The notes below the pieces were generated by a model. That model had not been told where the DNA came from. It made no database searches and worked only from the letters and a program-made list of their open reading frames with translations. Below, in pieces: positions 1 to 64,000 of a stretch of DNA of 64,000 nucleotides; positions within the stretch are counted from its first letter, which is position 1; each line of letters starts with the position of its first letter. This DNA is from Levilactobacillus yonginensis (lineage in GTDB: Bacteria; Bacillota; Bacilli; Lactobacillales; Lactobacillaceae), in contig NZ_OZ061549.1 in assembly GCF_964065165.1 (NCBI RefSeq), positions 1,922,001-1,986,000 of the forward strand, written 5' to 3'. Position numbers and translations under genes: made by a program.

Positions 1-756
1 AAATCCCAAGTAGGATAGCCCCGTTTCAACCCCAATGTTTTCAGCGAATGATAGCGTCGTGTCCACAATAATCAGTGACGAAATATTGGGCATAATGTCG
101 CGAAAAATGATTTTCCAACGGTTAGTGCCGGAGGTCAGCGATGCAGCAGCGTAGTCTTTACCAGACTCTGCTAAAGTTCGCGAGCGAATTAGGCGTGACG
201 TACCTTCCCAATAGAAAATGGAGAAAATCAGGGTTAGAGTAATGGCGTTGTAGTGTGGGATGATGGTGACCAAGACGATGATCATCATCGTCATTGGTAA
301 CATCATCATGAAGTCGTAGACCCGTTGCATACCCCAGTCGACGTACCCACTGAAGTATCCGGAGATCAGGCCCCAACAGATGCCAAACGTCGATGAAATG
401 ATGGTCAACCCTAACGCGATACCAATTGAATTTCGTGAGCCAACAATTAGTTGCAGAAGGATAGAGCGGCCACCAGCATCCGCTCCTAAAGGAAAGCCAG
501 CGGTTAGCGGCCGGTTAAAGTAGTTCATGATGTTAGTTTCCATCATTTTGGGTGTATTGATGAATAGGGCACCTACCATGACGAAGAGAATAAAGCCAAC
601 GACGACAAAGAGTGAAACTAACGCGGGCCGGTCCGCCTTGAATTCATTCCAGATAATGCGGGCGGTGGAGGGCGTTGCTTCGGCCTGTGCTTCACGGGTC
701 AACCGATCCAGATCGGCGGCCGAGATGCTTGAATGTTGCGCAAAATTTTCAGCCAT
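1..756 (-). CDS. oppC: Oligopeptide ABC transporter permease OppC (3' end outside the window)
   Basis: Inner-membrane permease of an Opp-type peptide importer. The 252 codons visible show an N-terminal cytoplasmic stretch, a first membrane helix (SLFVVVGFILFVMVGAL), a GADAGGRSI segment typical of OppC/DppC, and the start of the transmembrane permease domain with RSRTLAESGKDYAAA, the EAA-type loop that docks on the ATPases. The start ATG at 756 follows a purine-rich AAGGGGGG site. It lies 14 bp after the oppB stop, so it is the last visible gene of an oppDFBC operon. The reading frame is open to base 1; by the lactococcal gene order oppA may follow outside the window. Confidence 0.93.
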   Translation of the reverse strand, partial: MAENFAQHSSISAADLDRLTREAQAEATPSTARIIWNEFKADRPALVSLFVVVGFILFVMVGALFINTPKMMETNIMNYFNRPLTAGFPLGADAGGRSILLQLIVGSRNSIGIALGLTIISSTFGICWGLISGYFSGYVDWGMQRVYDFMMMLPMTMMIIVLVTIIPHYNAITLTLIFSIFYWEGTSRLIRSRTLAESGKDYAAASLTSGTNRWKIIFRDIMPNISSLIIVDTTLSFAENIGVETGLSYLGF

Positions 757-770
757 AAAACTGCCCCCCC

Positions 771-1730
771 TTAGTCGATACGAATCCGTGGATCAACTAG
801 ACTGAGAATGATATCTGATAGCAGGGTTCCCAATAAGTTCAGAATGCCGTAGATGAGGACTAGCGCTGTAATCACGGTGTAGTCCCGATAGATGATGGAA
901 TTTACGAAGAGCAACCCCATGCCTGGGTAAGAAAAGACCGTTTCCGTAAAGATGGAGCCATTGAGTAATCCGGTGATGGAATATCCAGCAAATGCAGCAA
1001 TGGGCAGCAAGGAGTTGCGAAAAATATGGTGCCGGTAGATATCCTTGCTGGGGACGCCTTTCGACTGAGCCGTTCGCACGTAGTCGGAGTGTTTGGCATC
1101 AATGACCTCGGAACGGAGATATTGCACGATATTGACGGTGCCAAATAATGCGCCGAGGAGGCCGGGCAATAGAATGTGGGTTAGGTGCGACCCAATAGTT
1201 TGTGCCCAGCCATTGGCGTTTGGTGAAATGGACCCAGTGGTTGGGAACCAACCCAGAATGTATCCGAAAACCCAGATACCAATGACTAAGATAACGAAGA
1301 AGGGGATGCAGTAGGTCACGTAGGTGTAAACCCGAATGACTGTATCAGGAAGCTGCCCTTCATGCCGCCCAGCGAAGACCCCCATTGGTAATGCTATGGC
1401 GTAGGTCAAAATCATCGTGAATAGAGCTAACCAGAGGGTGTTGCCTGCTCGTCCGGCAATTAAACGGGAGACGGGTTCTTGGTACTGGTAACTGTTACCT
1501 AAGTTACCGTGAAATAAGTGGACGACCCAGTGCCAATATTGCTGGTACCAGGGATCGTACAAACCGTTGAGCTTCATCAAGTGATGAATTTGTTCGGGGT
1601 CCGCTTTGGGATTGATGGACCCCGTAAAAGGGTCACCAGGCATTGCCTTAGCGAGTAAGAAAACCAGGATGCTGAGGATAATGACTTCAGGAATCATAAT
1701 TAAGAGGCGACGAAGAATTGTTTTCCACAT
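771..1730 (-). CDS. oppB: Oligopeptide ABC transporter permease OppB
   Basis: A 319-residue permease with an N-terminal helix (MWKTILRRLLIMIPEVIILS is the classical OppB start), a large extracellular loop, and a C-terminal domain with five or so helices. The EAA-like loop near residue 210 (HSDYVRTAQSKGVPSKDIY) contacts the OppD/OppF ATPases. It pairs with OppC to form the channel for imported peptides. Its ATG shares one base with the oppF stop (TAATG), so the two are translationally coupled. Length and motifs are normal for the family. Confidence 0.95.
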   Translation of the reverse strand: MWKTILRRLLIMIPEVIILSILVFLLAKAMPGDPFTGSINPKADPEQIHHLMKLNGLYDPWYQQYWHWVVHLFHGNLGNSYQYQEPVSRLIAGRAGNTLWLALFTMILTYAIALPMGVFAGRHEGQLPDTVIRVYTYVTYCIPFFVILVIGIWVFGYILGWFPTTGSISPNANGWAQTIGSHLTHILLPGLLGALFGTVNIVQYLRSEVIDAKHSDYVRTAQSKGVPSKDIYRHHIFRNSLLPIAAFAGYSITGLLNGSIFTETVFSYPGMGLLFVNSIIYRDYTVITALVLIYGILNLLGTLLSDIILSLVDPRIRID

Positions 1731-2704
1731 TAGTCCTGCGCCTCACTTTCTTGAGTCAGTAGTTGTTGTGCGCGTTCCGGAGGCAGGGCAACCGAATGGG
1801 TCGGACTGACCTGAATGAGTGGGTAAGCTTCCCCCGAGTCATCGTAGTAATCGTGCTGTTGGGATTGGTAGATTCGTTCGACCTTCTGTCGCATTGCCCG
1901 GTGGGCGGCGCGTTCACTGACGTTGACGTCCGGAATGGCTGCTAGTAGGCGCTTGGTGTAGATGTGCAGGGGGTGATTATAAATATCATCGCGGGTGCCT
2001 ACTTCAACTAGTCGACCGCGGTTCATGATAGCAATGTTGGTACACATGTGGCGGACAACCCCGAGATCGTGTGAGATGAACAGGTAAGAGATGCCAAAGT
2101 CCCGTTGAATCTTTTTCATGAAGTTCAACACCTGTGCCTGGACGGAAAGATCCAAGGCGGAAACGGGTTCATCGGCGATGATCAATTTAGGGTTAGTCGC
2201 TACGGCGCGAGCCACCCCAATTCGTTGGCGTTGCCCCCCGGAGAATTGATGTGGATATTTGTACAGTGCGTCAGGATCTAATCCAACAATGTCTAGGAGT
2301 TGCAAAACCCGCAGCTTTTCCTGATCCTTAGTGAGATGTTCAAAGTTACGTAAGGGTTCTGCAATGATGTCCTCAATACGTTTGCGCGGGTTCAGACTGG
2401 ATAGTGAATCTTGAAAAATCATCTGAACGTCGCGATTGTAGTCCAAGAGGCGGCGATTACGGCGTTGCGTAATGTCCTTACCCCGATACAGGATGGATCC
2501 GCTGGTGACTTTTTCGAGACCAACCACCGACTTCCCGGTGGTCGATTTTCCTGAACCAGATTCACCGACGAGACCGTAAGTTTCGCCGGCTTCAATGTTG
2601 AAAGTAATACCATCCACGGCTTTGACGGAGTCTGTCACTCGGTTCCAAAAACCCGATCGGATGGGATAGTGGACTTTTAAGTCTTTGATTTCAATTAAGC
2701 TCAT
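1730..2704 (-). CDS. oppF: Oligopeptide ABC transporter ATP-binding protein OppF
   Basis: A 324-residue ATPase of the Opp importer. Walker A is GESGSGKST near residue 50, the signature is SGGQRQR near residue 155, and Walker B is LIIADEP. The C-terminal oligopeptide/dipeptide extension follows (HPLHIYTKRLLAAIPDV). The N-terminal YPIRSGFWNR insertion before the first strand distinguishes OppF from OppD. The start overlaps the oppD stop (ATGA), so it is coupled to oppD in the operon. Confidence 0.95.
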   Translation of the reverse strand: MSLIEIKDLKVHYPIRSGFWNRVTDSVKAVDGITFNIEAGETYGLVGESGSGKSTTGKSVVGLEKVTSGSILYRGKDITQRRNRRLLDYNRDVQMIFQDSLSSLNPRKRIEDIIAEPLRNFEHLTKDQEKLRVLQLLDIVGLDPDALYKYPHQFSGGQRQRIGVARAVATNPKLIIADEPVSALDLSVQAQVLNFMKKIQRDFGISYLFISHDLGVVRHMCTNIAIMNRGRLVEVGTRDDIYNHPLHIYTKRLLAAIPDVNVSERAAHRAMRQKVERIYQSQQHDYYDDSGEAYPLIQVSPTHSVALPPERAQQLLTQESEAQD

Positions 2705-3711
2705 ACCGTGACGCCTCCCTCGTCAGGAAACTGAAAGGTTTGATAACATGTGCAACGTACCCAATGACCAGGAACCACCTCATGCATTTGCGGATTGGCC
2801 TCGTGAGCACTGGCAGGAACCCAAGGAATCCGGGGTGCAAAGCGATCTCCCGTGGTGGGCATCTTTTGTAGGGATGGGACGTTACCTTTGATGACGTAGA
2901 GGTCATCTTGCTGATTGTCGAGCTGTGGCATGGAGCGAAGGAGTGACCGTGTATACGGGTGTTCAGGCGTATCAAAGATTTGCTCGGCCGACCCCTTTTC
3001 GACAATTTGGCCGGCATACATCACGGCCACCTGGTCAGCCGTTTCGGCGACGACGCCTAGGTCGTGGGTGATGAGGATAATACCGGCGTGATTTTCACGT
3101 TGAATGTCGTGTAAAACGTCTAGAATTTGAGCCTGAATCGTGACGTCCAGTGCAGTTGTGGGTTCATCGGCAATGATCAAATCGGGTTTGCAGGCAATCG
3201 CAATGGCAATGATGACGCGTTGACGCATCCCACCTGATAACTCATGGGGGTATTGGCGGGCTGTTCGTTGCGGATTAACAATTCCAACTTGGTCTAGCAG
3301 TTCTAGGACGCGGTCGTGCTTGGCTGCCTTGGAAAGGTTTGTGTGGTAGGTCATGACTTCGCTGATTTGGTCTTCGATTCGCTTCAATGGGTTCAGTGCG
3401 GAGAGAGGATCTTGAAAGATCATCCCAATTTTAGCGCCCCGAAATTGGTTGTAGCCAGCCTCATCAAGCTGGAGAAGGTCAGTGTTTTCAAAGTCAATTT
3501 CGCCGGTGATGTGCGTCTCGCTCGGATCATGGAGACCCATGATGGTCGTGGCCAGGGTACTCTTGCCACAGCCCGATTCTCCCACGATAGCTAAGATCTC
3601 ATCGTGGTGGACTTCAAGATTAATGTGTGAGATGGCGTCGTAGTACTGACCATTGATTTTAAACGCCGTGCTGACATCTTTGATTCTTAGAAAATTGTTG
3701 GCAGTCTCCAC
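2701..3711 (-). CDS. oppD: Oligopeptide ABC transporter ATP-binding protein OppD
   Basis: First gene of the opp operon, 336 residues. Walker A is GESGCGKST, the signature is SGGMRQR, Walker B is LIIADEP, and the Opp/Dpp C-terminal extension is present with cysteines near the end (WVRCTCY). I place the start at GTG 3711, giving VETANNFLRIKDV. A GGGGAGGGA ribosome site lies 5-7 bases upstream, and homology to OppD begins there. The longer open frame to 3897 adds 62 residues without OppD character. Confidence 0.92.
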   Translation of the reverse strand: METANNFLRIKDVSTAFKINGQYYDAISHINLEVHHDEILAIVGESGCGKSTLATTIMGLHDPSETHITGEIDFENTDLLQLDEAGYNQFRGAKIGMIFQDPLSALNPLKRIEDQISEVMTYHTNLSKAAKHDRVLELLDQVGIVNPQRTARQYPHELSGGMRQRVIIAIAIACKPDLIIADEPTTALDVTIQAQILDVLHDIQRENHAGIILITHDLGVVAETADQVAVMYAGQIVEKGSAEQIFDTPEHPYTRSLLRSMPQLDNQQDDLYVIKGNVPSLQKMPTTGDRFAPRIPWVPASAHEANPQMHEVVPGHWVRCTCYQTFQFPDEGGVTV

Positions 3712-4130
3712 GAAAATCCCTCCCCAGAATTGGTGGTCGGTCATCCTTAATTGATCGGCTACTAAAATGTATAAAATTGCGACAACCCACACCTGCTGCT
3801 TGGGCGATTGAAAGCTCGTAATAACTGGTCGTTGGGTAAAACCAAAAGTAAGAAAATTTGGACCAGAATCCTTGATAAGCTTCAATGGCGCAATCATCGC
3901 AGATAACGCCGTTGATGGTAAAATTTTCGGCTTAAAAGTGGTTGGTTGGATAACGGGATTGTCAAACTAATAGTTGAGGGCCGACATTTATACAAGCAAT
4001 TGAAATAATATACATAACTTGCAACTGATGAAATCAGGTAAGGAAATGTCGTTACGGCTACTAACGAATCAACTGAATGTGTTATGATAACAGTAATAAG
4101 AACAGATTTTTCGAAAGCGATGGCTGAACG
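3712..4130. other. Divergent intergenic region between oppD and the Rrf2 regulator
   Basis: About 420 bp without a convincing gene. It must hold the opp promoter (minus) and the rrf2-type promoter (plus). I see a TTGACA on the minus strand (3960-3965) but no well-spaced -10 for it, and a TATGAT-like -10 at about 4083 on the plus strand with a poor -35. No confident call is made for either promoter. Confidence 0.4.
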
Positions 4131-4610
4131 ATGAGACTAGACTTTTCCGTTGCCGTTCATAGCTTGTTATATCTGGATGAGAACCGTCCCCGGAAGATAG
4201 CGAGTCGTGAGTTGGCAACCTCCTTACAATTGAATGCGGTCATGATTCGTAACATCCTCTCGGTTCTGCATAAGCAGGGCTACATTGAGGGCTCCGTTGG
4301 TAAAAATGGGGGTTACCAATTAATCCGTGATCTTGCCGATATCAACGTGGGTGAGCTATATGATTTGACGATTCCGCCAACCATTAGCTACGCCCGTTTT
4401 ATTACGGGTGATTCCAAGGGTACCAAAACGAGTGATCAGACGGATATTTCTGCCAACATTTCTCAAACGTTGACGGATCTTTTTACACTGGCCGATGAGG
4501 ATTACCGTAAGTTTTACCACCAGTTCACGATGACTGACCTGAAGAAGGACCTGCACGCACATGGTTTTTTCCGACAGTTAATTAAGCAACCAGAGAAGCC
4601 AACTGACTGA
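4131..4610 (+). CDS. Rrf2 family transcriptional regulator lacking Fe-S cysteines
   Basis: A 159-residue winged-helix regulator. The N-terminal 85 residues match the Rrf2 fold: MRLDFSVAVHSLLYL, the recognition helix region around IASRELATSLQLNAVMIRNIL, and the wing KNGGYQLIRD. The protein contains no cysteine, so it cannot bind a cluster the way IscR or NsrR do and belongs with the cofactor-free YwgB/YwnA-like members common in lactobacilli. It is divergent from oppD and upstream of lplA, but its target is not evident. The ribosome site is weak. Confidence 0.85.
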   Translation: MRLDFSVAVHSLLYLDENRPRKIASRELATSLQLNAVMIRNILSVLHKQGYIEGSVGKNGGYQLIRDLADINVGELYDLTIPPTISYARFITGDSKGTKTSDQTDISANISQTLTDLFTLADEDYRKFYHQFTMTDLKKDLHAHGFFRQLIKQPEKPTD

Positions 4611-4891
4611 GCTAAACACTGCCTTTTTGTTAGTGAAGCGTTTATAATTGAAACTGTAGATAAGGGATGGCGGTTACGGCCACCATTAATGATGTTGGAA
4701 GCTGCCCAGGGTGAACTTGGACGGCTTTTTAGTTTGCCCCCATATGCTGGTGAGTAGCCAGTTAAACGGCAGGTGACGCTTAAACCAGATTTATGGATCA
4801 TTTTTCCAATATTTATTCTGCTAAAATGGGCTTACTCACTATGGGCAGTCTCCCTACCTTTTTCATGACAAATCAATGATTAACCCCTAAA
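4611..4891. other. Intergenic stretch with no recognised gene
   Basis: About 280 bp between the Rrf2 gene and the lplA promoter. Open frames here are short and overlap the opposite strand of the regulator. I see only a weak hairpin near 4700-4733 ending in a T run, which may terminate the upstream gene. Confidence 0.3.
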
Positions 4892-4920
4892 TTGTAATCG
4901 TTTGCAAAGCGTGCTATGAT
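4892..4920 (+). promoter_or_regulatory. Sigma-A type promoter of lplA
   Basis: TTGTAA at 4892-4897 and TATGAT at 4915-4920 are separated by exactly 17 bp. This would give a leader of about 65 nt before the lplA start at 4992. No riboswitch fold is apparent in the leader. Confidence 0.65.
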
Positions 4921-4991
4921 TTAAAGTAACCGGGATTACGACAGGTTAAGTCCACCCCCGGGTTGGTTAATTTGAAAGGGGTTTTGGGTTT

Positions 4992-6005
4992 ATGTATTGG
5001 TATGCCATGGAATCACATGATATTCGTCACAACTTAGCGACTGAACAGTATTTGATGAACAACAAAAAGTTTGATGAACCACTGGTCTTGTTCTACTACG
5101 AAGGTCCTTGCATCATCGTTGGTCGTAACCAAAACACATTGGAAGAGATTGACCAAAAGTATGTGGAAGAGAACAACATCACGGTTACCCGTCGGTTATC
5201 GGGTGGCGGTGCTGTATATCAAGATCTCGGCAACCTTTGCTTTAGCTTCGTGGTTGATAGCGACAGCGAGGAGTTTGGCGATTTCAAATCTTTTGTTCAA
5301 CCGATTGTGGACGCTTTACACGCAATGGGGGCAACAACTGCTGAAGTTTCTGGCCGGAACGACATTTTGGTCGATGGTAAAAAGTTCTCAGGTAACGCTA
5401 TGTACTCACACAGCGGCAAGACTTTCTCCCATGGGACGTTAATGCTGGATGTAGACCAAGATGTGATTGCTCACGCCTTGAACGTGCCAGAAGACAAGAT
5501 GAAGTCTAAGGGAATCAAGTCTGTTCGCTCGCGGGTGACGAACCTGAAGCCTTACTTAGCTCCTGAGTATCAAAACTTAACGGTTCCAGAATTCCGGGAT
5601 ACGTTACTGAAGGAATTGTTCCACGTGGACAATCTGGATGCCATCGCTGCTAAGAAGGTTGAAATCAAGGACGACGAAAAGGCCGCCATTGATAAGATTT
5701 ACAACGACTATTACAGCAACTGGGACTGGGTTTACGGAAACTCTCCTGAATTTACGGTCAAGAAGCGGAAGCACTTTACGGCCGGTACGATTGACGCCCG
5801 CTTATTAGTTGATGGTGGAAAGATCAAGAACATCAAGTTCTATGGTGACTTCTTTGGCCCATCCGATGTTACGGAATTGGCTGACAAGCTCGAAGGTGTT
5901 CGGTATGATCGTGAACACGTTGGCGAAGTACTGAACAGTGTTAACAGCCAACTGTATTTCAACGGCATTGATACGCAGGATGTTGTTGACCTGCTCGTGG
6001 ACTAG
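4992..6005 (+). CDS. lplA: Lipoate--protein ligase A
   Basis: A 337-residue LplA. It activates lipoate with ATP and transfers it to the E2 or GcvH lysine of 2-oxoacid dehydrogenase complexes in the cytosol. Visible motifs are RRLSGGGAVYQDLGN near residue 66 (lipoyl-AMP loop), GRNDI near 118, KFSGNA near 132 (catalytic Lys region) and SHGTLML. The C-terminal domain (from about 250, FTVKKRKHF) is the accessory domain of full-length LplA. Monocistronic: its own promoter lies upstream and a terminator follows at 6078. The ribosome site is GAAAGGGG. Confidence 0.95.
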   Translation: MYWYAMESHDIRHNLATEQYLMNNKKFDEPLVLFYYEGPCIIVGRNQNTLEEIDQKYVEENNITVTRRLSGGGAVYQDLGNLCFSFVVDSDSEEFGDFKSFVQPIVDALHAMGATTAEVSGRNDILVDGKKFSGNAMYSHSGKTFSHGTLMLDVDQDVIAHALNVPEDKMKSKGIKSVRSRVTNLKPYLAPEYQNLTVPEFRDTLLKELFHVDNLDAIAAKKVEIKDDEKAAIDKIYNDYYSNWDWVYGNSPEFTVKKRKHFTAGTIDARLLVDGGKIKNIKFYGDFFGPSDVTELADKLEGVRYDREHVGEVLNSVNSQLYFNGIDTQDVVDLLVD

Positions 6006-6077
6006 GAATCTAGTAGTTTTCGTGGATTAGCTGATTTTCCGCGGGGAATACGTTAGAATAGAAGAGGAAATTGACTA

Positions 6078-6110
6078 AAACGTGGTCGGTTTGACCGCGT
6101 TTTTTATTTT
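6078..6110 (+). terminator. Rho-independent terminator of lplA
   Basis: The hairpin ACG-GGTC / GACC-CGT with loop GGTTT is followed by TTTTTT, directly downstream of lplA. Confidence 0.75.
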
Positions 6111-6139
6111 AGCGAAATTATTGAGGAGTTTATTTAAAA

Positions 6140-6556
6140 ATGAAAGATCGTAACGTTATTGCCTGGGCGATTGTGTCCCTAATTGGCTTTATTGCCATTA
6201 ATTTTCTGATGTCCCGTCCCTTCGTTGAAGTTGCTGGCGCACAGATGAACACGAGTGAATTCTGGCGGTCAACGATTTTGGCGGTTGTCCTGTACGCTGT
6301 TCCCATCGTTTTAGCGGCACTAAATTGGCGGCCATCATTTTACCTCATGGGACTCGTGATTGCGATGTATACGTTGTCCCTAGTGGGGGTGCTCTTGAAC
6401 ATGTGGAGCAACAGTAGTGCCGAAATGCTGATTCGGGTGTTGATGTCAGCCTTCGCGGTGGCCCTCATGGTGGCCAATGCCTACTGGTTGGTTTTAGCGT
6501 TACGTTTGCGGAAACGCGACCGAGATTCTAGAGATCGCCGACGCTTCAGTAATTAG
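6140..6556 (+). CDS. Small four-helix membrane protein, function unknown
   Basis: 138 residues with four predicted membrane helices (VIAWAIVSLIGFIAINFLM; STILAVVLYAVPIVLAAL; FYLMGLVIAMYTLSLVGVLL; LMSAFAVALMVANAYWLVLAL) and a basic cytoplasmic tail (RLRKRDRDSRDRRRF). I do not recognise the family. The next gene begins 15 bp downstream, so the two are probably co-transcribed. Confidence 0.75.
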   Translation: MKDRNVIAWAIVSLIGFIAINFLMSRPFVEVAGAQMNTSEFWRSTILAVVLYAVPIVLAALNWRPSFYLMGLVIAMYTLSLVGVLLNMWSNSSAEMLIRVLMSAFAVALMVANAYWLVLALRLRKRDRDSRDRRRFSN

Positions 6557-6570
6557 GACGAGGTGAAAGA

Positions 6571-7053
6571 ATGAAACGAGAAATTCAAACGTTTATTGAT
6601 GCTGTGGCAGCCGATGAGATCGAACACGTCACGGCGGAAACGACACAAGCTAAATTTTTTGCAGATGCAGACAAGTTGATGGCACCATTGGCTGACTTTA
6701 TTCGCCAACAAATTGGTGCAGATAAACTGGCACAAGCGGAACTGAAGCTGACTGACACGGACGTTTCAGTTCGGTTGGAAATGAGTGTTATCAACTTACC
6801 ACTGCAAGATAGCAAGACTATTGGAAAAATCATGGAGACGACGGATGAAGCGGATATCAACGTTTACGCGGTGATCGAGACGCCAGACATCAACGTTTCC
6901 GGTTTGCGAATCGATGCCTTAGCACCAGCCACGACTTACGTGGATCAAGCCAAAGTTGCGGATCAAAGCCTGCACGATTGGTTAGGTTTGCAGATTGAGA
7001 AGCTCCAAGCGGCGGCTAGCAACAAGGAAGAAACTGACGTTAAGAAGAAGTAG
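6571..7053 (+). CDS. Conserved hypothetical cytosolic protein
   Basis: 160 residues, no signal peptide or membrane helix. The sequence alternates amphipathic helices (residues 1-50) with a central beta-rich part (LKLTDTDVSVRLEMSVINLPL; ADINVYAVIETPDINV) and a charged C-terminal helix ending in KKK. The ribosome site is GAGGTGAAAG. It follows the small membrane protein by 15 bp. Function unknown. Confidence 0.75.
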   Translation: MKREIQTFIDAVAADEIEHVTAETTQAKFFADADKLMAPLADFIRQQIGADKLAQAELKLTDTDVSVRLEMSVINLPLQDSKTIGKIMETTDEADINVYAVIETPDINVSGLRIDALAPATTYVDQAKVADQSLHDWLGLQIEKLQAAASNKEETDVKKK

Positions 7054-7093
7054 CCTTGCGTTTCTAAGACTTATGTGCTAATATAATTCCTAT

Positions 7094-7300
7094 GCGATGA
7101 GTCGAGAAATCACGCATTCCTTGCTTGCAAGGGGTGTCCGCGCAAGCGGCTAGGTGAATTTGTCAGCAGGGCACATATGTCACCGGATATGTGACGTGTC
7201 TGGTTTTGAGGGAATGTGGATTCCGAGATAAACCCATTCGTTTCGGCGAATGCTGTGTGAAGAACGTCCAATCAGTCTTTGACTGGTTGGGCGTTTTTTT
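7094..7300 (+). ncRNA. Probable structured non-coding RNA, about 200 nt, family not identified
   Basis: No plausible ORF occupies this 350-bp gap. A TATAAT at 7082-7087 could start a transcript at about 7094. The transcript shows nested pairings: CGCATTCC near 7114 with GGAATGTG near 7214 as a closing stem; inner hairpins CCTTG/CAAGG, CCGC-GCAA-GCGG and CACATAT/ATATGTG; a later hairpin CATTCG/CGAATG; and finally a perfect terminator. The size and the rod-like closure resemble 6S RNA or the lactobacillar Lacto-usp RNA, but the gene context does not prove either. It could instead be a leader of the following surface-protein gene. Confidence 0.55.
7265..7300 (+). terminator. Strong Rho-independent terminator of the 7094-7300 RNA
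   Basis: An 11-bp stem (CGTCCAATCAG with CTGGTTGGGCG, two G-U pairs) with a 7-nt loop is followed by seven T. It separates the RNA from the downstream gene. Confidence 0.85.
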
Positions 7301-7410
7301 ATGGATTTTGAGAAAGAATCAAGCAGGTGACCAAAAAGGCTGATATTGTTTAAATAAGACGTGTTATATTAGGAATAACGAAAGCGTTTCACACACGGGA
7401 GATGATGGAC

Positions 7411-8096
7411 ATGAAATGGTTTAAATGGCTACTTATGTTAGGTATGGGAACCATGTGCCTATTTTTAGGCTGGAATTTCATCGCACAACCAGGCGTTGTG
7501 GCCCAAGCGGCTACGCAATCGTATGAGTTCACTTTGCGACCGGTTGATGAGAACGGAAATACTATTTTTTTTAACGATTCGGGAAGCAGTGATCTTGCTG
7601 CTCAACCAGTGTCAGGAAACTACGATATTGATTCGGAGACGACTTATCAAGATATTTTGGATCAGGAAAAAGCTAAAGGGTCAGGTGTGGACTATGTTCA
7701 AGTAAGGGTATCTACATTCACCCTAGTGCCGCACTAGCCAAGCGGGGGAAGTACCTGAAGCAAGGAACGGCCGTCAACGTGGTCAAGGCAGTGAAGGTTG
7801 GTCAAAAAACGCGGTATGAGCTAAGCGACGGTACTTTTATTACGGGGAACAAGCAGTTTGTTTCACCAACAAAGCCTAAAGTGGTCGTCAAAGTTAAGAC
7901 AAAAACTAAGATTGTCCTGTATCATACCGTTAATTTGAACAAGAAAATCAAGACCTATAAACGTGGAACGACGATTAAGATTACCGGATGGGATTATTCT
8001 CATGGCAGTGATACCAGTCGCTCAGGCGTTCAGCGTTTTCGTACGGCTGGCGGATACATTACTGCAAACCGGCAGTACGTGGCAGTTATCAAGTAA
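7411..8096 (+). pseudogene. Secreted cell-surface protein with MucBP-like and SLAP-like parts, frameshifted
   Basis: The first frame (ATG 7411 after GGGAG) encodes a signal peptide (WLLMLGMGTMCLFLGW... cleavage after AQA) and a region resembling MucBP repeats (YEFTLRPVDENGN). At about 7703-7710 the frame must shift by one base. The other frame then continues GIYIHPSAALAKRGKYLKQG, the start of two SLAP/SH3-like surface repeats, the second near TKIVLYHTVNLNKKIKTYKRG. In the first frame the product stops at 7737. The AGGG run suggests a one-base deletion or a sequencing error. The intact form would be about 228 residues, exported, probably wall-associated by charge. Confidence 0.75.
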
Positions 8097-8140
8097 GTGA
8101 TGATGCTGACATTGCACAAAGACTATTGACTTTTAAGTAG

Positions 8141-8168
8141 AAATCGCCAGGTAACTGGCGATTTTTTT
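8141..8168 (+). terminator. Rho-independent terminator after the surface protein
   Basis: Perfect stem AATCGCCAG / CTGGCGATT with GTAA loop, followed by a run of T. Confidence 0.85.
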
Positions 8169-8257
8169 AATCTCTCAAAATTTTCTAGCCTTGACCAATC
8201 ACTCCCTACAGTAACTGTGCTATTCTAAAATTAACTTGAATTTGAGGGGACCTGAAG

Positions 8258-8848
8258 ATGAACAAAGGACGCGTGGAAGCCTTCACTGATGCAGTGGTGG
8301 CTATCGTTTTAACGATTATGGTTTTGGAGTTTAAGACGCCAGAGGAGCCGACCTTTGCGGCCTTGGCCACAGAGTGGAGCTATTTAGTCGCTTACTTGAT
8401 TAGTTTCTTATTCATTGGGGTTGCTTGGTACAATCACCACTACATGTTTTCACTGACGAAGCGGGTGACCAAGGGCATCTATTGGATGAATAACCTCTGG
8501 ATCCTAGTCATGGCGATGTTGCCAGTGTCGACGGCCTGGGCTGGTCGTTTTATTAGTGATGTTCAGCTGGAACTTTTTTACTTTATTATCTTCACCCTCT
8601 GGCAATGGGCCTTCGCGGGCCTTTCTTACGTGGTCATGCGGACCAATCGGGAGCACCATCCAGAAGTGGCTCAGAAGATTCGCCAAATGCCCGTCTATCG
8701 GATGAACATCAACGTCGGTTATTGGCTTGTCTGGGCCATCGTGGCGGTGTTGATCTTTCAGTGGCCGCCAATTGTCCTCATCTTTACGTTAGTAGAGTTG
8801 ATTGCGATGGCAATTTCCACACCTAAAGATAGTGACAAATTGTTTTAG
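8258..8848 (+). CDS. TMEM175 family (DUF1211) potassium channel protein
   Basis: A 196-residue six-helix membrane protein that begins with the family signature RVEAFTDAVVAIVLTIMVLE (family: R-x-x-x-F-S/T-D-A). Prokaryotic TMEM175 members form K+ leak channels as tetramers; the role here is by family only. Helices also include LVAYLISFLFIGVAWY and LFYFIIFTLWQWAFAGLSY. SD GAGGGGA. The DUF218 gene begins 12 bp downstream, so they form an operon. Confidence 0.88.
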   Translation: MNKGRVEAFTDAVVAIVLTIMVLEFKTPEEPTFAALATEWSYLVAYLISFLFIGVAWYNHHYMFSLTKRVTKGIYWMNNLWILVMAMLPVSTAWAGRFISDVQLELFYFIIFTLWQWAFAGLSYVVMRTNREHHPEVAQKIRQMPVYRMNINVGYWLVWAIVAVLIFQWPPIVLIFTLVELIAMAISTPKDSDKLF

Positions 8849-8859
8849 GGGAGTTAGAC

Positions 8860-9927
8860 ATGCAAGATAATTTATTTAATATTCCAGCCGTGGCTTATTT
8901 AGGCTGGCTGATTCCGTTGTTCTTTGGGGCCGGCTTTGTCATTAGTTACAGCATTGAGAAACGGCGACTGGGCAACGGATTGTGGTTTTCACTATTTTTC
9001 TATTCGTTTTTATCTTTATCGGCAATGACGATCTTAGGCACCAGTAATCGGTGGTTAATCGTCATCAGTCTGGTGTTATTCGTGTTACTACTGTTGCTAA
9101 TCGGGGTGGTATTTACCCTCCAAGCCTTCCTGCTACTCTGGAATGCGTGGATCGTTTGGAAACGAGAAAGCCATACACTGGCTAATATGTTGACGTTGTT
9201 CTTAGGAATCGCCATTTTAGTGGCACCATTCGTGGTCCGGGCCACGACCCTGTACCTGCCCGTTCCAGTGGCTACAGCGTTGAACCTCTTTCCGTCGTTG
9301 GTGATTTTTTATGTGCTATTTTGGTTTTACAACTACCTCACGATGCTCTTTATCTATCAGTTTAATCGGCCACGGTATAAGCAGGACTACTTGATTGTCC
9401 TGGGAGCTGGCCTGTTAAATGGCGACCAGGTGTCGCCGTTATTGGGCCAGCGGATCGACCGGGCCTTGACCTTTTACCGCAAGCAACTAGCCAAGACCGG
9501 CCGCGCCCCCGTCATCATCTTTTCCGGTGGTCAGGGCGGCGACGAAACGGTGCCAGAGGGTGTCGCCATGCGACAATATGCCTTGGCCCGGGGATTACCC
9601 GTTGACCATGCGCTAGCAGAAGATCGGTCGAAAACAACCTACGAGAATATGATTTTCTCGAAAAAAATCATTGATCAACGGGGACCACAGCAGCCGCGGG
9701 TAACCTTCGTGACGAACGGGTATCACACATTTCGAGCGGGGATGATTGCCAAGCAAGCGGGTCTCAAGGCCAATGGTATCGGGGCGCACACGGCCAAGTT
9801 CTTTTTGCCTAACGCCATTTTGCGGGAATACATTGCCATTTTTGTGGGCAATAAACGCTGGCACGCCGTGGCGATTGGGTTAATGTTCCTGCTGACGAGT
9901 AGCCTCACGATTGCTGAATATTACTAG
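8860..9927 (+). CDS. DUF218 / YdcF-ElyC-SanA family membrane protein
   Basis: 355 residues: five or six N-terminal helices (to about residue 165), then a DUF218 domain beginning YLIVLGAGLLNGDQVSPLL and containing IIFSGGQGGDE, EDRSKTTYENMIFSK and VTFVTNGYHTFRA. A last helix lies at the C-terminus. Family members act in envelope or peptidoglycan homeostasis by unknown chemistry. Co-transcribed with the TMEM175 gene (12-bp gap, SD GGGGAG). Confidence 0.88.
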   Translation: MQDNLFNIPAVAYLGWLIPLFFGAGFVISYSIEKRRLGNGLWFSLFFYSFLSLSAMTILGTSNRWLIVISLVLFVLLLLLIGVVFTLQAFLLLWNAWIVWKRESHTLANMLTLFLGIAILVAPFVVRATTLYLPVPVATALNLFPSLVIFYVLFWFYNYLTMLFIYQFNRPRYKQDYLIVLGAGLLNGDQVSPLLGQRIDRALTFYRKQLAKTGRAPVIIFSGGQGGDETVPEGVAMRQYALARGLPVDHALAEDRSKTTYENMIFSKKIIDQRGPQQPRVTFVTNGYHTFRAGMIAKQAGLKANGIGAHTAKFFLPNAILREYIAIFVGNKRWHAVAIGLMFLLTSSLTIAEYY

Positions 9928-10001
9928 ATAATTTATGCTGCCAACCAATCGCCTATTTGCAGCAAAGTAGGGATAGTGAGGCGTGAAGGGAGCGATTTTC
10001 A

Positions 10002-10209
10002 ATGATGGAAAAAAGCCCCCAAAACTTTGAACAGAACATTAACCCCATTTCAGGACTTTGTTCTATAACCAGTTGCTGGAAGGGGTTAGCCCACAGAACC
10101 CGGTTATTTTGGCGAAGAACGGGTATGGTAAGTACGTCAGTGCAGATTCAAATGCGTTCGAAAAATATATGCAGTTGGCTGCTGCTTCTGAGTTGATGCG
10201 AATGGTTGA
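10002..10209 (+). pseudogene. Gene fragment, frameshifted and cut by the IS3 element
   Basis: An SD (AAGGGAG) and ATG at 10002 open a frame starting MMEKSPQNFEQNINP. The more protein-like continuation (LFYNQLLEGVSPQNPVILAKNG... EKYMQLAAASELMRMVEK) is in another frame starting near 10040. It runs into the IS3 terminus at about 10210. I do not recognise the parent family. Probably a decayed gene that lost its 3' part to the insertion. Confidence 0.45.
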
Positions 10210-10281
10210 AAAAACACCGATCAGTCCAAATTGCACTAGTCCCTGTCAAGTTGACGGATGAAATACTATAATTTTTTGTAG

Positions 10282-11401
10282 GACGAATTTACAATTGAAG
10301 TGCAACAAGTAAGAAGAAAATAAAAAAGAACTCATAGCCTGAGTCCTGTAAAATGAAGTCACCACAACAATCACTTAAAGGAGATCTTAGGCTATGAGTC
10401 CGTACAATCATCTTACCTTAAAAGACCGAGAATGCATACTGTTAGGAGTCACTTTAAACGATACTTATCAAGGTATTGCGGAGAAAATTGGCTGCTCAAA
10501 AGCCACCGTATCACGCGAAATTAAGCGCAACGGTGGCCGTGATGCATATTCAGCTGTCAAAGCACAAGAGAACTATCAGAGACGGCGACTGAAAAGCCGA
10601 CGTCCTAGGATCTTAGCTGACTTGAAACTACGAGATTTTGTCCTTCACCGCATCGTTCAATGCCAATGGTCTCCGGAACAAATCTCAGGCCGTTTAGTTC
10701 ACGAAAATAGCGAATGGCAAATCAGTTACAATACTATTTATCGCGGAATTAAACTCGATAATTTAGGGATTAAACGCAAGAGTCACGGTGCTCGTGGTTT
10801 TGCCCGAAAGTTGCGCCACCGTGGCAAAACCCGTAAGGTCAAAGGAACGGTTAACGAACGACGTGGTCGGTTTAACGAAGTTCTTTCAGTTCATGAACGA
10901 CCAGTTTCGTGTAATAAACGGAGCTGGTTCGGCCATTGGGAAGGCGACACCGTTCGGGGTAAAACTGGGCGTTCAGCTTTGGTTACATTGGTGGACCGTA
11001 AATCACGGTACTTATTGTCTCAACGAGTTTCCAAAGTAAACGCCAAGAACGTCACGCAAGCTATGATTGACCTACTGCATACTGTGACGCCCAAACGAGT
11101 TCGTACGCTTACGCCGGATCGTGGAACTGAATTCGCAGGATACCGCGAAGTTAGTCAAGAACTTGGTATTCCAGTCTATTTCCCAGATCCACATGCGCCC
11201 CAGCAACGGGGAACCAATGAGAATACCAATGGCCTTATTCGTGAGTACTTCCCCAAGGGAACCGATTTAGATCAGCTCACTGACCAAGATATTTATCAGT
11301 TCGTTGAAGTGCTAAATAACCGACCACGCAAGATTTTAGGCTGGAAGAGTCCATCTGAAGTTTTCTTTGGGACAAAGTTACACTTGATTTGACAATTCGT
11401 C
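10282..11401 (+). mobile_element. IS30-family insertion sequence nested in the IS3 element
   Basis: Terminal inverted repeats: GACGAATTTACAATTGAAGT at 10282 and the complement of the right end ending at 11401 (GACGAATTGTCAAATCAAGT). AG occurs immediately outside both ends, consistent with the 2-3 bp duplication of IS30. It encodes one transposase. Confidence 0.8.
10394..11392 (+). CDS. IS30 family transposase
   Basis: 332 residues. The N-terminal HTH (YNHLTLKDRECILLGVTLN, then YQGIAEKIGCSKATVSREIKRNGG) is typical of IS30. The DDE catalytic domain shows HWEGDTVRG (first D), TPDRGTEFAGY (second D), and PQQRGTNENTNGLIREYFPKGT (E). SD AAAGGAG sits 11 bases before the ATG. It appears intact and potentially active. 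Confidence 0.95.
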   Translation: MSPYNHLTLKDRECILLGVTLNDTYQGIAEKIGCSKATVSREIKRNGGRDAYSAVKAQENYQRRRLKSRRPRILADLKLRDFVLHRIVQCQWSPEQISGRLVHENSEWQISYNTIYRGIKLDNLGIKRKSHGARGFARKLRHRGKTRKVKGTVNERRGRFNEVLSVHERPVSCNKRSWFGHWEGDTVRGKTGRSALVTLVDRKSRYLLSQRVSKVNAKNVTQAMIDLLHTVTPKRVRTLTPDRGTEFAGYREVSQELGIPVYFPDPHAPQQRGTNENTNGLIREYFPKGTDLDQLTDQDIYQFVEVLNNRPRKILGWKSPSEVFFGTKLHLI

Positions 11402-11409
11402 AGATTTGA

Positions 11410-12306
11410 TTAAGCGGCTTCACCGCGGTATTCAACCGCGGTGGAGCCGTTTCTTTGTGCTGTGCGGTCAATATAGTTGAAGTAGTGAATACCTTCCTCA
11501 ATAAGCTTAATTAGCTCCTCCTTGGTTTTAGGCATTGGGTGGCTGTCTAACCAGTTTAACTTGAATTCATTCCACCAACGTTCCATTGGGGCATTGTCAT
11601 AAGGCGTTCCCGGTCGGGACATGCTCCGAACGACTTTGTGTTCGGTCATTAGATCATTAAAATCTTTGGAAGTGTAAGCCGAACCACGATCAGTATGAAC
11701 CATTGGATGAACTTTTCCAGCTTTGCTAAAGGCTCGCTCAAAGACTTCAACCATTGCGTCACTAGTCTCAGTAACACTCAGATTGTAGGATAAAAGACAT
11801 CTGCCATACAGGTCTAGTACACCACACAATCGAGCCTTGTACTCGCCATTGATACCGTAACGAACTTCGGTGGCGTCCGACAACCACACTTCATTTGGGT
11901 TATCGGCCATATTAAACCGTTGATTTAATACGTTGTCTCGTAATTCTTGCTCAGCTTGTTTTACTCGATGGTGTTTCTTCAGTCTACTTTGGCACTTGAG
12001 ATGGAGGAGAGTCATAAGCCGCTTAACGCGCTTAAGTGAGACGTAAAAATCAAGCTCTGAATCATGGTCTAGATAGATCTTCAATTTTCCTGCGCCGATT
12101 CTCTGACGATGTGCGTTGAAGTACATGAGTATCTTTTGTTTGAGCTGTGTTTCTTGTTGTTCCCGAGGGGTTTCTTCACGATGAAGCCATTGATTAAATG
12201 CTTGGCGAGATAGACCCACTTTGCGAAGAATAATGGCTTGGGCGCCATGAATCTGGGGACTGAGTTCCTGAATTGTCTGGAATACTAATTTATGTTGGGC
12301 GTTCAC
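11410..12306 (-). CDS. IS3 family transposase OrfB (DDE domain)
   Basis: 298 residues. Contains the HTH_21 part (FNAHRQRIGAGKLKIYLDHD) and the rve/DDE core: WLSDATEVRY, MVHTDRGSAYTS and GTPYDNAPMERWWNEFKLNWL (catalytic D, D, E). It starts with GTG overlapping the orfA TGA by four bases, so it is made by translational coupling or by fusion through frameshifting as in other IS3 elements. The ORF is intact. Confidence 0.93.
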   Translation of the reverse strand: MNAQHKLVFQTIQELSPQIHGAQAIILRKVGLSRQAFNQWLHREETPREQQETQLKQKILMYFNAHRQRIGAGKLKIYLDHDSELDFYVSLKRVKRLMTLLHLKCQSRLKKHHRVKQAEQELRDNVLNQRFNMADNPNEVWLSDATEVRYGINGEYKARLCGVLDLYGRCLLSYNLSVTETSDAMVEVFERAFSKAGKVHPMVHTDRGSAYTSKDFNDLMTEHKVVRSMSRPGTPYDNAPMERWWNEFKLNWLDSHPMPKTKEELIKLIEEGIHYFNYIDRTAQRNGSTAVEYRGEAA

Positions 12307-12986
12307 TCCTTGTTTTGTAGTTCCCGGAATTTTTTTGCGAAGAGCTCCATTACCTCCTGTTCTTTGAGCTGGGCCTTTAGTTGACGATTCTCTAGTTTTA
12401 AACGTTCAACTTCAGTCATTTCTTCAACTGGTTTAGTACGTCCACGGCCATCCTTTAATGCTGTGTAACCACCGTCTTTGGATTTGAGAACCCAGGCTCT
12501 TACCTGTTGGTAAGAGACGTTGAAGTGTTCGGATGCTTGGGAGTACGAATGCTTTCCAGCCGTGACATACTCCACAATTTCAATTCGTTCTTCGAATGTT
12601 GTTTTACGACTCATAATGCGGACCTGCCTTCTTGACGGGGGATCCGTCAATGATTTATTGGTCCCATTATACTGGAATTTCTTAATCCAGTCGCGAAGTT
12701 GCTTATCGCTTCTCAATCCAAAATGATTGCTGATTTCAACTAAACTACCTTCACCATTTAGATATGCTTCCACGGCTTGCTGCTTGGTCTCTGCACTATA
12801 ACGTGTCCAGATATGGCGTTCTTTTAGGCCGTCAAGGCCATCACGTTTGTAAAGTTCTCGCCATGAACGAATAGTAGTGTCATAAATACCATATTGCTCA
12901 AGATATTTGCTTCTGTTCAAATTGGTCTGTGATAGACCAGTCAAAATATCCAGTTTCTCCATAGCTGTAAATCTTGTCCTAGGCAT
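12303..12986 (-). CDS. IS3 family transposase OrfA (HTH protein)
   Basis: 227 residues with two helix-turn-helix segments (SKYLEQYGIYDTTIRSWREL; YSQASEHFNVSYQQVRAWVL), each followed by a linker, and a C-terminal leucine-rich coiled coil (EEMTEVERLKLENRQLKAQL) that pairs with OrfB. The long two-HTH form is that of IS150-like elements. The ATG at 12986 follows AAGGGG. Intact. Confidence 0.93.
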   Translation of the reverse strand: MPRTRFTAMEKLDILTGLSQTNLNRSKYLEQYGIYDTTIRSWRELYKRDGLDGLKERHIWTRYSAETKQQAVEAYLNGEGSLVEISNHFGLRSDKQLRDWIKKFQYNGTNKSLTDPPSRRQVRIMSRKTTFEERIEIVEYVTAGKHSYSQASEHFNVSYQQVRAWVLKSKDGGYTALKDGRGRTKPVEEMTEVERLKLENRQLKAQLKEQEVMELFAKKFRELQNKE

Positions 12987-12994
12987 AGAAAAAT

Positions 12995-13047
12995 CCCCTT
13001 AAAGTTAACAGATGAATTATAGTTTTTCATCTGTCAACCTTAAGGGG
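12995..13047. repeat. Long hairpin inside the IS3 5' end
   Basis: CCCCTTAA-GTT-ACAGATGA pairs with TCATCTGT-AAC-TTAAGGGG across an 11-nt loop, about 19 of 21 positions paired. It lies between the IS terminus and orfA. Such hairpins in IS leaders can block transcription or translation entering from outside; that role is an inference here. Confidence 0.7.
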
Positions 13048-13079
13048 ACTATAGCAAATGGACGGGTCGGTGTTTTTGA

Positions 13080-13184
13080 TTATTCATCGCGATGTGCTTG
13101 ATAACTCGCAAACGCTGCGTAGCCAAGTGCGGCTATCAGCAAGGTCCCCAAGCCGTAAAATAAAATATTCCCCAACGCTAACAT
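13080..13184 (-). CDS. 34-residue single-helix membrane peptide
   Basis: Short ORF with a good GGGAGGA ribosome site 8 bases before ATG 13184. The product begins MLALGNILFYGLGTLLIAAL and ends in a hydrophilic tail (YQAHRDE). It has one hydrophobic helix of about 20 residues. The stop lies just outside the IS3 end at 13077, so the C-terminus may be native or altered. Function unknown. Confidence 0.55.
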   Translation of the reverse strand: MLALGNILFYGLGTLLIAALGYAAFASYQAHRDE

Positions 13185-13299
13185 GCTGTGAATCCTCCCT
13201 GTATTAATTAACCAGTAATATCATATCAGACGGTTAATATAAGGTAAATAGGTCACTATCAGTTTGGTAAAATGTCATATTTACTGCTGAACTTTTCGG

Positions 13300-14151
13300 T
13301 CACTTGACCAAGTAAACGTGGTCTTGAACCAGATCAATTTGCGTGTAGTGGCGGTTTAAGTCACGCGTATCCTTGTTTTCCAACAGGTCAGCGTGGTTCC
13401 AGAAGTCCTTTGATCCCGTGGCACCATGGGGTTCCCCAATGACGACGAAGTCCACGTCTTGGCTAGACTGGCGAATGGCTTGGAGTAGTTCCCAATCCAA
13501 GGGCAAGCCATCTGGTGACCAGGACATGACGACAACGCCAATCTGGTCTTGGTACTTGTTCCAGGCAGCCACAGCGCTCAACGGTTCAATCGGTGTTAGC
13601 GGGTGGCGGCCAGTTTCATTTTCTGCCGTCCAAGCCTGACTATCCGTCGCGTAGACTGTCTTGTGAGCGTCACGTAAGCCCTTGGAAATGTAGCCGTTGC
13701 CAGCCATCACTTCTAGTACGGCCCGGTCGCCAACGAATTTGGCGAGGTCGCCGACAAATGGCGCTGGTGTGTAGGCCCACATACCATAGTGATTTTCCAG
13801 ATAGTCCCTGAAAGACCGCAAGTCATGGTCTAAGTTTGGCAGGGCATCACTCAGCTCGTTCCAAAGCTTGTCGCCCGTGGCATCACCAGCGGGGTAGCTT
13901 TCGTTGAGCTTTTTGAAAATCTGATCTTGGCTATCGTCTGGGAGTTGCAGTAGCGGTACTTGTTGCGGTAAGTCGCCGGCTGCCAGCATCCGATCGGCTA
14001 AGAGGACGTTACTAATTAAGATCTTGATGGCGGGGTAATCATTAAACTGACGATAGTAGGCCGTCATCCGCTCAATGTAGCTAGTTTTGCGCTCACTGAG
14101 GGGAGCGTGGCGAACTTTTTTCTTTAATTTTTGCAGTTTCTTAGGATTCAA
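13300..14151 (-). CDS. SAM-dependent methyltransferase-like protein
   Basis: 283 residues. The C-terminal half has a Rossmann methyltransferase motif I, VLEVMAGNGYISKGLRD, followed by VYATDS (acidic strand-2 end), and later strands GVVVMSWSPDG and DVDFVVIGEPHG. The N-terminal 120 residues are helical and basic at the start (KKLQKLKKKVRHAPL). The substrate is unknown. Structured repeat A1 lies upstream. Confidence 0.75.
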   Translation of the reverse strand: MNPKKLQKLKKKVRHAPLSERKTSYIERMTAYYRQFNDYPAIKILISNVLLADRMLAAGDLPQQVPLLQLPDDSQDQIFKKLNESYPAGDATGDKLWNELSDALPNLDHDLRSFRDYLENHYGMWAYTPAPFVGDLAKFVGDRAVLEVMAGNGYISKGLRDAHKTVYATDSQAWTAENETGRHPLTPIEPLSAVAAWNKYQDQIGVVVMSWSPDGLPLDWELLQAIRQSSQDVDFVVIGEPHGATGSKDFWNHADLLENKDTRDLNRHYTQIDLVQDHVYLVK

Positions 14152-14356
14152 AGTAAGGGTCCTTTCTGGATGAAAGTTAGTAAGGAATGGTTAAGTTCAG
14201 TTTTTGAGGGTGACAGATTGCGGCTGGATTTCGTTAGTGTTTATAGGCAAACAATTTCTAGTCAAGGTCGCGTCCAAACGAAATCAGCATGGTCGGCAGA
14301 AAATTGGCACTCACTGTAAAAAAATATTTATTAGTGAGAATCCAATGTATCAATTC

Positions 14357-14510
14357 TAGCCGTGAGGTCACAGGAACTGGGCTCAGGCGCCTCGTTCTGC
14401 TAAGACGTTTACGGCTCAGCAGAAGACCAAGCTTCAAGACTTGTGATATTCAAGGCTTAAAGTTGTGTCGGCACCGTTCCAGCCCAGCTCCTGTGACCGG
14501 TAAGGCAGCC
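14357..14510 (+). repeat. Structured intergenic repeat, family A, copy 1
   Basis: Folds as an outer stem (GGTCACAGG-CTGGGCT with AGCCCAG-CCTGTGACC) enclosing hairpin 1 (TTCTGCT-AG-CG / CG-CT-AGCAGAA) and hairpin 2 (CTTCAAG-CTTG / CAAG-CTT-AAG). Conserved single-stranded parts are GGCGCCTCGTT, CCAAGCTT and CGGCACCGTTCCAGCCC, with GGTAAGGC at the 3' side. The same design recurs at 18552, 34094 (inverted) and 34313. Lies between the XRE gene and the methyltransferase. Confidence 0.8.
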
Positions 14511-14577
14511 ATACTCACACATTGTCACGAAAAAAGTCGGCCGATTAGCATTGATTGCCGACCTGCCGACTTCCAAA

Positions 14578-15006
14578 TTAATGATCGTCTAAATGAAGAT
14601 CCAGTTCCTCTTGTTGATTTGGTTCTTGATTGGTAGCCCGATTTTCCCGTCCGTGCAGATAACCATCAATTAATTGGTAAATTTCGTAACGGTCCTGTCC
14701 GCTCAGCAATTCGCGGTTGAAGCTGAGTTGCTTGCCGGAGAGGAAGAGGCGACCTAAGTCGTACTCATCACGCTCTGCTTTACCTGTCAGGTAATCCATG
14801 GTCACGTCAAAGTATTCGGCGAGTTTCCGGACTTCAATAAATGAAGGTGTCCGAATGCCCCGTTCCCAGTTACCAATCTGTGAGGCCGTGTTGGCGTGAT
14901 CGTCCGGCCCGGCCGTTTGCGCGTTTAAGGCCGTTGCCAGTTGTTCCAAAGTAATGTGTTGGCCACGTCGCAAGGCCCGAAGTCGTTCTGAAAACATCCA
15001 ACTCAC
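14578..15006 (-). CDS. XRE family transcriptional regulator
   Basis: 142 residues. An N-terminal HTH_3 domain (SERLRALRRGQHITLEQLATAL ... SQIGNWERGIRTPSFIEVRKLAEYFDVTMDYLTG) is followed by an acidic C-terminal tail with two helices. It resembles small cytosolic repressors of lactobacilli that end in an unassigned sensing part. No obvious target. Confidence 0.85.
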   Translation of the reverse strand: MSWMFSERLRALRRGQHITLEQLATALNAQTAGPDDHANTASQIGNWERGIRTPSFIEVRKLAEYFDVTMDYLTGKAERDEYDLGRLFLSGKQLSFNRELLSGQDRYEIYQLIDGYLHGRENRATNQEPNQQEELDLHLDDH

Positions 15007-15242
15007 CCGTTTCTTTCATTTGTTTTGTTTACAGTCGTTAGTTTGAGAATAGCCGTCCTGGTGGGCAGATACGCCGCTCGTGGGACCGCTCGTCAGGACT
15101 ACATTACGTGTTAATGTCCTGTTGGAGACGATCACATTTGGAGACGTTAACCCTGTGTCCTTGCCGCATTGGGGCGGCACCGAAACAGTTGTGCCACTAA
15201 GATTATTATACCACTCTATGTGGTTTTTAACGGAAAGTTGGA

Positions 15243-17051
15243 CTATTTCACGAGTGAATCAGTTAGGCGCATAAATTCGGCAACGTCGCGCTTAATTAGC
15301 TTGACACCGGCCAGCCAGAAGTCCGGTTGGGTCAGGTCAACGTTCAGGTGTTTTTGGGCGAGTTGTTCCGTTGACATGTTGGCCGTATCACGTAGTAAAG
15401 CGATGTAGTCATTTTCAAAGTTTCCGGCCTGTTGCGCCTTGGCATAGATACCGAGACTGAAGAGGTAACCAAAGACGTATGGGAAGTTATAGAAAGCCGG
15501 TTCGTCGATGTAGAAGTGCAACTTGCTGGCCCACAAATGAGGTGAGTAGGTCGATAAGTCGTGACCAAAGGCTTCCTTCTGCGCGTTAAGCATCAGTTCA
15601 TTCAGCTCGGCTGGCGTAACTAATTTTTGTTGTCGTAACTGATAGAAGTGAGTTTCAAAGAGGTACCGGGCTCGAATGTTGAGGAACATGGCCAATGGAT
15701 TGTCCATTTTGGCGTTGAGCAACGTAATCTTTTCTGCGTCCGTCTTAGCTGCTCGAACGTTGGCGTCCGCCACGATGAGCTCACCAAAAGTCGAGGCCGT
15801 TTCTGCCACGTTCATGGCGTACTCTTGTCGCAACAAGGGCAGGTCGGTCATGACGCTGGAATGAAAGGCGTGACCGAGTTCGTGTGCCAGCGTTGAAACG
15901 TCGTTAGGTGAACCCGTGAACGTCATAAAAATACGGGACTCATGCGTTTCCGGCGCACTTTCCATCCAACCACCAGGCGCCTTCCCCGCGCGGTCTTCGG
16001 CTTTGATCCACCGATTTTCAAATGCACGTTGGGCGAGGGCGGCCATCTTGGGCGAGAATTCGCCGTAGTGTTTGATAATGAACTCAGCGGCCTCATCGTA
16101 AGTAAAGTGGTGTAGTTGACCACCTGGTAAATTCAACGGTGCCTCAACGTCCTGCCAACCGGCGTGCTTCTTGCCCAGCAAAGCTGCTTTACGATCCAGG
16201 TAGTCGAGTAAGAACTGTTTGTTCTCATCGACGACCCGCCAAATCGTGTTGAGGGTTTTGGCACTTAGCCGATTTTGCTTAAGTGGTTCCTGTAGAAAAT
16301 CGGTTACGCCGTGGGCCCCGTATTCGGTTAGTCGGAAACCAGCCAGATGGTTCAGTGTGTCGGCGAAGAGCTGTTCCTTGTCCGTCCAGGCTTGTTCCCA
16401 AGCCGGTAAAAGTTCGGCCCGATACTGGGGGTCAGCGTTACCCAATAAGTTATTGTCGGCCTGTCCTGCCGAGAGGGTTACGGGCTGGCCGTCGGCATCG
16501 TGGAAGGGGACGCTAATGGTGGCTACCAGCGAATCGTAGTGACTACTCCAGGCGGATTTACCGTCGAGGTTTAGCCGGTTGATCAAGGCTTCAGTCTTGT
16601 CGTCCAGCAGTTCTTTACCTTCGTTACGCATTTCCTGCAGATTGAAGGCAATTGGTTTGAGGTCAAAGTCGACCAGCATGGCGTCGAAGTTGGCATCGGG
16701 AACCTGGACCAGAACTTTCTTTAATTTGCCACTCACGTTTTGAATCTGGGTATCTAAATCTTGCAATTCAGCTTCAACGGGGGCCACGTCGGGATTGTGA
16801 ATGTCTGCAGAACCGACAGCGGTGACAAAAATGCCTGCTTGGCCGAGACCAGCATCGATTGCTTGGAGTTGCGTGATTAGTTTTTTAAATTGAGGATAGT
16901 CGGGAGCATCACTGGCGGCGTCCCACCGATCGAGGAGGTCACCCAGAGCCGCGGTGGCGGTCTTGATTTGTGTTAATTTTGCTTTGAGCTGGTCGGAATT
17001 GATTCCGCCGGCAAACAGGGAGTCAAGCTCCCATTTCATAGAGTACTTCAT
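15243..17051 (-). CDS. pepF: Oligoendopeptidase F
   Basis: 602-residue M3B zinc metallopeptidase that cleaves 7-17-residue peptides in the cytosol, acting after Opp import. The zinc motif THE-type sequence is TLAHELGHAFHSSV near residue 388, with the downstream Glu in YAMNVAETASTFGE. Residues 1-110 are the oligopeptidase F N-terminal domain. I use ATG 17051: AGGAGGT lies 7 bases upstream, whereas the in-frame TTG at 17057 would be too close. Confidence 0.95.
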   Translation of the reverse strand: MKYSMKWELDSLFAGGINSDQLKAKLTQIKTATAALGDLLDRWDAASDAPDYPQFKKLITQLQAIDAGLGQAGIFVTAVGSADIHNPDVAPVEAELQDLDTQIQNVSGKLKKVLVQVPDANFDAMLVDFDLKPIAFNLQEMRNEGKELLDDKTEALINRLNLDGKSAWSSHYDSLVATISVPFHDADGQPVTLSAGQADNNLLGNADPQYRAELLPAWEQAWTDKEQLFADTLNHLAGFRLTEYGAHGVTDFLQEPLKQNRLSAKTLNTIWRVVDENKQFLLDYLDRKAALLGKKHAGWQDVEAPLNLPGGQLHHFTYDEAAEFIIKHYGEFSPKMAALAQRAFENRWIKAEDRAGKAPGGWMESAPETHESRIFMTFTGSPNDVSTLAHELGHAFHSSVMTDLPLLRQEYAMNVAETASTFGELIVADANVRAAKTDAEKITLLNAKMDNPLAMFLNIRARYLFETHFYQLRQQKLVTPAELNELMLNAQKEAFGHDLSTYSPHLWASKLHFYIDEPAFYNFPYVFGYLFSLGIYAKAQQAGNFENDYIALLRDTANMSTEQLAQKHLNVDLTQPDFWLAGVKLIKRDVAEFMRLTDSLVK

Positions 17052-17174
17052 CGACAATACCTCCTAGGGTTAATTGTTGTGACCATTATAGCAAACATCG
17101 TCAGGATTGCGCTGATAAGAAGAACTCCGTATACTTACGACAGAGAGAATTTGGAGAAACCGAGGGGAAGAAAA

Positions 17175-18119
17175 ATGAACAAGCGTTTGAAGCACTGGCT
17201 AATTGGTTTGGGAATTATTTTGGTACTAGTTGTGGGCGGTCTGGTGGGGGCCAGTCTCTATTTCTACAATATGACCGTTGCTAGTGGCAAAAAGAGTTTT
17301 GTGGCGACGGATATCAGATTGAAAAAGAGTGATCCGTTGTACGCTGAAAAGAAATGGTATCGCAACGTTAAGAAGCAACGCTGGACGGAACAAGCCGCCG
17401 GCGCTAATTTGAGGTTGGTTGCTGACTACATTCCAGCCGAGCAGACCACCAAGAAGACCGTCGTTTTGGTTCATGGTTTTGGTTCCAACAAAGAAGCCAT
17501 GGGTGGCTATGTGGCCATGTTTCATAAGCTGGGCTATAACACGCTGATTCCGGATACGCGGGGACAGGGGCAGAGTCAAGGTAAAGTCATCAGCTACGGG
17601 TATTACGAAAGTAAGGATTATTTGAAGTGGGTCGATCAGGTGATTGCCAAGCAGGGTCAGCAGTCCCAAGTGGTGCTATTCGGGGTGTCTATGGGTGGCG
17701 CCACGACTATGATGACCAGTGGGCTCAAGACACCGAGCCAGTTAAAAGCGTACGTTGAGGATTGCGGTTACACCGATGCCCAGGAGGAAATTACGTACCA
17801 AGCCAAGCAGATGTATAACATTCCATACTGGCCGTTGGTGCCGATGACCAGTACCGTTGCGAGGATCAAGGCGGGCTTCCATTTCAAAGACGCTAACGCG
17901 GTGGCGGCCGTTAAGAAGAACCATAAGCCAATGTTGTTCATCCACGGGGGGGCGGATAAGTTCGTTCCAACGCGGATGGTGCACCAAGTCTACCGGGCAG
18001 ATGCCGGGCCTAAGCAACTGTTGATCGTTCCTGGTGCGAAGCATGCGGCCGCTCTGTCGCATAGTCCCGCTATTTACGAACGGACGGTTAAAGCTTTCTT
18101 AGCGAAGTATATTCAGTAG
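17175..18119 (+). CDS. Membrane-anchored alpha/beta hydrolase
   Basis: 314 residues. An N-terminal helix (WLIGLGIILVLVVGGLVGAS) is a signal anchor, and the hydrolase domain is outside the membrane. It shows the oxyanion segment VLVHGFGSNKEAM, DTRGQGQS, nucleophile elbow GVSMGGA (Ser), HGGADKFVP (Asp) and GAKHAA (His). This matches the YfhR/BEM46-like hydrolases of lactobacilli; the substrate is unknown. The start ATG 17175 has GAGGGGAAG upstream; the longer frame from 17079 adds nothing conserved. Confidence 0.88.
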   Translation: MNKRLKHWLIGLGIILVLVVGGLVGASLYFYNMTVASGKKSFVATDIRLKKSDPLYAEKKWYRNVKKQRWTEQAAGANLRLVADYIPAEQTTKKTVVLVHGFGSNKEAMGGYVAMFHKLGYNTLIPDTRGQGQSQGKVISYGYYESKDYLKWVDQVIAKQGQQSQVVLFGVSMGGATTMMTSGLKTPSQLKAYVEDCGYTDAQEEITYQAKQMYNIPYWPLVPMTSTVARIKAGFHFKDANAVAAVKKNHKPMLFIHGGADKFVPTRMVHQVYRADAGPKQLLIVPGAKHAAALSHSPAIYERTVKAFLAKYIQ

Positions 18120-18136
18120 GTCTAATTGCTAAATTG

Positions 18137-18342
18137 GCCACTTCCAGTTGCCAGGACAGGCGGTAGCCGTGGGGACCGCTTCCGGTCTGTGGAGCGGTCC
18201 TCCAGCTCGACTTGAAACCTCGGAAATTCGCCGAGTTTTCAAGCTCGTCCCGTGGCGTAACCTCGGGAAACCACCGAGGTTACGCCACTTTCACCGCTAC
18301 CACCTGCCCTGACAACCTCCGGTTACATCGGCGGTGAAGTTA
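18137..18342 (+). repeat. Structured intergenic repeat, family B, copy 1
   Basis: About 200 bp with outer stem GCCAGG-CAGG-GGTAGC / GCTACC-CCTG-CCTG and three internal hairpins: GGACCGCT/AGCGGTCC, TTGAAA-CTCGG/CCGAG-TTTCAA, and a perfect 15-bp stem GTGGCGTAACCTCGG/CCGAGGTTACGCCAC. Shared segments with copies at 23161 and 30309 include GGCTCGACTTGAA-like and AAGCTCGTCCCGTGGCG-like stretches. It begins 18 bp after the hydrolase stop. Confidence 0.75.
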
Positions 18343-18551
18343 TAATTCGCTGTGGATTGTTCGTAATCAGGTAAACTGAATTGAGATTGACTATTGCTTA
18401 AGTAAGTTGCCGGAAATATAATCGGCGATTGGCATTGATTCGGCTAGGATTCAGCGTTTGCAGTCGTAATGATACTTCGGCGGAAATGAACGTTATTAGT
18501 CTGCGCCAAGTAGTGGATTTACGATTACCACTAGATGGTGATGGTCAATCT

Positions 18552-18704
18552 TAGCCGTGAGGTCACAGGAGCTGGGCTCAGGCGCCTCGTTCTGCTTAGT
18601 CGTTTACGGCTTAGCAGAAAACCAAGCTTCAAGACTTGTGATTTTCAAGGCTTGAAGTTGTGTCGGCACCGTTCCAGCCCAACGCCTGTGACCGGTAAGG
18701 CGGC
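18552..18704 (+). repeat. Structured intergenic repeat, family A, copy 2
   Basis: Nearly identical in layout to copy 1 (14357): outer stem GGTCACAGG-CTGGGCT / AGCCCA-CCTGTGACC, hairpins TTCTGCT/AGCAGAA and CTTCAAG-CTTG/CAAG-CTTGAAG. It ends 38 bp upstream of the YoaK-like gene. An open frame runs through it into that gene but has no ribosome site, so I treat it as chance. Confidence 0.8.
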
Positions 18705-18741
18705 AATTATGCAACCGCATTTAACCAGAAGGAGTGAGTTG

Positions 18742-19434
18742 ATGGCTGACGAACCATCACACCAATTTAAACCGGTGACCGAAACCATCCTGACGTTGGG
18801 GGCCACCCTAGTGATGGGGATGGTTGATGCCGATACGTTTCTGAATCACGGATCAGTCTTTGTGAGTGCACAAACCGGTAACCTCATTGTTTTTATGGTG
18901 AAACTGGTGACCCACGGGTGGTCCGTTGCCTGGGTCAACGTGCCTGTCTGGATCGGCTATTTTCTAGGTTGTTTCGGTGCTCAAGCGTTGAGCGAACACT
19001 TCAGCCGTGGGAATAACCGTCGGCAAATGCGGTGGTTGATGCTGTTGAATGTGGTGGCGTATCTGAGCTTGTCCAGCTTCCAAACCGTTATTTCGGGAAT
19101 GTGGCTGATTTTTCTACTGGGTATTTTGGCCGGTTATGAATTAACCATCTTTCGTCAGGTTGGAGGGATTGCCTTAAATAATGGCGTTATGACGGGGAAT
19201 ACCAAAAGCCTTGCCATCAGTAGCTATCAGGCGTGGATCGCTGGCGATAAAGTTGCCCGTCATCGACAAATTCAAGTAGTCTTCGTCCTAGGAATTTTTT
19301 TACTGGGCTGCGGGTTAGGCGCTTGGTTGGCCAGTCGATTTACTCTGGGTGTGTTGTGGGTAGCGACGCTGATTAAGGCTTTTCTGTTGCTTTGGCTATT
19401 CTTACCAATTGCCCAGCAGCGTCCGGCCATTTGA
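18742..19434 (+). CDS. YoaK family (DUF1275) membrane protein
   Basis: 230 residues, six helices. Family features are LGATLVMGMVDADTFLNHGSVFVSAQTGNLIVF near the N-terminus and the repeated YELTIFRQVGGIALNNGVMTGN motif. Transport function is suspected for the family but not established. The start at ATG 18742 has AAGGAG 9 bases upstream. Confidence 0.85.
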   Translation: MADEPSHQFKPVTETILTLGATLVMGMVDADTFLNHGSVFVSAQTGNLIVFMVKLVTHGWSVAWVNVPVWIGYFLGCFGAQALSEHFSRGNNRRQMRWLMLLNVVAYLSLSSFQTVISGMWLIFLLGILAGYELTIFRQVGGIALNNGVMTGNTKSLAISSYQAWIAGDKVARHRQIQVVFVLGIFLLGCGLGAWLASRFTLGVLWVATLIKAFLLLWLFLPIAQQRPAI

Positions 19435-19532
19435 ATAGTTGGGTTGCGGGACCAAATAGCGTATAATTAACGAGAATAGGATGAAACTAGCCCGAGAAAC
19501 AAGCGGGATTGAAAACTAAGGAGCACAGCATA

Positions 19533-21140
19533 TTGTTAATCACAGGACTAATTATCGGTCTCTTGCTGATTGGGCTGGTGCTCGGCTACTTGGTGCGTCA
19601 GCATAAGCACCGGCAGGAACTCCTGGCGGTTCAGGCGCAAGCGCGGACAATTATTGCCCAAGCAACCAAAGAGGCCCAGCAGCGTGTAGAAAAAATTCGC
19701 ACGGATAGTCGCCGGGAAACCTTGGCCTATCAGCAATCAGTTAAAGATGAATTGACCGAACAACAGAGTGACATTGTGGTACGTGAACAACGCCGCAAGC
19801 AACGGGAACAATTGATGAGTCAGGTTACAGTTCGTTTAGATGATCAGACGGCTATGCTGGATGAACGATCACAAGCGAATCGTGAACAGCGTCAAGGAAT
19901 TCACGTTTTACGTGATCAAGCGGAAGAATTGCGTGCAAAACGTGATGAGACCTTGGCCGAGCGAGCGGGTATGGACGCGCAACAAGCCCAGAACACGGTA
20001 GTCCAAGGGGCTGAATTTGCCTTGAAGCGGGATCGTGACATTGAGGTGAAAGCCTTGAACGATAACGCCATGGCCAATGCTGAAAAATGGGCCAAGGACG
20101 TCGTTTTGTCGGCGACCGAGAGCGGTCCGCAAGACTTACCTAAGGAACACTTAGAACACACGGTTACCGTACCTAACGGTGAGATTCGGAGTAAGATCAT
20201 TGGCCGCGAAGGGCAACACATTCGGTTACTTGAAACCTTGACCGGGACGGATTTAATTTTTGTGCCGGACGATAACACGACCCTGTTTATCAGTACCCAT
20301 GACCCGATTCGTCGAGAAGTGGCTCGTGTGGCATTGACGAACTTGGTTGCCAGTCGGCGAATCTCAGCCAATCAGATTGAAACGCAGGTGGAAAATGCCC
20401 AGCGTGACGTGAACCACAGCTTGTGGGAAACGGGTGAACAAACTGTGAGTCTGTTGCACGTGGGCTGGATGCATCCTGATTTGATGAAACTGATTGGGCG
20501 ACTCAAGTACCGGACCAGTTATGGTCAAAACGTGCTTTTGCATTCCATTGAAGTGGCTCAGCTAACTGGTGCTATGGCTGCACGCTTAGGATATAATACG
20601 CGACTTGCACGGCGGGCCGGCTTACTGCATGACTTGGGGAAGGCCATCGACCACGAAGTCGAAGGCACCCACGTGGAAATTGGCACGGAATTTGCCCAGA
20701 AATACGGTGAGGATGCCGTGGTGATCAATGCCATTGCAGCGCATCATGGGGATATTGAAAAGACGTCGCCAATTTCTGATTTAGTAGCCGCAGCGGATGC
20801 TATTTCGGGTGCTCGTCCGGGTGCGCGGAGTGAATCCGTAGAGGACTACATTAACCGGTTGCGGGCGCTTGAGCAGATTGCCAACGAGCAAAAAGGGGTT
20901 TCGGAAAGTTACGCCATTCAAGCGGGGCGTGAACTGCGGATCATTGTCAAGCCGCAAGAGTTGGATGATACTGCGGCAGCTAAGCTAACCAAAGAAGTGG
21001 CTCAACAGGTCGAAGAAAAGCTAACGTATCCAGGCAAGATCAAGGTTACTACGATTCGGACTGCGACAGCGGTTGAGTACGTTGGCGATGAAAAGAAGAA
21101 AAAGAAGAAGAAAAAGAAAAAGGCTGCTAACGCAAGTTAA
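19533..21140 (+). CDS. rny: Ribonuclease Y (divergent form)
   Basis: 535 residues: N-terminal membrane helix (LITGLIIGLLLIGLVLGYLV), a long coiled coil (about 30-200), a KH domain with SKIIGREGQHIR near residue 221, an HD domain with HDLGKAIDHEVEGTHVEIG near 366, and a very basic tail of ten lysines. RNase Y initiates mRNA decay at the membrane. The start is TTG 19533, with AAGGAG 9 bases upstream. It lacks the usual recA/cinA neighbourhood and its coiled coil is unlike the typical lactobacillar Rny, so it may be a second paralogue. Confidence 0.85.
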   Translation: MLITGLIIGLLLIGLVLGYLVRQHKHRQELLAVQAQARTIIAQATKEAQQRVEKIRTDSRRETLAYQQSVKDELTEQQSDIVVREQRRKQREQLMSQVTVRLDDQTAMLDERSQANREQRQGIHVLRDQAEELRAKRDETLAERAGMDAQQAQNTVVQGAEFALKRDRDIEVKALNDNAMANAEKWAKDVVLSATESGPQDLPKEHLEHTVTVPNGEIRSKIIGREGQHIRLLETLTGTDLIFVPDDNTTLFISTHDPIRREVARVALTNLVASRRISANQIETQVENAQRDVNHSLWETGEQTVSLLHVGWMHPDLMKLIGRLKYRTSYGQNVLLHSIEVAQLTGAMAARLGYNTRLARRAGLLHDLGKAIDHEVEGTHVEIGTEFAQKYGEDAVVINAIAAHHGDIEKTSPISDLVAAADAISGARPGARSESVEDYINRLRALEQIANEQKGVSESYAIQAGRELRIIVKPQELDDTAAAKLTKEVAQQVEEKLTYPGKIKVTTIRTATAVEYVGDEKKKKKKKKKKAANAS

Positions 21141-21194
21141 GTTACGTTAATTGCCTGGTAACAGTCGTTTTAGCTAGCTGAATTTAGAGATCAT

Positions 21195-21228
21195 AAGGGT
21201 TTGGGACAAACGTCTCAAACCCTTTTTG
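21195..21228 (+). terminator. Terminator of the RNase Y gene
   Basis: Stem AGGGTTTG-GAC / GTC-CAAACCCT with AAAC loop, then TTTTT. Confidence 0.8.
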
Positions 21229-21265
21229 GGCGCTAACCGCCTTATCTCGCACTTTCTTTTTTGTC

Positions 21266-21303
21266 AAAAAAGTGATGAGCAGCCAGGAACGGTTGCTCAT
21301 CAC
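21266..21303 (-). terminator. Terminator of the 5'-nucleotidase gene
   Basis: On the minus strand GTGATGAGCA-CC / GG-TGCTCATCAC is followed by TTTTTTG, just downstream of the 21352 stop. Confidence 0.75.
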
Positions 21304-21351
21304 AGATGAAATTTATGTAGCTACAGAATGTCCGTAGCGGCTATTATTACT

Positions 21352-22929
21352 TTAAGCGTGGGGGTCGTTAACCACATTGAAATTATGGTTGGCAGTCGCA
21401 TCGATGATAGGGTGTTCCTGCAGGTAGTCAGCGATAATTTCGCTCATGGCTCCCTGGCTTTCAGCAATAATCTTGTCGGCGCTAAACATCCCATAGTGAC
21501 CGCCACCAACTGCCCGGTATTGGTTCAAGACAATGTGGAGTGGTTGGTCAGGGGTCACGGGCTTACCATGATAGGTCAGGTGTTCAACCCGCTCGCCAAA
21601 TGGTTTGGCGACGTTCAAACGATAATCGATGCCTTCGTACATATCGTAGTTGTATTGGCGCTTTTTAGGATGAACGAAAGCTGGGTTGACAGCAATCTGG
21701 CCGTTTTTGACGGTGAAGTAACGGGCACTGACTTCCAAGGCATCTTTCAGGTCAGCCCCGGTAATCTTCAGAAGTGAAAGCCCATTGGGATAAACGTAGT
21801 TAGTCATGATGTTACGCATGGTGATGGGGTTTTCAAAGCCCCGGGCTTCATTACTGAACAGGGCAGTTGCGGAAATATCGGCGCCCATCGTGGCCATTTG
21901 AACTTTTTGAATAAATTCGATGTATGGTGTCTCATTGATTCGGGCATCGAAGGGATCAGTGAAAGTCATATCGCCTTGAATGTGGCCCAGCGGTTGATCA
22001 AGCCAGTGGGTGACCTGGTTGTTGAGGTCATGGGCTGCAGCCAGGACCTGTTCGTCTAATGGGGCGTCCTTCGTGAGAACGAGATCCGTGTGGTGACTGG
22101 TCACCGAGAACCGGCCATTTTCATTGCGGTTAAGGTCCAACGTGATTTTACCGATGGCCTGTCCTCGGAAACCAGGTTGAGTCGTAGGAATATCAAAGAC
22201 ATCGGTGGCCAGCTGTCGATGTTGGTGGCCGGTGACCAACGCATCGATGCCAGGAATAGCCTCTAAGATGTGGTAGGCTTCGTTTTCGCCCACGTGAATG
22301 TCATTGGGCTCACCAGTCGTTAAATCGCGTTCAAACCCCCCGTGGTAACACACAATGACCACATCAGCTTGTTCCCGGATGATGGGCACGTATTTCTTGG
22401 CAGCGATGAAAGCTGACTCAAATTGAAGGCCATCAATGTTAGTGGCCTTTTCCCACTTGTAGACGGCCTGTGTCGTAAGGCCAAGGACGCCAATTTTAAC
22501 GCCCTCTTTTTCGATGATCTTGTAGGGTTGCCCGTATTCGGGCTCCCCGTTGGCATCCAAAATGTTGGCGCAAAGAATCGTGCGCTTGGCATCACGAATA
22601 GCGGCCTGCAGGTACTTCTGGCCGTAGTTAAACTCATGATTGCCTAGAATTCCGCAGTCATAGTCGACTTGATTGTAAATATTCATTAGGGGTTGTGGGT
22701 CCCGTTCGGGTTCTACCCGGGCAACGTAATAAGCCAAGGGGGACCCTTCTAGAAAATCGCCGTTCTCAATGGTCACCACCGGGCCTTCTGACTTGGCGGC
22801 GGCTTGCTCGCGGGCGATGACTGTGGCCGCACGGGCCAGGCCGAATCCCTGATTGCTTCCCTTTTTTACATAGTTCGTGGGGAAGACGTACCCGTGGGTA
22901 TCACTTGTTGATAAAATTGTCAGCTTCAT
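21352..22929 (-). CDS. Bifunctional metallophosphoesterase / 5'-nucleotidase
   Basis: 525 residues. The N-terminal calcineurin-like domain has metal motifs STSDTHG, GDFLEGS, GNHEFNYG, VICYHGGFE and VTGHQHRQ; the C-terminal 5'-nucleotidase domain starts about residue 330 (NIMTNYVYPNGLSLLKITGADLKD). It hydrolyses nucleotides or cyclic nucleotides. No signal peptide is visible, so it is likely cytosolic, as in YfkN/YunD-like proteins of lactobacilli. I choose ATG 22929, nine bases after GGAGG. Confidence 0.9.
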   Translation of the reverse strand: MKLTILSTSDTHGYVFPTNYVKKGSNQGFGLARAATVIAREQAAAKSEGPVVTIENGDFLEGSPLAYYVARVEPERDPQPLMNIYNQVDYDCGILGNHEFNYGQKYLQAAIRDAKRTILCANILDANGEPEYGQPYKIIEKEGVKIGVLGLTTQAVYKWEKATNIDGLQFESAFIAAKKYVPIIREQADVVIVCYHGGFERDLTTGEPNDIHVGENEAYHILEAIPGIDALVTGHQHRQLATDVFDIPTTQPGFRGQAIGKITLDLNRNENGRFSVTSHHTDLVLTKDAPLDEQVLAAAHDLNNQVTHWLDQPLGHIQGDMTFTDPFDARINETPYIEFIQKVQMATMGADISATALFSNEARGFENPITMRNIMTNYVYPNGLSLLKITGADLKDALEVSARYFTVKNGQIAVNPAFVHPKKRQYNYDMYEGIDYRLNVAKPFGERVEHLTYHGKPVTPDQPLHIVLNQYRAVGGGHYGMFSADKIIAESQGAMSEIIADYLQEHPIIDATANHNFNVVNDPHA

Positions 22930-23160
22930 TGATGTCACCCTCCAATTCGGTCGCTAGCTGACCATGAAACCATAGCCGGCTGCTGGCGGACCGTTCGCGA
23001 AAAGACGCCAAATCTTTAACGTGTTAAAGAAATTATAAGCTAGTTTGGCATGAGTGTAAATTTACGATGGCAAAAAACGTTAAATTATGAGATTTTTTCT
23101 AACAAAACGGTGTAGGGGCGGGATAATTAACGCTCCTTTTGACTTTTGGCGCTTAGATTT

Positions 23161-23354
23161 CGCCTCCAGTTGCCAGAGTGTGGGCCGGCTGTGGGAAACA
23201 CCTGCGGCCTGGGAAGCGGTCCTTCGGCTCGTCTTGAAGCCCCCTGCCAGGAACGCGTGGGTCTTCAAGAACGTTCCGCGCTGTAACTTCAGGAAAATCA
23301 CCCGAACTAACAGCGCCGACACAGCCGGCCCGCACCCTGACGACCGGAGGCGGC
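23161..23354 (+). repeat. Structured intergenic repeat, family B, copy 2
   Basis: Outer stem CAG-GTG-GGGCCGGCTGTG / CACAGCCGGCCC-CAC-CTG and an outermost GCCTCC / GGAGGC. Internal hairpins are more diverged than in the other B copies, but GGTCCTTCGGCTCG-CTTGAA and the CTGTAAC-like segment remain. Lies between the 5'-nucleotidase start and the antiporter stop. Confidence 0.7.
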
Positions 23355-23584
23355 AATCGAAATGAAACCATAAAAAAAACGGCGGCCAGACCTTGATTGT
23401 CTGCGTCGTCGTTGAATGATAAAAACGTAAATCACGTTTGGAGTGGGTCGGTTGTCGTAACAGAGCCGCCCGTTATTTTTTACTTTGGAGGAGTAAAATT
23501 GTAACTTATTCGTTTGATTATTCGTAAGTTATGAGGCTAGTTTAGCAGGTAATTGTGAAGAAAATGTGACGCATATCTTGCGTT

Positions 23585-25666
23585 TTAGTTAGCGTCCGCA
23601 AATTCTTGCATATAGAGCATCTGATCGGTTGAAACTTGTTGATACAGTTCATCCGCCAGTTCGGAAGACAGGGCGTTCGTGCGTCGTTGTTGCCGAATAT
23701 AGGTGTATTCGTATTGGAAAGCCTGGATGAACAATTCATTTTGCTGGTCGCCGTTTTGCTGAGACTTGAAGCGACGGTGGCGGGCATTGTAGTAGTTACG
23801 CACTACGTTGACTTCGGTTTGATTGTCGATATTGGCTTCATTCGTCAAAAATTGGATGACAGTGTTGTAAATGTCAGCTTCAATTTTGAGGAAGTTTTCG
23901 CGGCGTTCTCGATCGACGCGATTATTTCGAGATTGGCGGCGACGGCCACGGGACGTCCTTTGTTCCTGGGCGATTCGTTGTTCAGCTAGTCGTTGTTGTT
24001 CCTCTGAGTGGGGCCGAGCAGCCAGCTGTTTCCGTTGTTTTGCAATCCGCTGGTTGCGCCGCCATCTTCGTGAAAGGCCGTGCTCCAGTCGGTGCCAAAC
24101 AAAGCGAATCCAGAGGGTTCCGTTGACGAAGGGATTGTTGCTGCTCATCTGAGACTTGAAAACTAAGATCCGGACGTAGCGGTTGGCAAAGCTAGCGGGG
24201 ATCGTGCCATCGTCAGAGAGCCGTTGGACCGTTTTAACCTCGATTTGGGTGGCTTGATTCAGGAGCACCTGCAATTTCTTGCGATTGGGTCGCTGAGAAG
24301 TTACCTGGCTGTTTAGAATTTCGACGACTTCTTGCGTTTCGGCGGGATAGTCGGGATTTTCCTGGACTAGACGGTCCGTGGCATAAGCCACCAGCGAGCG
24401 GCGCTCCTTGAAGGCTGTTTCGGGATCGACCGGCAAGGTTTTCTTAGGTAGGATAAATGGCAGAATAATTGTCGGTACTAGGAGACTTAAAATAATTACG
24501 ATAGCAGCAACAAAAATCATGGTATTGCGGTACGGGAAAGCGTGACCGTTCAACGTTAGTGGAAGTGAAAAGGCCATGGCCAAAGTAATCGTTCCGTGAA
24601 CACCGGAAAGGGCACCAATTGCGGCGTTCTGGCGGCGTTCTTTGGGCTCAGACTGGATCAACGCCCAATCTAAACGAATCCAGGCGTAGCGTAAGGCTAG
24701 CATGACGAGGTAAAGGATGATGGCCAATAAAACAAAGGTTGATAATGATTTGGTATGGTCTTGTTGAATATTTACCCAGACCGTTGGCAACGATACACCC
24801 AGGAGCACAAAGACGAACCCATTCAGGATACTCGTCAGAATCCGCCAGGTTGACCGTGAGACCAGTTGTAACTCGGTGCTAGATAGCCGCAGTTGGTTGT
24901 TAGAAATACTGTAGATCAGCCCGGCGGCAACAACGGCCAGAATTCCTGAAAGCTCGAGATGTTCTGCTGCCAAATAGATGAGGAAAGGCACCATCACATC
25001 ATAAGGAACAATCACACTGGAAGAATCTTTACCACTCTGAACCAGGTAGACGCGGGCCCAGACGGCAATAGCTCCCAGAATGAGGCCAATGAGGAGTCCC
25101 CCTAAGAAGACGACCAGGAAGTGCTTAATTCCCGCCCCAACTGAGAATTTCCCCGTGGTGAAGGCGGTTAATGCCAGACTGAAGGCCACTAAACCGGAAG
25201 CATCGTTGAAGAGCGACTCACGTTCCAGCATCCCCATGACGCGTTCGGGAACGGCCATATTGCTGGTAATTGATGAGACGGCAACCGCATCGGTGGGTGT
25301 TACAATAGCGGCTAAGGCAAAGGCTAGTGCCAGCGGAATGCCGATCAGCATGGCGTGGCTAACGTAGCCCATTAAGATAACGGTTAGGATGGCAAGTACA
25401 ACGGCCATTGATAAGATTGAGCCTAGATTACGCCGAAGTTCCTTGGCGTTGGCATTTTGGCCGTCATAGAACATGAGTGGCGCAATAATGATGAGCATGA
25501 ATACTTCGGGTTCAAGAATAAAGTGATGGTACAGGGGAACCAGTGACAAAATAGCACCGGCAAATATTTGGTAAAAAGCTTTTGGTATTAGTGGAAAATA
25601 TGGATAAATCGTATTGGCCACAATGGTTGCGAGAACCAGTAACACGATGGCGTAGAAGATTTCCAA
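23585..25666 (-). CDS. CPA1 family Na+/H+ antiporter
   Basis: 693 residues. Twelve or so N-terminal helices form the antiporter domain, including VTPTDAVAVSS and ERESLFNDASGLVAF (the ion-site ND motif, near residues 150-175). From about residue 415 a long hydrophilic cytoplasmic tail is rich in Arg and Gln (RRWRRNQRIAKQRKQLAARP). It exchanges Na+ or K+ for protons. Start TTG 25666 has GGGAGG seven bases upstream. Confidence 0.92.
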   Translation of the reverse strand: MEIFYAIVLLVLATIVANTIYPYFPLIPKAFYQIFAGAILSLVPLYHHFILEPEVFMLIIIAPLMFYDGQNANAKELRRNLGSILSMAVVLAILTVILMGYVSHAMLIGIPLALAFALAAIVTPTDAVAVSSITSNMAVPERVMGMLERESLFNDASGLVAFSLALTAFTTGKFSVGAGIKHFLVVFLGGLLIGLILGAIAVWARVYLVQSGKDSSSVIVPYDVMVPFLIYLAAEHLELSGILAVVAAGLIYSISNNQLRLSSTELQLVSRSTWRILTSILNGFVFVLLGVSLPTVWVNIQQDHTKSLSTFVLLAIILYLVMLALRYAWIRLDWALIQSEPKERRQNAAIGALSGVHGTITLAMAFSLPLTLNGHAFPYRNTMIFVAAIVIILSLLVPTIILPFILPKKTLPVDPETAFKERRSLVAYATDRLVQENPDYPAETQEVVEILNSQVTSQRPNRKKLQVLLNQATQIEVKTVQRLSDDGTIPASFANRYVRILVFKSQMSSNNPFVNGTLWIRFVWHRLEHGLSRRWRRNQRIAKQRKQLAARPHSEEQQRLAEQRIAQEQRTSRGRRRQSRNNRVDRERRENFLKIEADIYNTVIQFLTNEANIDNQTEVNVVRNYYNARHRRFKSQQNGDQQNELFIQAFQYEYTYIRQQRRTNALSSELADELYQQVSTDQMLYMQEFADAN

Positions 25667-25945
25667 GTGAATCCCTCCCAGATGTGAAAATAAGTGCTGT
25701 CCCCAATTTTACGCTAATGTCTGGCAAATTGGGGGAGAATCACTCGAAACTCGCGAAAAACACAAGTGGGTGAATAACCGGGTTGGTTGGGAAGGTAGGT
25801 TAAGCAAGTTAGTGAAATTAGTCTGTGAATATTAAATCATTTAAATTGGATATATATTCATAAAGCTGAAAAGGGAACGCCTGGAAAGGTCTGTGACAAA
25901 CACAAGAAAGTTATCAGCAGATAATTGATTCAGTTTAAAAACTTT

Positions 25946-26108
25946 GTGATAACGCAAAAGATTGCTACGTGAGACGTTTGCGTCGCCAATCACAAACGAA
26001 TTTATATTCGGATAACTGGTTGGTGATAACAACCAACTCATTAAAAAATGTTGCCTGTTATTTAGAAAGTTTCCAAAAAGGGTTGATTATTCATTCAATT
26101 GTGATAAC
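25946..26108 (+). promoter_or_regulatory. Three evenly spaced GTGATAAC motifs upstream of the Spx-like gene
   Basis: GTGATAAC occurs at 25946, 26023 and 26101, spaced 77 and 78 bp apart, in the 550-bp gap before the Spx-like gene. The last two bases before each differ. They could be operator sites or weak -10 elements. No strong sigma-A promoter is otherwise obvious in the gap. Confidence 0.35.
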
Positions 26109-26218
26109 ATATAAGTTGGTTCTACTAGATGGTTCAGCGAATTATTCTAGGGGGGAACCGAGCTAAGTCGTTTGTTTTTTCTATCGTTACTCAATCCAAC
26201 GATAAGGAAGTGCTGAAT

Positions 26219-26617
26219 ATGATTAATTTGTACATTGCACCAAGTAGCGCATCCAGCCGGAAGGCACGAGCATGGCTCAAGGAACACGATATTGCGTTCA
26301 GAGAACGGAACATCAAGTCCAAGCCGTTGAATGCTTCTGAAGTTAAGCAGATTCTTCGCTTAACCGAAAACGGGAGTGAAGATATCATCTCTACCCGGTC
26401 AAATGTATTTAAGCAACTACATGTTGACTTGGATAACTTATCAGTTAGTCAGTTGGTCGATCTAGTTGTGAAGTATCCTGACTTAATCAAGCGGCCGATC
26501 ATCTTTGATGACAAGCGCCTGGAAGTCGGCTACAACGAAGAAGAAATTCGGCGGTTCTTGCCACGTGATGTGCGGACTGCAGAATTACACCACTTGGAAT
26601 CACAACTGAGTTCATAA
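26219..26617 (+). CDS. Spx/ArsC family protein without the CXXC redox motif
   Basis: 132 residues. The canonical Spx start is ...SPSCTSCRKARAWL; here it reads APSSASSRKARAWLKEH, so both cysteines of the CXXC switch are serines and the protein contains no other Cys. The rest matches Spx: STRSNVFKQL, LIKRPIIFDDKRLEVGYNEEEIRRFLPR. Spx binds the RNA polymerase alpha C-terminal domain to activate thiol-stress genes; this paralogue would be redox-insensitive. ATG 26219 has AAGGAAG upstream. Confidence 0.9.
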   Translation: MINLYIAPSSASSRKARAWLKEHDIAFRERNIKSKPLNASEVKQILRLTENGSEDIISTRSNVFKQLHVDLDNLSVSQLVDLVVKYPDLIKRPIIFDDKRLEVGYNEEEIRRFLPRDVRTAELHHLESQLSS

Positions 26618-26703
26618 AACGAATCGATCAGTTCTCGGGGGAGTGCTGGTCGGTTTTTTATTGAAATAATTATCAATGGTGTACAATCAAGTTAAAAGGC
26701 AAA

Positions 26704-26739
26704 AGAAAGCGGTCGAGAATTCTCTCGACCGCTTTTTTA
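26704..26739. terminator. Bidirectional terminator between the Spx-like and ATP-cone genes
   Basis: The palindrome AAAGCGGTCGAGA / TCTCGACCGCTTT is flanked by A and T runs. A second hairpin (CGATCAG/CTGGTCG then T6) lies just upstream at about 26627-26660 and ends the Spx-like transcript. Confidence 0.85.
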
Positions 26740-26765
26740 CATATCATTAAGAACACATTCTGTGG

Positions 26766-27053
26766 TTAGACATGTTGCTGCTTGCGATAGTTTTGGGCCA
26801 TATTAGCGTAACCTAACTGTTCTAAGGTTTCCACGACCGTTGCGTCGATCGTTCCCGTTGCAACTACGTCAAAGCCAGCTAATTGGGCGACAATCAAGCT
26901 CTCAACTCGATGAACGACGGTTGGGTCATTCGTGAGATCTGTCAGTGATTCGTGAATCTTCTGGGGGTCAAACGGACTGTGTTCTCCCGCAACGTTCTCC
27001 ACGGTCAGACCGCCTGGGTGCATTGTGGTCTGTGATCTTCTTAAAACGTCCAT
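26766..27053 (-). CDS. Small stand-alone ATP-cone-like protein
   Basis: 95 residues. The sequence SPFDPQKIHESLTDLTNDP ... VETLEQLGYANMAQNYRK resembles the ATP-cone nucleotide-sensing domain found at the N-terminus of ribonucleotide reductases and in NrdR, but no catalytic domain is attached. Start ATG 27053 has AGGAGG 10 bases upstream. Its role is unknown; it could modulate a partner by ATP/dATP binding. Confidence 0.6.
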   Translation of the reverse strand: MDVLRRSQTTMHPGGLTVENVAGEHSPFDPQKIHESLTDLTNDPTVVHRVESLIVAQLAGFDVVATGTIDATVVETLEQLGYANMAQNYRKQQHV

Positions 27054-27235
27054 CGTCTCTAGCCCTCCTAGGTTTGCCGGACCTAACTCAATCATGATTT
27101 TAGTGGTCGGTAAAAATTCGTCTATGACTATGTTACGATGAATGAGCCCAAATTACAACTAGATATGGTGTGAAAATTTGACGTTTTTCTACATATAGTG
27201 GCAAAACCACAGAGCGTGGTTCCCTGTTTTTTACG

Positions 27236-28165
27236 TTAGATTCCGCGTAAAGCTTCTTGACTGTGAATGAGTTGAGCTAGTAGGGCATTATTAGGAGCCG
27301 CAACGCCTAGTTTAGAGCCTAATTTAGCCACATAACCGTTTAAGAAATCAATTTCGGTCGGCCGATGTTTGGCCATGTCCTGATGCATTGATGGGTAGTG
27401 GCCACCGTTGGTTTCTGGTGAGAATTGGGCGGCAATGAGGTTGGTGACGTCGGCCACACTGAATTGAATTTTGGCGGCGTTGGCGACGGCTTGGAATTCG
27501 TTGAGTACCCGGTCGTTGAGCTCGCGCCAATTGGGTAGTGCGCCAAATTCACCAATATTGCAGTCAAAGAGGGTGCAGTAGGTGTTCAACACGCTGTTGA
27601 GGCCGGCTTTTTTCCAAATGGCTGCCATTACATTAGCGGCCTCACTAGCGTGTAGTCCCGCAGCGTTGAGTGTATCGATTAGTCCAGGTAAGTTCGGGAA
27701 CTTGTCGGGAACGACGGCTTGTAGCGAAATACTACCAGTACCAGTGACTGTAATGTGGCCGGGACCAGCTAAGCCGGAGGACCAAACGGTGGTCCCTACG
27801 ACGACTTGTTCCTTAGGGACGTGACGTTCGATAGTTTCCACGTTGCCAATCCCATTGGCCAGGGTCAAGACGGCCGGTTGGTTATCCAAAATGCCGTTAA
27901 GTTGTTGCAGCATAGCGTCCATCTGCATGGCCTTGGTGAAAAGAATGACGAGGTCGAACTGTTCGGTGACGTCGGCTGGGCGTTTCGACGTCATGGGGAT
28001 GACCTGGTCGCCCTGACCGTCCGTGGTGATGGTCAGACCATCCCGGTTGATAACGTCTAGGTGTTCCTGCCAGTTATCGATCAAGGTGACGTGATTGCCC
28101 GCCTGTTGTAGCTTAACGCCGAAACGGCTACCCATGGCACCCGCACCAGCAATCGCAATTTTCAT
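27236..28165 (-). CDS. panE: 2-dehydropantoate 2-reductase family protein
   Basis: 309 residues. NADP-binding Rossmann motif AIAGAGAMGSRFG at the N-terminus, LILFTKAMQM in strand 4, and the C-terminal ApbA/PanE domain with WKKAGLNSVLNTYCTLF (catalytic Lys) and SMHQDMAKHRPTEIDFLNGYV. It reduces ketopantoate to pantoate in CoA synthesis; lactobacillar homologues may act on branched 2-oxoacids instead. Confidence 0.92.
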   Translation of the reverse strand: MKIAIAGAGAMGSRFGVKLQQAGNHVTLIDNWQEHLDVINRDGLTITTDGQGDQVIPMTSKRPADVTEQFDLVILFTKAMQMDAMLQQLNGILDNQPAVLTLANGIGNVETIERHVPKEQVVVGTTVWSSGLAGPGHITVTGTGSISLQAVVPDKFPNLPGLIDTLNAAGLHASEAANVMAAIWKKAGLNSVLNTYCTLFDCNIGEFGALPNWRELNDRVLNEFQAVANAAKIQFSVADVTNLIAAQFSPETNGGHYPSMHQDMAKHRPTEIDFLNGYVAKLGSKLGVAAPNNALLAQLIHSQEALRGI

Positions 28166-28329
28166 GAAGAATCACTCCTATTATGATTGACTTAGCCTCA
28201 GTGTAGCAGTTTTTCGGTGAAAATGGTGTGGGAACGGTAAGGATTGGTAATTGACATCATTCAAGCGCTGGGCTAACATGAAACTTACTATTAGATGAGA
28301 AAATAATGAGAAAAATAGGAGCGATGTGT

Positions 28330-30300
28330 ATGTCGAAGAGTGTTAGCGCGCAAGACTTGTTCAAGTTAGTAGCACTGTCTCAACCATTAGCCAGCAACGG
28401 TCAGGTATTTTTCGTTGAAAATGGAGTCGATCAAGCCAGTAACGGGTATGTTTCCCAAATTAAACGGCTCGGTGTCGGCGGTGGCACACAGAATGTGGCA
28501 GTTAATGGTCGGTTAAACTTACAGCCAACCGTGGCGGGGAACAGCTTGTACTACACCGCCACCGTAGACCAAGCCAAGGCGCAACTCTTTCGGGTACCAG
28601 TAACTGGTGGCGAACCAACGGCCGTCACGACGAGTACGCCTAATGAGGCTGTCAATACGGTGTTTGCCGCTGCGGATGGTTCGAGTATCTTCTTCAAGAC
28701 CACACAGACGGCGGAACGGCCTAAGTTACCCAATACCGAGGCATTTCCGCAACCCCGGCACGTTGAGAATTTAATCAACAAAGCGGATGGCTATGGATGG
28801 CTTCCTTTGGACGTGGTGTACCGGTTGCGACGCTATCAACCGAGCACCGGCGTAGTTGAAGAAGTTTTCCAACAAGGCCATGATTTCGAGTTGACTTCGG
28901 TCAGCGCTGACGGTCGGTACGTTTCCTATTTAGTCGATGATCGACCCGCGGATGATACGGACTTTTCCCGGGGTGTCAGCGTATTAGACGTTCAAACGGG
29001 TGAGACGGTTGATTTAACGACGACGCTACCTAAAGGCCGTTTCTCAGACGCCACGTTATCCCCAGATGGCCAACGGGTGGCCTTAGTGGGTGACGACGGC
29101 TCCTTTGGTCGTCATACTGTGGCGAACCTTTACCTGGTTAACCGGGAGAGTGGGGAATTAGTCAATCGTACCGCTGAATTAGATGCTGATTTGGTTCCAG
29201 ACTTTGCTGGCGACTTTGTGCAACATCCCAGTGGTAAATTAGTTCGGTGGCTGACCGACGAAGACGTGGTCTTTGCCGCTGCCTTTCACGGACGTTCCCA
29301 ACTTTACGTGGCGAATGCGACTGACCTGCATTTGATCGATGATACTGCGCGTCAAATCGTGGACTTCGATGTGGTCGATTCTCAGCACGTCGTCGCCGCC
29401 GTTTCTTATCAGGATAAGCCGAGTGAGCTCTTACGATTGTCCGTCAGAACGGGTGAGGAGCGGGTATTATATGATCCGAACGCGGCCTATGAGGACACCC
29501 ATGAGTTTGCCCACGCTCAGCGATTTGATTTTGAATCGGATGATGGTCAGGATTTGGAAGGTTGGTACTTACCGGCCCAAACGCAGGCGGCTAAGGAACC
29601 GGTATTGTTGTACGTTCATGGGGGACCGCACGCCAACTATGGCGAAACGTTCTTCTATGAATTTCAGGTGCACGCGAGTCGCGGGTTCGGGGTCGTCTTC
29701 TTTAATCCTCGAGGGTCAACCAGTTATGGGCAAGCGTTTGAAGACGATGTGAATGGCCATTATGGTGAAAACGATTATGATGATGTCATGAAGGGCTTAG
29801 ATGTTGCTTTGCAACGCTTCCCACAATTAGATGCTAGTCGGCAGTACATCGCTGGTGGCTCCTATGGCGGGTTCATGACAACCTGGGCCGTGGGTCACAC
29901 TAAGCGGTTCGCTGCAGCGGTTGCCCAACGAGCTGTGACTAATTGGATCAGTTTGTTTGGGATTAGTGATATTGGCTTTTACTTTAATCCGGAAGAACTG
30001 GGTATTGATCTCTTTGCACAGGGCGGCCTAGAGTCTTACTGGAAGCAGTCACCGTTAGCCTACGCGCAGAACGTGACGACGCCGATTCGGTTGCTTCATG
30101 GTGAGTGGGACATGCGCTGCCCTATCAGCCAGTCGGAGGAATTCTTTACGGCCATCAAGCGTAACGGCGTAGATGCAGACTTTTTACGGTACCCGCAGAG
30201 TTTCCACGGAATCTCACGGAGTGGGCTGCCCAGCCTGCGGATTCAACGGATCGACGATATGACTGAGTGGTTTGTCGCTCATCCTGCTGTTCAGAAATAA
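28330..30300 (+). CDS. S9 family prolyl oligopeptidase-type peptidase
   Basis: 656 residues, cytosolic. The N-terminal beta-propeller (to about 390) is followed by an alpha/beta hydrolase domain with YVHGGPHANYGE, nucleophile GGSYGGFMTTW (Ser about 508), LHGEWDMRCP (Asp about 593) and YPQSFHGIS (His about 625). This matches acylaminoacyl/dipeptidyl peptidases (S9C). ATG 28330 chosen because AGGAG lies 8 bases upstream; the in-frame ATG at 28324 is too close. Confidence 0.93.
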   Translation: MSKSVSAQDLFKLVALSQPLASNGQVFFVENGVDQASNGYVSQIKRLGVGGGTQNVAVNGRLNLQPTVAGNSLYYTATVDQAKAQLFRVPVTGGEPTAVTTSTPNEAVNTVFAAADGSSIFFKTTQTAERPKLPNTEAFPQPRHVENLINKADGYGWLPLDVVYRLRRYQPSTGVVEEVFQQGHDFELTSVSADGRYVSYLVDDRPADDTDFSRGVSVLDVQTGETVDLTTTLPKGRFSDATLSPDGQRVALVGDDGSFGRHTVANLYLVNRESGELVNRTAELDADLVPDFAGDFVQHPSGKLVRWLTDEDVVFAAAFHGRSQLYVANATDLHLIDDTARQIVDFDVVDSQHVVAAVSYQDKPSELLRLSVRTGEERVLYDPNAAYEDTHEFAHAQRFDFESDDGQDLEGWYLPAQTQAAKEPVLLYVHGGPHANYGETFFYEFQVHASRGFGVVFFNPRGSTSYGQAFEDDVNGHYGENDYDDVMKGLDVALQRFPQLDASRQYIAGGSYGGFMTTWAVGHTKRFAAAVAQRAVTNWISLFGISDIGFYFNPEELGIDLFAQGGLESYWKQSPLAYAQNVTTPIRLLHGEWDMRCPISQSEEFFTAIKRNGVDADFLRYPQSFHGISRSGLPSLRIQRIDDMTEWFVAHPAVQK

Positions 30301-30308
30301 CCTAGAAT

Positions 30309-30500
30309 GGCCGCCTCCGGCCGCCAGGGCTGGTGCTGGCTGTGGGGACCGCCCGCAGCCAAAGTACGGGCTTCCGGCTCGACTTGAAACCTCGGAAGTT
30401 CGCCGAGTTTCCAAGCTCGTCCCGTGGCGTAACCTCGGAAATGCACCGAGCTAACGCCACTTTTACTGCCAACACCAGCCCTGGCGACCTACGGCTACAC
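30309..30500 (+). repeat. Structured intergenic repeat, family B, copy 3
   Basis: Starts 9 bp after the S9 peptidase stop. Outer stem GCCAGGGCTGGTG-TGGC / GCCA-CACCAGCCCTGGC; internal hairpins include CTCGG-TTCGCCGAG and GTGGCGT-ACCTCGG / CCGAG-T-ACGCCAC. Long stretches (GGCTCGACTTGAAACCTCGG; CTCGTCCCGTGGCGTAACCT) are identical to copy 1 at 18137. Confidence 0.78.
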
Positions 30501-30640
30501 TTACGGGTTAGGTGAACATAACTGAACTGTTTCTCGAGGTAATACGAGGTTATCATTGCTGTGGCTAACTGGCCAGATTCTTTGGTCTTGGTCAGTAAAC
30601 CAACTAATTTAGGTAAAATTGATTGTTTATAAATCACCAA

Positions 30641-30681
30641 AAAGGCCGTTAGTACCGTGAGTTTCGGTATTAACGGTCTTT
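30641..30681. terminator. Hairpin terminator after the S9 peptidase region
   Basis: GGCCGTTA-TACCG / CGGTA-TAACGGTC, flanked by AAAAA and TTT, so it could act in either direction. Confidence 0.6.
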
Positions 30682-30853
30682 CTGGTATTGTTTGGATGAT
30701 TCAGGGGAAACAGCGTTGTATCAGCATTCGCAACCACCTTGGCAACCGTGACGGGCGCAACTAGCCCGGGCAAAGTGCGGGGTGGCAGCTTTGATTGCTA
30801 GACGGGCTGAGGGGGGAGTCGCTATACTCGGATTAATTATAGGGGATGAGCAG

Positions 30854-31207
30854 ATGGAGAATGTATTTAGACAGCAGCTGGTTAAAATTCGGCGCCAGCA
30901 AAATATCTCACAGGAACAATTGGCCGGACAACTGTTTGTATCACGCCAGTCTATTTCTAAGTGGGAACAGGGGGAAACGTCGCCGGACATTGACACGTTG
31001 GTCAAGTTAGCAAATTTATTACAGGTCGATCTGAATGAATTGGTTAGCGGTGAACAGCCCGCTGAAGCGTCTTTCAGAGCCGATAACTTGGAGACGCAAC
31101 AAGCTAATCATCAGTCACAGATGAATGGTTGGGAATTTTTGTCAAAAAATTGGTGGACAATCATTCCGATTCTGGGGATTGTTGGTTGGATGCTTGGGGC
31201 TAATTGA
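30854..31207 (+). CDS. XRE family regulator with a C-terminal membrane helix
   Basis: 117 residues. HTH_3 domain (QLVKIRRQQNISQEQLAGQLFVSRQSISKWEQGETSPDIDTLVKLANLLQVDLNELV) then a Gln-rich linker and one C-terminal hydrophobic helix (WWTIIPILGIVGWMLGA). The arrangement is common for membrane-tethered small regulators in lactobacilli. ATG 30854 has AGGGGATG upstream. Confidence 0.87.
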   Translation: MENVFRQQLVKIRRQQNISQEQLAGQLFVSRQSISKWEQGETSPDIDTLVKLANLLQVDLNELVSGEQPAEASFRADNLETQQANHQSQMNGWEFLSKNWWTIIPILGIVGWMLGAN

Positions 31208-31285
31208 AGATGCTGGTTGAGCTTGTAGCGCTAGGATGTTGGGATGTCCTGGTGCTATTTTTGTGGCGTGTTGAGAGTGGGTTAG

Positions 31286-31475
31286 GGCATTAGGGAGTAT
31301 CTTACCAGACTGTTGTGTGGTCTGGCAGCTTTTGAAACGTGCTCCACGAGCCAGGTCCCTGCGCTTAACCCCGATTTTATTGAGTTAAGGCGTTAGAAAG
31401 TGTCTCGCCGAACTGTTGTGGGCTTGGCGACTTCTGAAACGTGTTACTATCGGGCAGACAGTTGCGCTTAACCCG
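31286..31475 (+). repeat. Two degenerate tandem copies of an 80-100 bp hairpin repeat
   Basis: Copy 1 (from 31291) and copy 2 (from 31393) share TTAG-AGT-TCT-CC-ACTGTTGTG, TGGC, CTT-TGAAACGTG and TGCGCTTAACCC in the same order. Each holds a small hairpin around ACTGTTGTG (CCAGAC/GTCTGG in copy 1, CGCC/GGCG in copy 2), so the paired bases differ while the loop is kept. No ORF of interest overlaps. The rest of 31208-31652 holds nothing recognised. Confidence 0.6.
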
Positions 31476-31561
31476 ATTAAGCAAACGACCCAAGCCCAGG
31501 GTCATTCACTTAATCACGTTAATGCTCGCTGTCTAACCGCCCTTCGTAACACTCCTAACCC

Positions 31562-31595
31562 AAAAATCCCCCGTCGCGACGTACGACGGGGGACA
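31562..31595 (-). terminator. Terminator of the NlpC/P60 gene
   Basis: On the minus strand CCCCCGTCG / CGACGGGGG is followed by ATTTTTG. Confidence 0.75.
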
Positions 31596-31652
31596 CAGTT
31601 TATTTCATTTATGAGGATTAGGAACTGTTTTAATCTTTCTGTAAATCAGTGA

Positions 31653-32126
31653 TTATTGAAGGTTACCAACACGGGCGTAACCAACAGCGTGCCACCATGG
31701 GGCGTGAACGGCTTCAGTCACAACACCGCGGTTTTGGGAATCGATCATCTTACCCTTACCAACGTACAGACCAACGTGAGAGATAGAACGCTTGGAACCA
31801 CCGAAGAAGACCAGGTCACCCTTCTTGATGTTCTTGTAGCTCACGTGCTTGAACTTGTTGTATTGTGCTTGGGCGGTACGAGGAATCTTCTTGGAAGCAC
31901 CCTTCTTGTAAACGTAGCTAGTAAGACCAGAGCAATCAAAACGGGAAGGACCAGTTGAACCCCAACCGTAAGGCTTACCTAATTGTGCTTTAGCAACTTT
32001 GTGGATCTTGTTGTAGGACATGGTAGCTGCGGATGCATCAGTTGGTTGGGTAATGGCGATACCTGCAATTGCAAATGCTACAGCGGCCATCACGGATAAT
32101 AAAATGTTAGTAAACGTCGTCTTCAT
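31653..32126 (-). CDS. Secreted NlpC/P60 peptidoglycan endopeptidase
   Basis: 157 residues. Signal peptide (FTNILLSVMAAVAFAIAGIA ... DASA cleavage) then an NlpC/P60 domain: KPYGWGSTGPSRFDCSGLTSYVY (catalytic Cys), KGDLVFFGGSKRSISHVGLYVG (catalytic His). It cleaves peptide stems between D-Glu and the third residue. ATG 32126 taken; AGGGAG lies 13 bases upstream. The small size, without LysM or SH3 domains, is typical for short lactobacillar paralogues. Confidence 0.92.
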   Translation of the reverse strand: MKTTFTNILLSVMAAVAFAIAGIAITQPTDASAATMSYNKIHKVAKAQLGKPYGWGSTGPSRFDCSGLTSYVYKKGASKKIPRTAQAQYNKFKHVSYKNIKKGDLVFFGGSKRSISHVGLYVGKGKMIDSQNRGVVTEAVHAPWWHAVGYARVGNLQ

Positions 32127-32282
32127 AAATGTAAACAAACTCCCTTTTTCAAATTAAATTTAGTATTTTGTGTTTCTCGCTTCGTTTCAACATGCTTAAT
32201 ACTATCAGGGAGTTGTTACAGAAATGTCTCAAAGCCGTCTCATTCGGATTAAAGGTAATGTTAAGTTCTGCAACATTTGGTC

Positions 32283-33239
32283 TTAATTGGCCGGGTAGGC
32301 GTGCGGGAAACGCCGGTAGGCCGCCATTTCTGGTGTCAAAGTAATTTGTTGCAGCCGCTGAGTAGTTCGGGGGATAAAAAAGTAATTTAGCGTATTTAAA
32401 TCGATAACCGACCGATAATGGGTGTAATTATGGTTGGGTTGGGTCCGTCTGGCGGGGTCATAGGGCAGGACAACTTCTGCTAACCAATTGAAAATTCCGG
32501 TGATACTTTCAGTGGTTGTTGTGAAAGCGGGGGTCCCCCATTTTCTAATAGCCATGTGGATGAATCGACGCGTGGGTACTGGGCCACTCGGAAGTGGTGC
32601 TTGGCTCGCCAGATAGTCGTGGGCGGCCATAGCCGTTTGACCCGAGAATTCTGATCCAGTGACGTTTAGAAAATTGTTTAGATTCTGCAAATGAGTGGGT
32701 AGCACCGGGGTGTTGGTCAATACGCCTGCCGGATTGCGGTCGGCGTGCAGTGGGCCACCGGTGGGTTCAATGACGAGCGTTTGGCCGGACTGGTCGCTGA
32801 GAATCCAGTGGAAAGGGTAGACGTGCTGATCCTGCCCCCATTTGCGGCCAACCAGGGTGACTTGGGGGAGGTCGGCAACGAGTGCGTCGAGGGTGGCGTG
32901 TTCACCTAGGGCCCAGTTGATGAAGTCCTGGGGGGTGAGGTTGATATTCCCCGCGACGGGGGCATCGGCATAAGATGCTACACCAGGTAAGTAGAGTTCG
33001 GCACAGCTGATACCGTTTTCATTTACGCCGTCAGCCATCAGGTAGGCGGAGAAGTCACTAGCAATGCGACCACCGCCTAGAATTGCATAACGCGTGGTCC
33101 GAAAAGTATGTAAGGCCGTTGCCCAGCGGTAGTTGCGCGGCAGAAAGACGGGCCGCCAGGGAGTGGTGGTCGGAAAATCCATGGTTCGGGCAAAAAAATG
33201 GTGGGCAGAAGCGGAGGTATAGGTTAGACTAGTACACAC
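32283..33239 (-). CDS. Choloylglycine hydrolase / penicillin V acylase family (C59) protein
   Basis: 318 residues, Ntn hydrolase. Starting at GTG 33239 the product begins Met-Cys-Thr-Ser-Leu, which places the catalytic Cys at position 2 for exposure after Met removal; AAAGGAGGA stands 6 bases upstream. FARTMDF supplies the conserved Arg and Asp, and VLTNTPVLPTHLQNL the conserved Asn. The substrate (bile salt, penicillin V or N-acyl homoserine lactone) cannot be assigned. Confidence 0.9.
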   Translation of the reverse strand: MCTSLTYTSASAHHFFARTMDFPTTTPWRPVFLPRNYRWATALHTFRTTRYAILGGGRIASDFSAYLMADGVNENGISCAELYLPGVASYADAPVAGNINLTPQDFINWALGEHATLDALVADLPQVTLVGRKWGQDQHVYPFHWILSDQSGQTLVIEPTGGPLHADRNPAGVLTNTPVLPTHLQNLNNFLNVTGSEFSGQTAMAAHDYLASQAPLPSGPVPTRRFIHMAIRKWGTPAFTTTTESITGIFNWLAEVVLPYDPARRTQPNHNYTHYRSVIDLNTLNYFFIPRTTQRLQQITLTPEMAAYRRFPHAYPAN

Positions 33240-33389
33240 AAGGGTTCCTCCTTTGGGACTCATAATTAGTCTAATTATAACTTAAAAATGGCCGGGACTG
33301 CGGCCTTGTATTCCGGGCAATAATCTCGTAAGCTATTAAGGAGAGAAAATGCCCAGATAAAGGCTTATTTCTGGAAGGGAATTGGGATA

Positions 33390-34016
33390 ATGAAATCAAC
33401 ATGGAACTTAGTGGGGATGACCCTGTGGCTTATCGTCCTCGTCACGCTGGTCTGGATGGTCCACGATATGCGGGTTCGTCGGATCCGTTTAATTGTTAAA
33501 GAGCACCATAGTTTTTCCTGGAAGAACTTTAGCATTTCAACCATTGAATTGGTTGTTTGGCTACTCTTCTTTGGGGGGATGAGTTACACGACTTTCTTCC
33601 AAAATGTTAACCAACTGGGAACGCGGGTCAGTCAAACAACGCGTTATGAACCGCTAGTCATCAACACGGGGAGTAGTAACGGCTCAGCCTACTACGTTTC
33701 TGTAAACAATAGTACGGGGAAAAAGCCCGTACAGACTTACACGTACCTGACTGAGGGTGAGAAGTACCAAGTTCGTAGTACGGACGCCACGGTCTCTGAT
33801 GGTAAGAAAGCCATCAACCTTCCAGCTTCGGCTTACAAATGGAATACGCAGAAGGTGACTAAGTATGACCAACGCCATCAAAAGGCGTGGGTCGGGGTCA
33901 TCGAAACCACGTACAAGAAATCATTCGTCAATGGGATCGGCTTGCACGCCGGTCGTCTGGCGAACCGCTTCACGCTGATTCGGATTCCGGATCATTCCTT
34001 CATGTTACGAGAGTAG
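33390..34016 (+). CDS. Two-helix membrane protein resembling the LVIS_2131 family
   Basis: 208 residues. Two N-terminal helices (LVGMTLWLIVLVTLVWMV; TIELVVWLLFFGGMSYTTFF) are followed by a beta-rich outside domain of about 130 residues (VQTYTYLTEGEKYQVRSTDATVSDG; KAWVGVIETTYK). It resembles a Lactobacillaceae-restricted family named after L. brevis LVIS_2131; I recall the name but cannot search. Function unknown. Confidence 0.65.
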   Translation: MKSTWNLVGMTLWLIVLVTLVWMVHDMRVRRIRLIVKEHHSFSWKNFSISTIELVVWLLFFGGMSYTTFFQNVNQLGTRVSQTTRYEPLVINTGSSNGSAYYVSVNNSTGKKPVQTYTYLTEGEKYQVRSTDATVSDGKKAINLPASAYKWNTQKVTKYDQRHQKAWVGVIETTYKKSFVNGIGLHAGRLANRFTLIRIPDHSFMLRE

Positions 34017-34022
34017 ACAAAA

Positions 34023-34064
34023 ACACAGGCTGTTTTCCAATCGGAAAACAACCTGTGTTTTTTG
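34023..34064 (+). terminator. Terminator of the 33390-34016 gene
   Basis: ACACAGG-TGTTTTCC / GGAAAACA-CCTGTGT with AATC loop, then TTTTTT. Confidence 0.88.
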
Positions 34065-34093
34065 TATATCGGGGGAGTGCGGTTGATCAATCT

Positions 34094-34254
34094 CGCCTTA
34101 CCGGTCGCCAGATATGGGCTGGAACGGTGCCGGCACAACTTTGAGCCTCACCAAAGGCGTGAGTCTCAAAGCTTGGCCTTGTTCTAAGCCGTAAACGGCT
34201 AAGAACAACGAGGCGCCTGAGCCCATATCTGGCGACCTCTCGACTGACATGGCT
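34094..34254 (-). repeat. Structured intergenic repeat, family A, copy 3 (inverted)
   Basis: Read on the minus strand: outer stem GGTCGCCAGATATGGGCT / AGCCCATATCTGGCGACC (perfect), hairpin 1 TTGTTCT-AGCCG / CGGCT-AGAACAA, hairpin 2 CTTTGAG-CTCAC / GTGAG-CTCAAAG. The stems differ from copies 1 and 2 but stay paired, while the linkers GGCGCCTCGTT and CGGCACCGTTCCAGCCC are unchanged. Confidence 0.82.
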
Positions 34255-34312
34255 GAAGAAATACTAAAGACGGTAATTACAAAAGTACAAACCGCTGGTG
34301 GTCCGCTGATGT

Positions 34313-34464
34313 TAGCCGTGAGGGTGGAAAAAATAGGCTCAGCCGTGGCACTGCCTTAGCGAAGTGAGTTTCTTCGGTTAGGCAGAACCGAGTTTCGAGA
34401 CCGCTCTGTGGCTCGAAATCGCGTTCACAGCGTTCCAGCCTATTTTTTCCACCCGGTAAGGCGG
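34313..34464 (+). repeat. Structured intergenic repeat, family A, copy 4 (diverged)
   Basis: Outer stem GGGTGGAAAAAATAGGCT / AGCCTATTTTTTCCACCC (perfect), hairpin 1 CTGCCT-AG-CGAAG / CTTCG-T-AGGCAG, hairpin 2 TTTCGAG-CC / GG-CTCGAAA. Only short linkers survive (GGCTCAG, GCGTTCCAGCC, GGTAAGGC). It faces copy 3 head to head across about 60 bp, ahead of the vanX stop. Confidence 0.78.
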
Positions 34465-34484
34465 ACTAAGGCGGAAAACCAAAA

Positions 34485-35039
34485 TCAGAAATCATTTGGG
34501 TTGGCAGCGGCTGGTTGGTAATCATCCATTTGAGTGTCGCGGTAGTCCCACCACTCGTTTTCGTAGCCGAAGAACCCGGCCTCACGCATAGCAGCGTCCA
34601 GGATCTGGTAATTCTTTTCCTGTGTCGCGGTACGGGGATGATTCCGGTGAGCAGCTAAGGTGAAGTCGTCGAAAGGCGTTTGCATTTCCAGTTCGTTGCC
34701 ATCGGCGTCACAGAGTGTGAGGTCGAAGGTCACGCCCTTTTGGTGAGAGAAATTTGGATTGGGTTTGGCAACGAACGAAGGGTCAGGGTAGACATCGTAT
34801 AATTTTTCCTGGGCCGGTACGGGACGATAAGCGTCCCAAATTTTTAGCCGGTAGCCCTGTTCTTTAACAATGGCACTCGCTGCGGCCAATTTTTTTGCAG
34901 TTCCTGTGCGGGCGATAGCAGTGGTGAAATCGTAGATCACACGGTGGGTAAAGTTGTCCGTGGTGGCGTAGCGCAGGTCGACAATGATGCTGGGGTCCAG
35001 CGCTTGGACGTTGGTAAAACCAGTTTCTAGTTGTGACAT
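34485..35039 (-). CDS. vanX: D-alanyl-D-alanine dipeptidase (VanX/DdpX family)
   Basis: 184 residues, cytosolic zinc dipeptidase that removes D-Ala-D-Ala, favouring D-Ala-D-Lac cell-wall precursors. Motifs: IWDAYRPVPAQ, NPNFSHQKGVTFDLTL near residue 98 (Zn His and Asp) and NEWWDYRD near residue 163. In enterococcal VanX the last motif is E-W-W-H with His as a zinc ligand; here it is E-W-W-D. SD GGAGGTG. Fits the intrinsic vancomycin resistance of many lactobacilli. Confidence 0.88.
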   Translation of the reverse strand: MSQLETGFTNVQALDPSIIVDLRYATTDNFTHRVIYDFTTAIARTGTAKKLAAASAIVKEQGYRLKIWDAYRPVPAQEKLYDVYPDPSFVAKPNPNFSHQKGVTFDLTLCDADGNELEMQTPFDDFTLAAHRNHPRTATQEKNYQILDAAMREAGFFGYENEWWDYRDTQMDDYQPAAANPNDF

Positions 35040-35284
35040 GAGGCACCTCCATAAATTGTTATCAATAGTATACCGGGTTCCAGATAGAAAAGCTTGTGAA
35101 AGGGCTTAAGTTACTGAAGTTTCGGGCATTCTTGATCAAAAATTAAAAACGCCTGATCCGTAAGATCAGACGTCCAATATAGTCGGAAACCGCGAAAGTC
35201 ACTTCAGCTTTCGTACTTTTCAGTGTAGCTGATAATTGATTATTTTAATGGGTTGAAGAGCTGGTTGGTTCGGTCACTTAGTAA

Positions 35285-35932
35285 TTAGCGAACATGTTCC
35301 AAATGGTCCTGCGCGTAAATTCCAATGTCGGCGACGTGGACCGTGCCAGCGTGATGCTTGCCGCTAGCAGTCAAGAGACCAATCTTGTTGTAGGCCATGG
35401 TTGTCGTGCTGTCAGCCACCACGGCAACGCCCATGACGTCGCCGGTGTCGGCGTTAATGCCAGATGGTACATCGATGGCGACCTTCTTGGCATCAGCAGC
35501 GTTGATGGCATTGATGGCATTGGCGAAGTTCCCCGTGATTTCGCGAGACAAGCCAACGCCGAAGATGGCGTCGACAATCATGCTAGCGGCGACCACGTGA
35601 GTTAAATCATTGGTGACGGGAATGCCATAGTACTGTGCAATTTTTAGCTGTTGGTTGGTCTGCGGGGTTGCCTTTTCGAGGTCTCCTAGGATGTAGAGTT
35701 CGACGTCGATTCCCCGAATCTTAAGCAACCGGGCCACGGCAATACCGTCACCCCCGTTGTTCCCTACACCGGCAACCACAACCACGTGGCTCAGATCAAA
35801 ATCGTCGTTTAAAATGTTGTTAAAGGTAGCCAGAGCGGCCCGCTCCATCAGAACTAATGCGGGAATCCCGACCTTATTAATCGTATGGGCATCATAGCGT
35901 TGGGCTTCAGCAATGGTAATAGCTTTACTCAT
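35285..35932 (-). CDS. nnrE: NAD(P)H-hydrate epimerase
   Basis: 215 residues, YjeF N-terminal domain without the dehydratase half. It interconverts R and S epimers of hydrated NAD(P)H. Motifs are VVAGVGNNGGDGIAVARLL near residue 55, IVDAIFGVGLSRE near 115 and VAIDVPSGINADTGDV near 150. The MarR gene stop is 31 bp upstream, so they may be one transcript. Confidence 0.92.
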   Translation of the reverse strand: MSKAITIAEAQRYDAHTINKVGIPALVLMERAALATFNNILNDDFDLSHVVVVAGVGNNGGDGIAVARLLKIRGIDVELYILGDLEKATPQTNQQLKIAQYYGIPVTNDLTHVVAASMIVDAIFGVGLSREITGNFANAINAINAADAKKVAIDVPSGINADTGDVMGVAVVADSTTTMAYNKIGLLTASGKHHAGTVHVADIGIYAQDHLEHVR

Positions 35933-35963
35933 AAAAATCCCTCCTTAGTTAGGGAAAGCGCGG

Positions 35964-36419
35964 CTAGTGACTATCCGTTTGACGGTCAACTTGCAAGACT
36001 CGTGAAGAAAGTTGCTGGAGTTGGGTGGTAATTGTCGCGTAGTCAAAATCAGTATCGGTTGGTGTGGCCTGTTGCCACCACTCGTGCAGAACGGCGACGG
36101 CCTGTTTGACTAAATGTTGACCTTCTGCCGTTAATGTTAAGCGGCGGTTCCGTCGGTCTGCAGGATCGGTTTCCTTGCCAAGCAGGGAAAGACCGACCAT
36201 GTGGTGAACCATCCGGGCCATTAGACCTTCATCAACTGCCATGGTCCAGGCGGCCTTGCGTTGATTCAGTTGACTGGTCTCAGAGACTAAAACTAACAGA
36301 TAAAATTCAGTAATGTTGATGGGCATCTCATCGGCTTCAAGAATCTGGTTCATCGCCCGTTGAAATTGGCGGTGGAGGATGGCCAGATTCGTGGTGAAGT
36401 CTAGTATTGAGTCTTCCAT
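35964..36419 (-). CDS. MarR family transcriptional regulator
   Basis: 151 residues. Helical N-terminus for dimerisation, winged HTH around LNQRKAAWTMAVDEGLMARMVHHMVGLSLLGKETDPADRRNRRLTLTAEG, whose wing DPADRRNRRLTLT is diagnostic. Upstream of nnrE on the same strand. Target and ligand unknown. Confidence 0.88.
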   Translation of the reverse strand: MEDSILDFTTNLAILHRQFQRAMNQILEADEMPINITEFYLLVLVSETSQLNQRKAAWTMAVDEGLMARMVHHMVGLSLLGKETDPADRRNRRLTLTAEGQHLVKQAVAVLHEWWQQATPTDTDFDYATITTQLQQLSSRVLQVDRQTDSH

Positions 36420-36555
36420 ACGCCACCTCCTTAGTTTGACTTAATTTAATATAACTTTAGTTTACACCAGATTAGCGGGAAGGATAATCCTTTGACTCGT
36501 ATTTGGCAGTTGGCGTGCTAGAATAGGAGTACAACTAATTATGGGAGGCATTGCC

Positions 36556-36882
36556 GTGTTTATACAAATTCCGGCCGACATGGACGAGGTGCAGATGCGC
36601 CAGCTACAGCTTAAGCAGCACGGGGAGACAGCGACGGAGGATGAAATTATTCACCAGGCCGTTCTTGATATTTTACAGAATTTTTTGGACCAGATAGAGG
36701 ATGGCCACTACGATACTGCTGCTTGGCAGGGCGAAAACTTGACGGTCACGGATATCAATGGTGATCTGACGGCAACGATTAAACCCGTGGCAGCAACATT
36801 TATCGCTGATTTTCGGGATAACGCTGACCAAGTGACGGAACGTTTGGAGCAGGAAGCCATTCAAGCATCTGGTGCCAGATAA
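36556..36882 (+). CDS. Small acidic hypothetical protein
   Basis: 108 residues. GTG 36556 has GGGAGG 7 bases upstream and is preferred to the in-frame ATG at 36541, which overlaps that site. No signal peptide or membrane helix. The sequence is a helix-rich N-terminal half and a short beta pair (GENLTVTDINGDLTATIKPV). Not recognised. Confidence 0.65.
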   Translation: MFIQIPADMDEVQMRQLQLKQHGETATEDEIIHQAVLDILQNFLDQIEDGHYDTAAWQGENLTVTDINGDLTATIKPVAATFIADFRDNADQVTERLEQEAIQASGAR

Positions 36883-36887
36883 ATTAT

Positions 36888-36917
36888 TTGTTTATCGAAC
36901 TAATTTAGGTTTAAAAT
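36888..36917 (+). promoter_or_regulatory. Possible tRNA-Arg promoter
   Basis: TTGTTT at 36888-36893 and TAAAAT at 36912-36917 with an 18-bp spacer, 11 bp before the tRNA. Confidence 0.4.
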
Positions 36918-36928
36918 AAAGGTGTTGT

Positions 36929-37000
36929 GCGCCCTTAGTGTAATGGATAGCACATGAGATTTCGGTCCTCATGATCCGAGTTCGACTCTCGGGGGGCGCA
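36929..37000 (+). tRNA. tRNA-Arg (anticodon TCG)
   Basis: 72 nt without encoded CCA. Acceptor GCGCCCT pairs with GGGGCGC, discriminator A. D-arm AGTGTAATGGATAGCAC. T-arm CCGAG-TTCGACT-CTCGG. Taking a 7-nt anticodon loop gives TTTCGGT with anticodon TCG, flanked by TGAGA/CCTCA, which leaves an A-C mismatch at the last stem pair. TCG reads CGA/CGG arginine codons. Confidence 0.88.
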
Positions 37001-37016
37001 ATAGGCAGTATCATTT

Positions 37017-37056
37017 AGCTGATGTTCTGGAAGTTTCTCCAGGATATCAGCTTTTT
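37017..37056 (+). terminator. Terminator of the tRNA-Arg transcript
   Basis: AGCTGAT-T-CTGGA / TCCAG-AT-ATCAGCT with a short loop, then TTTTT. Confidence 0.75.
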
Positions 37057-37135
37057 CTGTACGAAGGGTCGGTCGTACGTAGCCGAATTCATCGGGCCTT
37101 GGGTCACACGTTTCAACCATATACGTTCGGAGCGC

Positions 37136-37168
37136 AAAAAAGGGTCTGAGGCTTTTGTCTCAAACCCT
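37136..37168 (-). terminator. Terminator of the GGDEF gene
   Basis: On the minus strand GGGT-TGAG / CTCA-ACCC with an AAAA-containing loop is followed by TTTTTT. Confidence 0.75.
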
Positions 37169-37181
37169 GTATTTGGGTAAT

Positions 37182-38360
37182 TCATAATTGGTGAGTCTGA
37201 CCCTCAATTGTCATGCGATTCCGACCACCCTGCTTGGATAAATAAAGGTAGTGGTCAACGCGTTTGAACCAACTGTCAAAATTCGTGTCAGTTGGTTGTA
37301 GGGCCGAGATACCAATCGAGACCGTCACCGTTAGTTTCTGGTTGTCTAGGTGAACGGGGTGCTGTTTCAGTGTTTCACGGATGGCCGTAACGGCAGATTG
37401 TGCATCCGTTGGTGAGGTGTCTTCGAAGATGATAACAAATTCTTCGCCACCATAGCGGAATAGTTCGCCGCGGCTCGTTTGATGAGCTAGTTCTTGATTG
37501 AAGTGTTGGGCAACGTGTTTGAGGACAGTGTCACCAGCTAAATGGCCGTATTGATCGTTGAAGTATTTGAAATGGTCAATGTCAAACATGGCCATGGTAA
37601 TGGGTTTGGCGGGATGCCGGCGGTAAACGCCAAAGACGCCAACGGTCGTGGTGTCAAAGTTGGCTCGATTACGAACGCCAGTCAGCTCGTCGTAGTTGGC
37701 TGCCTGGCTTAACCGGGCAAAGTGGGTGATGACCTGGTTGATCCGTGTCACGAAGAACCGAATGAGCCACATGTAAAGGATGAAGATAACCAGTACATTG
37801 ACCATGTAGAATAGGTGATAGGGCCGTACCGACCAGATGATCAAGCACCAGGCCAGACCATATAATAGTTGAAGGAGTAAAAAATGCCTTTCTGAATTTA
37901 AAGCGAGGGCTTGATGCCGGCTAATGTAGATGATTACACCGTATAGGATTAGTAGCATGGTGGCAAATAACCACCAACGCTGTGGACTGGCACCTAAGCG
38001 TAGGGATGCTCCGTAGAAGACCAGCGGCATAACTAGGTTAACCAGAGTAACAGCCAGGGTCTGCATGGCGTATAAGCTAAATAGCAATACCATTAACTGA
38101 GCAATCGCATAGCCCCAGCTGAGGACACTCCCACCGTTTAGCACGAGGAAGGTTTGTCTCAAAATCACGACGCCACCGACCACCACGCCGGCTTCCAGTA
38201 AATCGACGATGATGGTGTAGGGCCGGGAAAGTCTAACGGTGCGTTGTGCCAAAATATAGGTCATAATCATCATAAGGGTGATGAGACCAACGGTAATTAA
38301 GGCCATGATTACCGATTTAATGTTAAATATATCCTGGAAAAAGTTCTCAAGTAGGTCCAT
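37182..38360 (-). CDS. Membrane-bound GGDEF diguanylate cyclase
   Basis: 392 residues. Six to eight N-terminal helices (to about 215) are followed by a GGDEF domain (from YDELTGVRNRANFD), with the active-site motif RYGGEEFVIIFED near residue 300. All catalytic residues for making c-di-GMP from GTP are present. The RxxD inhibitory site upstream of GGEEF is missing (RGEL). ATG 38360 chosen; the ribosome site is weak. No EAL or PilZ protein is seen nearby. Confidence 0.9.
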   Translation of the reverse strand: MDLLENFFQDIFNIKSVIMALITVGLITLMMIMTYILAQRTVRLSRPYTIIVDLLEAGVVVGGVVILRQTFLVLNGGSVLSWGYAIAQLMVLLFSLYAMQTLAVTLVNLVMPLVFYGASLRLGASPQRWWLFATMLLILYGVIIYISRHQALALNSERHFLLLQLLYGLAWCLIIWSVRPYHLFYMVNVLVIFILYMWLIRFFVTRINQVITHFARLSQAANYDELTGVRNRANFDTTTVGVFGVYRRHPAKPITMAMFDIDHFKYFNDQYGHLAGDTVLKHVAQHFNQELAHQTSRGELFRYGGEEFVIIFEDTSPTDAQSAVTAIRETLKQHPVHLDNQKLTVTVSIGISALQPTDTNFDSWFKRVDHYLYLSKQGGRNRMTIEGQTHQL

Positions 38361-38426
38361 AGAATCACCCAATCGTTATGATGTTCTAGATTCAGTTTAA
38401 GCATACCATAAATGGGGGTGACGGTT

Positions 38427-38969
38427 TTATTGATTAATAAATAAATTGTTAAAATGATGGTGATTGGGGCTATTTTGATTTTTGGTTTTATGGTGAATGC
38501 CGGAAACCAGGGCTTTTCGTGAGTAGTAGCCTTCCGCAAGAAATGCTAACCAGAGATTACTAACGGCGCTGGGGCTCTTCACGATTTGATGTGAGTGTGA
38601 TTGAACACTGTGTTGCGCTTCCAAGGCATTGCCCCAATCGAAGAGCTCGCCCATGGTAAGGACTGGGGCTTTTACCCAAATCGGTGAGGTGATAGGTCAC
38701 GGCGAGCAGCACGGTCTCATAACTGTGGCGCCGGACTAAGCCGTCGTATTCTAACTCACGGAGGCTCTCAGTTAACATGGTGTTGGTGATATGTTACCAA
38801 TGGTCCGTTTAAGCTGATTGTCGTGTTGGTCGTCTTCCAGCGTCAGGTGCCAGAGGATGGGAATCTTCCATTTCGACCCGATGATTTTTAAGGCGTATGG
38901 AATCGGGCATTGTGGTGGTATATTCTGTTTGAAGTGAGCAATTTCTTGATCAAAAATGGTTGAATCCAT
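38427..38969 (-). pseudogene. HxlR family regulator broken by two frameshifts
   Basis: The first frame starts at ATG 38969 and gives CPIPYALKIIGSKWKIPILWHL ... LKRTIGNIS, a typical HxlR N-terminus with its conserved Cys. A shift near 38785 is needed to continue as NTMLTESLRELEYDGLVRR ... YHLTDLGKS. A second shift near 38657 continues as MGELFDWGNALEAQH. The three pieces line up in order with the HxlR winged-helix domain. Nonfunctional unless the shifts are sequencing errors. Confidence 0.78.
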
Positions 38970-39095
38970 ATTGATACTTCCAGAGATGGTGGAAAGAAAA
39001 GTAGGCGTACATGATTATAAGTTGCTATTACAGCACGCTGCTAGGTGATCTCAGTCAAGCCAGTAGGATTAGGGGACAATTTAACTATTATCAAA

Positions 39096-39125
39096 ACAGG
39101 CCACCGATTTAGGATCGGTGGCCTG
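39096..39125. terminator. Hairpin terminator below the 39160 gene
   Basis: ACAGGCCACCGAT / ATCGGTGGCCTGT with a 5-nt loop; AAAA on the left gives the T run for the minus-strand gene. Confidence 0.7.
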
Positions 39126-39159
39126 TTCACTTCAGTTAGAATTATGTAGTTTTAAAAAG

Positions 39160-39600
39160 TTAGAAAGGTGTGGAATTGCTGACCTTAGTAATTACATGTT
39201 TATAAGGTGCATAGACGTAAGCTTTCTTTTTAGTCTTTACTTTGAATTTAGTGATTGTCGTGCCGCCTTCAACCCAGTACTGTTTTAACTGATAAACATG
39301 ATGGTGTAAGGATCTGTAAGTTGTTTTTTTAGTACTTCCGGCAGAATTTCCACCATCTTTTAGGACGTCGAGCCAAGTATTGGAGATATAAAAACGGATT
39401 CGATAATGGTGTGGATTACCTTTCTTGAATGGAATTCGACTTTTACTATAGAGTTGCTTAGTGTTCCAAGAACCTCTTAAAACTTTAGGGGTTCCTTTAT
39501 GCCAAGTAGCAGCCTGTGCGGGTGTTAGTGGCGTTATAGTTAACACACTTAAAATTACTATAGAAATCAATAGTAAACTAACCTTAATCTTTTTTCTCAT
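39160..39600 (-). CDS. Secreted basic protein, function unknown
   Basis: 146 residues. Clear signal peptide (VSLLLISIVILSVLTITPL ... AQA cleavage). The mature part is rich in Lys, His and Tyr (KKTTYRSLHHHVYQLKQYWV) with no known motif. SD GGAGGGAA. The composition resembles small exported proteins near surface loci in lactobacilli; I cannot assign a family. Confidence 0.72.
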   Translation of the reverse strand: MRKKIKVSLLLISIVILSVLTITPLTPAQAATWHKGTPKVLRGSWNTKQLYSKSRIPFKKGNPHHYRIRFYISNTWLDVLKDGGNSAGSTKKTTYRSLHHHVYQLKQYWVEGGTTITKFKVKTKKKAYVYAPYKHVITKVSNSTPF

Positions 39601-39711
39601 GGATTATTTCCCTCCTTAATATAGTTCAAGTGTAGCATTAAAGAGGGACAATAGGGAATAAAAATCGCCAACTCATAGTGGAGTGCTTCATAGGGTCGGC
39701 GGCTTTTTACT

Positions 39712-40797
39712 TTACTTTGGAATCTTAATACGATGAATAAATTTCACGATAGCCTTGGTGGAGATATGAGATGAATCATGGCCCCACAGGCTGACTAACG
39801 TCCCTTTGGTTTTTACCTTTGGTTGCATGGTGCGGTTGTTGTTCTGATTTTTAGCGGTAATTTCGTTAAACATCGTGGGCTTGTAACGATTGCGAAGATA
39901 ATTGATGAAGTAGTTATCATCGGTTTTGTTACCAATGTACTTCAACTGATAGTAGGTGGCGTAGCTGTTGGCGTTAACGATTCGTCGTTTTGCGCTCACC
40001 AGGTTCTTCACGGCAACCCGGTGCGTTCGACGGTTGGTCAATGTCTTTTTATCGGAACGGTTCCCCGCCTGGGACCAATAGTTGACGACGATATTTTTGG
40101 CTATTCGGGGAAGCTCACTCTTTAGAATTGAGTCGTTCCAGACAGTTGTGGTGAATCCCCGCTTATTCTGGAAGCGATTGAGTTCATTGATGAAAGTGGT
40201 TAGAGACTTGTATGCTTCGGGACTGCCAGGCACTTCGTCAGCTCCTAGGATAAAGTCTCGCAAAGATTGTTTCTTGAAAATGGTGTCGAGTTCGCCGTAA
40301 ATCTTTTGGACGACGGTAATGGACTGCTTCTTGGTGTAGTCCAAGGTATGGCTATCCATTTTGACCTTTTTATAGGTTGTGGGCCGTTTCTTCTTTAGTT
40401 GACGGAGGATGGCCCCAGCGTGTGAAGGGGCATCAACGTCTGGGACGAGCTGAATGTGTTTTTTCTTGGCAAAGGTGACTAAGCGTTTTAAGGCGGCCTT
40501 GGAAAGGACCTTCTTACTTGCCTTGTTACCAAGATAGGTGGACTGGAAGCTCAGATGTTCGTTATCACTGAGGTGTAGAACCACGTAATTTAATTTTTGG
40601 TCACGAGCTGCCTGGATGACTGATTTAACGGACTTTTCGGTTAGGGGATGCCGACCGAGGTCAATCAAAATCCCCTGACGGTTAGGCAATTTAGAAGCCT
40701 TGACGGCAGCCTGAGAGGTAGTCGGTGCCTGCCAGAATAGGAACATACTGAGTAACAATAGTAATGTTGTCAGGAACTTTTTGTGACGGTTAAACAT
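39712..40797 (-). CDS. Secreted glycoside hydrolase family 20 (beta-N-acetylhexosaminidase-like)
   Basis: 361 residues with a signal peptide (FLTTLLLLLSMFLFWQAP ... SQA). The GH20 TIM barrel starts at RQGILIDLGRHPLTEKSVK. It has LHLSDNEHLSFQS, IQLVPDVDAPSHAGAIL and the catalytic Asp-Glu pair in FILGADEVPGS near residue 186. Similar single-domain enzymes (dispersin B type) cleave poly-N-acetylglucosamine. ATG 40797 has GGGAGG 6 bases upstream. Confidence 0.83.
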   Translation of the reverse strand: MFNRHKKFLTTLLLLLSMFLFWQAPTTSQAAVKASKLPNRQGILIDLGRHPLTEKSVKSVIQAARDQKLNYVVLHLSDNEHLSFQSTYLGNKASKKVLSKAALKRLVTFAKKKHIQLVPDVDAPSHAGAILRQLKKKRPTTYKKVKMDSHTLDYTKKQSITVVQKIYGELDTIFKKQSLRDFILGADEVPGSPEAYKSLTTFINELNRFQNKRGFTTTVWNDSILKSELPRIAKNIVVNYWSQAGNRSDKKTLTNRRTHRVAVKNLVSAKRRIVNANSYATYYQLKYIGNKTDDNYFINYLRNRYKPTMFNEITAKNQNNNRTMQPKVKTKGTLVSLWGHDSSHISTKAIVKFIHRIKIPK

Positions 40798-40903
40798 GGT
40801 GCACCTCCCTAGTTTAGTGTGTGGTGAATGGTATTTTCTAGCATACCCCGCGGTATCTTGGTGGGTCAACGAAAGGGGCTTGGTTGTGTCAGATTTTGCA
40901 TGT

Positions 40904-41299
40904 TTAAGATTGCAGTTTGTCTTTCAATGCTTCAGTTAGCGTAGCAGAAAAATTAAGGTTAGCGGCAATTCCTAAATCGTTGAGATATTTGGGAATGCTA
41001 AGTGTTTTTTTGATACTTCGATTCTGTTCTCGTTCGCGAGCAATTTTTGTGTCAACCTCAATGGGGACGAGTAATTGTTCTTCTGAATGAGGGATTGCCA
41101 AAGGATCAGAGGGTTCAGGAAGTGGTGTGTTAAAGTCCTCGGCGGTTAGTAAATAGCCCTGGAGTGCATCAGCAGCCATGTGTAAGGCATCGGCAATATT
41201 CTCTCCAAAAGTAGCAGCATTGGGCTCTAAGTCTGGAAAGGTAACTTCGACCTGGCCGTTTTCATTAAAGGTGAAAAGTGCAAAATATAAGTACTTCAT
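40904..41299 (-). CDS. hicB: HicB family antitoxin
   Basis: 131 residues. HicB-like pseudo-RNase H fold (YFALFTFNENGQVEVTFPDLEP ... ADALHMAADALQGYLL) and a C-terminal ribbon-helix-helix DNA-binding part (KKTLSIPKYLNDLGIAANLNFSATLTEALKDKL). It neutralises HicA and represses the operon. Downstream of hicA with a 46-bp gap; ATG 41299 follows GGAGGT. Confidence 0.92.
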   Translation of the reverse strand: MKYLYFALFTFNENGQVEVTFPDLEPNAATFGENIADALHMAADALQGYLLTAEDFNTPLPEPSDPLAIPHSEEQLLVPIEVDTKIAREREQNRSIKKTLSIPKYLNDLGIAANLNFSATLTEALKDKLQS

Positions 41300-41345
41300 G
41301 GAATTGACCTCCAAGTAGAAATTAAGGAGACACCACAAACAAGGC

Positions 41346-41528
41346 TCACTTGAGCCCAGCTTGCTTCCAGATACTGTTGAGGGTACCTTTTGGAATGTCC
41401 TTTCTGGGGTGAGGGACGGTCACGATACCGGGGAGATCATCATTTTTAAAATGACAATGGTCGCCAGTTACTCGTACTTGGTACCATCCGTGATGCTTCA
41501 GTATCTTTAAGACTTCGCGAGAGTCCAT
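41346..41528 (-). CDS. hicA: HicA family mRNA interferase toxin
   Basis: 60 residues, full length for the family. Sequence: VLKILKHHGWYQVRVTGDHCHF (catalytic His in GDHCHF), then IVTVPHPRKDIPKGTLNSIWKQAG. Double-stranded RNA-binding fold that cleaves mRNA. First gene of the hicAB pair. Confidence 0.93.
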   Translation of the reverse strand: MDSREVLKILKHHGWYQVRVTGDHCHFKNDDLPGIVTVPHPRKDIPKGTLNSIWKQAGLK

Positions 41529-41868
41529 GGAGCTATCTCCTTGTGAGACAACTAGAGCTTAACACGTATGATTATACGTGGAAAGATAATTTCTTGAATT
41601 GCGTCAGTTATTGAAGGATTGCCATCCAAATTTGAGCTTGATCAGAAGATCAGGGTTACAAAAGCAGGTGTAATTTCGTTTGTAAGAATGAAGGGGGATA
41701 AAATAATGTGCTTTAGAAGCATTATTATATAAAACCCAAATTTCAAAAAAAATCCCAAAGATGTTCCTTGGAATTGGTAGTAACTCTCGCGTGAACGTCG
41801 GATATCTTATATACTTGGGAAAGAATCCGACTTAATGGTTAGAACGGTATAGAAAGCGGGGATTAGTT
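41529..41868. other. Intergenic region upstream of the BREX operon
   Basis: 340 bp, AT-rich. It must carry the BREX promoter (plus) and the hicAB promoter (minus). TTATAT near 41809 and TATAGA near 41848 are candidate -10 elements, but neither has a convincing -35. No ORF of note. Confidence 0.35.
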
Positions 41869-42462
41869 ATGTCCCAATATAGTGCGTCAATAATTACACA
41901 TTCATTTTGGTTTACGGAGTTTTCACAATATTTAGAATTACGGGATCAAGGCATCGATGATGCAGATATTCGATCGATGAGTATTGACGATAACTATTTT
42001 CAACAACAGTCAACAGCACGGGCTTTAGATATGGTGCGCGTAGTTAAGCAGCGAGTAGATACTCTTGATGTAGATTATTTTGACTTATTTCCATCATTAG
42101 ATTTGGAAAATCAAAAAATTGTTAACTTGTTAGCTAGTTTGCATTTAAACCGATTATTTGATGAGTTTATGTATGAGGTTTATCGGAATGAACTATTACT
42201 GGGAGATGCTAAGCTTCATAGTTATGAAATTGAAGCTTTTTTTAGTCAAAAACAAGTTGAAAATGAAAAAATTGCTAGTTGGAAAGAGGAAACAATTCGA
42301 CGAATGGCGGGGACGTTTAAGACTTTCTTGCGAGAAGCGGATCTGTTAGAGAATCAGGGAGACTACGATTTAGTTAAACGGCCTCTCTTGGATGTACGTT
42401 TAGAAATGTTGTTACATACAAAAGGTGAAGATCGACAGTTAGCTGCATTGGTAGGGAGATAG
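41869..42462 (+). CDS. brxA: BREX protein BrxA (DUF1819)
   Basis: 197 residues, matching the normal BrxA length. First gene of the BREX operon; conserved start YSASIITHSFWFTEFSQYLELRD. BrxA is a small helical protein of type 1 BREX, reported to bind DNA. brxB starts 1 bp after its stop, so they are coupled. Codon use is more AT-rich than the flanking housekeeping genes. Confidence 0.92.
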   Translation: MSQYSASIITHSFWFTEFSQYLELRDQGIDDADIRSMSIDDNYFQQQSTARALDMVRVVKQRVDTLDVDYFDLFPSLDLENQKIVNLLASLHLNRLFDEFMYEVYRNELLLGDAKLHSYEIEAFFSQKQVENEKIASWKEETIRRMAGTFKTFLREADLLENQGDYDLVKRPLLDVRLEMLLHTKGEDRQLAALVGR

Positions 42463-42463
42463 C

Positions 42464-43042
42464 ATGACAGATACAGTTTTGAAATTAAAGCATTTAAGAG
42501 AAAAGGTTGCTGATCCAGATTTTCAACAGAGTCGAGGATTATCCAATGAAGTTTCTTATTATATTCTAGCTTTTTCGCCACAAGATCAGCCACTAGTGAC
42601 CGAGGAGATTGGGTCAATGCGGCAACAGTTGAATCGAGAAACGGTTGGAATTGATATTGTGGAATTTAATCTTTACCACATTATGTGGGAATTGCTTGAT
42701 GATATGGGAATTCGCGAAGATGTTTTAGCAATGGAAGAAAGCGATGGGATTGATTATCTGACAGAACAGTTAAATAATGCTCTAGAGATGACTAGTTCGG
42801 AGAATATGTTTGTACAGTATATGCAACGGCATTTACCCAAGACCCCAGTTGTGGTTTTTGTGACTGGTATTGGTGAAATTTTTCCACTGATTCGCGCACA
42901 TAAGGTTTTAAACACAATGCATCAAATTGTAACCAGTGTGCCGGTAGTCTTCTTCTACCCTGGCACGTACGACAGTTTAAGTCTCAGTATGTTTGGTGAG
43001 TCTAAAGAGGATAACTACTACCGAGCATTCCAAATTAACTAG
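42464..43042 (+). CDS. brxB: BREX protein BrxB (DUF1788)
   Basis: 192 residues. Matches BrxB: YILAFSPQDQPLVTEEI, a central helical part, and VVVFVTGIGEIFPLIRAHKVLNTM ... PVVFFYPGTYDSLSLSMFGE. BrxB is part of the BREX core complex needed for host methylation. Follows brxA by 1 bp and precedes brxC by 12 bp. Confidence 0.94.
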   Translation: MTDTVLKLKHLREKVADPDFQQSRGLSNEVSYYILAFSPQDQPLVTEEIGSMRQQLNRETVGIDIVEFNLYHIMWELLDDMGIREDVLAMEESDGIDYLTEQLNNALEMTSSENMFVQYMQRHLPKTPVVVFVTGIGEIFPLIRAHKVLNTMHQIVTSVPVVFFYPGTYDSLSLSMFGESKEDNYYRAFQIN

Positions 43043-43054
43043 GGGAGAACCGTG

Positions 43055-46000
43055 ATGAAAATAAGAGATATTTTTGCAAAATCGATTGATCGTGATATTA
43101 AAGGTGTTATCACAATCGGGGATGAGCAGGATGCTAATGTTAAGCAGGAATTAGAAGAATATGTTGTCACGAAGGAATTAGATAATCACTTTAAGGACTT
43201 CTTCGCGGCTTATGCAGAGGGAATTCGCCACGATACCACTAACATGGGGGTGTGGATTTCAGGGTTCTTTGGTTCTGGTAAATCACATTTCTTAAAAATA
43301 TTGGCTTACTTATTAGAGAATCGTGAAGTAGCCGGAAAATCTGCGTTAGACTACTTCGTTGACGATGATAAAATTCATGATGCCCATACCTTAGCAGATA
43401 TGAAGTTAGCAACAACAGTTCCGAATGAAGTAATGCTGTTCAATATTGATTCGAAGGCTAAAAATGGGAACAAATCGCAAAAAGATGCCATTTTAAATGT
43501 CTTTTTACAAGTCTTCAATGAACAATTAGGTTTGTTTGGCGCTGACTTTTGGATTGCTGACTTGGAGCGTGATCTGATTTCTCAGGGAAGGTATGAAGAC
43601 TTTCAAGCGAAATTTCAGGAATTGGATAAGCAACATCGTGAATGGAAAGAAGCACGTAATGCATATGCCTTCTTGAAGGGTACAATTCGTGACACTTTAG
43701 TTGCCATTGAGTTCATGTCCACTGCCGATGCTGATGGATTTATTGACCAACTGAAGAAAGAGTACCCGATCAGTGTCGAAAGTTTTGCCAAGTTGGTTAA
43801 TCAGTACATTGAAAGTAAAGAAAAAAACTACCATATGGCTTTTCTGGTTGATGAAGTTGGTCAATACATTGGTTCTAGTCAACAACGGATGCTGAATCTA
43901 CAAAGTATTGTTGAAGATCTAGGAACTTATACGCATGGTAAAGCGTGGGTCATTGTGACCAGTCAGCAGGCAATCGACAAGGTGACAAAAAACATTAATG
44001 GCCAAGATTTTTCTAAAATTCAAGGGCGATTTAATACTCGAATTGCAATGTCTTCGGCTAATGTCGATGAGGTTATTCAGAAGCGTCTGTTGGCCAAAAC
44101 AGACGCGAGTGAACGGCTGTTAGAGAACACCTTTGCTGAGAATCAACATGTGATTAATAATTTAATTAGTTTTGATGGCAAGGAAGAACGGAAACGGTAC
44201 GATGATCCGCGGATGTTCGCAGATCTTTATCCATTTGTGCCTTATCAGATTTTTCTTTTACAAGATACGCTAACGGCTATTCGGGAGAATGGGTCGGACG
44301 GGAAACACTTGGCTAATGGTGAACGGTCAATGTTAGCTGTATTTCAAGAGTCGGCTAGACGACTGGAGGACCGGGATACGAAAGCGTTAGTGCCGTTTAG
44401 CATCTTTTTCCAGGGACTTAGTCATTTCCTAGATCATACACATATGATTGTTATTCAGCGTGCCCAAAATAACGAATTGATTAATCCCACTAAGGAAGAT
44501 AATCCGTTTGCTGTCCAGGTATTAGAGACATTGTTTATGGTGAAATATGTTCCAGATTTCGATGCGACTTTAAATAATCTGGTTACATTGATGATTGATT
44601 CGATTGATACCGATCGAATTGAACTAGAAGCCAAAGTTAAACAGGCATTGCGTGTGCTTCAAGAACAAAACATCGTTGAGAAGACCAGTAAGGGTTATGA
44701 GTTCTTAACGGATGCTGAACAGGATATTAGTAAGCAAATTCAGCGTCAGAGTGTGGACTCAGGGGATGTCTCTCAAGCAATTGGGGACTATCTCTTTAGT
44801 TCAGTGGCCATTTCACGTCGTTATACGTATCCGCAGTTAAAGCAGCAGTACACGTTTGTATTCAATCAGTGGGTCGATGACCGTCCAGTTGGGCCAACTA
44901 ATCAGGATATTAATTTGAAGATGGTAACGGTTGAAGGCGAAACTAACCGAGATGAAATTGAACTGCGTCGGCAATCTAGTTCACCTGAACAGCCACAGAT
45001 CATTATCGATTTGCCAGCAGATCTGCAATATGCGGAAGATCAGCGTCAGGTTCAGAAGATTCAGAAGTTTATTTTAAATCCACATGAGCAGTCTCAGGAT
45101 GCCCGTTCACAGAGAATTATTGATCTGAAAAAGACGGAACTTTCCTCTTTGAAGAAGCGAGTTGCCCAAGAATTGTTAGAAGTTTTACAACAGGCTGACA
45201 TTTACGTTCAAGGGGACAAGATTGAAGCCGGCAAGAAGGATTTCTTTGGGCGATTGGCGGATGCTCAAGAAAAATTAATTGATGAAATCTATCGTAATCT
45301 TAGCTATATTGATTCGGTTAAACAGGATAGTGATGTGGTAGCGCTGTTTAAAGATACGAATGAGCTGGTTAAGAATACAGATAATGAACGAGCAACGCAG
45401 ACAGTCTTGGAAAGAATTAACCACGAGTATTCGGGTCATAATAAGATTTCTTACAAGTCTGTATTAGAGCGCTTCAGTAAAATTCCGTATGGCTATCGTG
45501 AGATTGATACAAAATGGTTGGTTGCGAAACTTTTCGTTGATTCTAAGTTAAAAGTTTACGTTAATGGCGAGGCATTGAGTTTGCATACCGACATCGTTGC
45601 GAACGAGATGGCAAAATACTTCTCCAATCGAAAATTCGTTGATGCAGTTCAGGTAGAACCACGCCAAGCTATTAGTGAGAATAAGAAGAAGGATTTACGC
45701 AAGGTTGCCTTAGAGGCTTTCGGTAAGCAATCATTTAGTGATTCAGAAGATGACACTTTGGTTGATGAATTGCGTAACAGTATGCAAAATGAATTGGGTG
45801 CCATCAAAATCTATCTGGCTAAACCGGTCTATTATCCTGGAAGAGATGTTTTAGAGACGGGTCAATCCCTAATTAATCAATTGTTGGCACAAAAAGATGC
45901 TGATAAGTTTTATGATTTAATCAGTCGGAAACGTGACGATTTCTTAGATTGGCGCGAAGATATGACTGAATTTGGAATTAGTGAGTTTTATCAGAGCGTG

Positions 46001-46726
46001 AGCCAACAAGAAATTTGGGAATCAGCCCAGACGCAGTGTGATGTTTATGAACATTCAAAAGAATTCGTGACCAGTGATCAGGTTAAACAGACTGTTCGTG
46101 AAATTTCTACAATAATGAAGAACCGACCCCAGGGAAAGATTAAGCAACTAAAGGACCTGGTTGATAACTTTAAGTCAGTGTATGGGGCAGAATTCGATAG
46201 TGGTTTAGGTAACGTACAGCAACGGATTTCAGCGGAACAAAAGGTGGTCAATGAGTACAGTACTGATCATGGCGTTCAAGATGAATTTTCTAGTAAAATT
46301 CAACGGACGTTTGCTGATTTACTGGATAATGCACGTGATGCGACCACGTTGAATGGGCTTTATGTGATTCCGCAGCAGGCAACTGCTCGGCGGGTCCGCT
46401 TAACTCGCGAAATTGACAGCTTATTGGCACAACGGCTCGCCGAAGTAGAACGTCAACGTAAAATTAAAGAGCAGAATGTAACTGCTACGACGAACGAGAA
46501 CGGTCCGGTTAATGATAAGAATGATGACGCCGTTGAACCGACACAGATATCGGATGAGGATAGTGAACTGGTTCAGAAACCTCGAGATATCAGTGCTAAA
46601 ACGTTGCCGGTTGACCAGACGTGGCAGTTGCAGAGTCCAGAGGATGTTAAAATTCAGATCAATCAGTTACAACAGGCACTGTTACAGCAATTGGAAGAAC
46701 ATGGGAAAATCAACTTTGAACTGTAA
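43055..46726 (+). CDS. brxC: BREX AAA+ ATPase BrxC
   Basis: 1223 residues. N-terminal P-loop ATPase with Walker A GFFGSGKSHF near residue 70, Walker B-like MAFLVDEVGQYIG near 265-280, and the sensor-type motif VTSQQAID. A long C-terminal part contains coiled-coil segments and a low-complexity acidic stretch near 1150. BrxC is the ATPase of the BREX supercomplex. I take ATG 43055, seven bases after GGGGAG, over the adjacent GTG. Confidence 0.95.
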   Translation: MKIRDIFAKSIDRDIKGVITIGDEQDANVKQELEEYVVTKELDNHFKDFFAAYAEGIRHDTTNMGVWISGFFGSGKSHFLKILAYLLENREVAGKSALDYFVDDDKIHDAHTLADMKLATTVPNEVMLFNIDSKAKNGNKSQKDAILNVFLQVFNEQLGLFGADFWIADLERDLISQGRYEDFQAKFQELDKQHREWKEARNAYAFLKGTIRDTLVAIEFMSTADADGFIDQLKKEYPISVESFAKLVNQYIESKEKNYHMAFLVDEVGQYIGSSQQRMLNLQSIVEDLGTYTHGKAWVIVTSQQAIDKVTKNINGQDFSKIQGRFNTRIAMSSANVDEVIQKRLLAKTDASERLLENTFAENQHVINNLISFDGKEERKRYDDPRMFADLYPFVPYQIFLLQDTLTAIRENGSDGKHLANGERSMLAVFQESARRLEDRDTKALVPFSIFFQGLSHFLDHTHMIVIQRAQNNELINPTKEDNPFAVQVLETLFMVKYVPDFDATLNNLVTLMIDSIDTDRIELEAKVKQALRVLQEQNIVEKTSKGYEFLTDAEQDISKQIQRQSVDSGDVSQAIGDYLFSSVAISRRYTYPQLKQQYTFVFNQWVDDRPVGPTNQDINLKMVTVEGETNRDEIELRRQSSSPEQPQIIIDLPADLQYAEDQRQVQKIQKFILNPHEQSQDARSQRIIDLKKTELSSLKKRVAQELLEVLQQADIYVQGDKIEAGKKDFFGRLADAQEKLIDEIYRNLSYIDSVKQDSDVVALFKDTNELVKNTDNERATQTVLERINHEYSGHNKISYKSVLERFSKIPYGYREIDTKWLVAKLFVDSKLKVYVNGEALSLHTDIVANEMAKYFSNRKFVDAVQVEPRQAISENKKKDLRKVALEAFGKQSFSDSEDDTLVDELRNSMQNELGAIKIYLAKPVYYPGRDVLETGQSLINQLLAQKDADKFYDLISRKRDDFLDWREDMTEFGISEFYQSVSQQEIWESAQTQCDVYEHSKEFVTSDQVKQTVREISTIMKNRPQGKIKQLKDLVDNFKSVYGAEFDSGLGNVQQRISAEQKVVNEYSTDHGVQDEFSSKIQRTFADLLDNARDATTLNGLYVIPQQATARRVRLTREIDSLLAQRLAEVERQRKIKEQNVTATTNENGPVNDKNDDAVEPTQISDEDSELVQKPRDISAKTLPVDQTWQLQSPEDVKIQINQLQQALLQQLEEHGKINFEL

Positions 46727-46762
46727 AGTAAATGAAAGTCATTGAGAGTGAAGGAAGAGTTT

Positions 46763-49700
46763 ATGGATAAAACAGCGATTAAAAAATTTGCGATTGAAGC
46801 GCGTCGTTCACTCATCGAAAGTATTCAATTAAAGGCTGCAACGTTAGGAATAACTAAAGACGGTGTGGGCGATAAATTACCAATCTCAACATCAGAAATC
46901 GAGTATTACGTAGATGATCAGAGTGCAATCACTGGTAAAGATATCAGTAAGCGACAAAAGTTGGTTGCTGAATTAGAACAACGGGCGCAAAAGAATGACT
47001 TTGCAACAGCTTTTAAGGACCTCGTAGAGGAGGTTGCTTATACTTGGTTTAATCGGATTATTGCGATTCGATTTATGGAAGTAAATGATTACTTACCAAG
47101 TCGGACACGAGTTCTTTCGAGTACTGAGAATCGAAATGAGCCGGACATTATGTTAGCAGCACGTGATATCGAAGATGATTTAGGTGGCTTTTCGTCAGCT
47201 GAACGGTCGGTAATTGATAAAGCGCAAGACACTGAGTTGCCAAGTGACATGGATGCAGAGTATCAAATGCTATTTATTAAGCAGGCTAATGCGTTAAACA
47301 AGAACCTGCCATATTTATTTGAGAAAACCAATGATTATGCGGAGTTATTGTTCACTCCAAGCTATCATGATGGTGTTATTCAGCATTTAATTACTGATGT
47401 TAGTGAAGATGAGTTTAACGTGGCCGTTGGTGGTCAAGTGGAGATTATTGGGTGGCTGTATCAGTACTACAATACGGAACCCCACGACCAAGCTGTCAAT
47501 ATTACGGGTGGTCCGGTAAAAAAGAATGATATTCCAGCCGCAACACAATTATTTACGACCGACTGGGTTGTTAAATATATGGTTGATAACTCACTTGGAA
47601 AATACTGGTTAGAACGACATTCGGACAGCCATTTGGCTGATAAGCTGGATTTCCTACTGCCAGGTGAATTATCAATTACAGCTGACTCAGAGAATATTGA
47701 AGAACTCAAAATTATTGATAATGCAATGGGATCTGGTCACATTTTAGTCTATGCATTCGACGTTCTGATGACGATCTACCAGGAACAAGGGTATTCATCA
47801 CGTGATGCTGCGGTATCAATTATTCAGAACAATTTATTTGGGTTGGAGATAGATAAACGGGCCTATCAACTGGCATACTTTGCGTTAATGATGAAGGCTC
47901 GCCAGTTTAATCGACGTGCCTTGCGTCCAGATAATCTGGTACCAAATCTCTATGTTTTTGAAGATACTGATGATATCTCGGAAGAACTTTATTCTCAGGT
48001 TTCAGATAATTTAACGGATAGATTGCAGGACGTGACTAATACGTTTAGTAATGCGCGTGAGCTAGGATCAATTATTCATCTTGAATCAGAGAAAAATAAC
48101 TATTCAGAACTCGCCGAAGCTGTTCAGCAAATCGAGGTAGATGATTTGGATATCTTTGGTGTTCAGAATTCCAAAGCCAAACTTTTGCGCACATTAAAAA
48201 TCGCACAAATTTTAACGTCTCAATACGATATCGTGGTAACCAACCCACCATATATGAATAAAATGGAACCAGCCCTAAAGAAATACGTCAAAAAGTTCTA
48301 TTCAAACTATGCTGGCGACCTGTTTTCAATCTTTATTTTTAATAACAGTAATTTAGTGAAGCCAGGTGGATATTCAGCGTTTATGACACCCTTTGTTTGG
48401 ATGTTTATTAAAACATATGAAAAGCTGCGTAAATTCTTGATTGAAAATAAGAAAATTGACAGCTTAATTCAGATGGAATACTCGGCCTTTGAAGAAGCTA
48501 CGGTGCCAATTAACACATTTGTTTTAAAAAATACCAAGGATGAAAGTTTAGGTTCTTACTTGAAGCTTTCTGCCTTTAAAGGTGGTATGGGCGTTCAAAA
48601 AGATAAAGTCTTAGAAGCCATTGAAGATCCCCAGGTTGACTATCTTTATCGAACTAACCAAGCGAACTTTGCTAAGATTCCGGGTAATAAAATTTCATAT
48701 TGGGTATCCTCTAAAATTTTAGAGGATTTTCAATTTCTCCCCATAAAAGAATATGGAGTAGTTAAATCTGGAATCATGGCTAACTCAAAGTTTTTAAGAG
48801 AATGGTTTGAAGTACCCATGTCTGAGATCCAATTACATGGGACGGATGCATCTGATCTGCAAGGATTCAAATGGTTTCCTATTAACAGTGGTGGTACTTT
48901 CAAAAGGTGGTTTGGTAATAATTCTCCAGTAATTGATTTGGAAGATGCGGGTCATGATATCAAAGAGTCAGGAACCAATTATCGGCTTAGAAATTCTGAT
49001 TATTATTTTAAACAAGGTCTCACTTGGGGAAGAATAACGTCATCAAATACTTCATTTCGCTTATCTAGACAAGGTAATCTTTTTGGGGATGCTGGGCCAA
49101 TGATGTTTATCGATAATTCTATATATTATATCTTGGGCCTTTTAAACTCTAAAATTATGCCGGCAATTTCTAATATTCTGAACCCAACTCTAAATTTCCA
49201 AGTGGCTGACATGAATGATGTACCAGTAGTTAATAATAAAAACGAAGCTGTAGAAAATACTGTTAAAATCAACATTGATTTGACTAAGTATGATGAAGTG
49301 AGCTTTGAAACCTCGTGGGACTTCACTCGTCATCCACTCCTAACTCACATCGCTGACGATAAGCGAACTGAAGTTGATGGTGAGCTGCAAAATGCTTTTA
49401 AAATATGGCAGGGTGAAGCAAAAGAACGATTTGATCAATTAAAGGCAAATGAGGAAGAGCTTAATCGAATCTTTATCGACTTGTATGGACTGAATGATGA
49501 ATTGACTCCAGAAGTGGCAGATAAAGACGTATCGGTACGTTTGGCGGACGAGGTTAGAGATATTAAGTCGTTCCTTTCGTATTTTGTAGGAGTTGTTTTT
49601 GGTCGTTATTCATTGGATGTGGAGGGTTTGGCATATGCAGGTGGTGACTGGAAGCAAAGTAACTATCAAACATTTGTGCCAAACGAAGATAACCTTTTGC

Positions 49701-50281
49701 TATTGAATGATGATGATTACTTTGGCGATTCAAGGGACATCATAAATCGTCTGCGGGCCTTTCTTGGAACCACTTTTGGTACTGAAAATGTTCAGGATAA
49801 CTTAGATTACATCGCTTCTGTCGTTGGAAAAAAAGCGGATAGTAGTGAAGCATCTATTCGACGCTACTTTGTCGACGACTTCTTTAAAGACCATTCTAAG
49901 ATTTATCAAAAGCGACCAATCTATTGGGAATTCAATAGCGGGAAACAGAATGGTTTTAAAGCATTAATGTATCTTCATCGCTATGATAAAAATGAATTGG
50001 CGATGATTCGTACGAATTACTTACATCCGTTGCAAGGAAAGTATGAGCAAAGAATCAGTCAATTATCACAGTTGTTAGCCGATGAGAATGTAGTTAGTCA
50101 GAAGAAAAAGTATGAAAAGAAATTAAAGCATTTAAATCAACAGCTAACAGAAATCAAAAAGTATGATCCAATAATTCAACATATTGCAAATCAACAAATT
50201 AGCTTAGATTTAGATGATGGGGTACTTGTAAATTACAGCAAGCTTCAAGATGGAAACACGATTTTATCCAAGCTGAAATAA
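46763..50281 (+). CDS. pglX: BREX adenine-N6 methyltransferase PglX (expressed allele)
   Basis: 1172 residues. It modifies one strand of an asymmetric motif and sets the specificity of BREX. Motif I is DNAMGSGHILVYAFD near residue 323 and the catalytic motif IV is VVTNPPYMNK near 494. Residues 1-194 are N-terminal helices, the middle holds the methyltransferase core, and the TRD-like part is about 640-850. ATG 46763 follows AAGGAAG. Three segments (codons 195-240, 629-640, 851-867) are perfectly repeated, inverted, in a silent copy at 51484-55925. It follows brxC with a 36-bp gap. Confidence 0.96.
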   Translation: MDKTAIKKFAIEARRSLIESIQLKAATLGITKDGVGDKLPISTSEIEYYVDDQSAITGKDISKRQKLVAELEQRAQKNDFATAFKDLVEEVAYTWFNRIIAIRFMEVNDYLPSRTRVLSSTENRNEPDIMLAARDIEDDLGGFSSAERSVIDKAQDTELPSDMDAEYQMLFIKQANALNKNLPYLFEKTNDYAELLFTPSYHDGVIQHLITDVSEDEFNVAVGGQVEIIGWLYQYYNTEPHDQAVNITGGPVKKNDIPAATQLFTTDWVVKYMVDNSLGKYWLERHSDSHLADKLDFLLPGELSITADSENIEELKIIDNAMGSGHILVYAFDVLMTIYQEQGYSSRDAAVSIIQNNLFGLEIDKRAYQLAYFALMMKARQFNRRALRPDNLVPNLYVFEDTDDISEELYSQVSDNLTDRLQDVTNTFSNARELGSIIHLESEKNNYSELAEAVQQIEVDDLDIFGVQNSKAKLLRTLKIAQILTSQYDIVVTNPPYMNKMEPALKKYVKKFYSNYAGDLFSIFIFNNSNLVKPGGYSAFMTPFVWMFIKTYEKLRKFLIENKKIDSLIQMEYSAFEEATVPINTFVLKNTKDESLGSYLKLSAFKGGMGVQKDKVLEAIEDPQVDYLYRTNQANFAKIPGNKISYWVSSKILEDFQFLPIKEYGVVKSGIMANSKFLREWFEVPMSEIQLHGTDASDLQGFKWFPINSGGTFKRWFGNNSPVIDLEDAGHDIKESGTNYRLRNSDYYFKQGLTWGRITSSNTSFRLSRQGNLFGDAGPMMFIDNSIYYILGLLNSKIMPAISNILNPTLNFQVADMNDVPVVNNKNEAVENTVKINIDLTKYDEVSFETSWDFTRHPLLTHIADDKRTEVDGELQNAFKIWQGEAKERFDQLKANEEELNRIFIDLYGLNDELTPEVADKDVSVRLADEVRDIKSFLSYFVGVVFGRYSLDVEGLAYAGGDWKQSNYQTFVPNEDNLLLLNDDDYFGDSRDIINRLRAFLGTTFGTENVQDNLDYIASVVGKKADSSEASIRRYFVDDFFKDHSKIYQKRPIYWEFNSGKQNGFKALMYLHRYDKNELAMIRTNYLHPLQGKYEQRISQLSQLLADENVVSQKKKYEKKLKHLNQQLTEIKKYDPIIQHIANQQISLDLDDGVLVNYSKLQDGNTILSKLK
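47345..47481 (+). repeat. Inverted repeat IR1, arm in expressed pglX (137 bp)
   Basis: From TTATTGTTCACTCC to AATACGGAACC. It is a perfect inverted match of 55789-55925 by base-by-base reading. The two copies diverge immediately outside. It lies in codons 195-240 of pglX, in the same reading frame in both copies. Confidence 0.93.
48648..48681 (+). repeat. Inverted repeat IR2, arm in expressed pglX (34 bp)
   Basis: Begins ATCGAACTAACCAAGCGAAC and ends TAAGATTCC, encoding the RTNQANFAKIP segment. It is identical to the complement of 54535-54568 in the silent copy, between the methyltransferase core and the putative TRD. Confidence 0.9.
49316..49362 (+). repeat. Inverted repeat IR3, arm in expressed pglX (47 bp)
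   Basis: Begins TGGGACTTCACTCGTCATCC, encoding [15 protein letters not shown]. It is identical to the complement of 51515-51561. It marks the 3' limit of the exchangeable part of pglX; downstream sequence has no second copy. Confidence 0.92.
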
Positions 50282-50284
50282 TGT

Positions 50285-50321
50285 CAAAAGGAGCCTCTCA
50301 AATCTGTGAGAAGCTCCTTTT
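50285..50321. terminator. Terminator between pglX and the recombinase (convergent)
   Basis: GGAGC-TCTCA / TGAGA-GCTCC with loop AATCTG, flanked by AAAA and TTTT, so it serves both converging genes. Confidence 0.8.
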
Positions 50322-51461
50322 GTGCCAAGTGATGTGCCAACTATTTTGATGCACTGTTTAGGATTGAAATGATCTTATCTTGGTCTTGAGACTCAAGCTC
50401 TTTGATGATGTGTAAGTAAGTAGATTGAGTAGTTGTAATATTACTATGTCCAAGTCTTCTCGAGACTGAAAGGACACTAACCCCCTTATATAACAGTATT
50501 GAGGCATGTGTATGTCGTAAACCATGAAAAGTGATTCTAGGAATATGAAGATTGGTCAGTTTATTTGTTAGGACTTTATTGATTTCAGCACTAACTAGTA
50601 CGTGACCCGTATTGTTCATAAATATCGGTTGCTTACTTGGGATGTCCTTATTTGATAGAAATTGAATAATTTTACGGATTGTATGCTTACTAACTGCAAT
50701 TTCTCGAATAGAGGAAGGAGTTTTTGTTTTCATAAATCCAGTTTTGTACTTGTAGTCCCATGCCTTGTTGACATTAATTAAATAGTTTTCAGAATCAATG
50801 TCTTCTGTGGTTAGGCCGACGATTTCGCCGTAACGCATGCCGGTCACTGCGGCAAGATAGATAATTAGTTCACCAGGTTGGGTGGTGTCAAGGTTATGAA
50901 GTAGTTTACGCCAATTGTCATAGTCTAAGGTTTTGGCAACCTTGGGGCGTTCTTTGCCAGTAATTACGGCCTTTCGAGTGGGATCTGTTGTGATTATCTT
51001 TTCATCTAACGCCTCAAGGATGCAGGCTCGGAGCTGTTTATGGAAACATGAGACAGTTCTTCGAGCATGATTCTTTGCAAATTCGTTAATTCTTTCTTGG
51101 TAGATTATTTTGGTTAAATTTTTGAGTTTTAGTTCTCCAAATAAGTGGACAGCATGTTTTGCTGTATTTTGATACTTATTGTATGTGATGGGGGAGACAG
51201 CATTTTGTTTGTAAACCTTGATCCATCGGTTGTAGTAAGAGACTAAGGTTTCATTGCCGGATTGAACTGTCATAAGATTTGGATGCTCTGTCTGAACCTT
51301 ACTAGCGGCAAGGATAGCTTCAGATTTTAAAAGAAATCCTGATTTTCGAAGCTTTTTGTATTGACCGTGTGAGTCCTTATAGGAAATTTCGTATTGCCAT
51401 GCGTTGCCACGTTTTCGATAACTAACCATGTATTTTTCCTCCATTACGTATTACTTGGCAC
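50320..51461. repeat. 11-bp inverted pair flanking the recombinase gene
   Basis: TTGTGCCAAGT at about 50321-50331, with a second near-copy TGTGCCAACT right after it, and ACTTGGCACAA at 51451-51461. They flank the recombinase gene and could be arm-type binding sites. Short, so chance is possible. Confidence 0.4.
50341..51429 (-). CDS. Tyrosine recombinase linked to pglX switching
   Basis: 362 residues, phage-integrase type. N-terminal arm-binding domain (SYRKRGNAWQYEISYKDSHGQYKK), core-binding domain (about 65-165), and a catalytic domain with R in TGMRYGEIVGL, H-x-x-R in HGLRHTHAS, and LGHSNITTTQSTYLH (Tyr nucleophile). ATG 51429 follows GGAGG by 8 bases. It lies inside the segment bounded by IR1, between the two pglX copies, and is convergent with pglX. 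The inferred job is inversion between pglX repeats; a role as a plain integrase is the alternative. Confidence 0.9.
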   Translation of the reverse strand: MVSYRKRGNAWQYEISYKDSHGQYKKLRKSGFLLKSEAILAASKVQTEHPNLMTVQSGNETLVSYYNRWIKVYKQNAVSPITYNKYQNTAKHAVHLFGELKLKNLTKIIYQERINEFAKNHARRTVSCFHKQLRACILEALDEKIITTDPTRKAVITGKERPKVAKTLDYDNWRKLLHNLDTTQPGELIIYLAAVTGMRYGEIVGLTTEDIDSENYLINVNKAWDYKYKTGFMKTKTPSSIREIAVSKHTIRKIIQFLSNKDIPSKQPIFMNNTGHVLVSAEINKVLTNKLTNLHIPRITFHGLRHTHASILLYKGVSVLSVSRRLGHSNITTTQSTYLHIIKELESQDQDKIISILNSASK

Positions 51462-51483
51462 AAGTTTGTCACATATCAACTTG

Positions 51484-51590
51484 TTAGCCAACGGGAGAAC
51501 GACAATGTGATAGGTTATCGTCAGCGATGTGAGTTAGGAGTGGATGACGAGTGAAGTCCCAGGAGTTTTCAAAAGAATCCCAATCTATTT
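51484..51590 (-). pseudogene. 3' end of the silent pglX cassette
   Basis: On the minus strand: [22 protein letters not shown]..., a diverged version of pglX codons about 838-867. It includes IR3' (51515-51561) and then a foreign end [10 protein letters not shown] and a stop at 51484. It is separated from the main silent cassette (53910-55925) by two IS30 elements. Confidence 0.85.
51515..51561 (-). repeat. Inverted repeat IR3', arm in the silent cassette (47 bp)
   Basis: Perfect complement of 49316-49362. Confidence 0.92.
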
Positions 51591-51630
51591 TTGATAAACT
51601 ATGATTTTTTTTGATAAACTATGATTTTTT
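51591..51630 (+). repeat. Perfect 20-bp tandem duplication in the silent cassette
   Basis: TTGATAAACTATGATTTTTT occurs twice back to back, ahead of the IS30 end. It lies in the coding part of the silent cassette (NHSLSK region), and 20 is not a multiple of three, so it disrupts the frame. Confidence 0.85.
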
Positions 51631-51634
51631 TTAG

Positions 51635-52874
51635 ATGGCGAATTTTATAATCAAGTTAGCCACTTGAAATTTAGGACAAAATAAATACACCAAGACGTAA
51701 ATCTCAGGTATCATTGGAGTTCTCACACAAACAATGAAAGAGGTCTTCGTCTTGATGCAAGAACAGCTTACCATGAATCGTCCCAAGGGTCACCATCTAA
51801 CTTTGAAAGAGCGTGGAAACATTGAGGTCTACTTTAACCACGACAAGCTTTCTCGGCGGAAGATTGCTGAGTTACTTGGCGTTAGCCCGCAAACCATAAA
51901 CAACGAAATCAAGCGAGGCTTGGTAACCAATAAGAAAATCGTTAACGGTAACGTAGTCTTCTATGAGGTCTACGTGGCGGAACTAGCCGACCAGCGGTAC
52001 CACGAGAACCGCAAGGCCTGCCACAGGCCTTGTAAGTTCTTCCAGGCGGCTGACTTTATAGCCTTCTTTGTAGAACACTTTAAGACTGATGGCTGGGCTC
52101 CAGATGCTGCTGTAGGCCGCGCCAAGGTGTTAAACCTTTTTCGGCCTGACGAGATGGTCTGTACCCAAACGTTGTACAAGTACATCGACGAACAACTTTT
52201 AGAGGTCTGTAACTTAGATCTTACCGAGAAAATGCGGCGGCGACTACCCAAGCACGTTAATCACAAAAATAAGCGTGTAATGGGACGGAGTATTGAAGAA
52301 CGTCCGGCTGAAGTTGACTCTCGCAAGACGTTTGGTCATTTCGAGATTGATACTATCGTTGGTAAACGTGATGGCCATGAGAGTGTGATTATGACCCTGA
52401 TTGAGCGTCAAACTCGCTTCCAATTTATCCGTCTGATTGACGGGCGTGACGCCGATTCGGTTGAGTACGCCCTGCGAGAAATCCTCGCAGAGTATGGACC
52501 AGTTATCAAGTCGATCACCGCTGATAACGGACCTGAGTTTGCCTTGCTGAGCGAGGCATTGCGTTCAGTGGCACCAGTCTTTCATACGCACCCGTTCACC
52601 TCTAGTGAACGGGGAACCAATGAGGTCCATAACCGGATGGTCCGCTATGACTTTCCCAAAGGCATGTCCTTAGACGCCGTAAGTCCTCGGGCTGTTGCTA
52701 GAACAGCGGACAAGTTGAATAACACACCTCGTCGTCTGCTAGGCTTCCAGACTCCCGCCGAACTCTTCGCCGCCGCCTGCGGCTAGGCTCCTCGCGCCAC
52801 CAACTTCAACCCCTGAGAATCCCTTGGTATCAGTATTTGGTCCTAGTGACTAACTTGTTCTTGCAATTTGCGAT
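51635..52874 (+). mobile_element. IS30-family element A inside the silent pglX cassette
   Basis: Imperfect inverted ends: GCGAATTTTATAATCAAGTT near 51638 and the complement ending near 52871 (GCAAATTGCAAGAACAAGTT). The 14-mer GATTTTTTTTAGAT occurs on both flanks (51623-51636 and 52872-52885), which is longer than the usual IS30 target duplication, so the exact ends are uncertain. Confidence 0.75.
51755..52786 (+). CDS. IS30 family transposase (element A)
   Basis: 343 residues from ATG 51755; an in-frame ATG at 51734 is possible. HTH: HHLTLKERGNIEVYF ... SRRKIAELLGVSPQTINNEIKRG. DDE domain: HFEIDTIVGKRDG, ITADNGPEFALL, SSERGTNEVHNRMVRYDFPKG. ORF intact. Clearly different in sequence from the transposases at 10394 and 52905, so it is a separate IS30 subgroup. 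Confidence 0.93.
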   Translation: MQEQLTMNRPKGHHLTLKERGNIEVYFNHDKLSRRKIAELLGVSPQTINNEIKRGLVTNKKIVNGNVVFYEVYVAELADQRYHENRKACHRPCKFFQAADFIAFFVEHFKTDGWAPDAAVGRAKVLNLFRPDEMVCTQTLYKYIDEQLLEVCNLDLTEKMRRRLPKHVNHKNKRVMGRSIEERPAEVDSRKTFGHFEIDTIVGKRDGHESVIMTLIERQTRFQFIRLIDGRDADSVEYALREILAEYGPVIKSITADNGPEFALLSEALRSVAPVFHTHPFTSSERGTNEVHNRMVRYDFPKGMSLDAVSPRAVARTADKLNNTPRRLLGFQTPAELFAAACG

Positions 52875-52904
52875 TTTTTTTAGATACTGTGGCAAATTAC
52901 AAGT

Positions 52905-53834
52905 TTAATCCGAACAAGCCCGGAATCTTTCAATGGCAGTCTGTTGATGATGTATTTTTAATGGTCGTTGATTAATTAGTTCAAGTGCTGCTAGGATCTC
53001 ATCAGTCGTTACTTGGCTAAAATTGGTCTTTTTCGGGAAGAACCAGCGTAACCGTCTATTAAAATATTCATTGGAACCTCGCTCCCATGGTGAATATGGA
53101 TGGCAAAAATAAACTTTGATCTGATAATCCTGTTCTAAGGCCTGATAATTGGCAAACTCTTTACCATGATCAACAGTAATGGATTTTACTTGGGGACCGA
53201 AGGCCCCCATAAACTTGCCAAAGGCGGTGTTTAGAGCCTTAGCCGTTCTATTAGGGGCTTTGATGGCCCATAGAAGTCGGGTCTTACGTTCTACGAATGT
53301 AACCAGACATGATCGTGACTCACTTCGACTAGAAAGCACCGTATCTACTTCCCAATGACCAAAAGCTAACCGTTGATTAACAGTTGTTGGCCGTTGTTCG
53401 ATGGAAGTCCCACTTGTAAATTTCCCACGATTTTCGCTCACTCGGTGCTGGCGGACATTCCGATTGGGTAGATCAGTCAATTTGAAGGGGAGCCAGCCAC
53501 GATTAAGCCAATTATAAATTGACGCAGTGCTCAAGTTATAAGCGGCCGCAATGGTTTCTGGTGACCAGGTTAATCGTAAGTGATTGGTAATTAAAGTCGC
53601 TAATGCTGCCGTCAGCATCGAACGACGGCCGCAATTCCGCCTTTTGCGATCTGCATCTTGCTGAGCTAATTCTGGATCATAAGGTTTAACCCGGTCCAAC
53701 TCATAGCTAATCGTAGCTTTGGCGACGCCTAAGGCGTCAGCCATTACTTGGTAAGATTTATTCCCCTCATTGACCAGTTGTGCTAGTGCGCCACGTTGAA
53801 AACGTGATAAAGTAGATGTACCCAAAGTAATCAC
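52905..53834 (-). CDS. IS30 family transposase (element B)
   Basis: 309 residues. HTH: LSRFQRGALAQLVNEG ... YQVMADALGVAKATISYELDRV. DDE domain: HWEVDTVLSSRSES, ITVDHGKEFANYQ, PWERGSNEYFNRRLRWFFPKKT. The stop codon overlaps the left inverted repeat. ORF intact. Confidence 0.93.
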   Translation of the reverse strand: MITLGTSTLSRFQRGALAQLVNEGNKSYQVMADALGVAKATISYELDRVKPYDPELAQQDADRKRRNCGRRSMLTAALATLITNHLRLTWSPETIAAAYNLSTASIYNWLNRGWLPFKLTDLPNRNVRQHRVSENRGKFTSGTSIEQRPTTVNQRLAFGHWEVDTVLSSRSESRSCLVTFVERKTRLLWAIKAPNRTAKALNTAFGKFMGAFGPQVKSITVDHGKEFANYQALEQDYQIKVYFCHPYSPWERGSNEYFNRRLRWFFPKKTNFSQVTTDEILAALELINQRPLKIHHQQTAIERFRACSD

Positions 53835-53909
53835 TCCCTATATTGGTTGGAATTAGCTACTACCATTGTAAGTGATTGCTTTGGGCTTTTTAATTTCTGT
53901 TCGGATTAA
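52905..53909 (-). mobile_element. IS30-family element B inside the silent pglX cassette
   Basis: Ends TTAATCCGAACA at 52905-52916 and TGTTCGGATTAA at 53898-53909. It is separated from element A by only 30 bp of cassette or unknown sequence. Its right end creates the stop of the silent pglX frame. Confidence 0.8.
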
Positions 53910-55922
53910 TTATAGAATTTGCCCTGTAATAATAGTTTCGTCATCAGCATATTGTATAGGCAGTTGGCTTAAAGTTCCGGGTTGGAAATTTAAAGTTGGA
54001 TTTTGATAAGCCAATAATTCCTCTGTAATAGGTGACGAAAGTAGTGCCTGTAGCAAGAAGAGCTTATTCTTGGAGTGATTAAACAACTTTGATCCAGCAT
54101 TGTCAAAAAGGAACCCAAAATCATCAATCCTAGAAGAAAACTTCCCAGAAGTTAGTGCATTCCATGTTATTCCCGGTTGAAATATATAGTCTAAATTGTA
54201 ATTGTGAGATCTCACTTTTCCAGCGTTATTTTTAAAATTTCTAATTTCTAATCCATCGTGTTTCCAATTAATGACATACTCATTATTCCCATACCATTTT
54301 CGATAGCCTCCGCCTTTGTCGTAAGGAAACCACTCTTTACCACTATTATCAGCCTGACTTCTGGAATGCATATTAAAACCAATATTAAGAATTTTCACTT
54401 CGTACCAGAATCTTAAAAATCTCTCATTGTTTGCTGTAGCCATTCCAAGCCTTGGACTTGCGATTTCTTTCAATAGGTGTTCTCCATAGCTAGATAATGC
54501 TTTTTCACTAGCCCAATAAGCAATCGGCATTCCTGGAATCTTAGCAAAGTTCGCTTGGTTAGTTCGATTAAATCTGTTTCCAGTAATTGGTACTTTGTTA
54601 GGAGCTGTTCCTGAAACATCGCTAGTTTTAATCTGATGATAGGTACCAACGAATTCGAATAACTGGCAATTACGTATAATCGAAACTACCGTCCCAAAGG
54701 CAATGCCCATGACATTATTTTCCATGTGCATCAGATTTGATATTGTATATTCTTTTAAAAGATTAACTCGCATTTTCTCAAAGCTTGAAAGGAACATCCA
54801 TGATTGCATTGTGACCATGGCATTATATCCCCCTGATACCAAGGCTTTATTCCATCTTTCCATAAACATAGCAAATAAGTCAGACTTGGAGTTGGGATAA
54901 TTTTTCTTAGCGAATTTTGATAAATGCTCACCCATTCGCGATGAACCCATATAGGGTGGATTGGTAATAACTACTTGATACTTGCGACTTAGTAATTCAG
55001 CGCAATCTAAAATTGCATTTACTTTATCAATTAACGGAATGAGCTCAAACGACAATTGGTTTTGATTCAATTGATTCAGTTCTTTTCTAAGTGTTGTCAG
55101 AGTTTCTATATCTTCAAGTATTAGTGATCCCAGTTCATTTCCGAACTTAAAATCAGCTAATAATTTAGATAATATATCAACACTTTTCTCAGATAACTGT
55201 TCTTCCAAAATATTGAACTCTGAAGGCTTAAGATCGTCAGTTCCAGGGATATCATATAATCTAAGTCCTTTAATTTGAGTTAGAGCACGTCGATTGAACT
55301 GTCTGGCCTTCATCATGACGGCAAAGTATGAAAGCTGGAAAGCACGTGTATCAATATCTAAACCGTTTAAATTAAACTTGATAATGTTACTTGCGGACTC
55401 TCTCTGAGAATAACCTTCAGATTCATAAATTTGCATCAAAACGTCAAATGCATAGACCAAAATGTGACCTGATCCCATTGAAGGATCAATAACTCTTAAT
55501 TCATCAATTTTTAGGTTTTCTAATGAAGAATCAATTATCTGTAGGCTAGTATCCACGCTATCACTTTGTGGAGCATCAACCATATAATATTTCCAGCCAA
55601 AGCTTTGCGCTATTTCACTTTCTGAACGAGTATCTCCCTTAACCAGCAAACTTTTAATCCAGTATTTTCCAAGTGAATTTTGTACCATGTACTTCACAAT
55701 CCAATCAGGTGTGAAGATTTGTGTCGCTGATGCAATTTCAATATCTCTGAACTTATGAGACTTGGGTTTACCAATTACTATGTCCTTTGGTTCCGTATTG
55801 TAGTACTGATACAGCCACCCAATAATCTCCACTTGACCACCAACGGCCACGTTAAACTCATCTTCACTAACATCAGTAATTAAATGCTGAATAACACCAT
55901 CATGATAGCTTGGAGTGAACAA
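53910..55922 (-). pseudogene. Silent, promoterless pglX cassette cut by IS30
   Basis: 670 codons open on the minus strand, from FTPSYHDGVIQHLITDVSED (inside IR1') to LNFQPGTLSQLPIQYADDE, then a stop at the IS30-B junction. It corresponds to pglX codons about 196-830 and has its own motif I (DPSMGSGHILVYAFD) and motif IV (VVITNPPYMG). The body and especially the TRD-like second half differ from the expressed allele. It lacks the N-terminal 194 codons, a start and a promoter. Orientation is opposite to the operon, between pglX and pglZ. Confidence 0.9.
54535..54568 (-). repeat. Inverted repeat IR2', arm in the silent cassette (34 bp)
   Basis: Perfect complement of 48648-48681. Confidence 0.9.
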
Positions 55923-55925
55923 TAA
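55789..55925 (-). repeat. Inverted repeat IR1', arm in the silent cassette (137 bp)
   Basis: Perfect complement of 47345-47481. Confidence 0.93.
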
Positions 55926-56009
55926 AATTCACAAATTCTACTGCGGTTAGTACTGAAGTACGTTATGATTAACGTACATTTATAAAACGAAAAGAAGAGG
56001 AGTAGAGCC

Positions 56010-58547
56010 ATGGCAGATGTGGATATCAATCAAATTATAACCACTCTTAAAAAAAGGTTTACTGAACAAAATCAGTTTGTTTTCTGGTACGACGATAATG
56101 GTGATTTTGTTGATAGTATTGCGGCAATTCGTGAAGCATTATCGACTGTTGCGGATGTCTACATCATGCAGCCAGGGCGTCAGCTGGAAACAAAACAGCA
56201 TTTACTAACGCTTGATCGTCAAGATAAGGTGCTGGTTTATTCACCCACTGCGGAACCGGCCTTAGAGGAAGACCATTTGCGCAGCATTGTTCTGTACTCT
56301 GGAAGATTCTCAGCCGACTCAAAAGAGATATTACGTAAAGAGTTAGGTTTACCAGATGAACTGAAGCCGTTTATTCAAAAGTATGCGGCATATTTTGGTA
56401 GTAATCGTCGTCGGAAATTATTCGCACAGTATGATTTAGCCAGCTATCAGGAAAATCCTGAATTAGCGATTATGGCTGCGTTAGTGCAACTTAATCAGCC
56501 AATTGTTGATTTTTTTGATATTCTCCAAGAAGTTTTACGCAAAGGCATTAAAGAAAGTATGGCCTTATCTGACTTTGAGCACTATAGGGTGCGTCAAGCT
56601 TTCTGGTCAGAAATTAATACGCGATTTGGGTATGCTAGTGAATCACCTAAACTGGAAGAGCTAATGACAGGACTTTATGTGACAGTGGCCTTTCAGCAGA
56701 TGGAGAGGGCGGTTCCCAAAGAGCAAGCAATGTATGATTTAAGCGATCACGCGGCTAACGTTCAGACTTTTATGCAGCAATTCAGTAGTCGCAAAGAGTC
56801 GGATGGTTCTGGGGCAGAGGATAGTTTTGATAGTATTGGGGAATTGGTTTGGCAAAATATTGATGGTGATCGGGCCTTTAAGGGCGATAAAATTGACGAT
56901 TTAGCTAAATCTGATGTTTTTCCAAGATTTGATCAATTGATTCTCTTGTGGATTCAGGAACGGCTACAACTTGAAGATCTTGACAGTCGGTTAGCTGGTC
57001 AGACGATTCCGGAAATTACTCGAACTCGGCTTGAGACGCACTATGGGAACAAACCGCGTTTTGCTCGTCTGTACCGGATGATGCGTCGGGCCTGGAACAT
57101 TATCCATAAATCCCATCAACAACCCGCAGATAGCATGCAGGGGCTTATTAGTGACTACGTTTCTCAAGACGGCTACAAAGTAGATACTGACTACCGTAAG
57201 TTTACGTATTACTATCAAATGGCTGGTATGCCAGAGCAATTTGCTAAAACGAAAAAGTTGATTGAATCAATCTATGTAAATAATTATTTGGACAATGCCA
57301 TTTATGCTTGGAATGATCACTTGGATTTCACTGATTTGAAGCCTAAGCAACTACAACGTAACTTTTACCGGTACTATATTGGACCTGAGAAAAATCGAAT
57401 TGTCGTTATCATTTCCGACGCTTTCCGGTTCGAGGCTGCTAAGGAATTAGAAAAAAAGTTGAGTCGCGAAGATCAAGTTACAGCATTATCGATGAATTAT
57501 TTACTTACGGGACTCCCATCGGTTACGTACATGGGCATGCCGGCGTTGTTACCGCACCGGCAGTTAGCATTGAAAGACAAGACGTTACTGGTGGATGGGC
57601 AGTTAGCGACTAATCGTGAGGCGCGGCAGGAAATCTTGAAGCGCCAGAATCCTAAGAGCGTCGCATATGCTCTAGATGATTTAAAGGGGGCAACGTCCAA
57701 AGAAATTCGAGCTAAGTTTTCGGGACAAGAGGTCGTCTACGTTTATCACAATCAAATTGACGCAATCGGTGATAATAAAAAGACTGAAGATGATGTCTTT
57801 AAAGCGACAGACGAAGCAATTACGGAAATTCAACAGTTAATCTCACGACTCCGAACGAATGGTATTTCGCACTTCTATGTCACAGCCGATCACGGGTATA
57901 TTTATCGAAATGATCAGTTAAAAGAGACGGATAAGATTGAAGTTGCCAAGGGTGAAGCCGATTTGAAGTCACAACGCTATTTGGTAACGCCAAGAAATTT
58001 TGAGGTGCCGGGTGTTGGGCAACAAAAGCTAAGTGAGATTCTAGCCAATGATGATCCACGCCTTGTCTATTATCCAAAGACGGCGAATATCTTTAAATCT
58101 TCGGGCTCTTTTAATTATGTACATGGTGGTGCTTCACTTCAGGAAATGCTGGTACCTCTTTTAGAAGTTAGAACAACGTCCAATCGATCCGCAGCTCATG
58201 ATGTTGAATTGGAGCTTTTTAGTATGAATCGGCAGATTACGTCGTTAACGGTGCCACTGGTTGTTCGTCAGTCAGCTGCAATTAGTGCGACGGTTATTCC
58301 AGCAGAATTTAAGTTATATTTTGTAAATGATCAGGATCAACAAATCTCGGGCCAGACGACGGTTAATGCCAATAGTCGATCAGAATCCGTAAAGGAACGG
58401 ATGCAAAACGTTCAAGTTATTTTAGCAGATCGAGATTATGATAAGCAGCGTCAATACTATTTGGTAATTGAAAACATGAGTAGTGGTCAGAAAATAGAAA
58501 TTGAATTTACAATGGATATTGCGGATTTGAATGATTTTAATTTTTAA
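56010..58547 (+). CDS. pglZ: BREX phosphatase-fold protein PglZ
   Basis: 845 residues. The central alkaline-phosphatase-superfamily domain has IVVIISDAFRFEAAKELE near residue 463 (metal Asp) and HFYVTADHGYIYRND near 625 (metal Asp-His). The N-terminal 400 residues are helical. PglZ is a signature BREX protein required for methylation and defence. SD AGGAG, ATG 56010. It lies just outside IR1', so inversion of the pglX segment would not change its orientation, but the inserted 5.7 kb separates it from its likely former promoter-proximal genes; it may need its own promoter near 55930-55980. Confidence 0.95.
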   Translation: MADVDINQIITTLKKRFTEQNQFVFWYDDNGDFVDSIAAIREALSTVADVYIMQPGRQLETKQHLLTLDRQDKVLVYSPTAEPALEEDHLRSIVLYSGRFSADSKEILRKELGLPDELKPFIQKYAAYFGSNRRRKLFAQYDLASYQENPELAIMAALVQLNQPIVDFFDILQEVLRKGIKESMALSDFEHYRVRQAFWSEINTRFGYASESPKLEELMTGLYVTVAFQQMERAVPKEQAMYDLSDHAANVQTFMQQFSSRKESDGSGAEDSFDSIGELVWQNIDGDRAFKGDKIDDLAKSDVFPRFDQLILLWIQERLQLEDLDSRLAGQTIPEITRTRLETHYGNKPRFARLYRMMRRAWNIIHKSHQQPADSMQGLISDYVSQDGYKVDTDYRKFTYYYQMAGMPEQFAKTKKLIESIYVNNYLDNAIYAWNDHLDFTDLKPKQLQRNFYRYYIGPEKNRIVVIISDAFRFEAAKELEKKLSREDQVTALSMNYLLTGLPSVTYMGMPALLPHRQLALKDKTLLVDGQLATNREARQEILKRQNPKSVAYALDDLKGATSKEIRAKFSGQEVVYVYHNQIDAIGDNKKTEDDVFKATDEAITEIQQLISRLRTNGISHFYVTADHGYIYRNDQLKETDKIEVAKGEADLKSQRYLVTPRNFEVPGVGQQKLSEILANDDPRLVYYPKTANIFKSSGSFNYVHGGASLQEMLVPLLEVRTTSNRSAAHDVELELFSMNRQITSLTVPLVVRQSAAISATVIPAEFKLYFVNDQDQQISGQTTVNANSRSESVKERMQNVQVILADRDYDKQRQYYLVIENMSSGQKIEIEFTMDIADLNDFNF

Positions 58548-58650
58548 GTAGCTGGACCTTGAAATCAGCCGAAGGACCAAGTTAACCCGCGTTCTCACAG
58601 ACTAACTACGCAGTAAATTTAGAAAAATTAGAACTTTTTCAATTTTATCA

Positions 58651-58679
58651 TTGATTTTTAATCTTTCGCTCGCTATAAT
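58651..58679 (+). promoter_or_regulatory. Promoter of the first brnQ
   Basis: TTGATT (58651-58656), a 17-bp spacer, and TATAAT (58674-58679). Confidence 0.85.
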
Positions 58680-58685
58680 AACTAT

Positions 58686-58946
58686 CAAATACTTCAAAAC
58701 GTTGAGGAAAAAAGTAGCGAACGCAGCGATGCCCAGTGAGTCACGTCTAGTGGAAAGTGACCGTTTAGCGTAAGTGAAAATCATTTCCGAGTTCGATGCT
58801 GAATCAGTAGGCTATCGTGGTTGCCACCATTACTTGGCTAGCGGATGTTTGTCCGTGATGAGTGTGGTGGCGTATGCGACCGCAAAAAAGGTGGTACCGT
58901 TCTACTCGTAGAGCCCTTTTCCCAGTATGGGAAGAGGGCTCTTTTT
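58686..58946 (+). promoter_or_regulatory. T-box leader, isoleucine type, of the first brnQ
   Basis: Contains the stem I 5' part (GAGGAAAAAAGTAGCGAACG), the specifier region GTGAAA-ATC-A at 58774-58783 with triplet ATC (Ile) at 58780-58782, the T-box sequence AAAGGTGGTACCG at about 58888-58900, and a terminator AGAGCCCT-TTCCC / GGGAA-AGGGCTCT then TTTTT (58910-58946). Uncharged tRNA-Ile would favour the antiterminator and switch on the carrier. Confidence 0.9.
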
Positions 58947-58979
58947 AACGTTAAGGGGAAAATGAGTGGAGGTTTCAAT

Positions 58980-60362
58980 ATGGAAAATAGTTCAGTTGCA
59001 CCGCGTAGAAGTTTCAAACAATTATTAGTGGTTAGTTCCCTGATTTTCGGGATGTTCTTTGGGTCCGGGAACCTCATTTTCCCCGTACACTTGGGGCAAA
59101 TGGCTGGCTCTAACTGGTTCGTCGCCGCTCTGGGGTTTGCCATCTCCGGTTCACTGTTTCCATTACTGGCTATCCTGGCCGTCGTCTTCACTAAGAGTGA
59201 CGGTCTGTACGACCTTGCTAAGCCGGTTGGGCGCCATTATGCCGCTCTGTTCTTAGTCTTGGTTCACTTAACTATCGGACCGTTCTTTGGCACTCCCCGG
59301 ACTGCTGCAACGGCCTATGAAATGGCCGTTCAGCCATTCTTACCTACCCGATTCACCACGGTCGGGATGTTGGTCTTCACGGGGTTATTCTTTGGTGCCG
59401 CCTATCTGCTAGCCACCCATCAAAACAGCCTAGTCAAGGTGGTTGGTAAGTATTTAAACGCCTTCTTCTTAGCCATGTTAGCTGTCCTCTTCGTCGTAGC
59501 CTTCTTCAACCCAATGGGTAGCCTGCAACATACACCAACCGCCGCTTACCAAGCCAACGCCACAGTCAGTGGGTTGTTGGAAGGGTACAACACGGTTGAT
59601 GCCGTCGCCCTGTTGGCTCTGAGTGTGACCTTTGTTCATGCCGTTCGTGGCCTGGGTTACCGGGATCGCGAATTAACTAAGTTGACCGCCCATGCTGGTA
59701 CGTTGAGTATCGTTTTAGAAATCGCTATCTACTTTGGCCTGGTTCTGCTGGGTGCTTTCAGTATGAGTCAACTCAAGCTCTCCGCTAACGGTGGGGTAGC
59801 CTTATCCGCCATCGTTGGGCACTACTTTAGTAACTTTGGGACGCTGTTCTTAGGAGTCTTAGTCACGTTGGGGGTCTTCACAACGGCTTTAGGACTGGTT
59901 ACGTCCTTTGCTCAAGATTTCCACAAGTTGTTCCCAAAAGTTAGTTACCTGAACTGGCTGCGGGTCACGACGTTTGTTTCCTTCGTCGTTGCGAATGCTG
60001 GGTTAAACGCCATCATCGCTTGGTCCTTGCCCGTATTGATGCTGCTCTACCCACTGTCCTTAGCCTTGATCTTAGTTTCCTTGACAGTTTCCAAGCGGCC
60101 TTACGCCGGTTTGGTTTACAAACTGACAATTGCTTTCGCTGCCGTTCCCGCCGTTTTGGACATGTTAAACACCGCTCCCGCCGTTGTTTCTGGTTTTGGC
60201 CCAGTGGCCGCTGTTCTGAGCTTCTACCATTCAGTTGTGCCATTCGCTAGCCTAGGGTTAGGCTGGATTGTACCAACTCTGGTGGGCTTCGTCATTGGTT
60301 TTGTCTGGGGCCGTGTCCGGTGGGCAGCCCAGTCGACCGTTCCCGACAGTAATCAACTATAA
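58980..60362 (+). CDS. brnQ: Branched-chain amino acid carrier BrnQ, paralogue 1
   Basis: 460 residues, about 12 helices, LIVCS family cation symporter for Ile, Leu and Val. Family start LLVVSSLIFGMFFGSGNLIF followed by PVHLGQMAGSNW; also TIGPFFGTPRTAATAYEMAV. ATG 58980 lies 7 bases after TGGAGG. Controlled by the upstream Ile-type T-box. Highly similar to the next gene, so it arose by tandem duplication together with its leader. Confidence 0.95.
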   Translation: MENSSVAPRRSFKQLLVVSSLIFGMFFGSGNLIFPVHLGQMAGSNWFVAALGFAISGSLFPLLAILAVVFTKSDGLYDLAKPVGRHYAALFLVLVHLTIGPFFGTPRTAATAYEMAVQPFLPTRFTTVGMLVFTGLFFGAAYLLATHQNSLVKVVGKYLNAFFLAMLAVLFVVAFFNPMGSLQHTPTAAYQANATVSGLLEGYNTVDAVALLALSVTFVHAVRGLGYRDRELTKLTAHAGTLSIVLEIAIYFGLVLLGAFSMSQLKLSANGGVALSAIVGHYFSNFGTLFLGVLVTLGVFTTALGLVTSFAQDFHKLFPKVSYLNWLRVTTFVSFVVANAGLNAIIAWSLPVLMLLYPLSLALILVSLTVSKRPYAGLVYKLTIAFAAVPAVLDMLNTAPAVVSGFGPVAAVLSFYHSVVPFASLGLGWIVPTLVGFVIGFVWGRVRWAAQSTVPDSNQL

Positions 60363-60394
60363 AATAGAAATCTCATCTTTTTCTCATTTTATCA

Positions 60395-60423
60395 TTGCAT
60401 TTTAAGAAAATGGTGACTATAAT
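60395..60423 (+). promoter_or_regulatory. Promoter of the second brnQ
   Basis: TTGCAT (60395-60400), a 17-bp spacer, and TATAAT (60418-60423). Confidence 0.85.
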
Positions 60424-60429
60424 ACAAAT

Positions 60430-60684
60430 CAATACTTAATAAACGTTGAGGAAAAAAGTAGCACGCCCAGCGATGTCTAGGGAGTCACGGTAAGTGGAAA
60501 GTGACCGTCAAGGGTGCGTGAAAGTTACTTCTGAGTTCAGTGGTTGATAAGGCCACTGTGGGTGCCACCATTACATGGCTAGCGGATGTTCGTCCGTGAT
60601 GAGTGTGGTGCGTCATTGGCCACAAAAAGGTGGTACCGTTCTACTTATAGAGCCCTTTTCCCAGTATGGGAAGAGGGCTCTTTT
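60430..60684 (+). promoter_or_regulatory. T-box leader, valine type, of the second brnQ
   Basis: Aligns with the first leader along its length. The specifier region is GTGAAA-GTT-A with triplet GTT (Val) at 60524-60526. The T-box sequence AAAGGTGGTACCG is at about 60626-60638 and the terminator AGAGCCCT-TTCCC / GGGAA-AGGGCTCT then TTTT at 60649-60684. Confidence 0.88.
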
Positions 60685-60726
60685 AACGTTCAAGAGTAAA
60701 AAATATAGAAACTGGAGGAATCAATT

Positions 60727-62112
60727 ATGGAAGAACTTGCAGCAACACCAAAGAAAAATATGGGGCAATTACTCGTCGTCAGTTCTTTAATTTTCGGCAT
60801 GTTCTTTGGCTCAGGTAACCTGATTTTTCCAGTGCACTTGGGGCAAATGGCCGGGGCGAACTGGTTCATGGCCGCATTTGGTTTCGCTATCTCTGGTTCA
60901 CTCTTCCCACTACTGGCCATCCTGGCCGTAGTGGTTACCAAGAGTGATGGTCTCCTAGACCTTGCCCGCCCAGTTGGTCGGCACTACGCCGCTATGTTCT
61001 TGATCCTGGTTCACTTGACCATCGGGCCCTTCTTCGCAACCCCTCGGACGGCCGCGACGGCTTACCAAATGGCGGTTGAACCCTTTATTCCGAAAACCTT
61101 CTCCACAATGGGGATGCTTCTATTTACCGGATTATTCTTCGCCATTGCATACTTGGCAGCGATGCATCAGAGTGCGCTACTCAAAATAGTTGGGAAGTAC
61201 CTGAACGTGGGCTTCCTGGCCTTACTTGCCATTATCTTTCTGATTGCCTTTATCAAACCAATGGGGAGTCTCTCTCAAACCCCAACGGCAACCTACCAAG
61301 CTAACGCCACGATTGGTGGCATGCTTGAAGGGTACAATACGTTGGATGCCGTGGCACTCTTGGCTCTGAGCGTTACCCTGATTCACGCAATTCGAGGCCT
61401 CGGATACCGAGGCCGTGACCTGACTAGATTAACCACTAAGGCGGGGATTCTGAGTATTTCACTAGAAGTTATCATTTACTTTGGTTTAGTTCTGCTGGGG
61501 GCTATGAGCATGAGTGAATTAAAGCTTTCTGCCAACGGTGGAGTGGCTCTCTCCCAAATCGTGGGGCACTACTTTAGTAGCGTTGGGACGCTATTGTTAG
61601 GTGCCCTGGTAACGTTAGGTGTGTTGACGACTGCGATTGGTTTAATTTCTTCTTTCGCTCAGGATTTCCACAAGCTATTCTCTAAGATTAGTTACCGGAC
61701 CTGGCTGCGGGTTACCACGATTCTTTCTTTCTGCGTGGCCAATGCTGGGTTGGATACCATTATCAGCTGGTCACTGCCCATCCTCATGCTGATGTATCCA
61801 CTGTCCTTAGCCTTGATTCTCTTGTCCCTGACCGTTTCCAAACGGCCGTATGCTGGTATTGTCTACAAGGTGACGATTGCCTTTACGATTTTACCGGCCA
61901 TCTTAGATATGTTGGCCAATTCTCCAGCCATTGTCACTAGCTTTGGTCCAATTCAGAGTCTATTGGCGTTTTACCACGGTGTGATTCCGTTTGCTAGCAT
62001 CGGTCTGGGCTGGTTGGTTCCAACCTTCATTGGTTTTGCCATTGGGCTGCTGTGGGGGCATCTCCGCTGGGTAAGCCAGCGAGGAACGGTTCCAGAAAGT
62101 GACCATCTGTAG
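60727..62112 (+). CDS. brnQ: Branched-chain amino acid carrier BrnQ, paralogue 2
   Basis: 461 residues, same topology and motifs as paralogue 1 (LLVVSSLIFGMFFGSGNLIF; TIGPFFATPRTAATAYQMAV; IRGLGYRGRDLTRLT). SD GGAGGAA, ATG 60727. It sits behind a Val-type T-box, so the two carriers are likely induced by different amino acid shortages and may differ in substrate preference. Confidence 0.95.
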   Translation: MEELAATPKKNMGQLLVVSSLIFGMFFGSGNLIFPVHLGQMAGANWFMAAFGFAISGSLFPLLAILAVVVTKSDGLLDLARPVGRHYAAMFLILVHLTIGPFFATPRTAATAYQMAVEPFIPKTFSTMGMLLFTGLFFAIAYLAAMHQSALLKIVGKYLNVGFLALLAIIFLIAFIKPMGSLSQTPTATYQANATIGGMLEGYNTLDAVALLALSVTLIHAIRGLGYRGRDLTRLTTKAGILSISLEVIIYFGLVLLGAMSMSELKLSANGGVALSQIVGHYFSSVGTLLLGALVTLGVLTTAIGLISSFAQDFHKLFSKISYRTWLRVTTILSFCVANAGLDTIISWSLPILMLMYPLSLALILLSLTVSKRPYAGIVYKVTIAFTILPAILDMLANSPAIVTSFGPIQSLLAFYHGVIPFASIGLGWLVPTFIGFAIGLLWGHLRWVSQRGTVPESDHL

Positions 62113-62126
62113 TCATGTTATCGGAG

Positions 62127-62156
62127 AAAAGTCGCGGCCAGTGGTCGGGGCTTTTT
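62127..62156 (+). terminator. Terminator of the second brnQ
   Basis: AAAAGTC-CGGCC / GGTCG-GGCTTTT with an AGT loop, ending in a T run. Confidence 0.75.
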
Positions 62157-62204
62157 CTTCGGTCTCAAACGGGTTATGATTACCTGTAAAAGGGGGGATT
62201 TCTC

Positions 62205-63530
62205 GTGGAACAAGAATCATTGTTTTCAAATAACCGGCAAAATACGCCGTTAGCTAGTCGGGTTCGGCCACGCACCCTCGCTCAGTTCGTGGGCCAAACG
62301 CACCTGTTAGGAACTGGCAAAATCTTACGAGAATTGATTGAAAATGATCAAGTATCGTCGATGATCTTTTGGGGACCACCTGGTGTTGGTAAGACCACTT
62401 TAGCTGAAATCATTGCCCGGCAAACACAAGCGAAGTTTTTGAGCTTTAGTGCCGTTGACAGCAGTATTAGTAAGATTAAAAAGATTATGCACCAGGCTGA
62501 AGATGACCGCGAAATTGGAGAACAGACGATTGTATTCGTCGATGAAATTCACCGGTTTAATAAAGCGCAACAGGACGCTTTTCTGCCATACGTGGAGCGG
62601 GGCAGTATTATTCTAATTGGTGCAACGACGGAAAATCCTTCGTTTGAAGTCAATTCAGCACTACTTTCGCGGTGTAAGGTCTTCGTCTTAAAGGGCTTAG
62701 AGACAGCGGATATTGAGGAGTTATTAACCAATGCTTTAAAGAATCCCGCCGGGTTTGACGTTCGGGTCAAGATTGGTGCTGACGAGTTGCACGCCATTGC
62801 GGAATTTGCCAATGGGGATGCGCGGACCGCCTTGAACACACTGGAAATGGCCGTGTTAAATGGAGATAAGCAGGGTGATCAGGTGACGGTCACTTTGGAT
62901 GATTTAAAGCAATTGATCAGCCAAAAGTTTGTCTTATACGATAAAACAGGTGAGGAACACTACAATATTATTTCGGCGCTACATAAATCAATGCGTAATT
63001 CCGACGTCGATGCAGCGATTTATTGGTTGTCTCGGATGTTAGAGGGCGGCGAAGATCCGTTGTACATTGCGCGGCGGTTAGTGCGGTTTGCCAGTGAGGA
63101 TATTGGCCTTGCCGACACGAACGCGCTGAACATTGCGGTAAATGTCTTTCAGGCTTGTCAATTCTTGGGAATGCCCGAATGTGACGTACATTTGGTTGAG
63201 GCCGTAAGTTACCTGTCCTTGGCTCCCAAGTCGAATGCACTATACAAGGCACGATTGGCTGCTAAGAAGGACGTAAAAGAGACCCGTGATGAACCGGTTC
63301 CGCTACAGATTCGGAACGCGCCAACGAAATTGATGAAGGACCTGGGATACGGCAGGGATTACGAGTATGCTCACGCCACGAAGGATAAACTAACTGAAAT
63401 GGAAACGATGCCACCGGGCCTACGGGGACACGTGTACTATGAACCTACGGAACAGGGGCGTGAGGGGCGCTTCAAGGAACGATTGGCGTACATTAAGCGA
63501 TGGCATCAGGCACACCGTTCATCAGATTAA
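62205..63530 (+). CDS. rarA: Replication-associated recombination protein RarA (MgsA)
   Basis: 441 residues, clamp-loader-like AAA+ ATPase acting at stalled replication forks. Walker A GPPGVGKTTLAE near residue 56, Walker B IVFVDEIHRFNKAQQDAFLP near 110, sensor GATTENPSFEVNSALLSRC, and the C-terminal tetramerisation domain with YNIISALHKSMRNSDVDAAIYWL. Starts at GTG 62205 after GGGGGG. Chromosomal housekeeping gene that marks the end of the accessory region. Confidence 0.96.
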   Translation: MEQESLFSNNRQNTPLASRVRPRTLAQFVGQTHLLGTGKILRELIENDQVSSMIFWGPPGVGKTTLAEIIARQTQAKFLSFSAVDSSISKIKKIMHQAEDDREIGEQTIVFVDEIHRFNKAQQDAFLPYVERGSIILIGATTENPSFEVNSALLSRCKVFVLKGLETADIEELLTNALKNPAGFDVRVKIGADELHAIAEFANGDARTALNTLEMAVLNGDKQGDQVTVTLDDLKQLISQKFVLYDKTGEEHYNIISALHKSMRNSDVDAAIYWLSRMLEGGEDPLYIARRLVRFASEDIGLADTNALNIAVNVFQACQFLGMPECDVHLVEAVSYLSLAPKSNALYKARLAAKKDVKETRDEPVPLQIRNAPTKLMKDLGYGRDYEYAHATKDKLTEMETMPPGLRGHVYYEPTEQGREGRFKERLAYIKRWHQAHRSSD

Positions 63531-63538
63531 TGGGCAAC

Positions 63539-63566
63539 CGGCAGGTAACTACCTGCCGTTTTTTTG
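63539..63566 (+). terminator. Terminator of rarA
   Basis: CGGCAGG / CCTGCCG with a TAACTA loop, then TTTTTTT. It overlaps the stop codon of the opposite-strand DUF805 gene. Confidence 0.85.
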
Positions 63567-64000
63567 GAGATAGCGGTTGTGTTGTTGGCGCGAAGGTTCA
63601 CAGAGAATTAAGAGAAAAATCAGACTTCCCAGCGGAATCAGATTGATCAACCAGAGCCGACCACTGTGGCCGGTATCGTGTAGGCGTCGGACCTGGGCTG
63701 TAATATTGCCAGCAATCACAATAGCCAATAAAAGTAGTAAGGGAGCGGCGGTTAGGAGATTCATCTCTTCACCCAACCGGTGAAAACTGCCAAAGCTAAT
63801 AATGGCTAAGAAGCCTAGGACCATTTCTACCAAACTGCTACCGGCAGTCGACCACCAGAAGTCCGCGCGGCCCATGTGTCCTGCTAGATTGCTTAAGTTA
63901 CGGCAAAAAAGGACACTGGATGTGACTAAGTCCGGATCGACCGTTTCGTTATAGGGTTGGTCGGGTTGGTCATCAATTAAGGAGTAAGAGAACGCATCCA
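63549..64000 (-). CDS. DUF805 family membrane protein (5' end outside the window)
   Basis: 150 codons visible, open to the right edge. The C-terminal part is a DUF805 domain: GRADFWWS, a helix (SLVEMVLGFLAIISFGSF), a second helix, then the diagnostic RRLHDTGHSGRLWLINLIPLGSLIFLLILCEPS. The upstream in-frame residues (DAFSYSLIDDQPDQPYNETVDP, hydrophilic) show that the true start lies beyond 64000. Function unknown. Confidence 0.85.
   Translation of the reverse strand, partial: DAFSYSLIDDQPDQPYNETVDPDLVTSSVLFCRNLSNLAGHMGRADFWWSTAGSSLVEMVLGFLAIISFGSFHRLGEEMNLLTAAPLLLLLAIVIAGNITAQVRRLHDTGHSGRLWLINLIPLGSLIFLLILCEPSRQQHNRYLQKNGR

Follow-up and report, generated by a model that had tools for sequence, protein, structure and literature searches.

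The window, a 64,000-nucleotide stretch of the Levilactobacillus yonginensis genome, carries the genes and repeats listed in Table 1. PADLOC and Pfam bear out the gene order and agree with the initial annotation, which had placed a recombinase and an inverted pglX copy between pglX and pglZ of a BREX island. The BREX type 1 set of brxA, brxB, brxC, pglX and pglZ lies within one cluster by both methods. The sixth core gene of type 1, brxL, gave no match to PF13337 in any of 19 genomes, that of the window included, and none to TIGR02688 in 11 genomes; each model matches 2 of 14 control genomes. Since neither model detects brxL, we regard the locus as a brxL-less relative of type 1.

Table 1. Features of the BREX locus, in window positions
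Feature	Position	Strand	Description
BREX cluster	41869-58547		Order brxABC-pglX-recombinase-inverted headless pglX-pglZ
brxA	41869..42462	+	PADLOC BrxA 4e-62; Pfam BrxA
brxB	42464..43042	+	PADLOC BrxB 8e-60; Pfam BrxB
brxC	43052..46726	+	PADLOC BrxC E 0; three Pfam BrxC domains
Active pglX	46742..50281	+	1179 codons from TTG; PADLOC PglX E 0
IR-L	active 47345-47488 / silent 55782-55925	+ / -	144 bp, 98%, 137 bp perfect; codons 202-249; NTD/MTD border
IR-L conserved block, active copy	47441-47466	+	
Active MTD module	47489..48647	+	Bounded by IR-L and IR-M; occurs inverted in silent slot of L044
IR-M	48645-48704 / 54512-54571		60 nt, 83%, 34 bp perfect; codons 635-655; MTD/TRD hinge
IR-M core	active 48648..48667 / silent 54549..54568	+ / -	
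Active TRD module	48668..49345	+	Bounded by IR-M and IR-R
IR-R	active 49304-49362 / silent 51515-51573	+ / -	59 nt, 97%, 47 bp perfect; codons 855-874
IR-R core	active 49346-49362 / silent 51515-51531	+ / -	Start of CTD
Fixed CTD of pglX	49363..50281	+	Absent from silent cassette
Tyrosine recombinase	50341..51444	-	367 aa; arm-binding, SAM-like, catalytic domains (Pfam)
Conserved TGTGACAAAMTTGTGCCAA	51455..51473	-	Just upstream of recombinase; identical in ten congeners and window
IS30-family element 1	about 51628..52873	+	Pfam rve/HTH_38; in silent cassette
IS30-family element 2	about 52890..53923	-	Matches records annotated ISLsa1; in silent cassette
Silent TRD module	53924..54548	-	Broken at about codon 838 by IS elements
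Silent MTD module	54569..55781	-	Open frame
Inverted PglX piece	55922-53910	-	PADLOC and Pfam
pglZ	56010..58547	+	PADLOC PglZ 2e-237; Pfam PglZ

As in a shufflon, an expressed gene is accompanied in the window by an inverted partial copy that has no start. A database copy of the active gene (P0121) begins 7 codons later and encodes 1172 aa. The two pglX copies have three inverted repeats in common, and the longest exact block measures 137 bp; 200 codon-shuffled controls gave no block longer than 16 bp, so the repeats are not a product of chance. The initial annotation had described three ordered perfect repeats; their number and order hold, but perfection is confined to inner blocks of 137, 34 and 47 bp. 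The repeats sit at PglX domain borders, so that the methyltransferase (MTD) and recognition (TRD) halves form separate cassettes. The active TRD is 30% identical to that of the L. yonginensis protein P0122, with neighboring parts at 94-97%. The cores of IR-L, IR-M and IR-R are unlike one another, and inspection by eye found no half-site in common among the three.

Conservation of the repeats extends to the DNA level, synonymous sites included. Three blocks common to both pglX copies are present in all 11 Levilactobacillus loci (the window and ten congeners), and codon invariance is concentrated in the repeats (21/46 inside versus 16/360 outside; Fisher 4.5e-13). The IR-M core forms an exact inverted pair in 10 of these 11 loci, its bases being unchanged in 22/22 active and silent copies except for one base inserted in the silent copy of L. 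hammesii (L046). Neither the IR-M core nor the IR-R core occurs in any of five BREX loci in which no relative of the recombinase was found. Conservation of the protein segment alone ("RTNQANF") was considered for IR-M and rejected on the grounds of the recurrent core bases, the concentration of invariant codons there and the absence of the core from the five recombinase-free loci. Beyond Levilactobacillus, the IR-R core is weak, with inverted pairs at three or fewer mismatches in 9 of 26 loci, and an IR-R block of at least 14 bp common to both copies is missing from 7 of 36 loci.

The silent cassette extends to 51515, and its frame stays open over 671 codons, to end a short way into the second IS. 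The initial annotation had called this cassette degenerating, which is true of the two IS30 insertions it overlooked but not of point decay. Element 1 has 9 further copies in the genome and element 2 has 5, all about 100% identical, and both insertions are recent. When the whole pglX region was used as a near-DNA query against plasmids, no record covered 80% of it; the best 20 of 325 records cover about 11%, corresponding to the IS. The silent body of the window was not seen as an active gene elsewhere, the nearest among the listed proteins being 67% identical. Silent cassettes are open along their entire length in 9 of 10 congeners, the tenth being that of L. hammesii, which is broken at IR-M and stops after 444 codons. 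A promoterless pseudogene without a role was rejected because of these open cassettes and because modules exchange places in relatives.

Alternative inversion states exist in nature, among relatives of this strain. In L. yonginensis JCM 18023 (L044), the silent slot holds the counterpart of the window's IR-L and MTD (47345-48684) in inverted orientation at 94.2%, while positions 41400-47481, 49337-51582 and 55789-60500 are collinear with that strain at 92-95%. Between the plasmids of L. brevis TMW 1.2108 and L. plantarum K25, the active and silent MTDs are reciprocally swapped and inverted (98.2% and 92.6%), the remaining collinear alignment being 94-99% identical. In locus L096, the CTD and recombinase (2.2 kb) are inverted relative to locus L100; L096 represents the single-IR-R-inversion state and has no full-length pglX. 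The initial annotation had held that a lack of inversions and of similar rearrangement in related strains would point to a static duplication; these three cases supply such rearrangement, and its suggestion that defense could be switched off fits the state of L096. Two sister L. brevis plasmids showed no difference of state over 8.5 kb of identical sequence, and switching may therefore be rare.

The modules also reassort independently. Among 240 listed proteins, 27 of 76 MTD types occur with at least two TRD types and 10 of 130 TRD types with at least two MTD types; three MTD/TRD sets show all four combinations. Types with multiple members were found both active and silent for 18 of 30 MTDs and 13 of 29 TRDs.

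Our favored reading, with a probability of roughly 0.83, is that an inversion switch with three sites and two exchangeable modules acts on the specificity methyltransferase of this BREX type 1 locus. Weighing against it are the identical sister plasmids, the unlikeness of the three cores, the weak IR-R core in other genera, an IR-L of a length that RecA could use, a silent body of the window not seen active among the listed proteins, the broken silent frame of L. hammesii and the lack of brxL matches. The initial annotation's shufflon-like exchange acting on pglX is upheld in kind by the rearranged relatives, although the exchanged units are two, MTD and TRD, rather than one cassette. The N-terminal domain before IR-L and the C-terminal domain after IR-R are fixed, and for both the methyltransferase module (IR-L to IR-M) and the target-recognition module (IR-M to IR-R) the inverted silent cassette holds an alternative. 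In the proposed mechanism, paired inversions at IR-L and IR-M would swap the methyltransferase module alone, those at IR-M and IR-R the recognition module alone, and those at IR-L and IR-R both. One inversion at IR-R would move the CTD and recombinase to the silent side and leave PglX without its CTD, a state that is most likely OFF. The linked recombinase probably carries out the inversions, and full-length module combinations would be expected to differ in methylation motif. Switching presumably occurs in this strain as well; with the spare TRD jammed by the IS30 elements, a full-length enzyme should now be obtainable only through the MTD swap, as bringing the silent TRD into the active gene should truncate it.

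It is also conceivable, though unlikely, that the locus in this strain is a static or decaying relic and that its BREX system no longer switches or defends. The two IS elements in the silent TRD and the lack of brxL matches are what would be seen in such a relic. However, the recombinase, active pglX and remaining BREX genes are all open frames, and the two copies of IR-L match exactly over 137 bp, as either exchange or a recent duplication would predict. Since PF13337 and TIGR02688 find no brxL in the ten congeners with whole loci either, its absence cannot be put down to decay in this strain alone.

Less probable still is ordinary RecA recombination across the inverted duplication, with the recombinase as a passenger integrase. 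IR-L spans 129-148 bp at 95.9-100% identity in each of the 11 loci, a length sufficient for RecA, and the recombinase is one of a broad family of integrases: matches at 1e-40 occur in 250 of 397 family genomes, most of them distant, and of 43 matching plasmid records, 39 fall below 45-47% identity, those listed having no pglX label. The nearer relatives behave differently, since all 26 listed matches of at least 55% identity in other genera adjoin an inverted pglX piece. The R, K, HxxR, H and Y catalytic motifs of the tyrosine recombinase are preserved in all 11 loci. The crossover at IR-R also argues against RecA, as the L096 copies have only 10 exact bp in common (13 with one mismatch) and the L100 copies 13, and so does the invariance of codons within the repeats. 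Replacement of modules by horizontal recombination between strains, with the silent copy a donor-like relic and no inversion within the locus, is very improbable: most comparisons show differing TRDs even when the MTDs agree, so new modules do come from outside, but the reciprocal exchange of the same two MTDs in position and orientation and the flipped CTD and recombinase of L096 each need internal inversion.

The conserved TGTGACAAAMTTGTGCCAA upstream of the recombinase could, as a guess, be an arm-type site or a promoter element. A distant match among genome contigs, in Listeria (31%), lies in a stretch that shows none of the other query genes.

Phase-variable type I hsdS loci, such as those of streptococci, have a linked tyrosine recombinase, inverted repeats in the specificity gene, silent partial copies and combinatorial recognition halves. 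The inversion switch proposed here has all of these features in kind; in contrast, the shuffled gene is a BREX methyltransferase and one of its two modules is the catalytic domain. Phase variation of PglX in lactobacilli is already known, and Goldfarb et al. in 2015 reportedly described it in the BREX locus of Lactobacillus rhamnosus GG. An excerpt of PMC7513527 cites Goldfarb et al. 2015 for this observation. By that account, the L. rhamnosus GG locus is similar in having a full and a partial PglX with an integrase between them and a PglX that varies, but the excerpt does not describe three sites, two independent modules at domain borders, TRD-only cassettes or a CTD-flipped state. Paired reciprocal SNPs at the two pglX genes of L. 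rhamnosus GG (PMC6256098) are predicted to reflect exchange inside IR-L. No description of a three-site, two-module pglX design was found in the open-access literature searched.

The BREX cassette of Lacticaseibacillus paracasei Zhang resembles the present locus in holding two methyltransferase genes, and excerpts of PMC10164179 report that 6mA was lost only on pglX inactivation and ascribe a regulatory role to the "second methyltransferase". That gene may instead be a silent cassette. Type 1 BREX in general is marked by adenine methylation at a 6-bp motif and by the exclusion of phage. According to an excerpt of PMC11842806, E. coli BrxX recognizes bp 1-4 through its TRD and bp 6 through a loop of its MTD. 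We give even odds to a more specific proposal, that lactobacillus PglX is a two-dial combinatorial switch in which the MTD would set the base that follows the methylated adenine and the TRD the first four bases. Two cassettes would then give four motifs plus OFF states through one tyrosine recombinase and three unlike sites at domain borders, and the annotated "second methyltransferase" of lactobacillus BREX loci would be the silent half. If true, this would account for PglX being the variable BREX gene and for the presence of a headless second PglX in lactobacilli, provide a natural domain-swap series showing which PglX parts read which bases, and represent a BREX system altering its self-mark through DNA inversion, with a bearing on phage control in food starters and on methylation-based strain typing. 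The predicted inversion states are short and can be checked by PCR in named strains.

The plasmid BREX loci of L. brevis TMW 1.2108 and 1.2111 and L. plantarum K25 and SRCM103426 have the same arrangement, with a recombinase about 57% identical to that of the window. They differ in being plasmid-borne and in having an annotated brxL, which the TMW 1.2111 record labels a TIGR02688 family protein.

The active and silent copies of pglX share three inverted repeat pairs, designated IR-L, IR-M and IR-R, and between these shared blocks the similarity of the two copies is weak. Congener sampling recovered pglX in 13/34, from which ten whole loci were fetched and three were fragments (genomes G006, G018 and G020). 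The three blocks were found in 11/11 Levilactobacillus loci examined (the window and the ten congeners); in two of these, L040 and L047, most of the target-recognition module (TRD) is also alike between the copies (88-90%). The available part of PMC11842806 divides E. coli BrxX into an N-terminal head (NTD, 1-210), a methyltransferase module (MTD, 211-650), a hinge (638-675), the TRD (651-837) and a C-terminal domain (CTD, from 838). Alignment to this protein places IR-L at the NTD/MTD border, IR-M within the hinge and IR-R ~20 residues into the CTD. Both modules can bear on specificity, since the same partial source reports that recognition of base pairs 1-4 lies with the E. coli TRD and that of base pair 6 with a species-specific loop of the MTD.

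Repeats and insertion elements of the pglX copies
Feature	Position	Remark
IR-L	codons 202-249	common to active and silent pglX
IR-M	codons 635-655	common to active and silent pglX
IR-R	codons 855-874	common to active and silent pglX
IS30-family element 1 in silent pglX	about 51628-52873	9 copies at ~100% elsewhere in genome
IS30-family element 2 in silent pglX	about 52890-53923	5 copies at ~100% elsewhere in genome

The repeats are conserved at the DNA level. Where the amino acid is invariant across the 11 active Levilactobacillus genes, the codon itself was also invariant in 21/46 cases inside the repeats versus 16/360 outside (Fisher 4.5e-13), with repeat bounds that were chosen after the repeats were seen and that omit codons 646-660 (2/5) and four border codons (0/4). 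The IR-M core, ATCGAACTAACCAAGCGAAC, forms an exact inverted pair in 10/11 Levilactobacillus loci. The one exception is L. hammesii, where a base inserted in the silent core also breaks the silent frame. Exact matches to this core number two in the window's own genome, and the three cores are mutually unalike. Across 26 loci of other genera the IR-M core was an inverted pair (up to 3 mismatches) in 18, single in four (contig ends truncate two of these) and absent in four. The IR-R core is less conserved, with inverted pairs in 9/26. Neither core was present in the five BREX loci where no recombinase relative was seen, two of which hold loose matches (4-5 mismatches) to the IR-L block.

The genome carrying the window (2.88 Mb, 5 contigs) has the island order brxA-brxB-brxC-pglX-recombinase(-)-silent pglX(-)-pglZ. 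In this genome and ten congeners, no brxL was found after pglZ (58548-58844) or genome-wide by two models (PF13337 and TIGR02688), whereas plasmid-borne relatives have the gene; the window-type locus is a five-gene BREX system plus a recombinase. The silent pglX begins at codon 202 and is without head and CTD, and its open frame of 671 codons ends on entering an IS30 element. Both IS30-family insertions look recent because of their near-identical copies elsewhere in the genome; beyond them the cassette end persists down to IR-R at 51515. Between the silent IR-R and the recombinase start (51455-51514), TGTGACAAAMTTGTGCCAA is kept in the window and all ten congeners, and in most loci the silent frame reads on beyond IR-R and finishes with a common short tail (LSHCRSPVG or a close variant). 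Elsewhere in the window, a transporter-like gene (by appearance) downstream of pglZ is tandemly duplicated at 73% (58634-60136 and 60377-61884), and a dispersed repeat of ~150 bp occurs at 14350-14506, 18545-18701 and 34078-34225 (78-93% alike, one copy inverted).

We infer that the recombinase performs inversions at these repeats and that the resulting swaps change the recognized motif, the outcome being set by which site pairs invert. Inversion at IR-L and IR-M would swap the MTD, at IR-M and IR-R the TRD, and at IR-L and IR-R both modules, while a single IR-R inversion would leave no full-length enzyme. Because the spare TRD is broken, only two full-length states are predicted in the window, its own TRD with either MTD.

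Five comparisons bear on natural REARRANGEMENTS: L. yonginensis JCM 18023 (L044), a second L. yonginensis PglX (P0122), a set of plasmids, the locus pair L096/L100 and an L. paraxiangfangensis protein set. The window and JCM 18023 are collinear at 92-95% over 41400-47481, 49337-51582 and 55789-60500, and window 47345-48684 matches the silent slot of JCM 18023 in inverted orientation (94.2%). With its flanks collinear, this sequence comparison indicates that the MTD has moved to the other slot; the TRDs of the two strains give no alignment over their length. P0122 matches the window in head (96%), MTD (94%) and CTD (97%) and has a TRD at 30%. Plasmids from L. brevis TMW 1.2108 and L. plantarum K25 carry their two MTDs in exchanged positions: one plasmid's silent MTD matches the other's active MTD in inverted orientation at 98.2%, and the reverse pairing stands at 92.6%. 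Collinearity (94-99%) extends over the head, the recombinase, the CTD and the pglZ side. The K25 arrangement recurs in L. plantarum SRCM103426 and L100, and the plasmids of TMW 1.2111 and TMW 1.2108 are identical across 8.5 kb. The active MTD of another relative, L098, corresponds to the active MTD of TMW 1.2108 (99.1%) and to the silent MTD of L096 (94.8%).

L096 and L100 differ by inversion of the CTD and recombinase (2.2 kb), with MTDs, head and pglZ collinear at 94-96% and TRDs that do not align. On its brxC side L096 carries head-MTD-TRD without a CTD (921 codons counted from codon 8), and on its pglZ side a headless piece bearing the CTD (1000 codons). At the crossover the two copies have 10 exact bp in common in L096 (13 with one mismatch) and 13 in L100, which is less than ordinary homologous recombination needs. 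The last comparison is a set of four database proteins, three under L. paraxiangfangensis. Its two full proteins are identical in head, TRD and CTD, with MTDs at 31%, and its two partial proteins have identical TRDs and bear the full pair's two MTDs. All four come with a longest contig of 191,516 bases, a length that an inversion would not alter, and the set probably represents two states of a single genome.

Module reassortment was examined in 240 database proteins (the best 120 of 7998 and the best 120 of 7872 passing), of which 120 were classed as full, 90 as silent-type and 30 as other. Types were defined as clusters at 93%, and proteins covering <85% of a segment were omitted for that segment. 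In this sample 27/76 MTD types were paired with at least two TRD types and 10/130 TRD types with at least two MTD types, and all four MTD x TRD combinations occurred in three sets (L. plantarum, L. namurensis and the L. paraxiangfangensis set). Types with more than one member were both active and silent in 18/30 cases for the MTD and 13/29 for the TRD.

A recombinase match at 1e-40 was present in 250/397 family genomes, mostly to distant integrases. Among the matches listed for these genomes, 36 reached at least 55% identity, ten in Levilactobacillus and 26 in other genera (L086-L111), and an inverted pglX piece adjoins the recombinase in 26/26 of the latter, L096 being in the flipped state. 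Named matches comprise ten Levilactobacillus species, Lactiplantibacillus dongliensis and one unrelated Listeria; the closest belongs to L. yonginensis (95%), which places the window's host in Levilactobacillus, with the species a tentative assignment. A TRD can also form a unit of its own, since five loci (L086, L093, L094, L101 and L108) have a silent TRD without an MTD; four of them have the IR-M core where the silent TRD begins, and in L094 the core was seen only in the active gene. Four loci with distant recombinases (L112-L115, 48-49% identical) have a split pglX: the CTD (882-1169 or 1177) stands apart ahead of pglZ, and there are several cassettes covering codon 319 onward, with other sites and no IR-M or IR-R cores.

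Full and partial PglX parted by an integrase are described for L. rhamnosus, as in strain GG, in the available part of PMC7513527, which cites another work for phase variation. The kind of system is known; the two-module, three-site pglX variant was not found in the open-access literature searched, subscription papers being outside its scope. The phase-variation work cited for L. rhamnosus is reportedly that of Goldfarb et al. The portions available of PMC11341690 and PMC11842806 mention pglX phase variation in general terms, and the words recombinase, integrase and invert are absent from the accessible text of a 2026 BREX survey (PMC12839542).

A published trace may exist in L. rhamnosus GG. 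The accessible part of PMC6256098 lists SNPs of GG KCTC 5033 against the reference (NC_013198.1 coordinates) in two opposed pglX genes, including 2158707 C>T paired with 2164871 A>G, 2158710 G>A paired with 2164868 T>C, and a fifth, 2158719, that has no partner in that list. By arithmetic on the printed SNPs, each pair has complementary bases at positions that add up to 4323578. Both pairs fall at pglX codon 219, the IR-L region in the window, and they look like an exchange within IR-L; the authors list them as SNPs.
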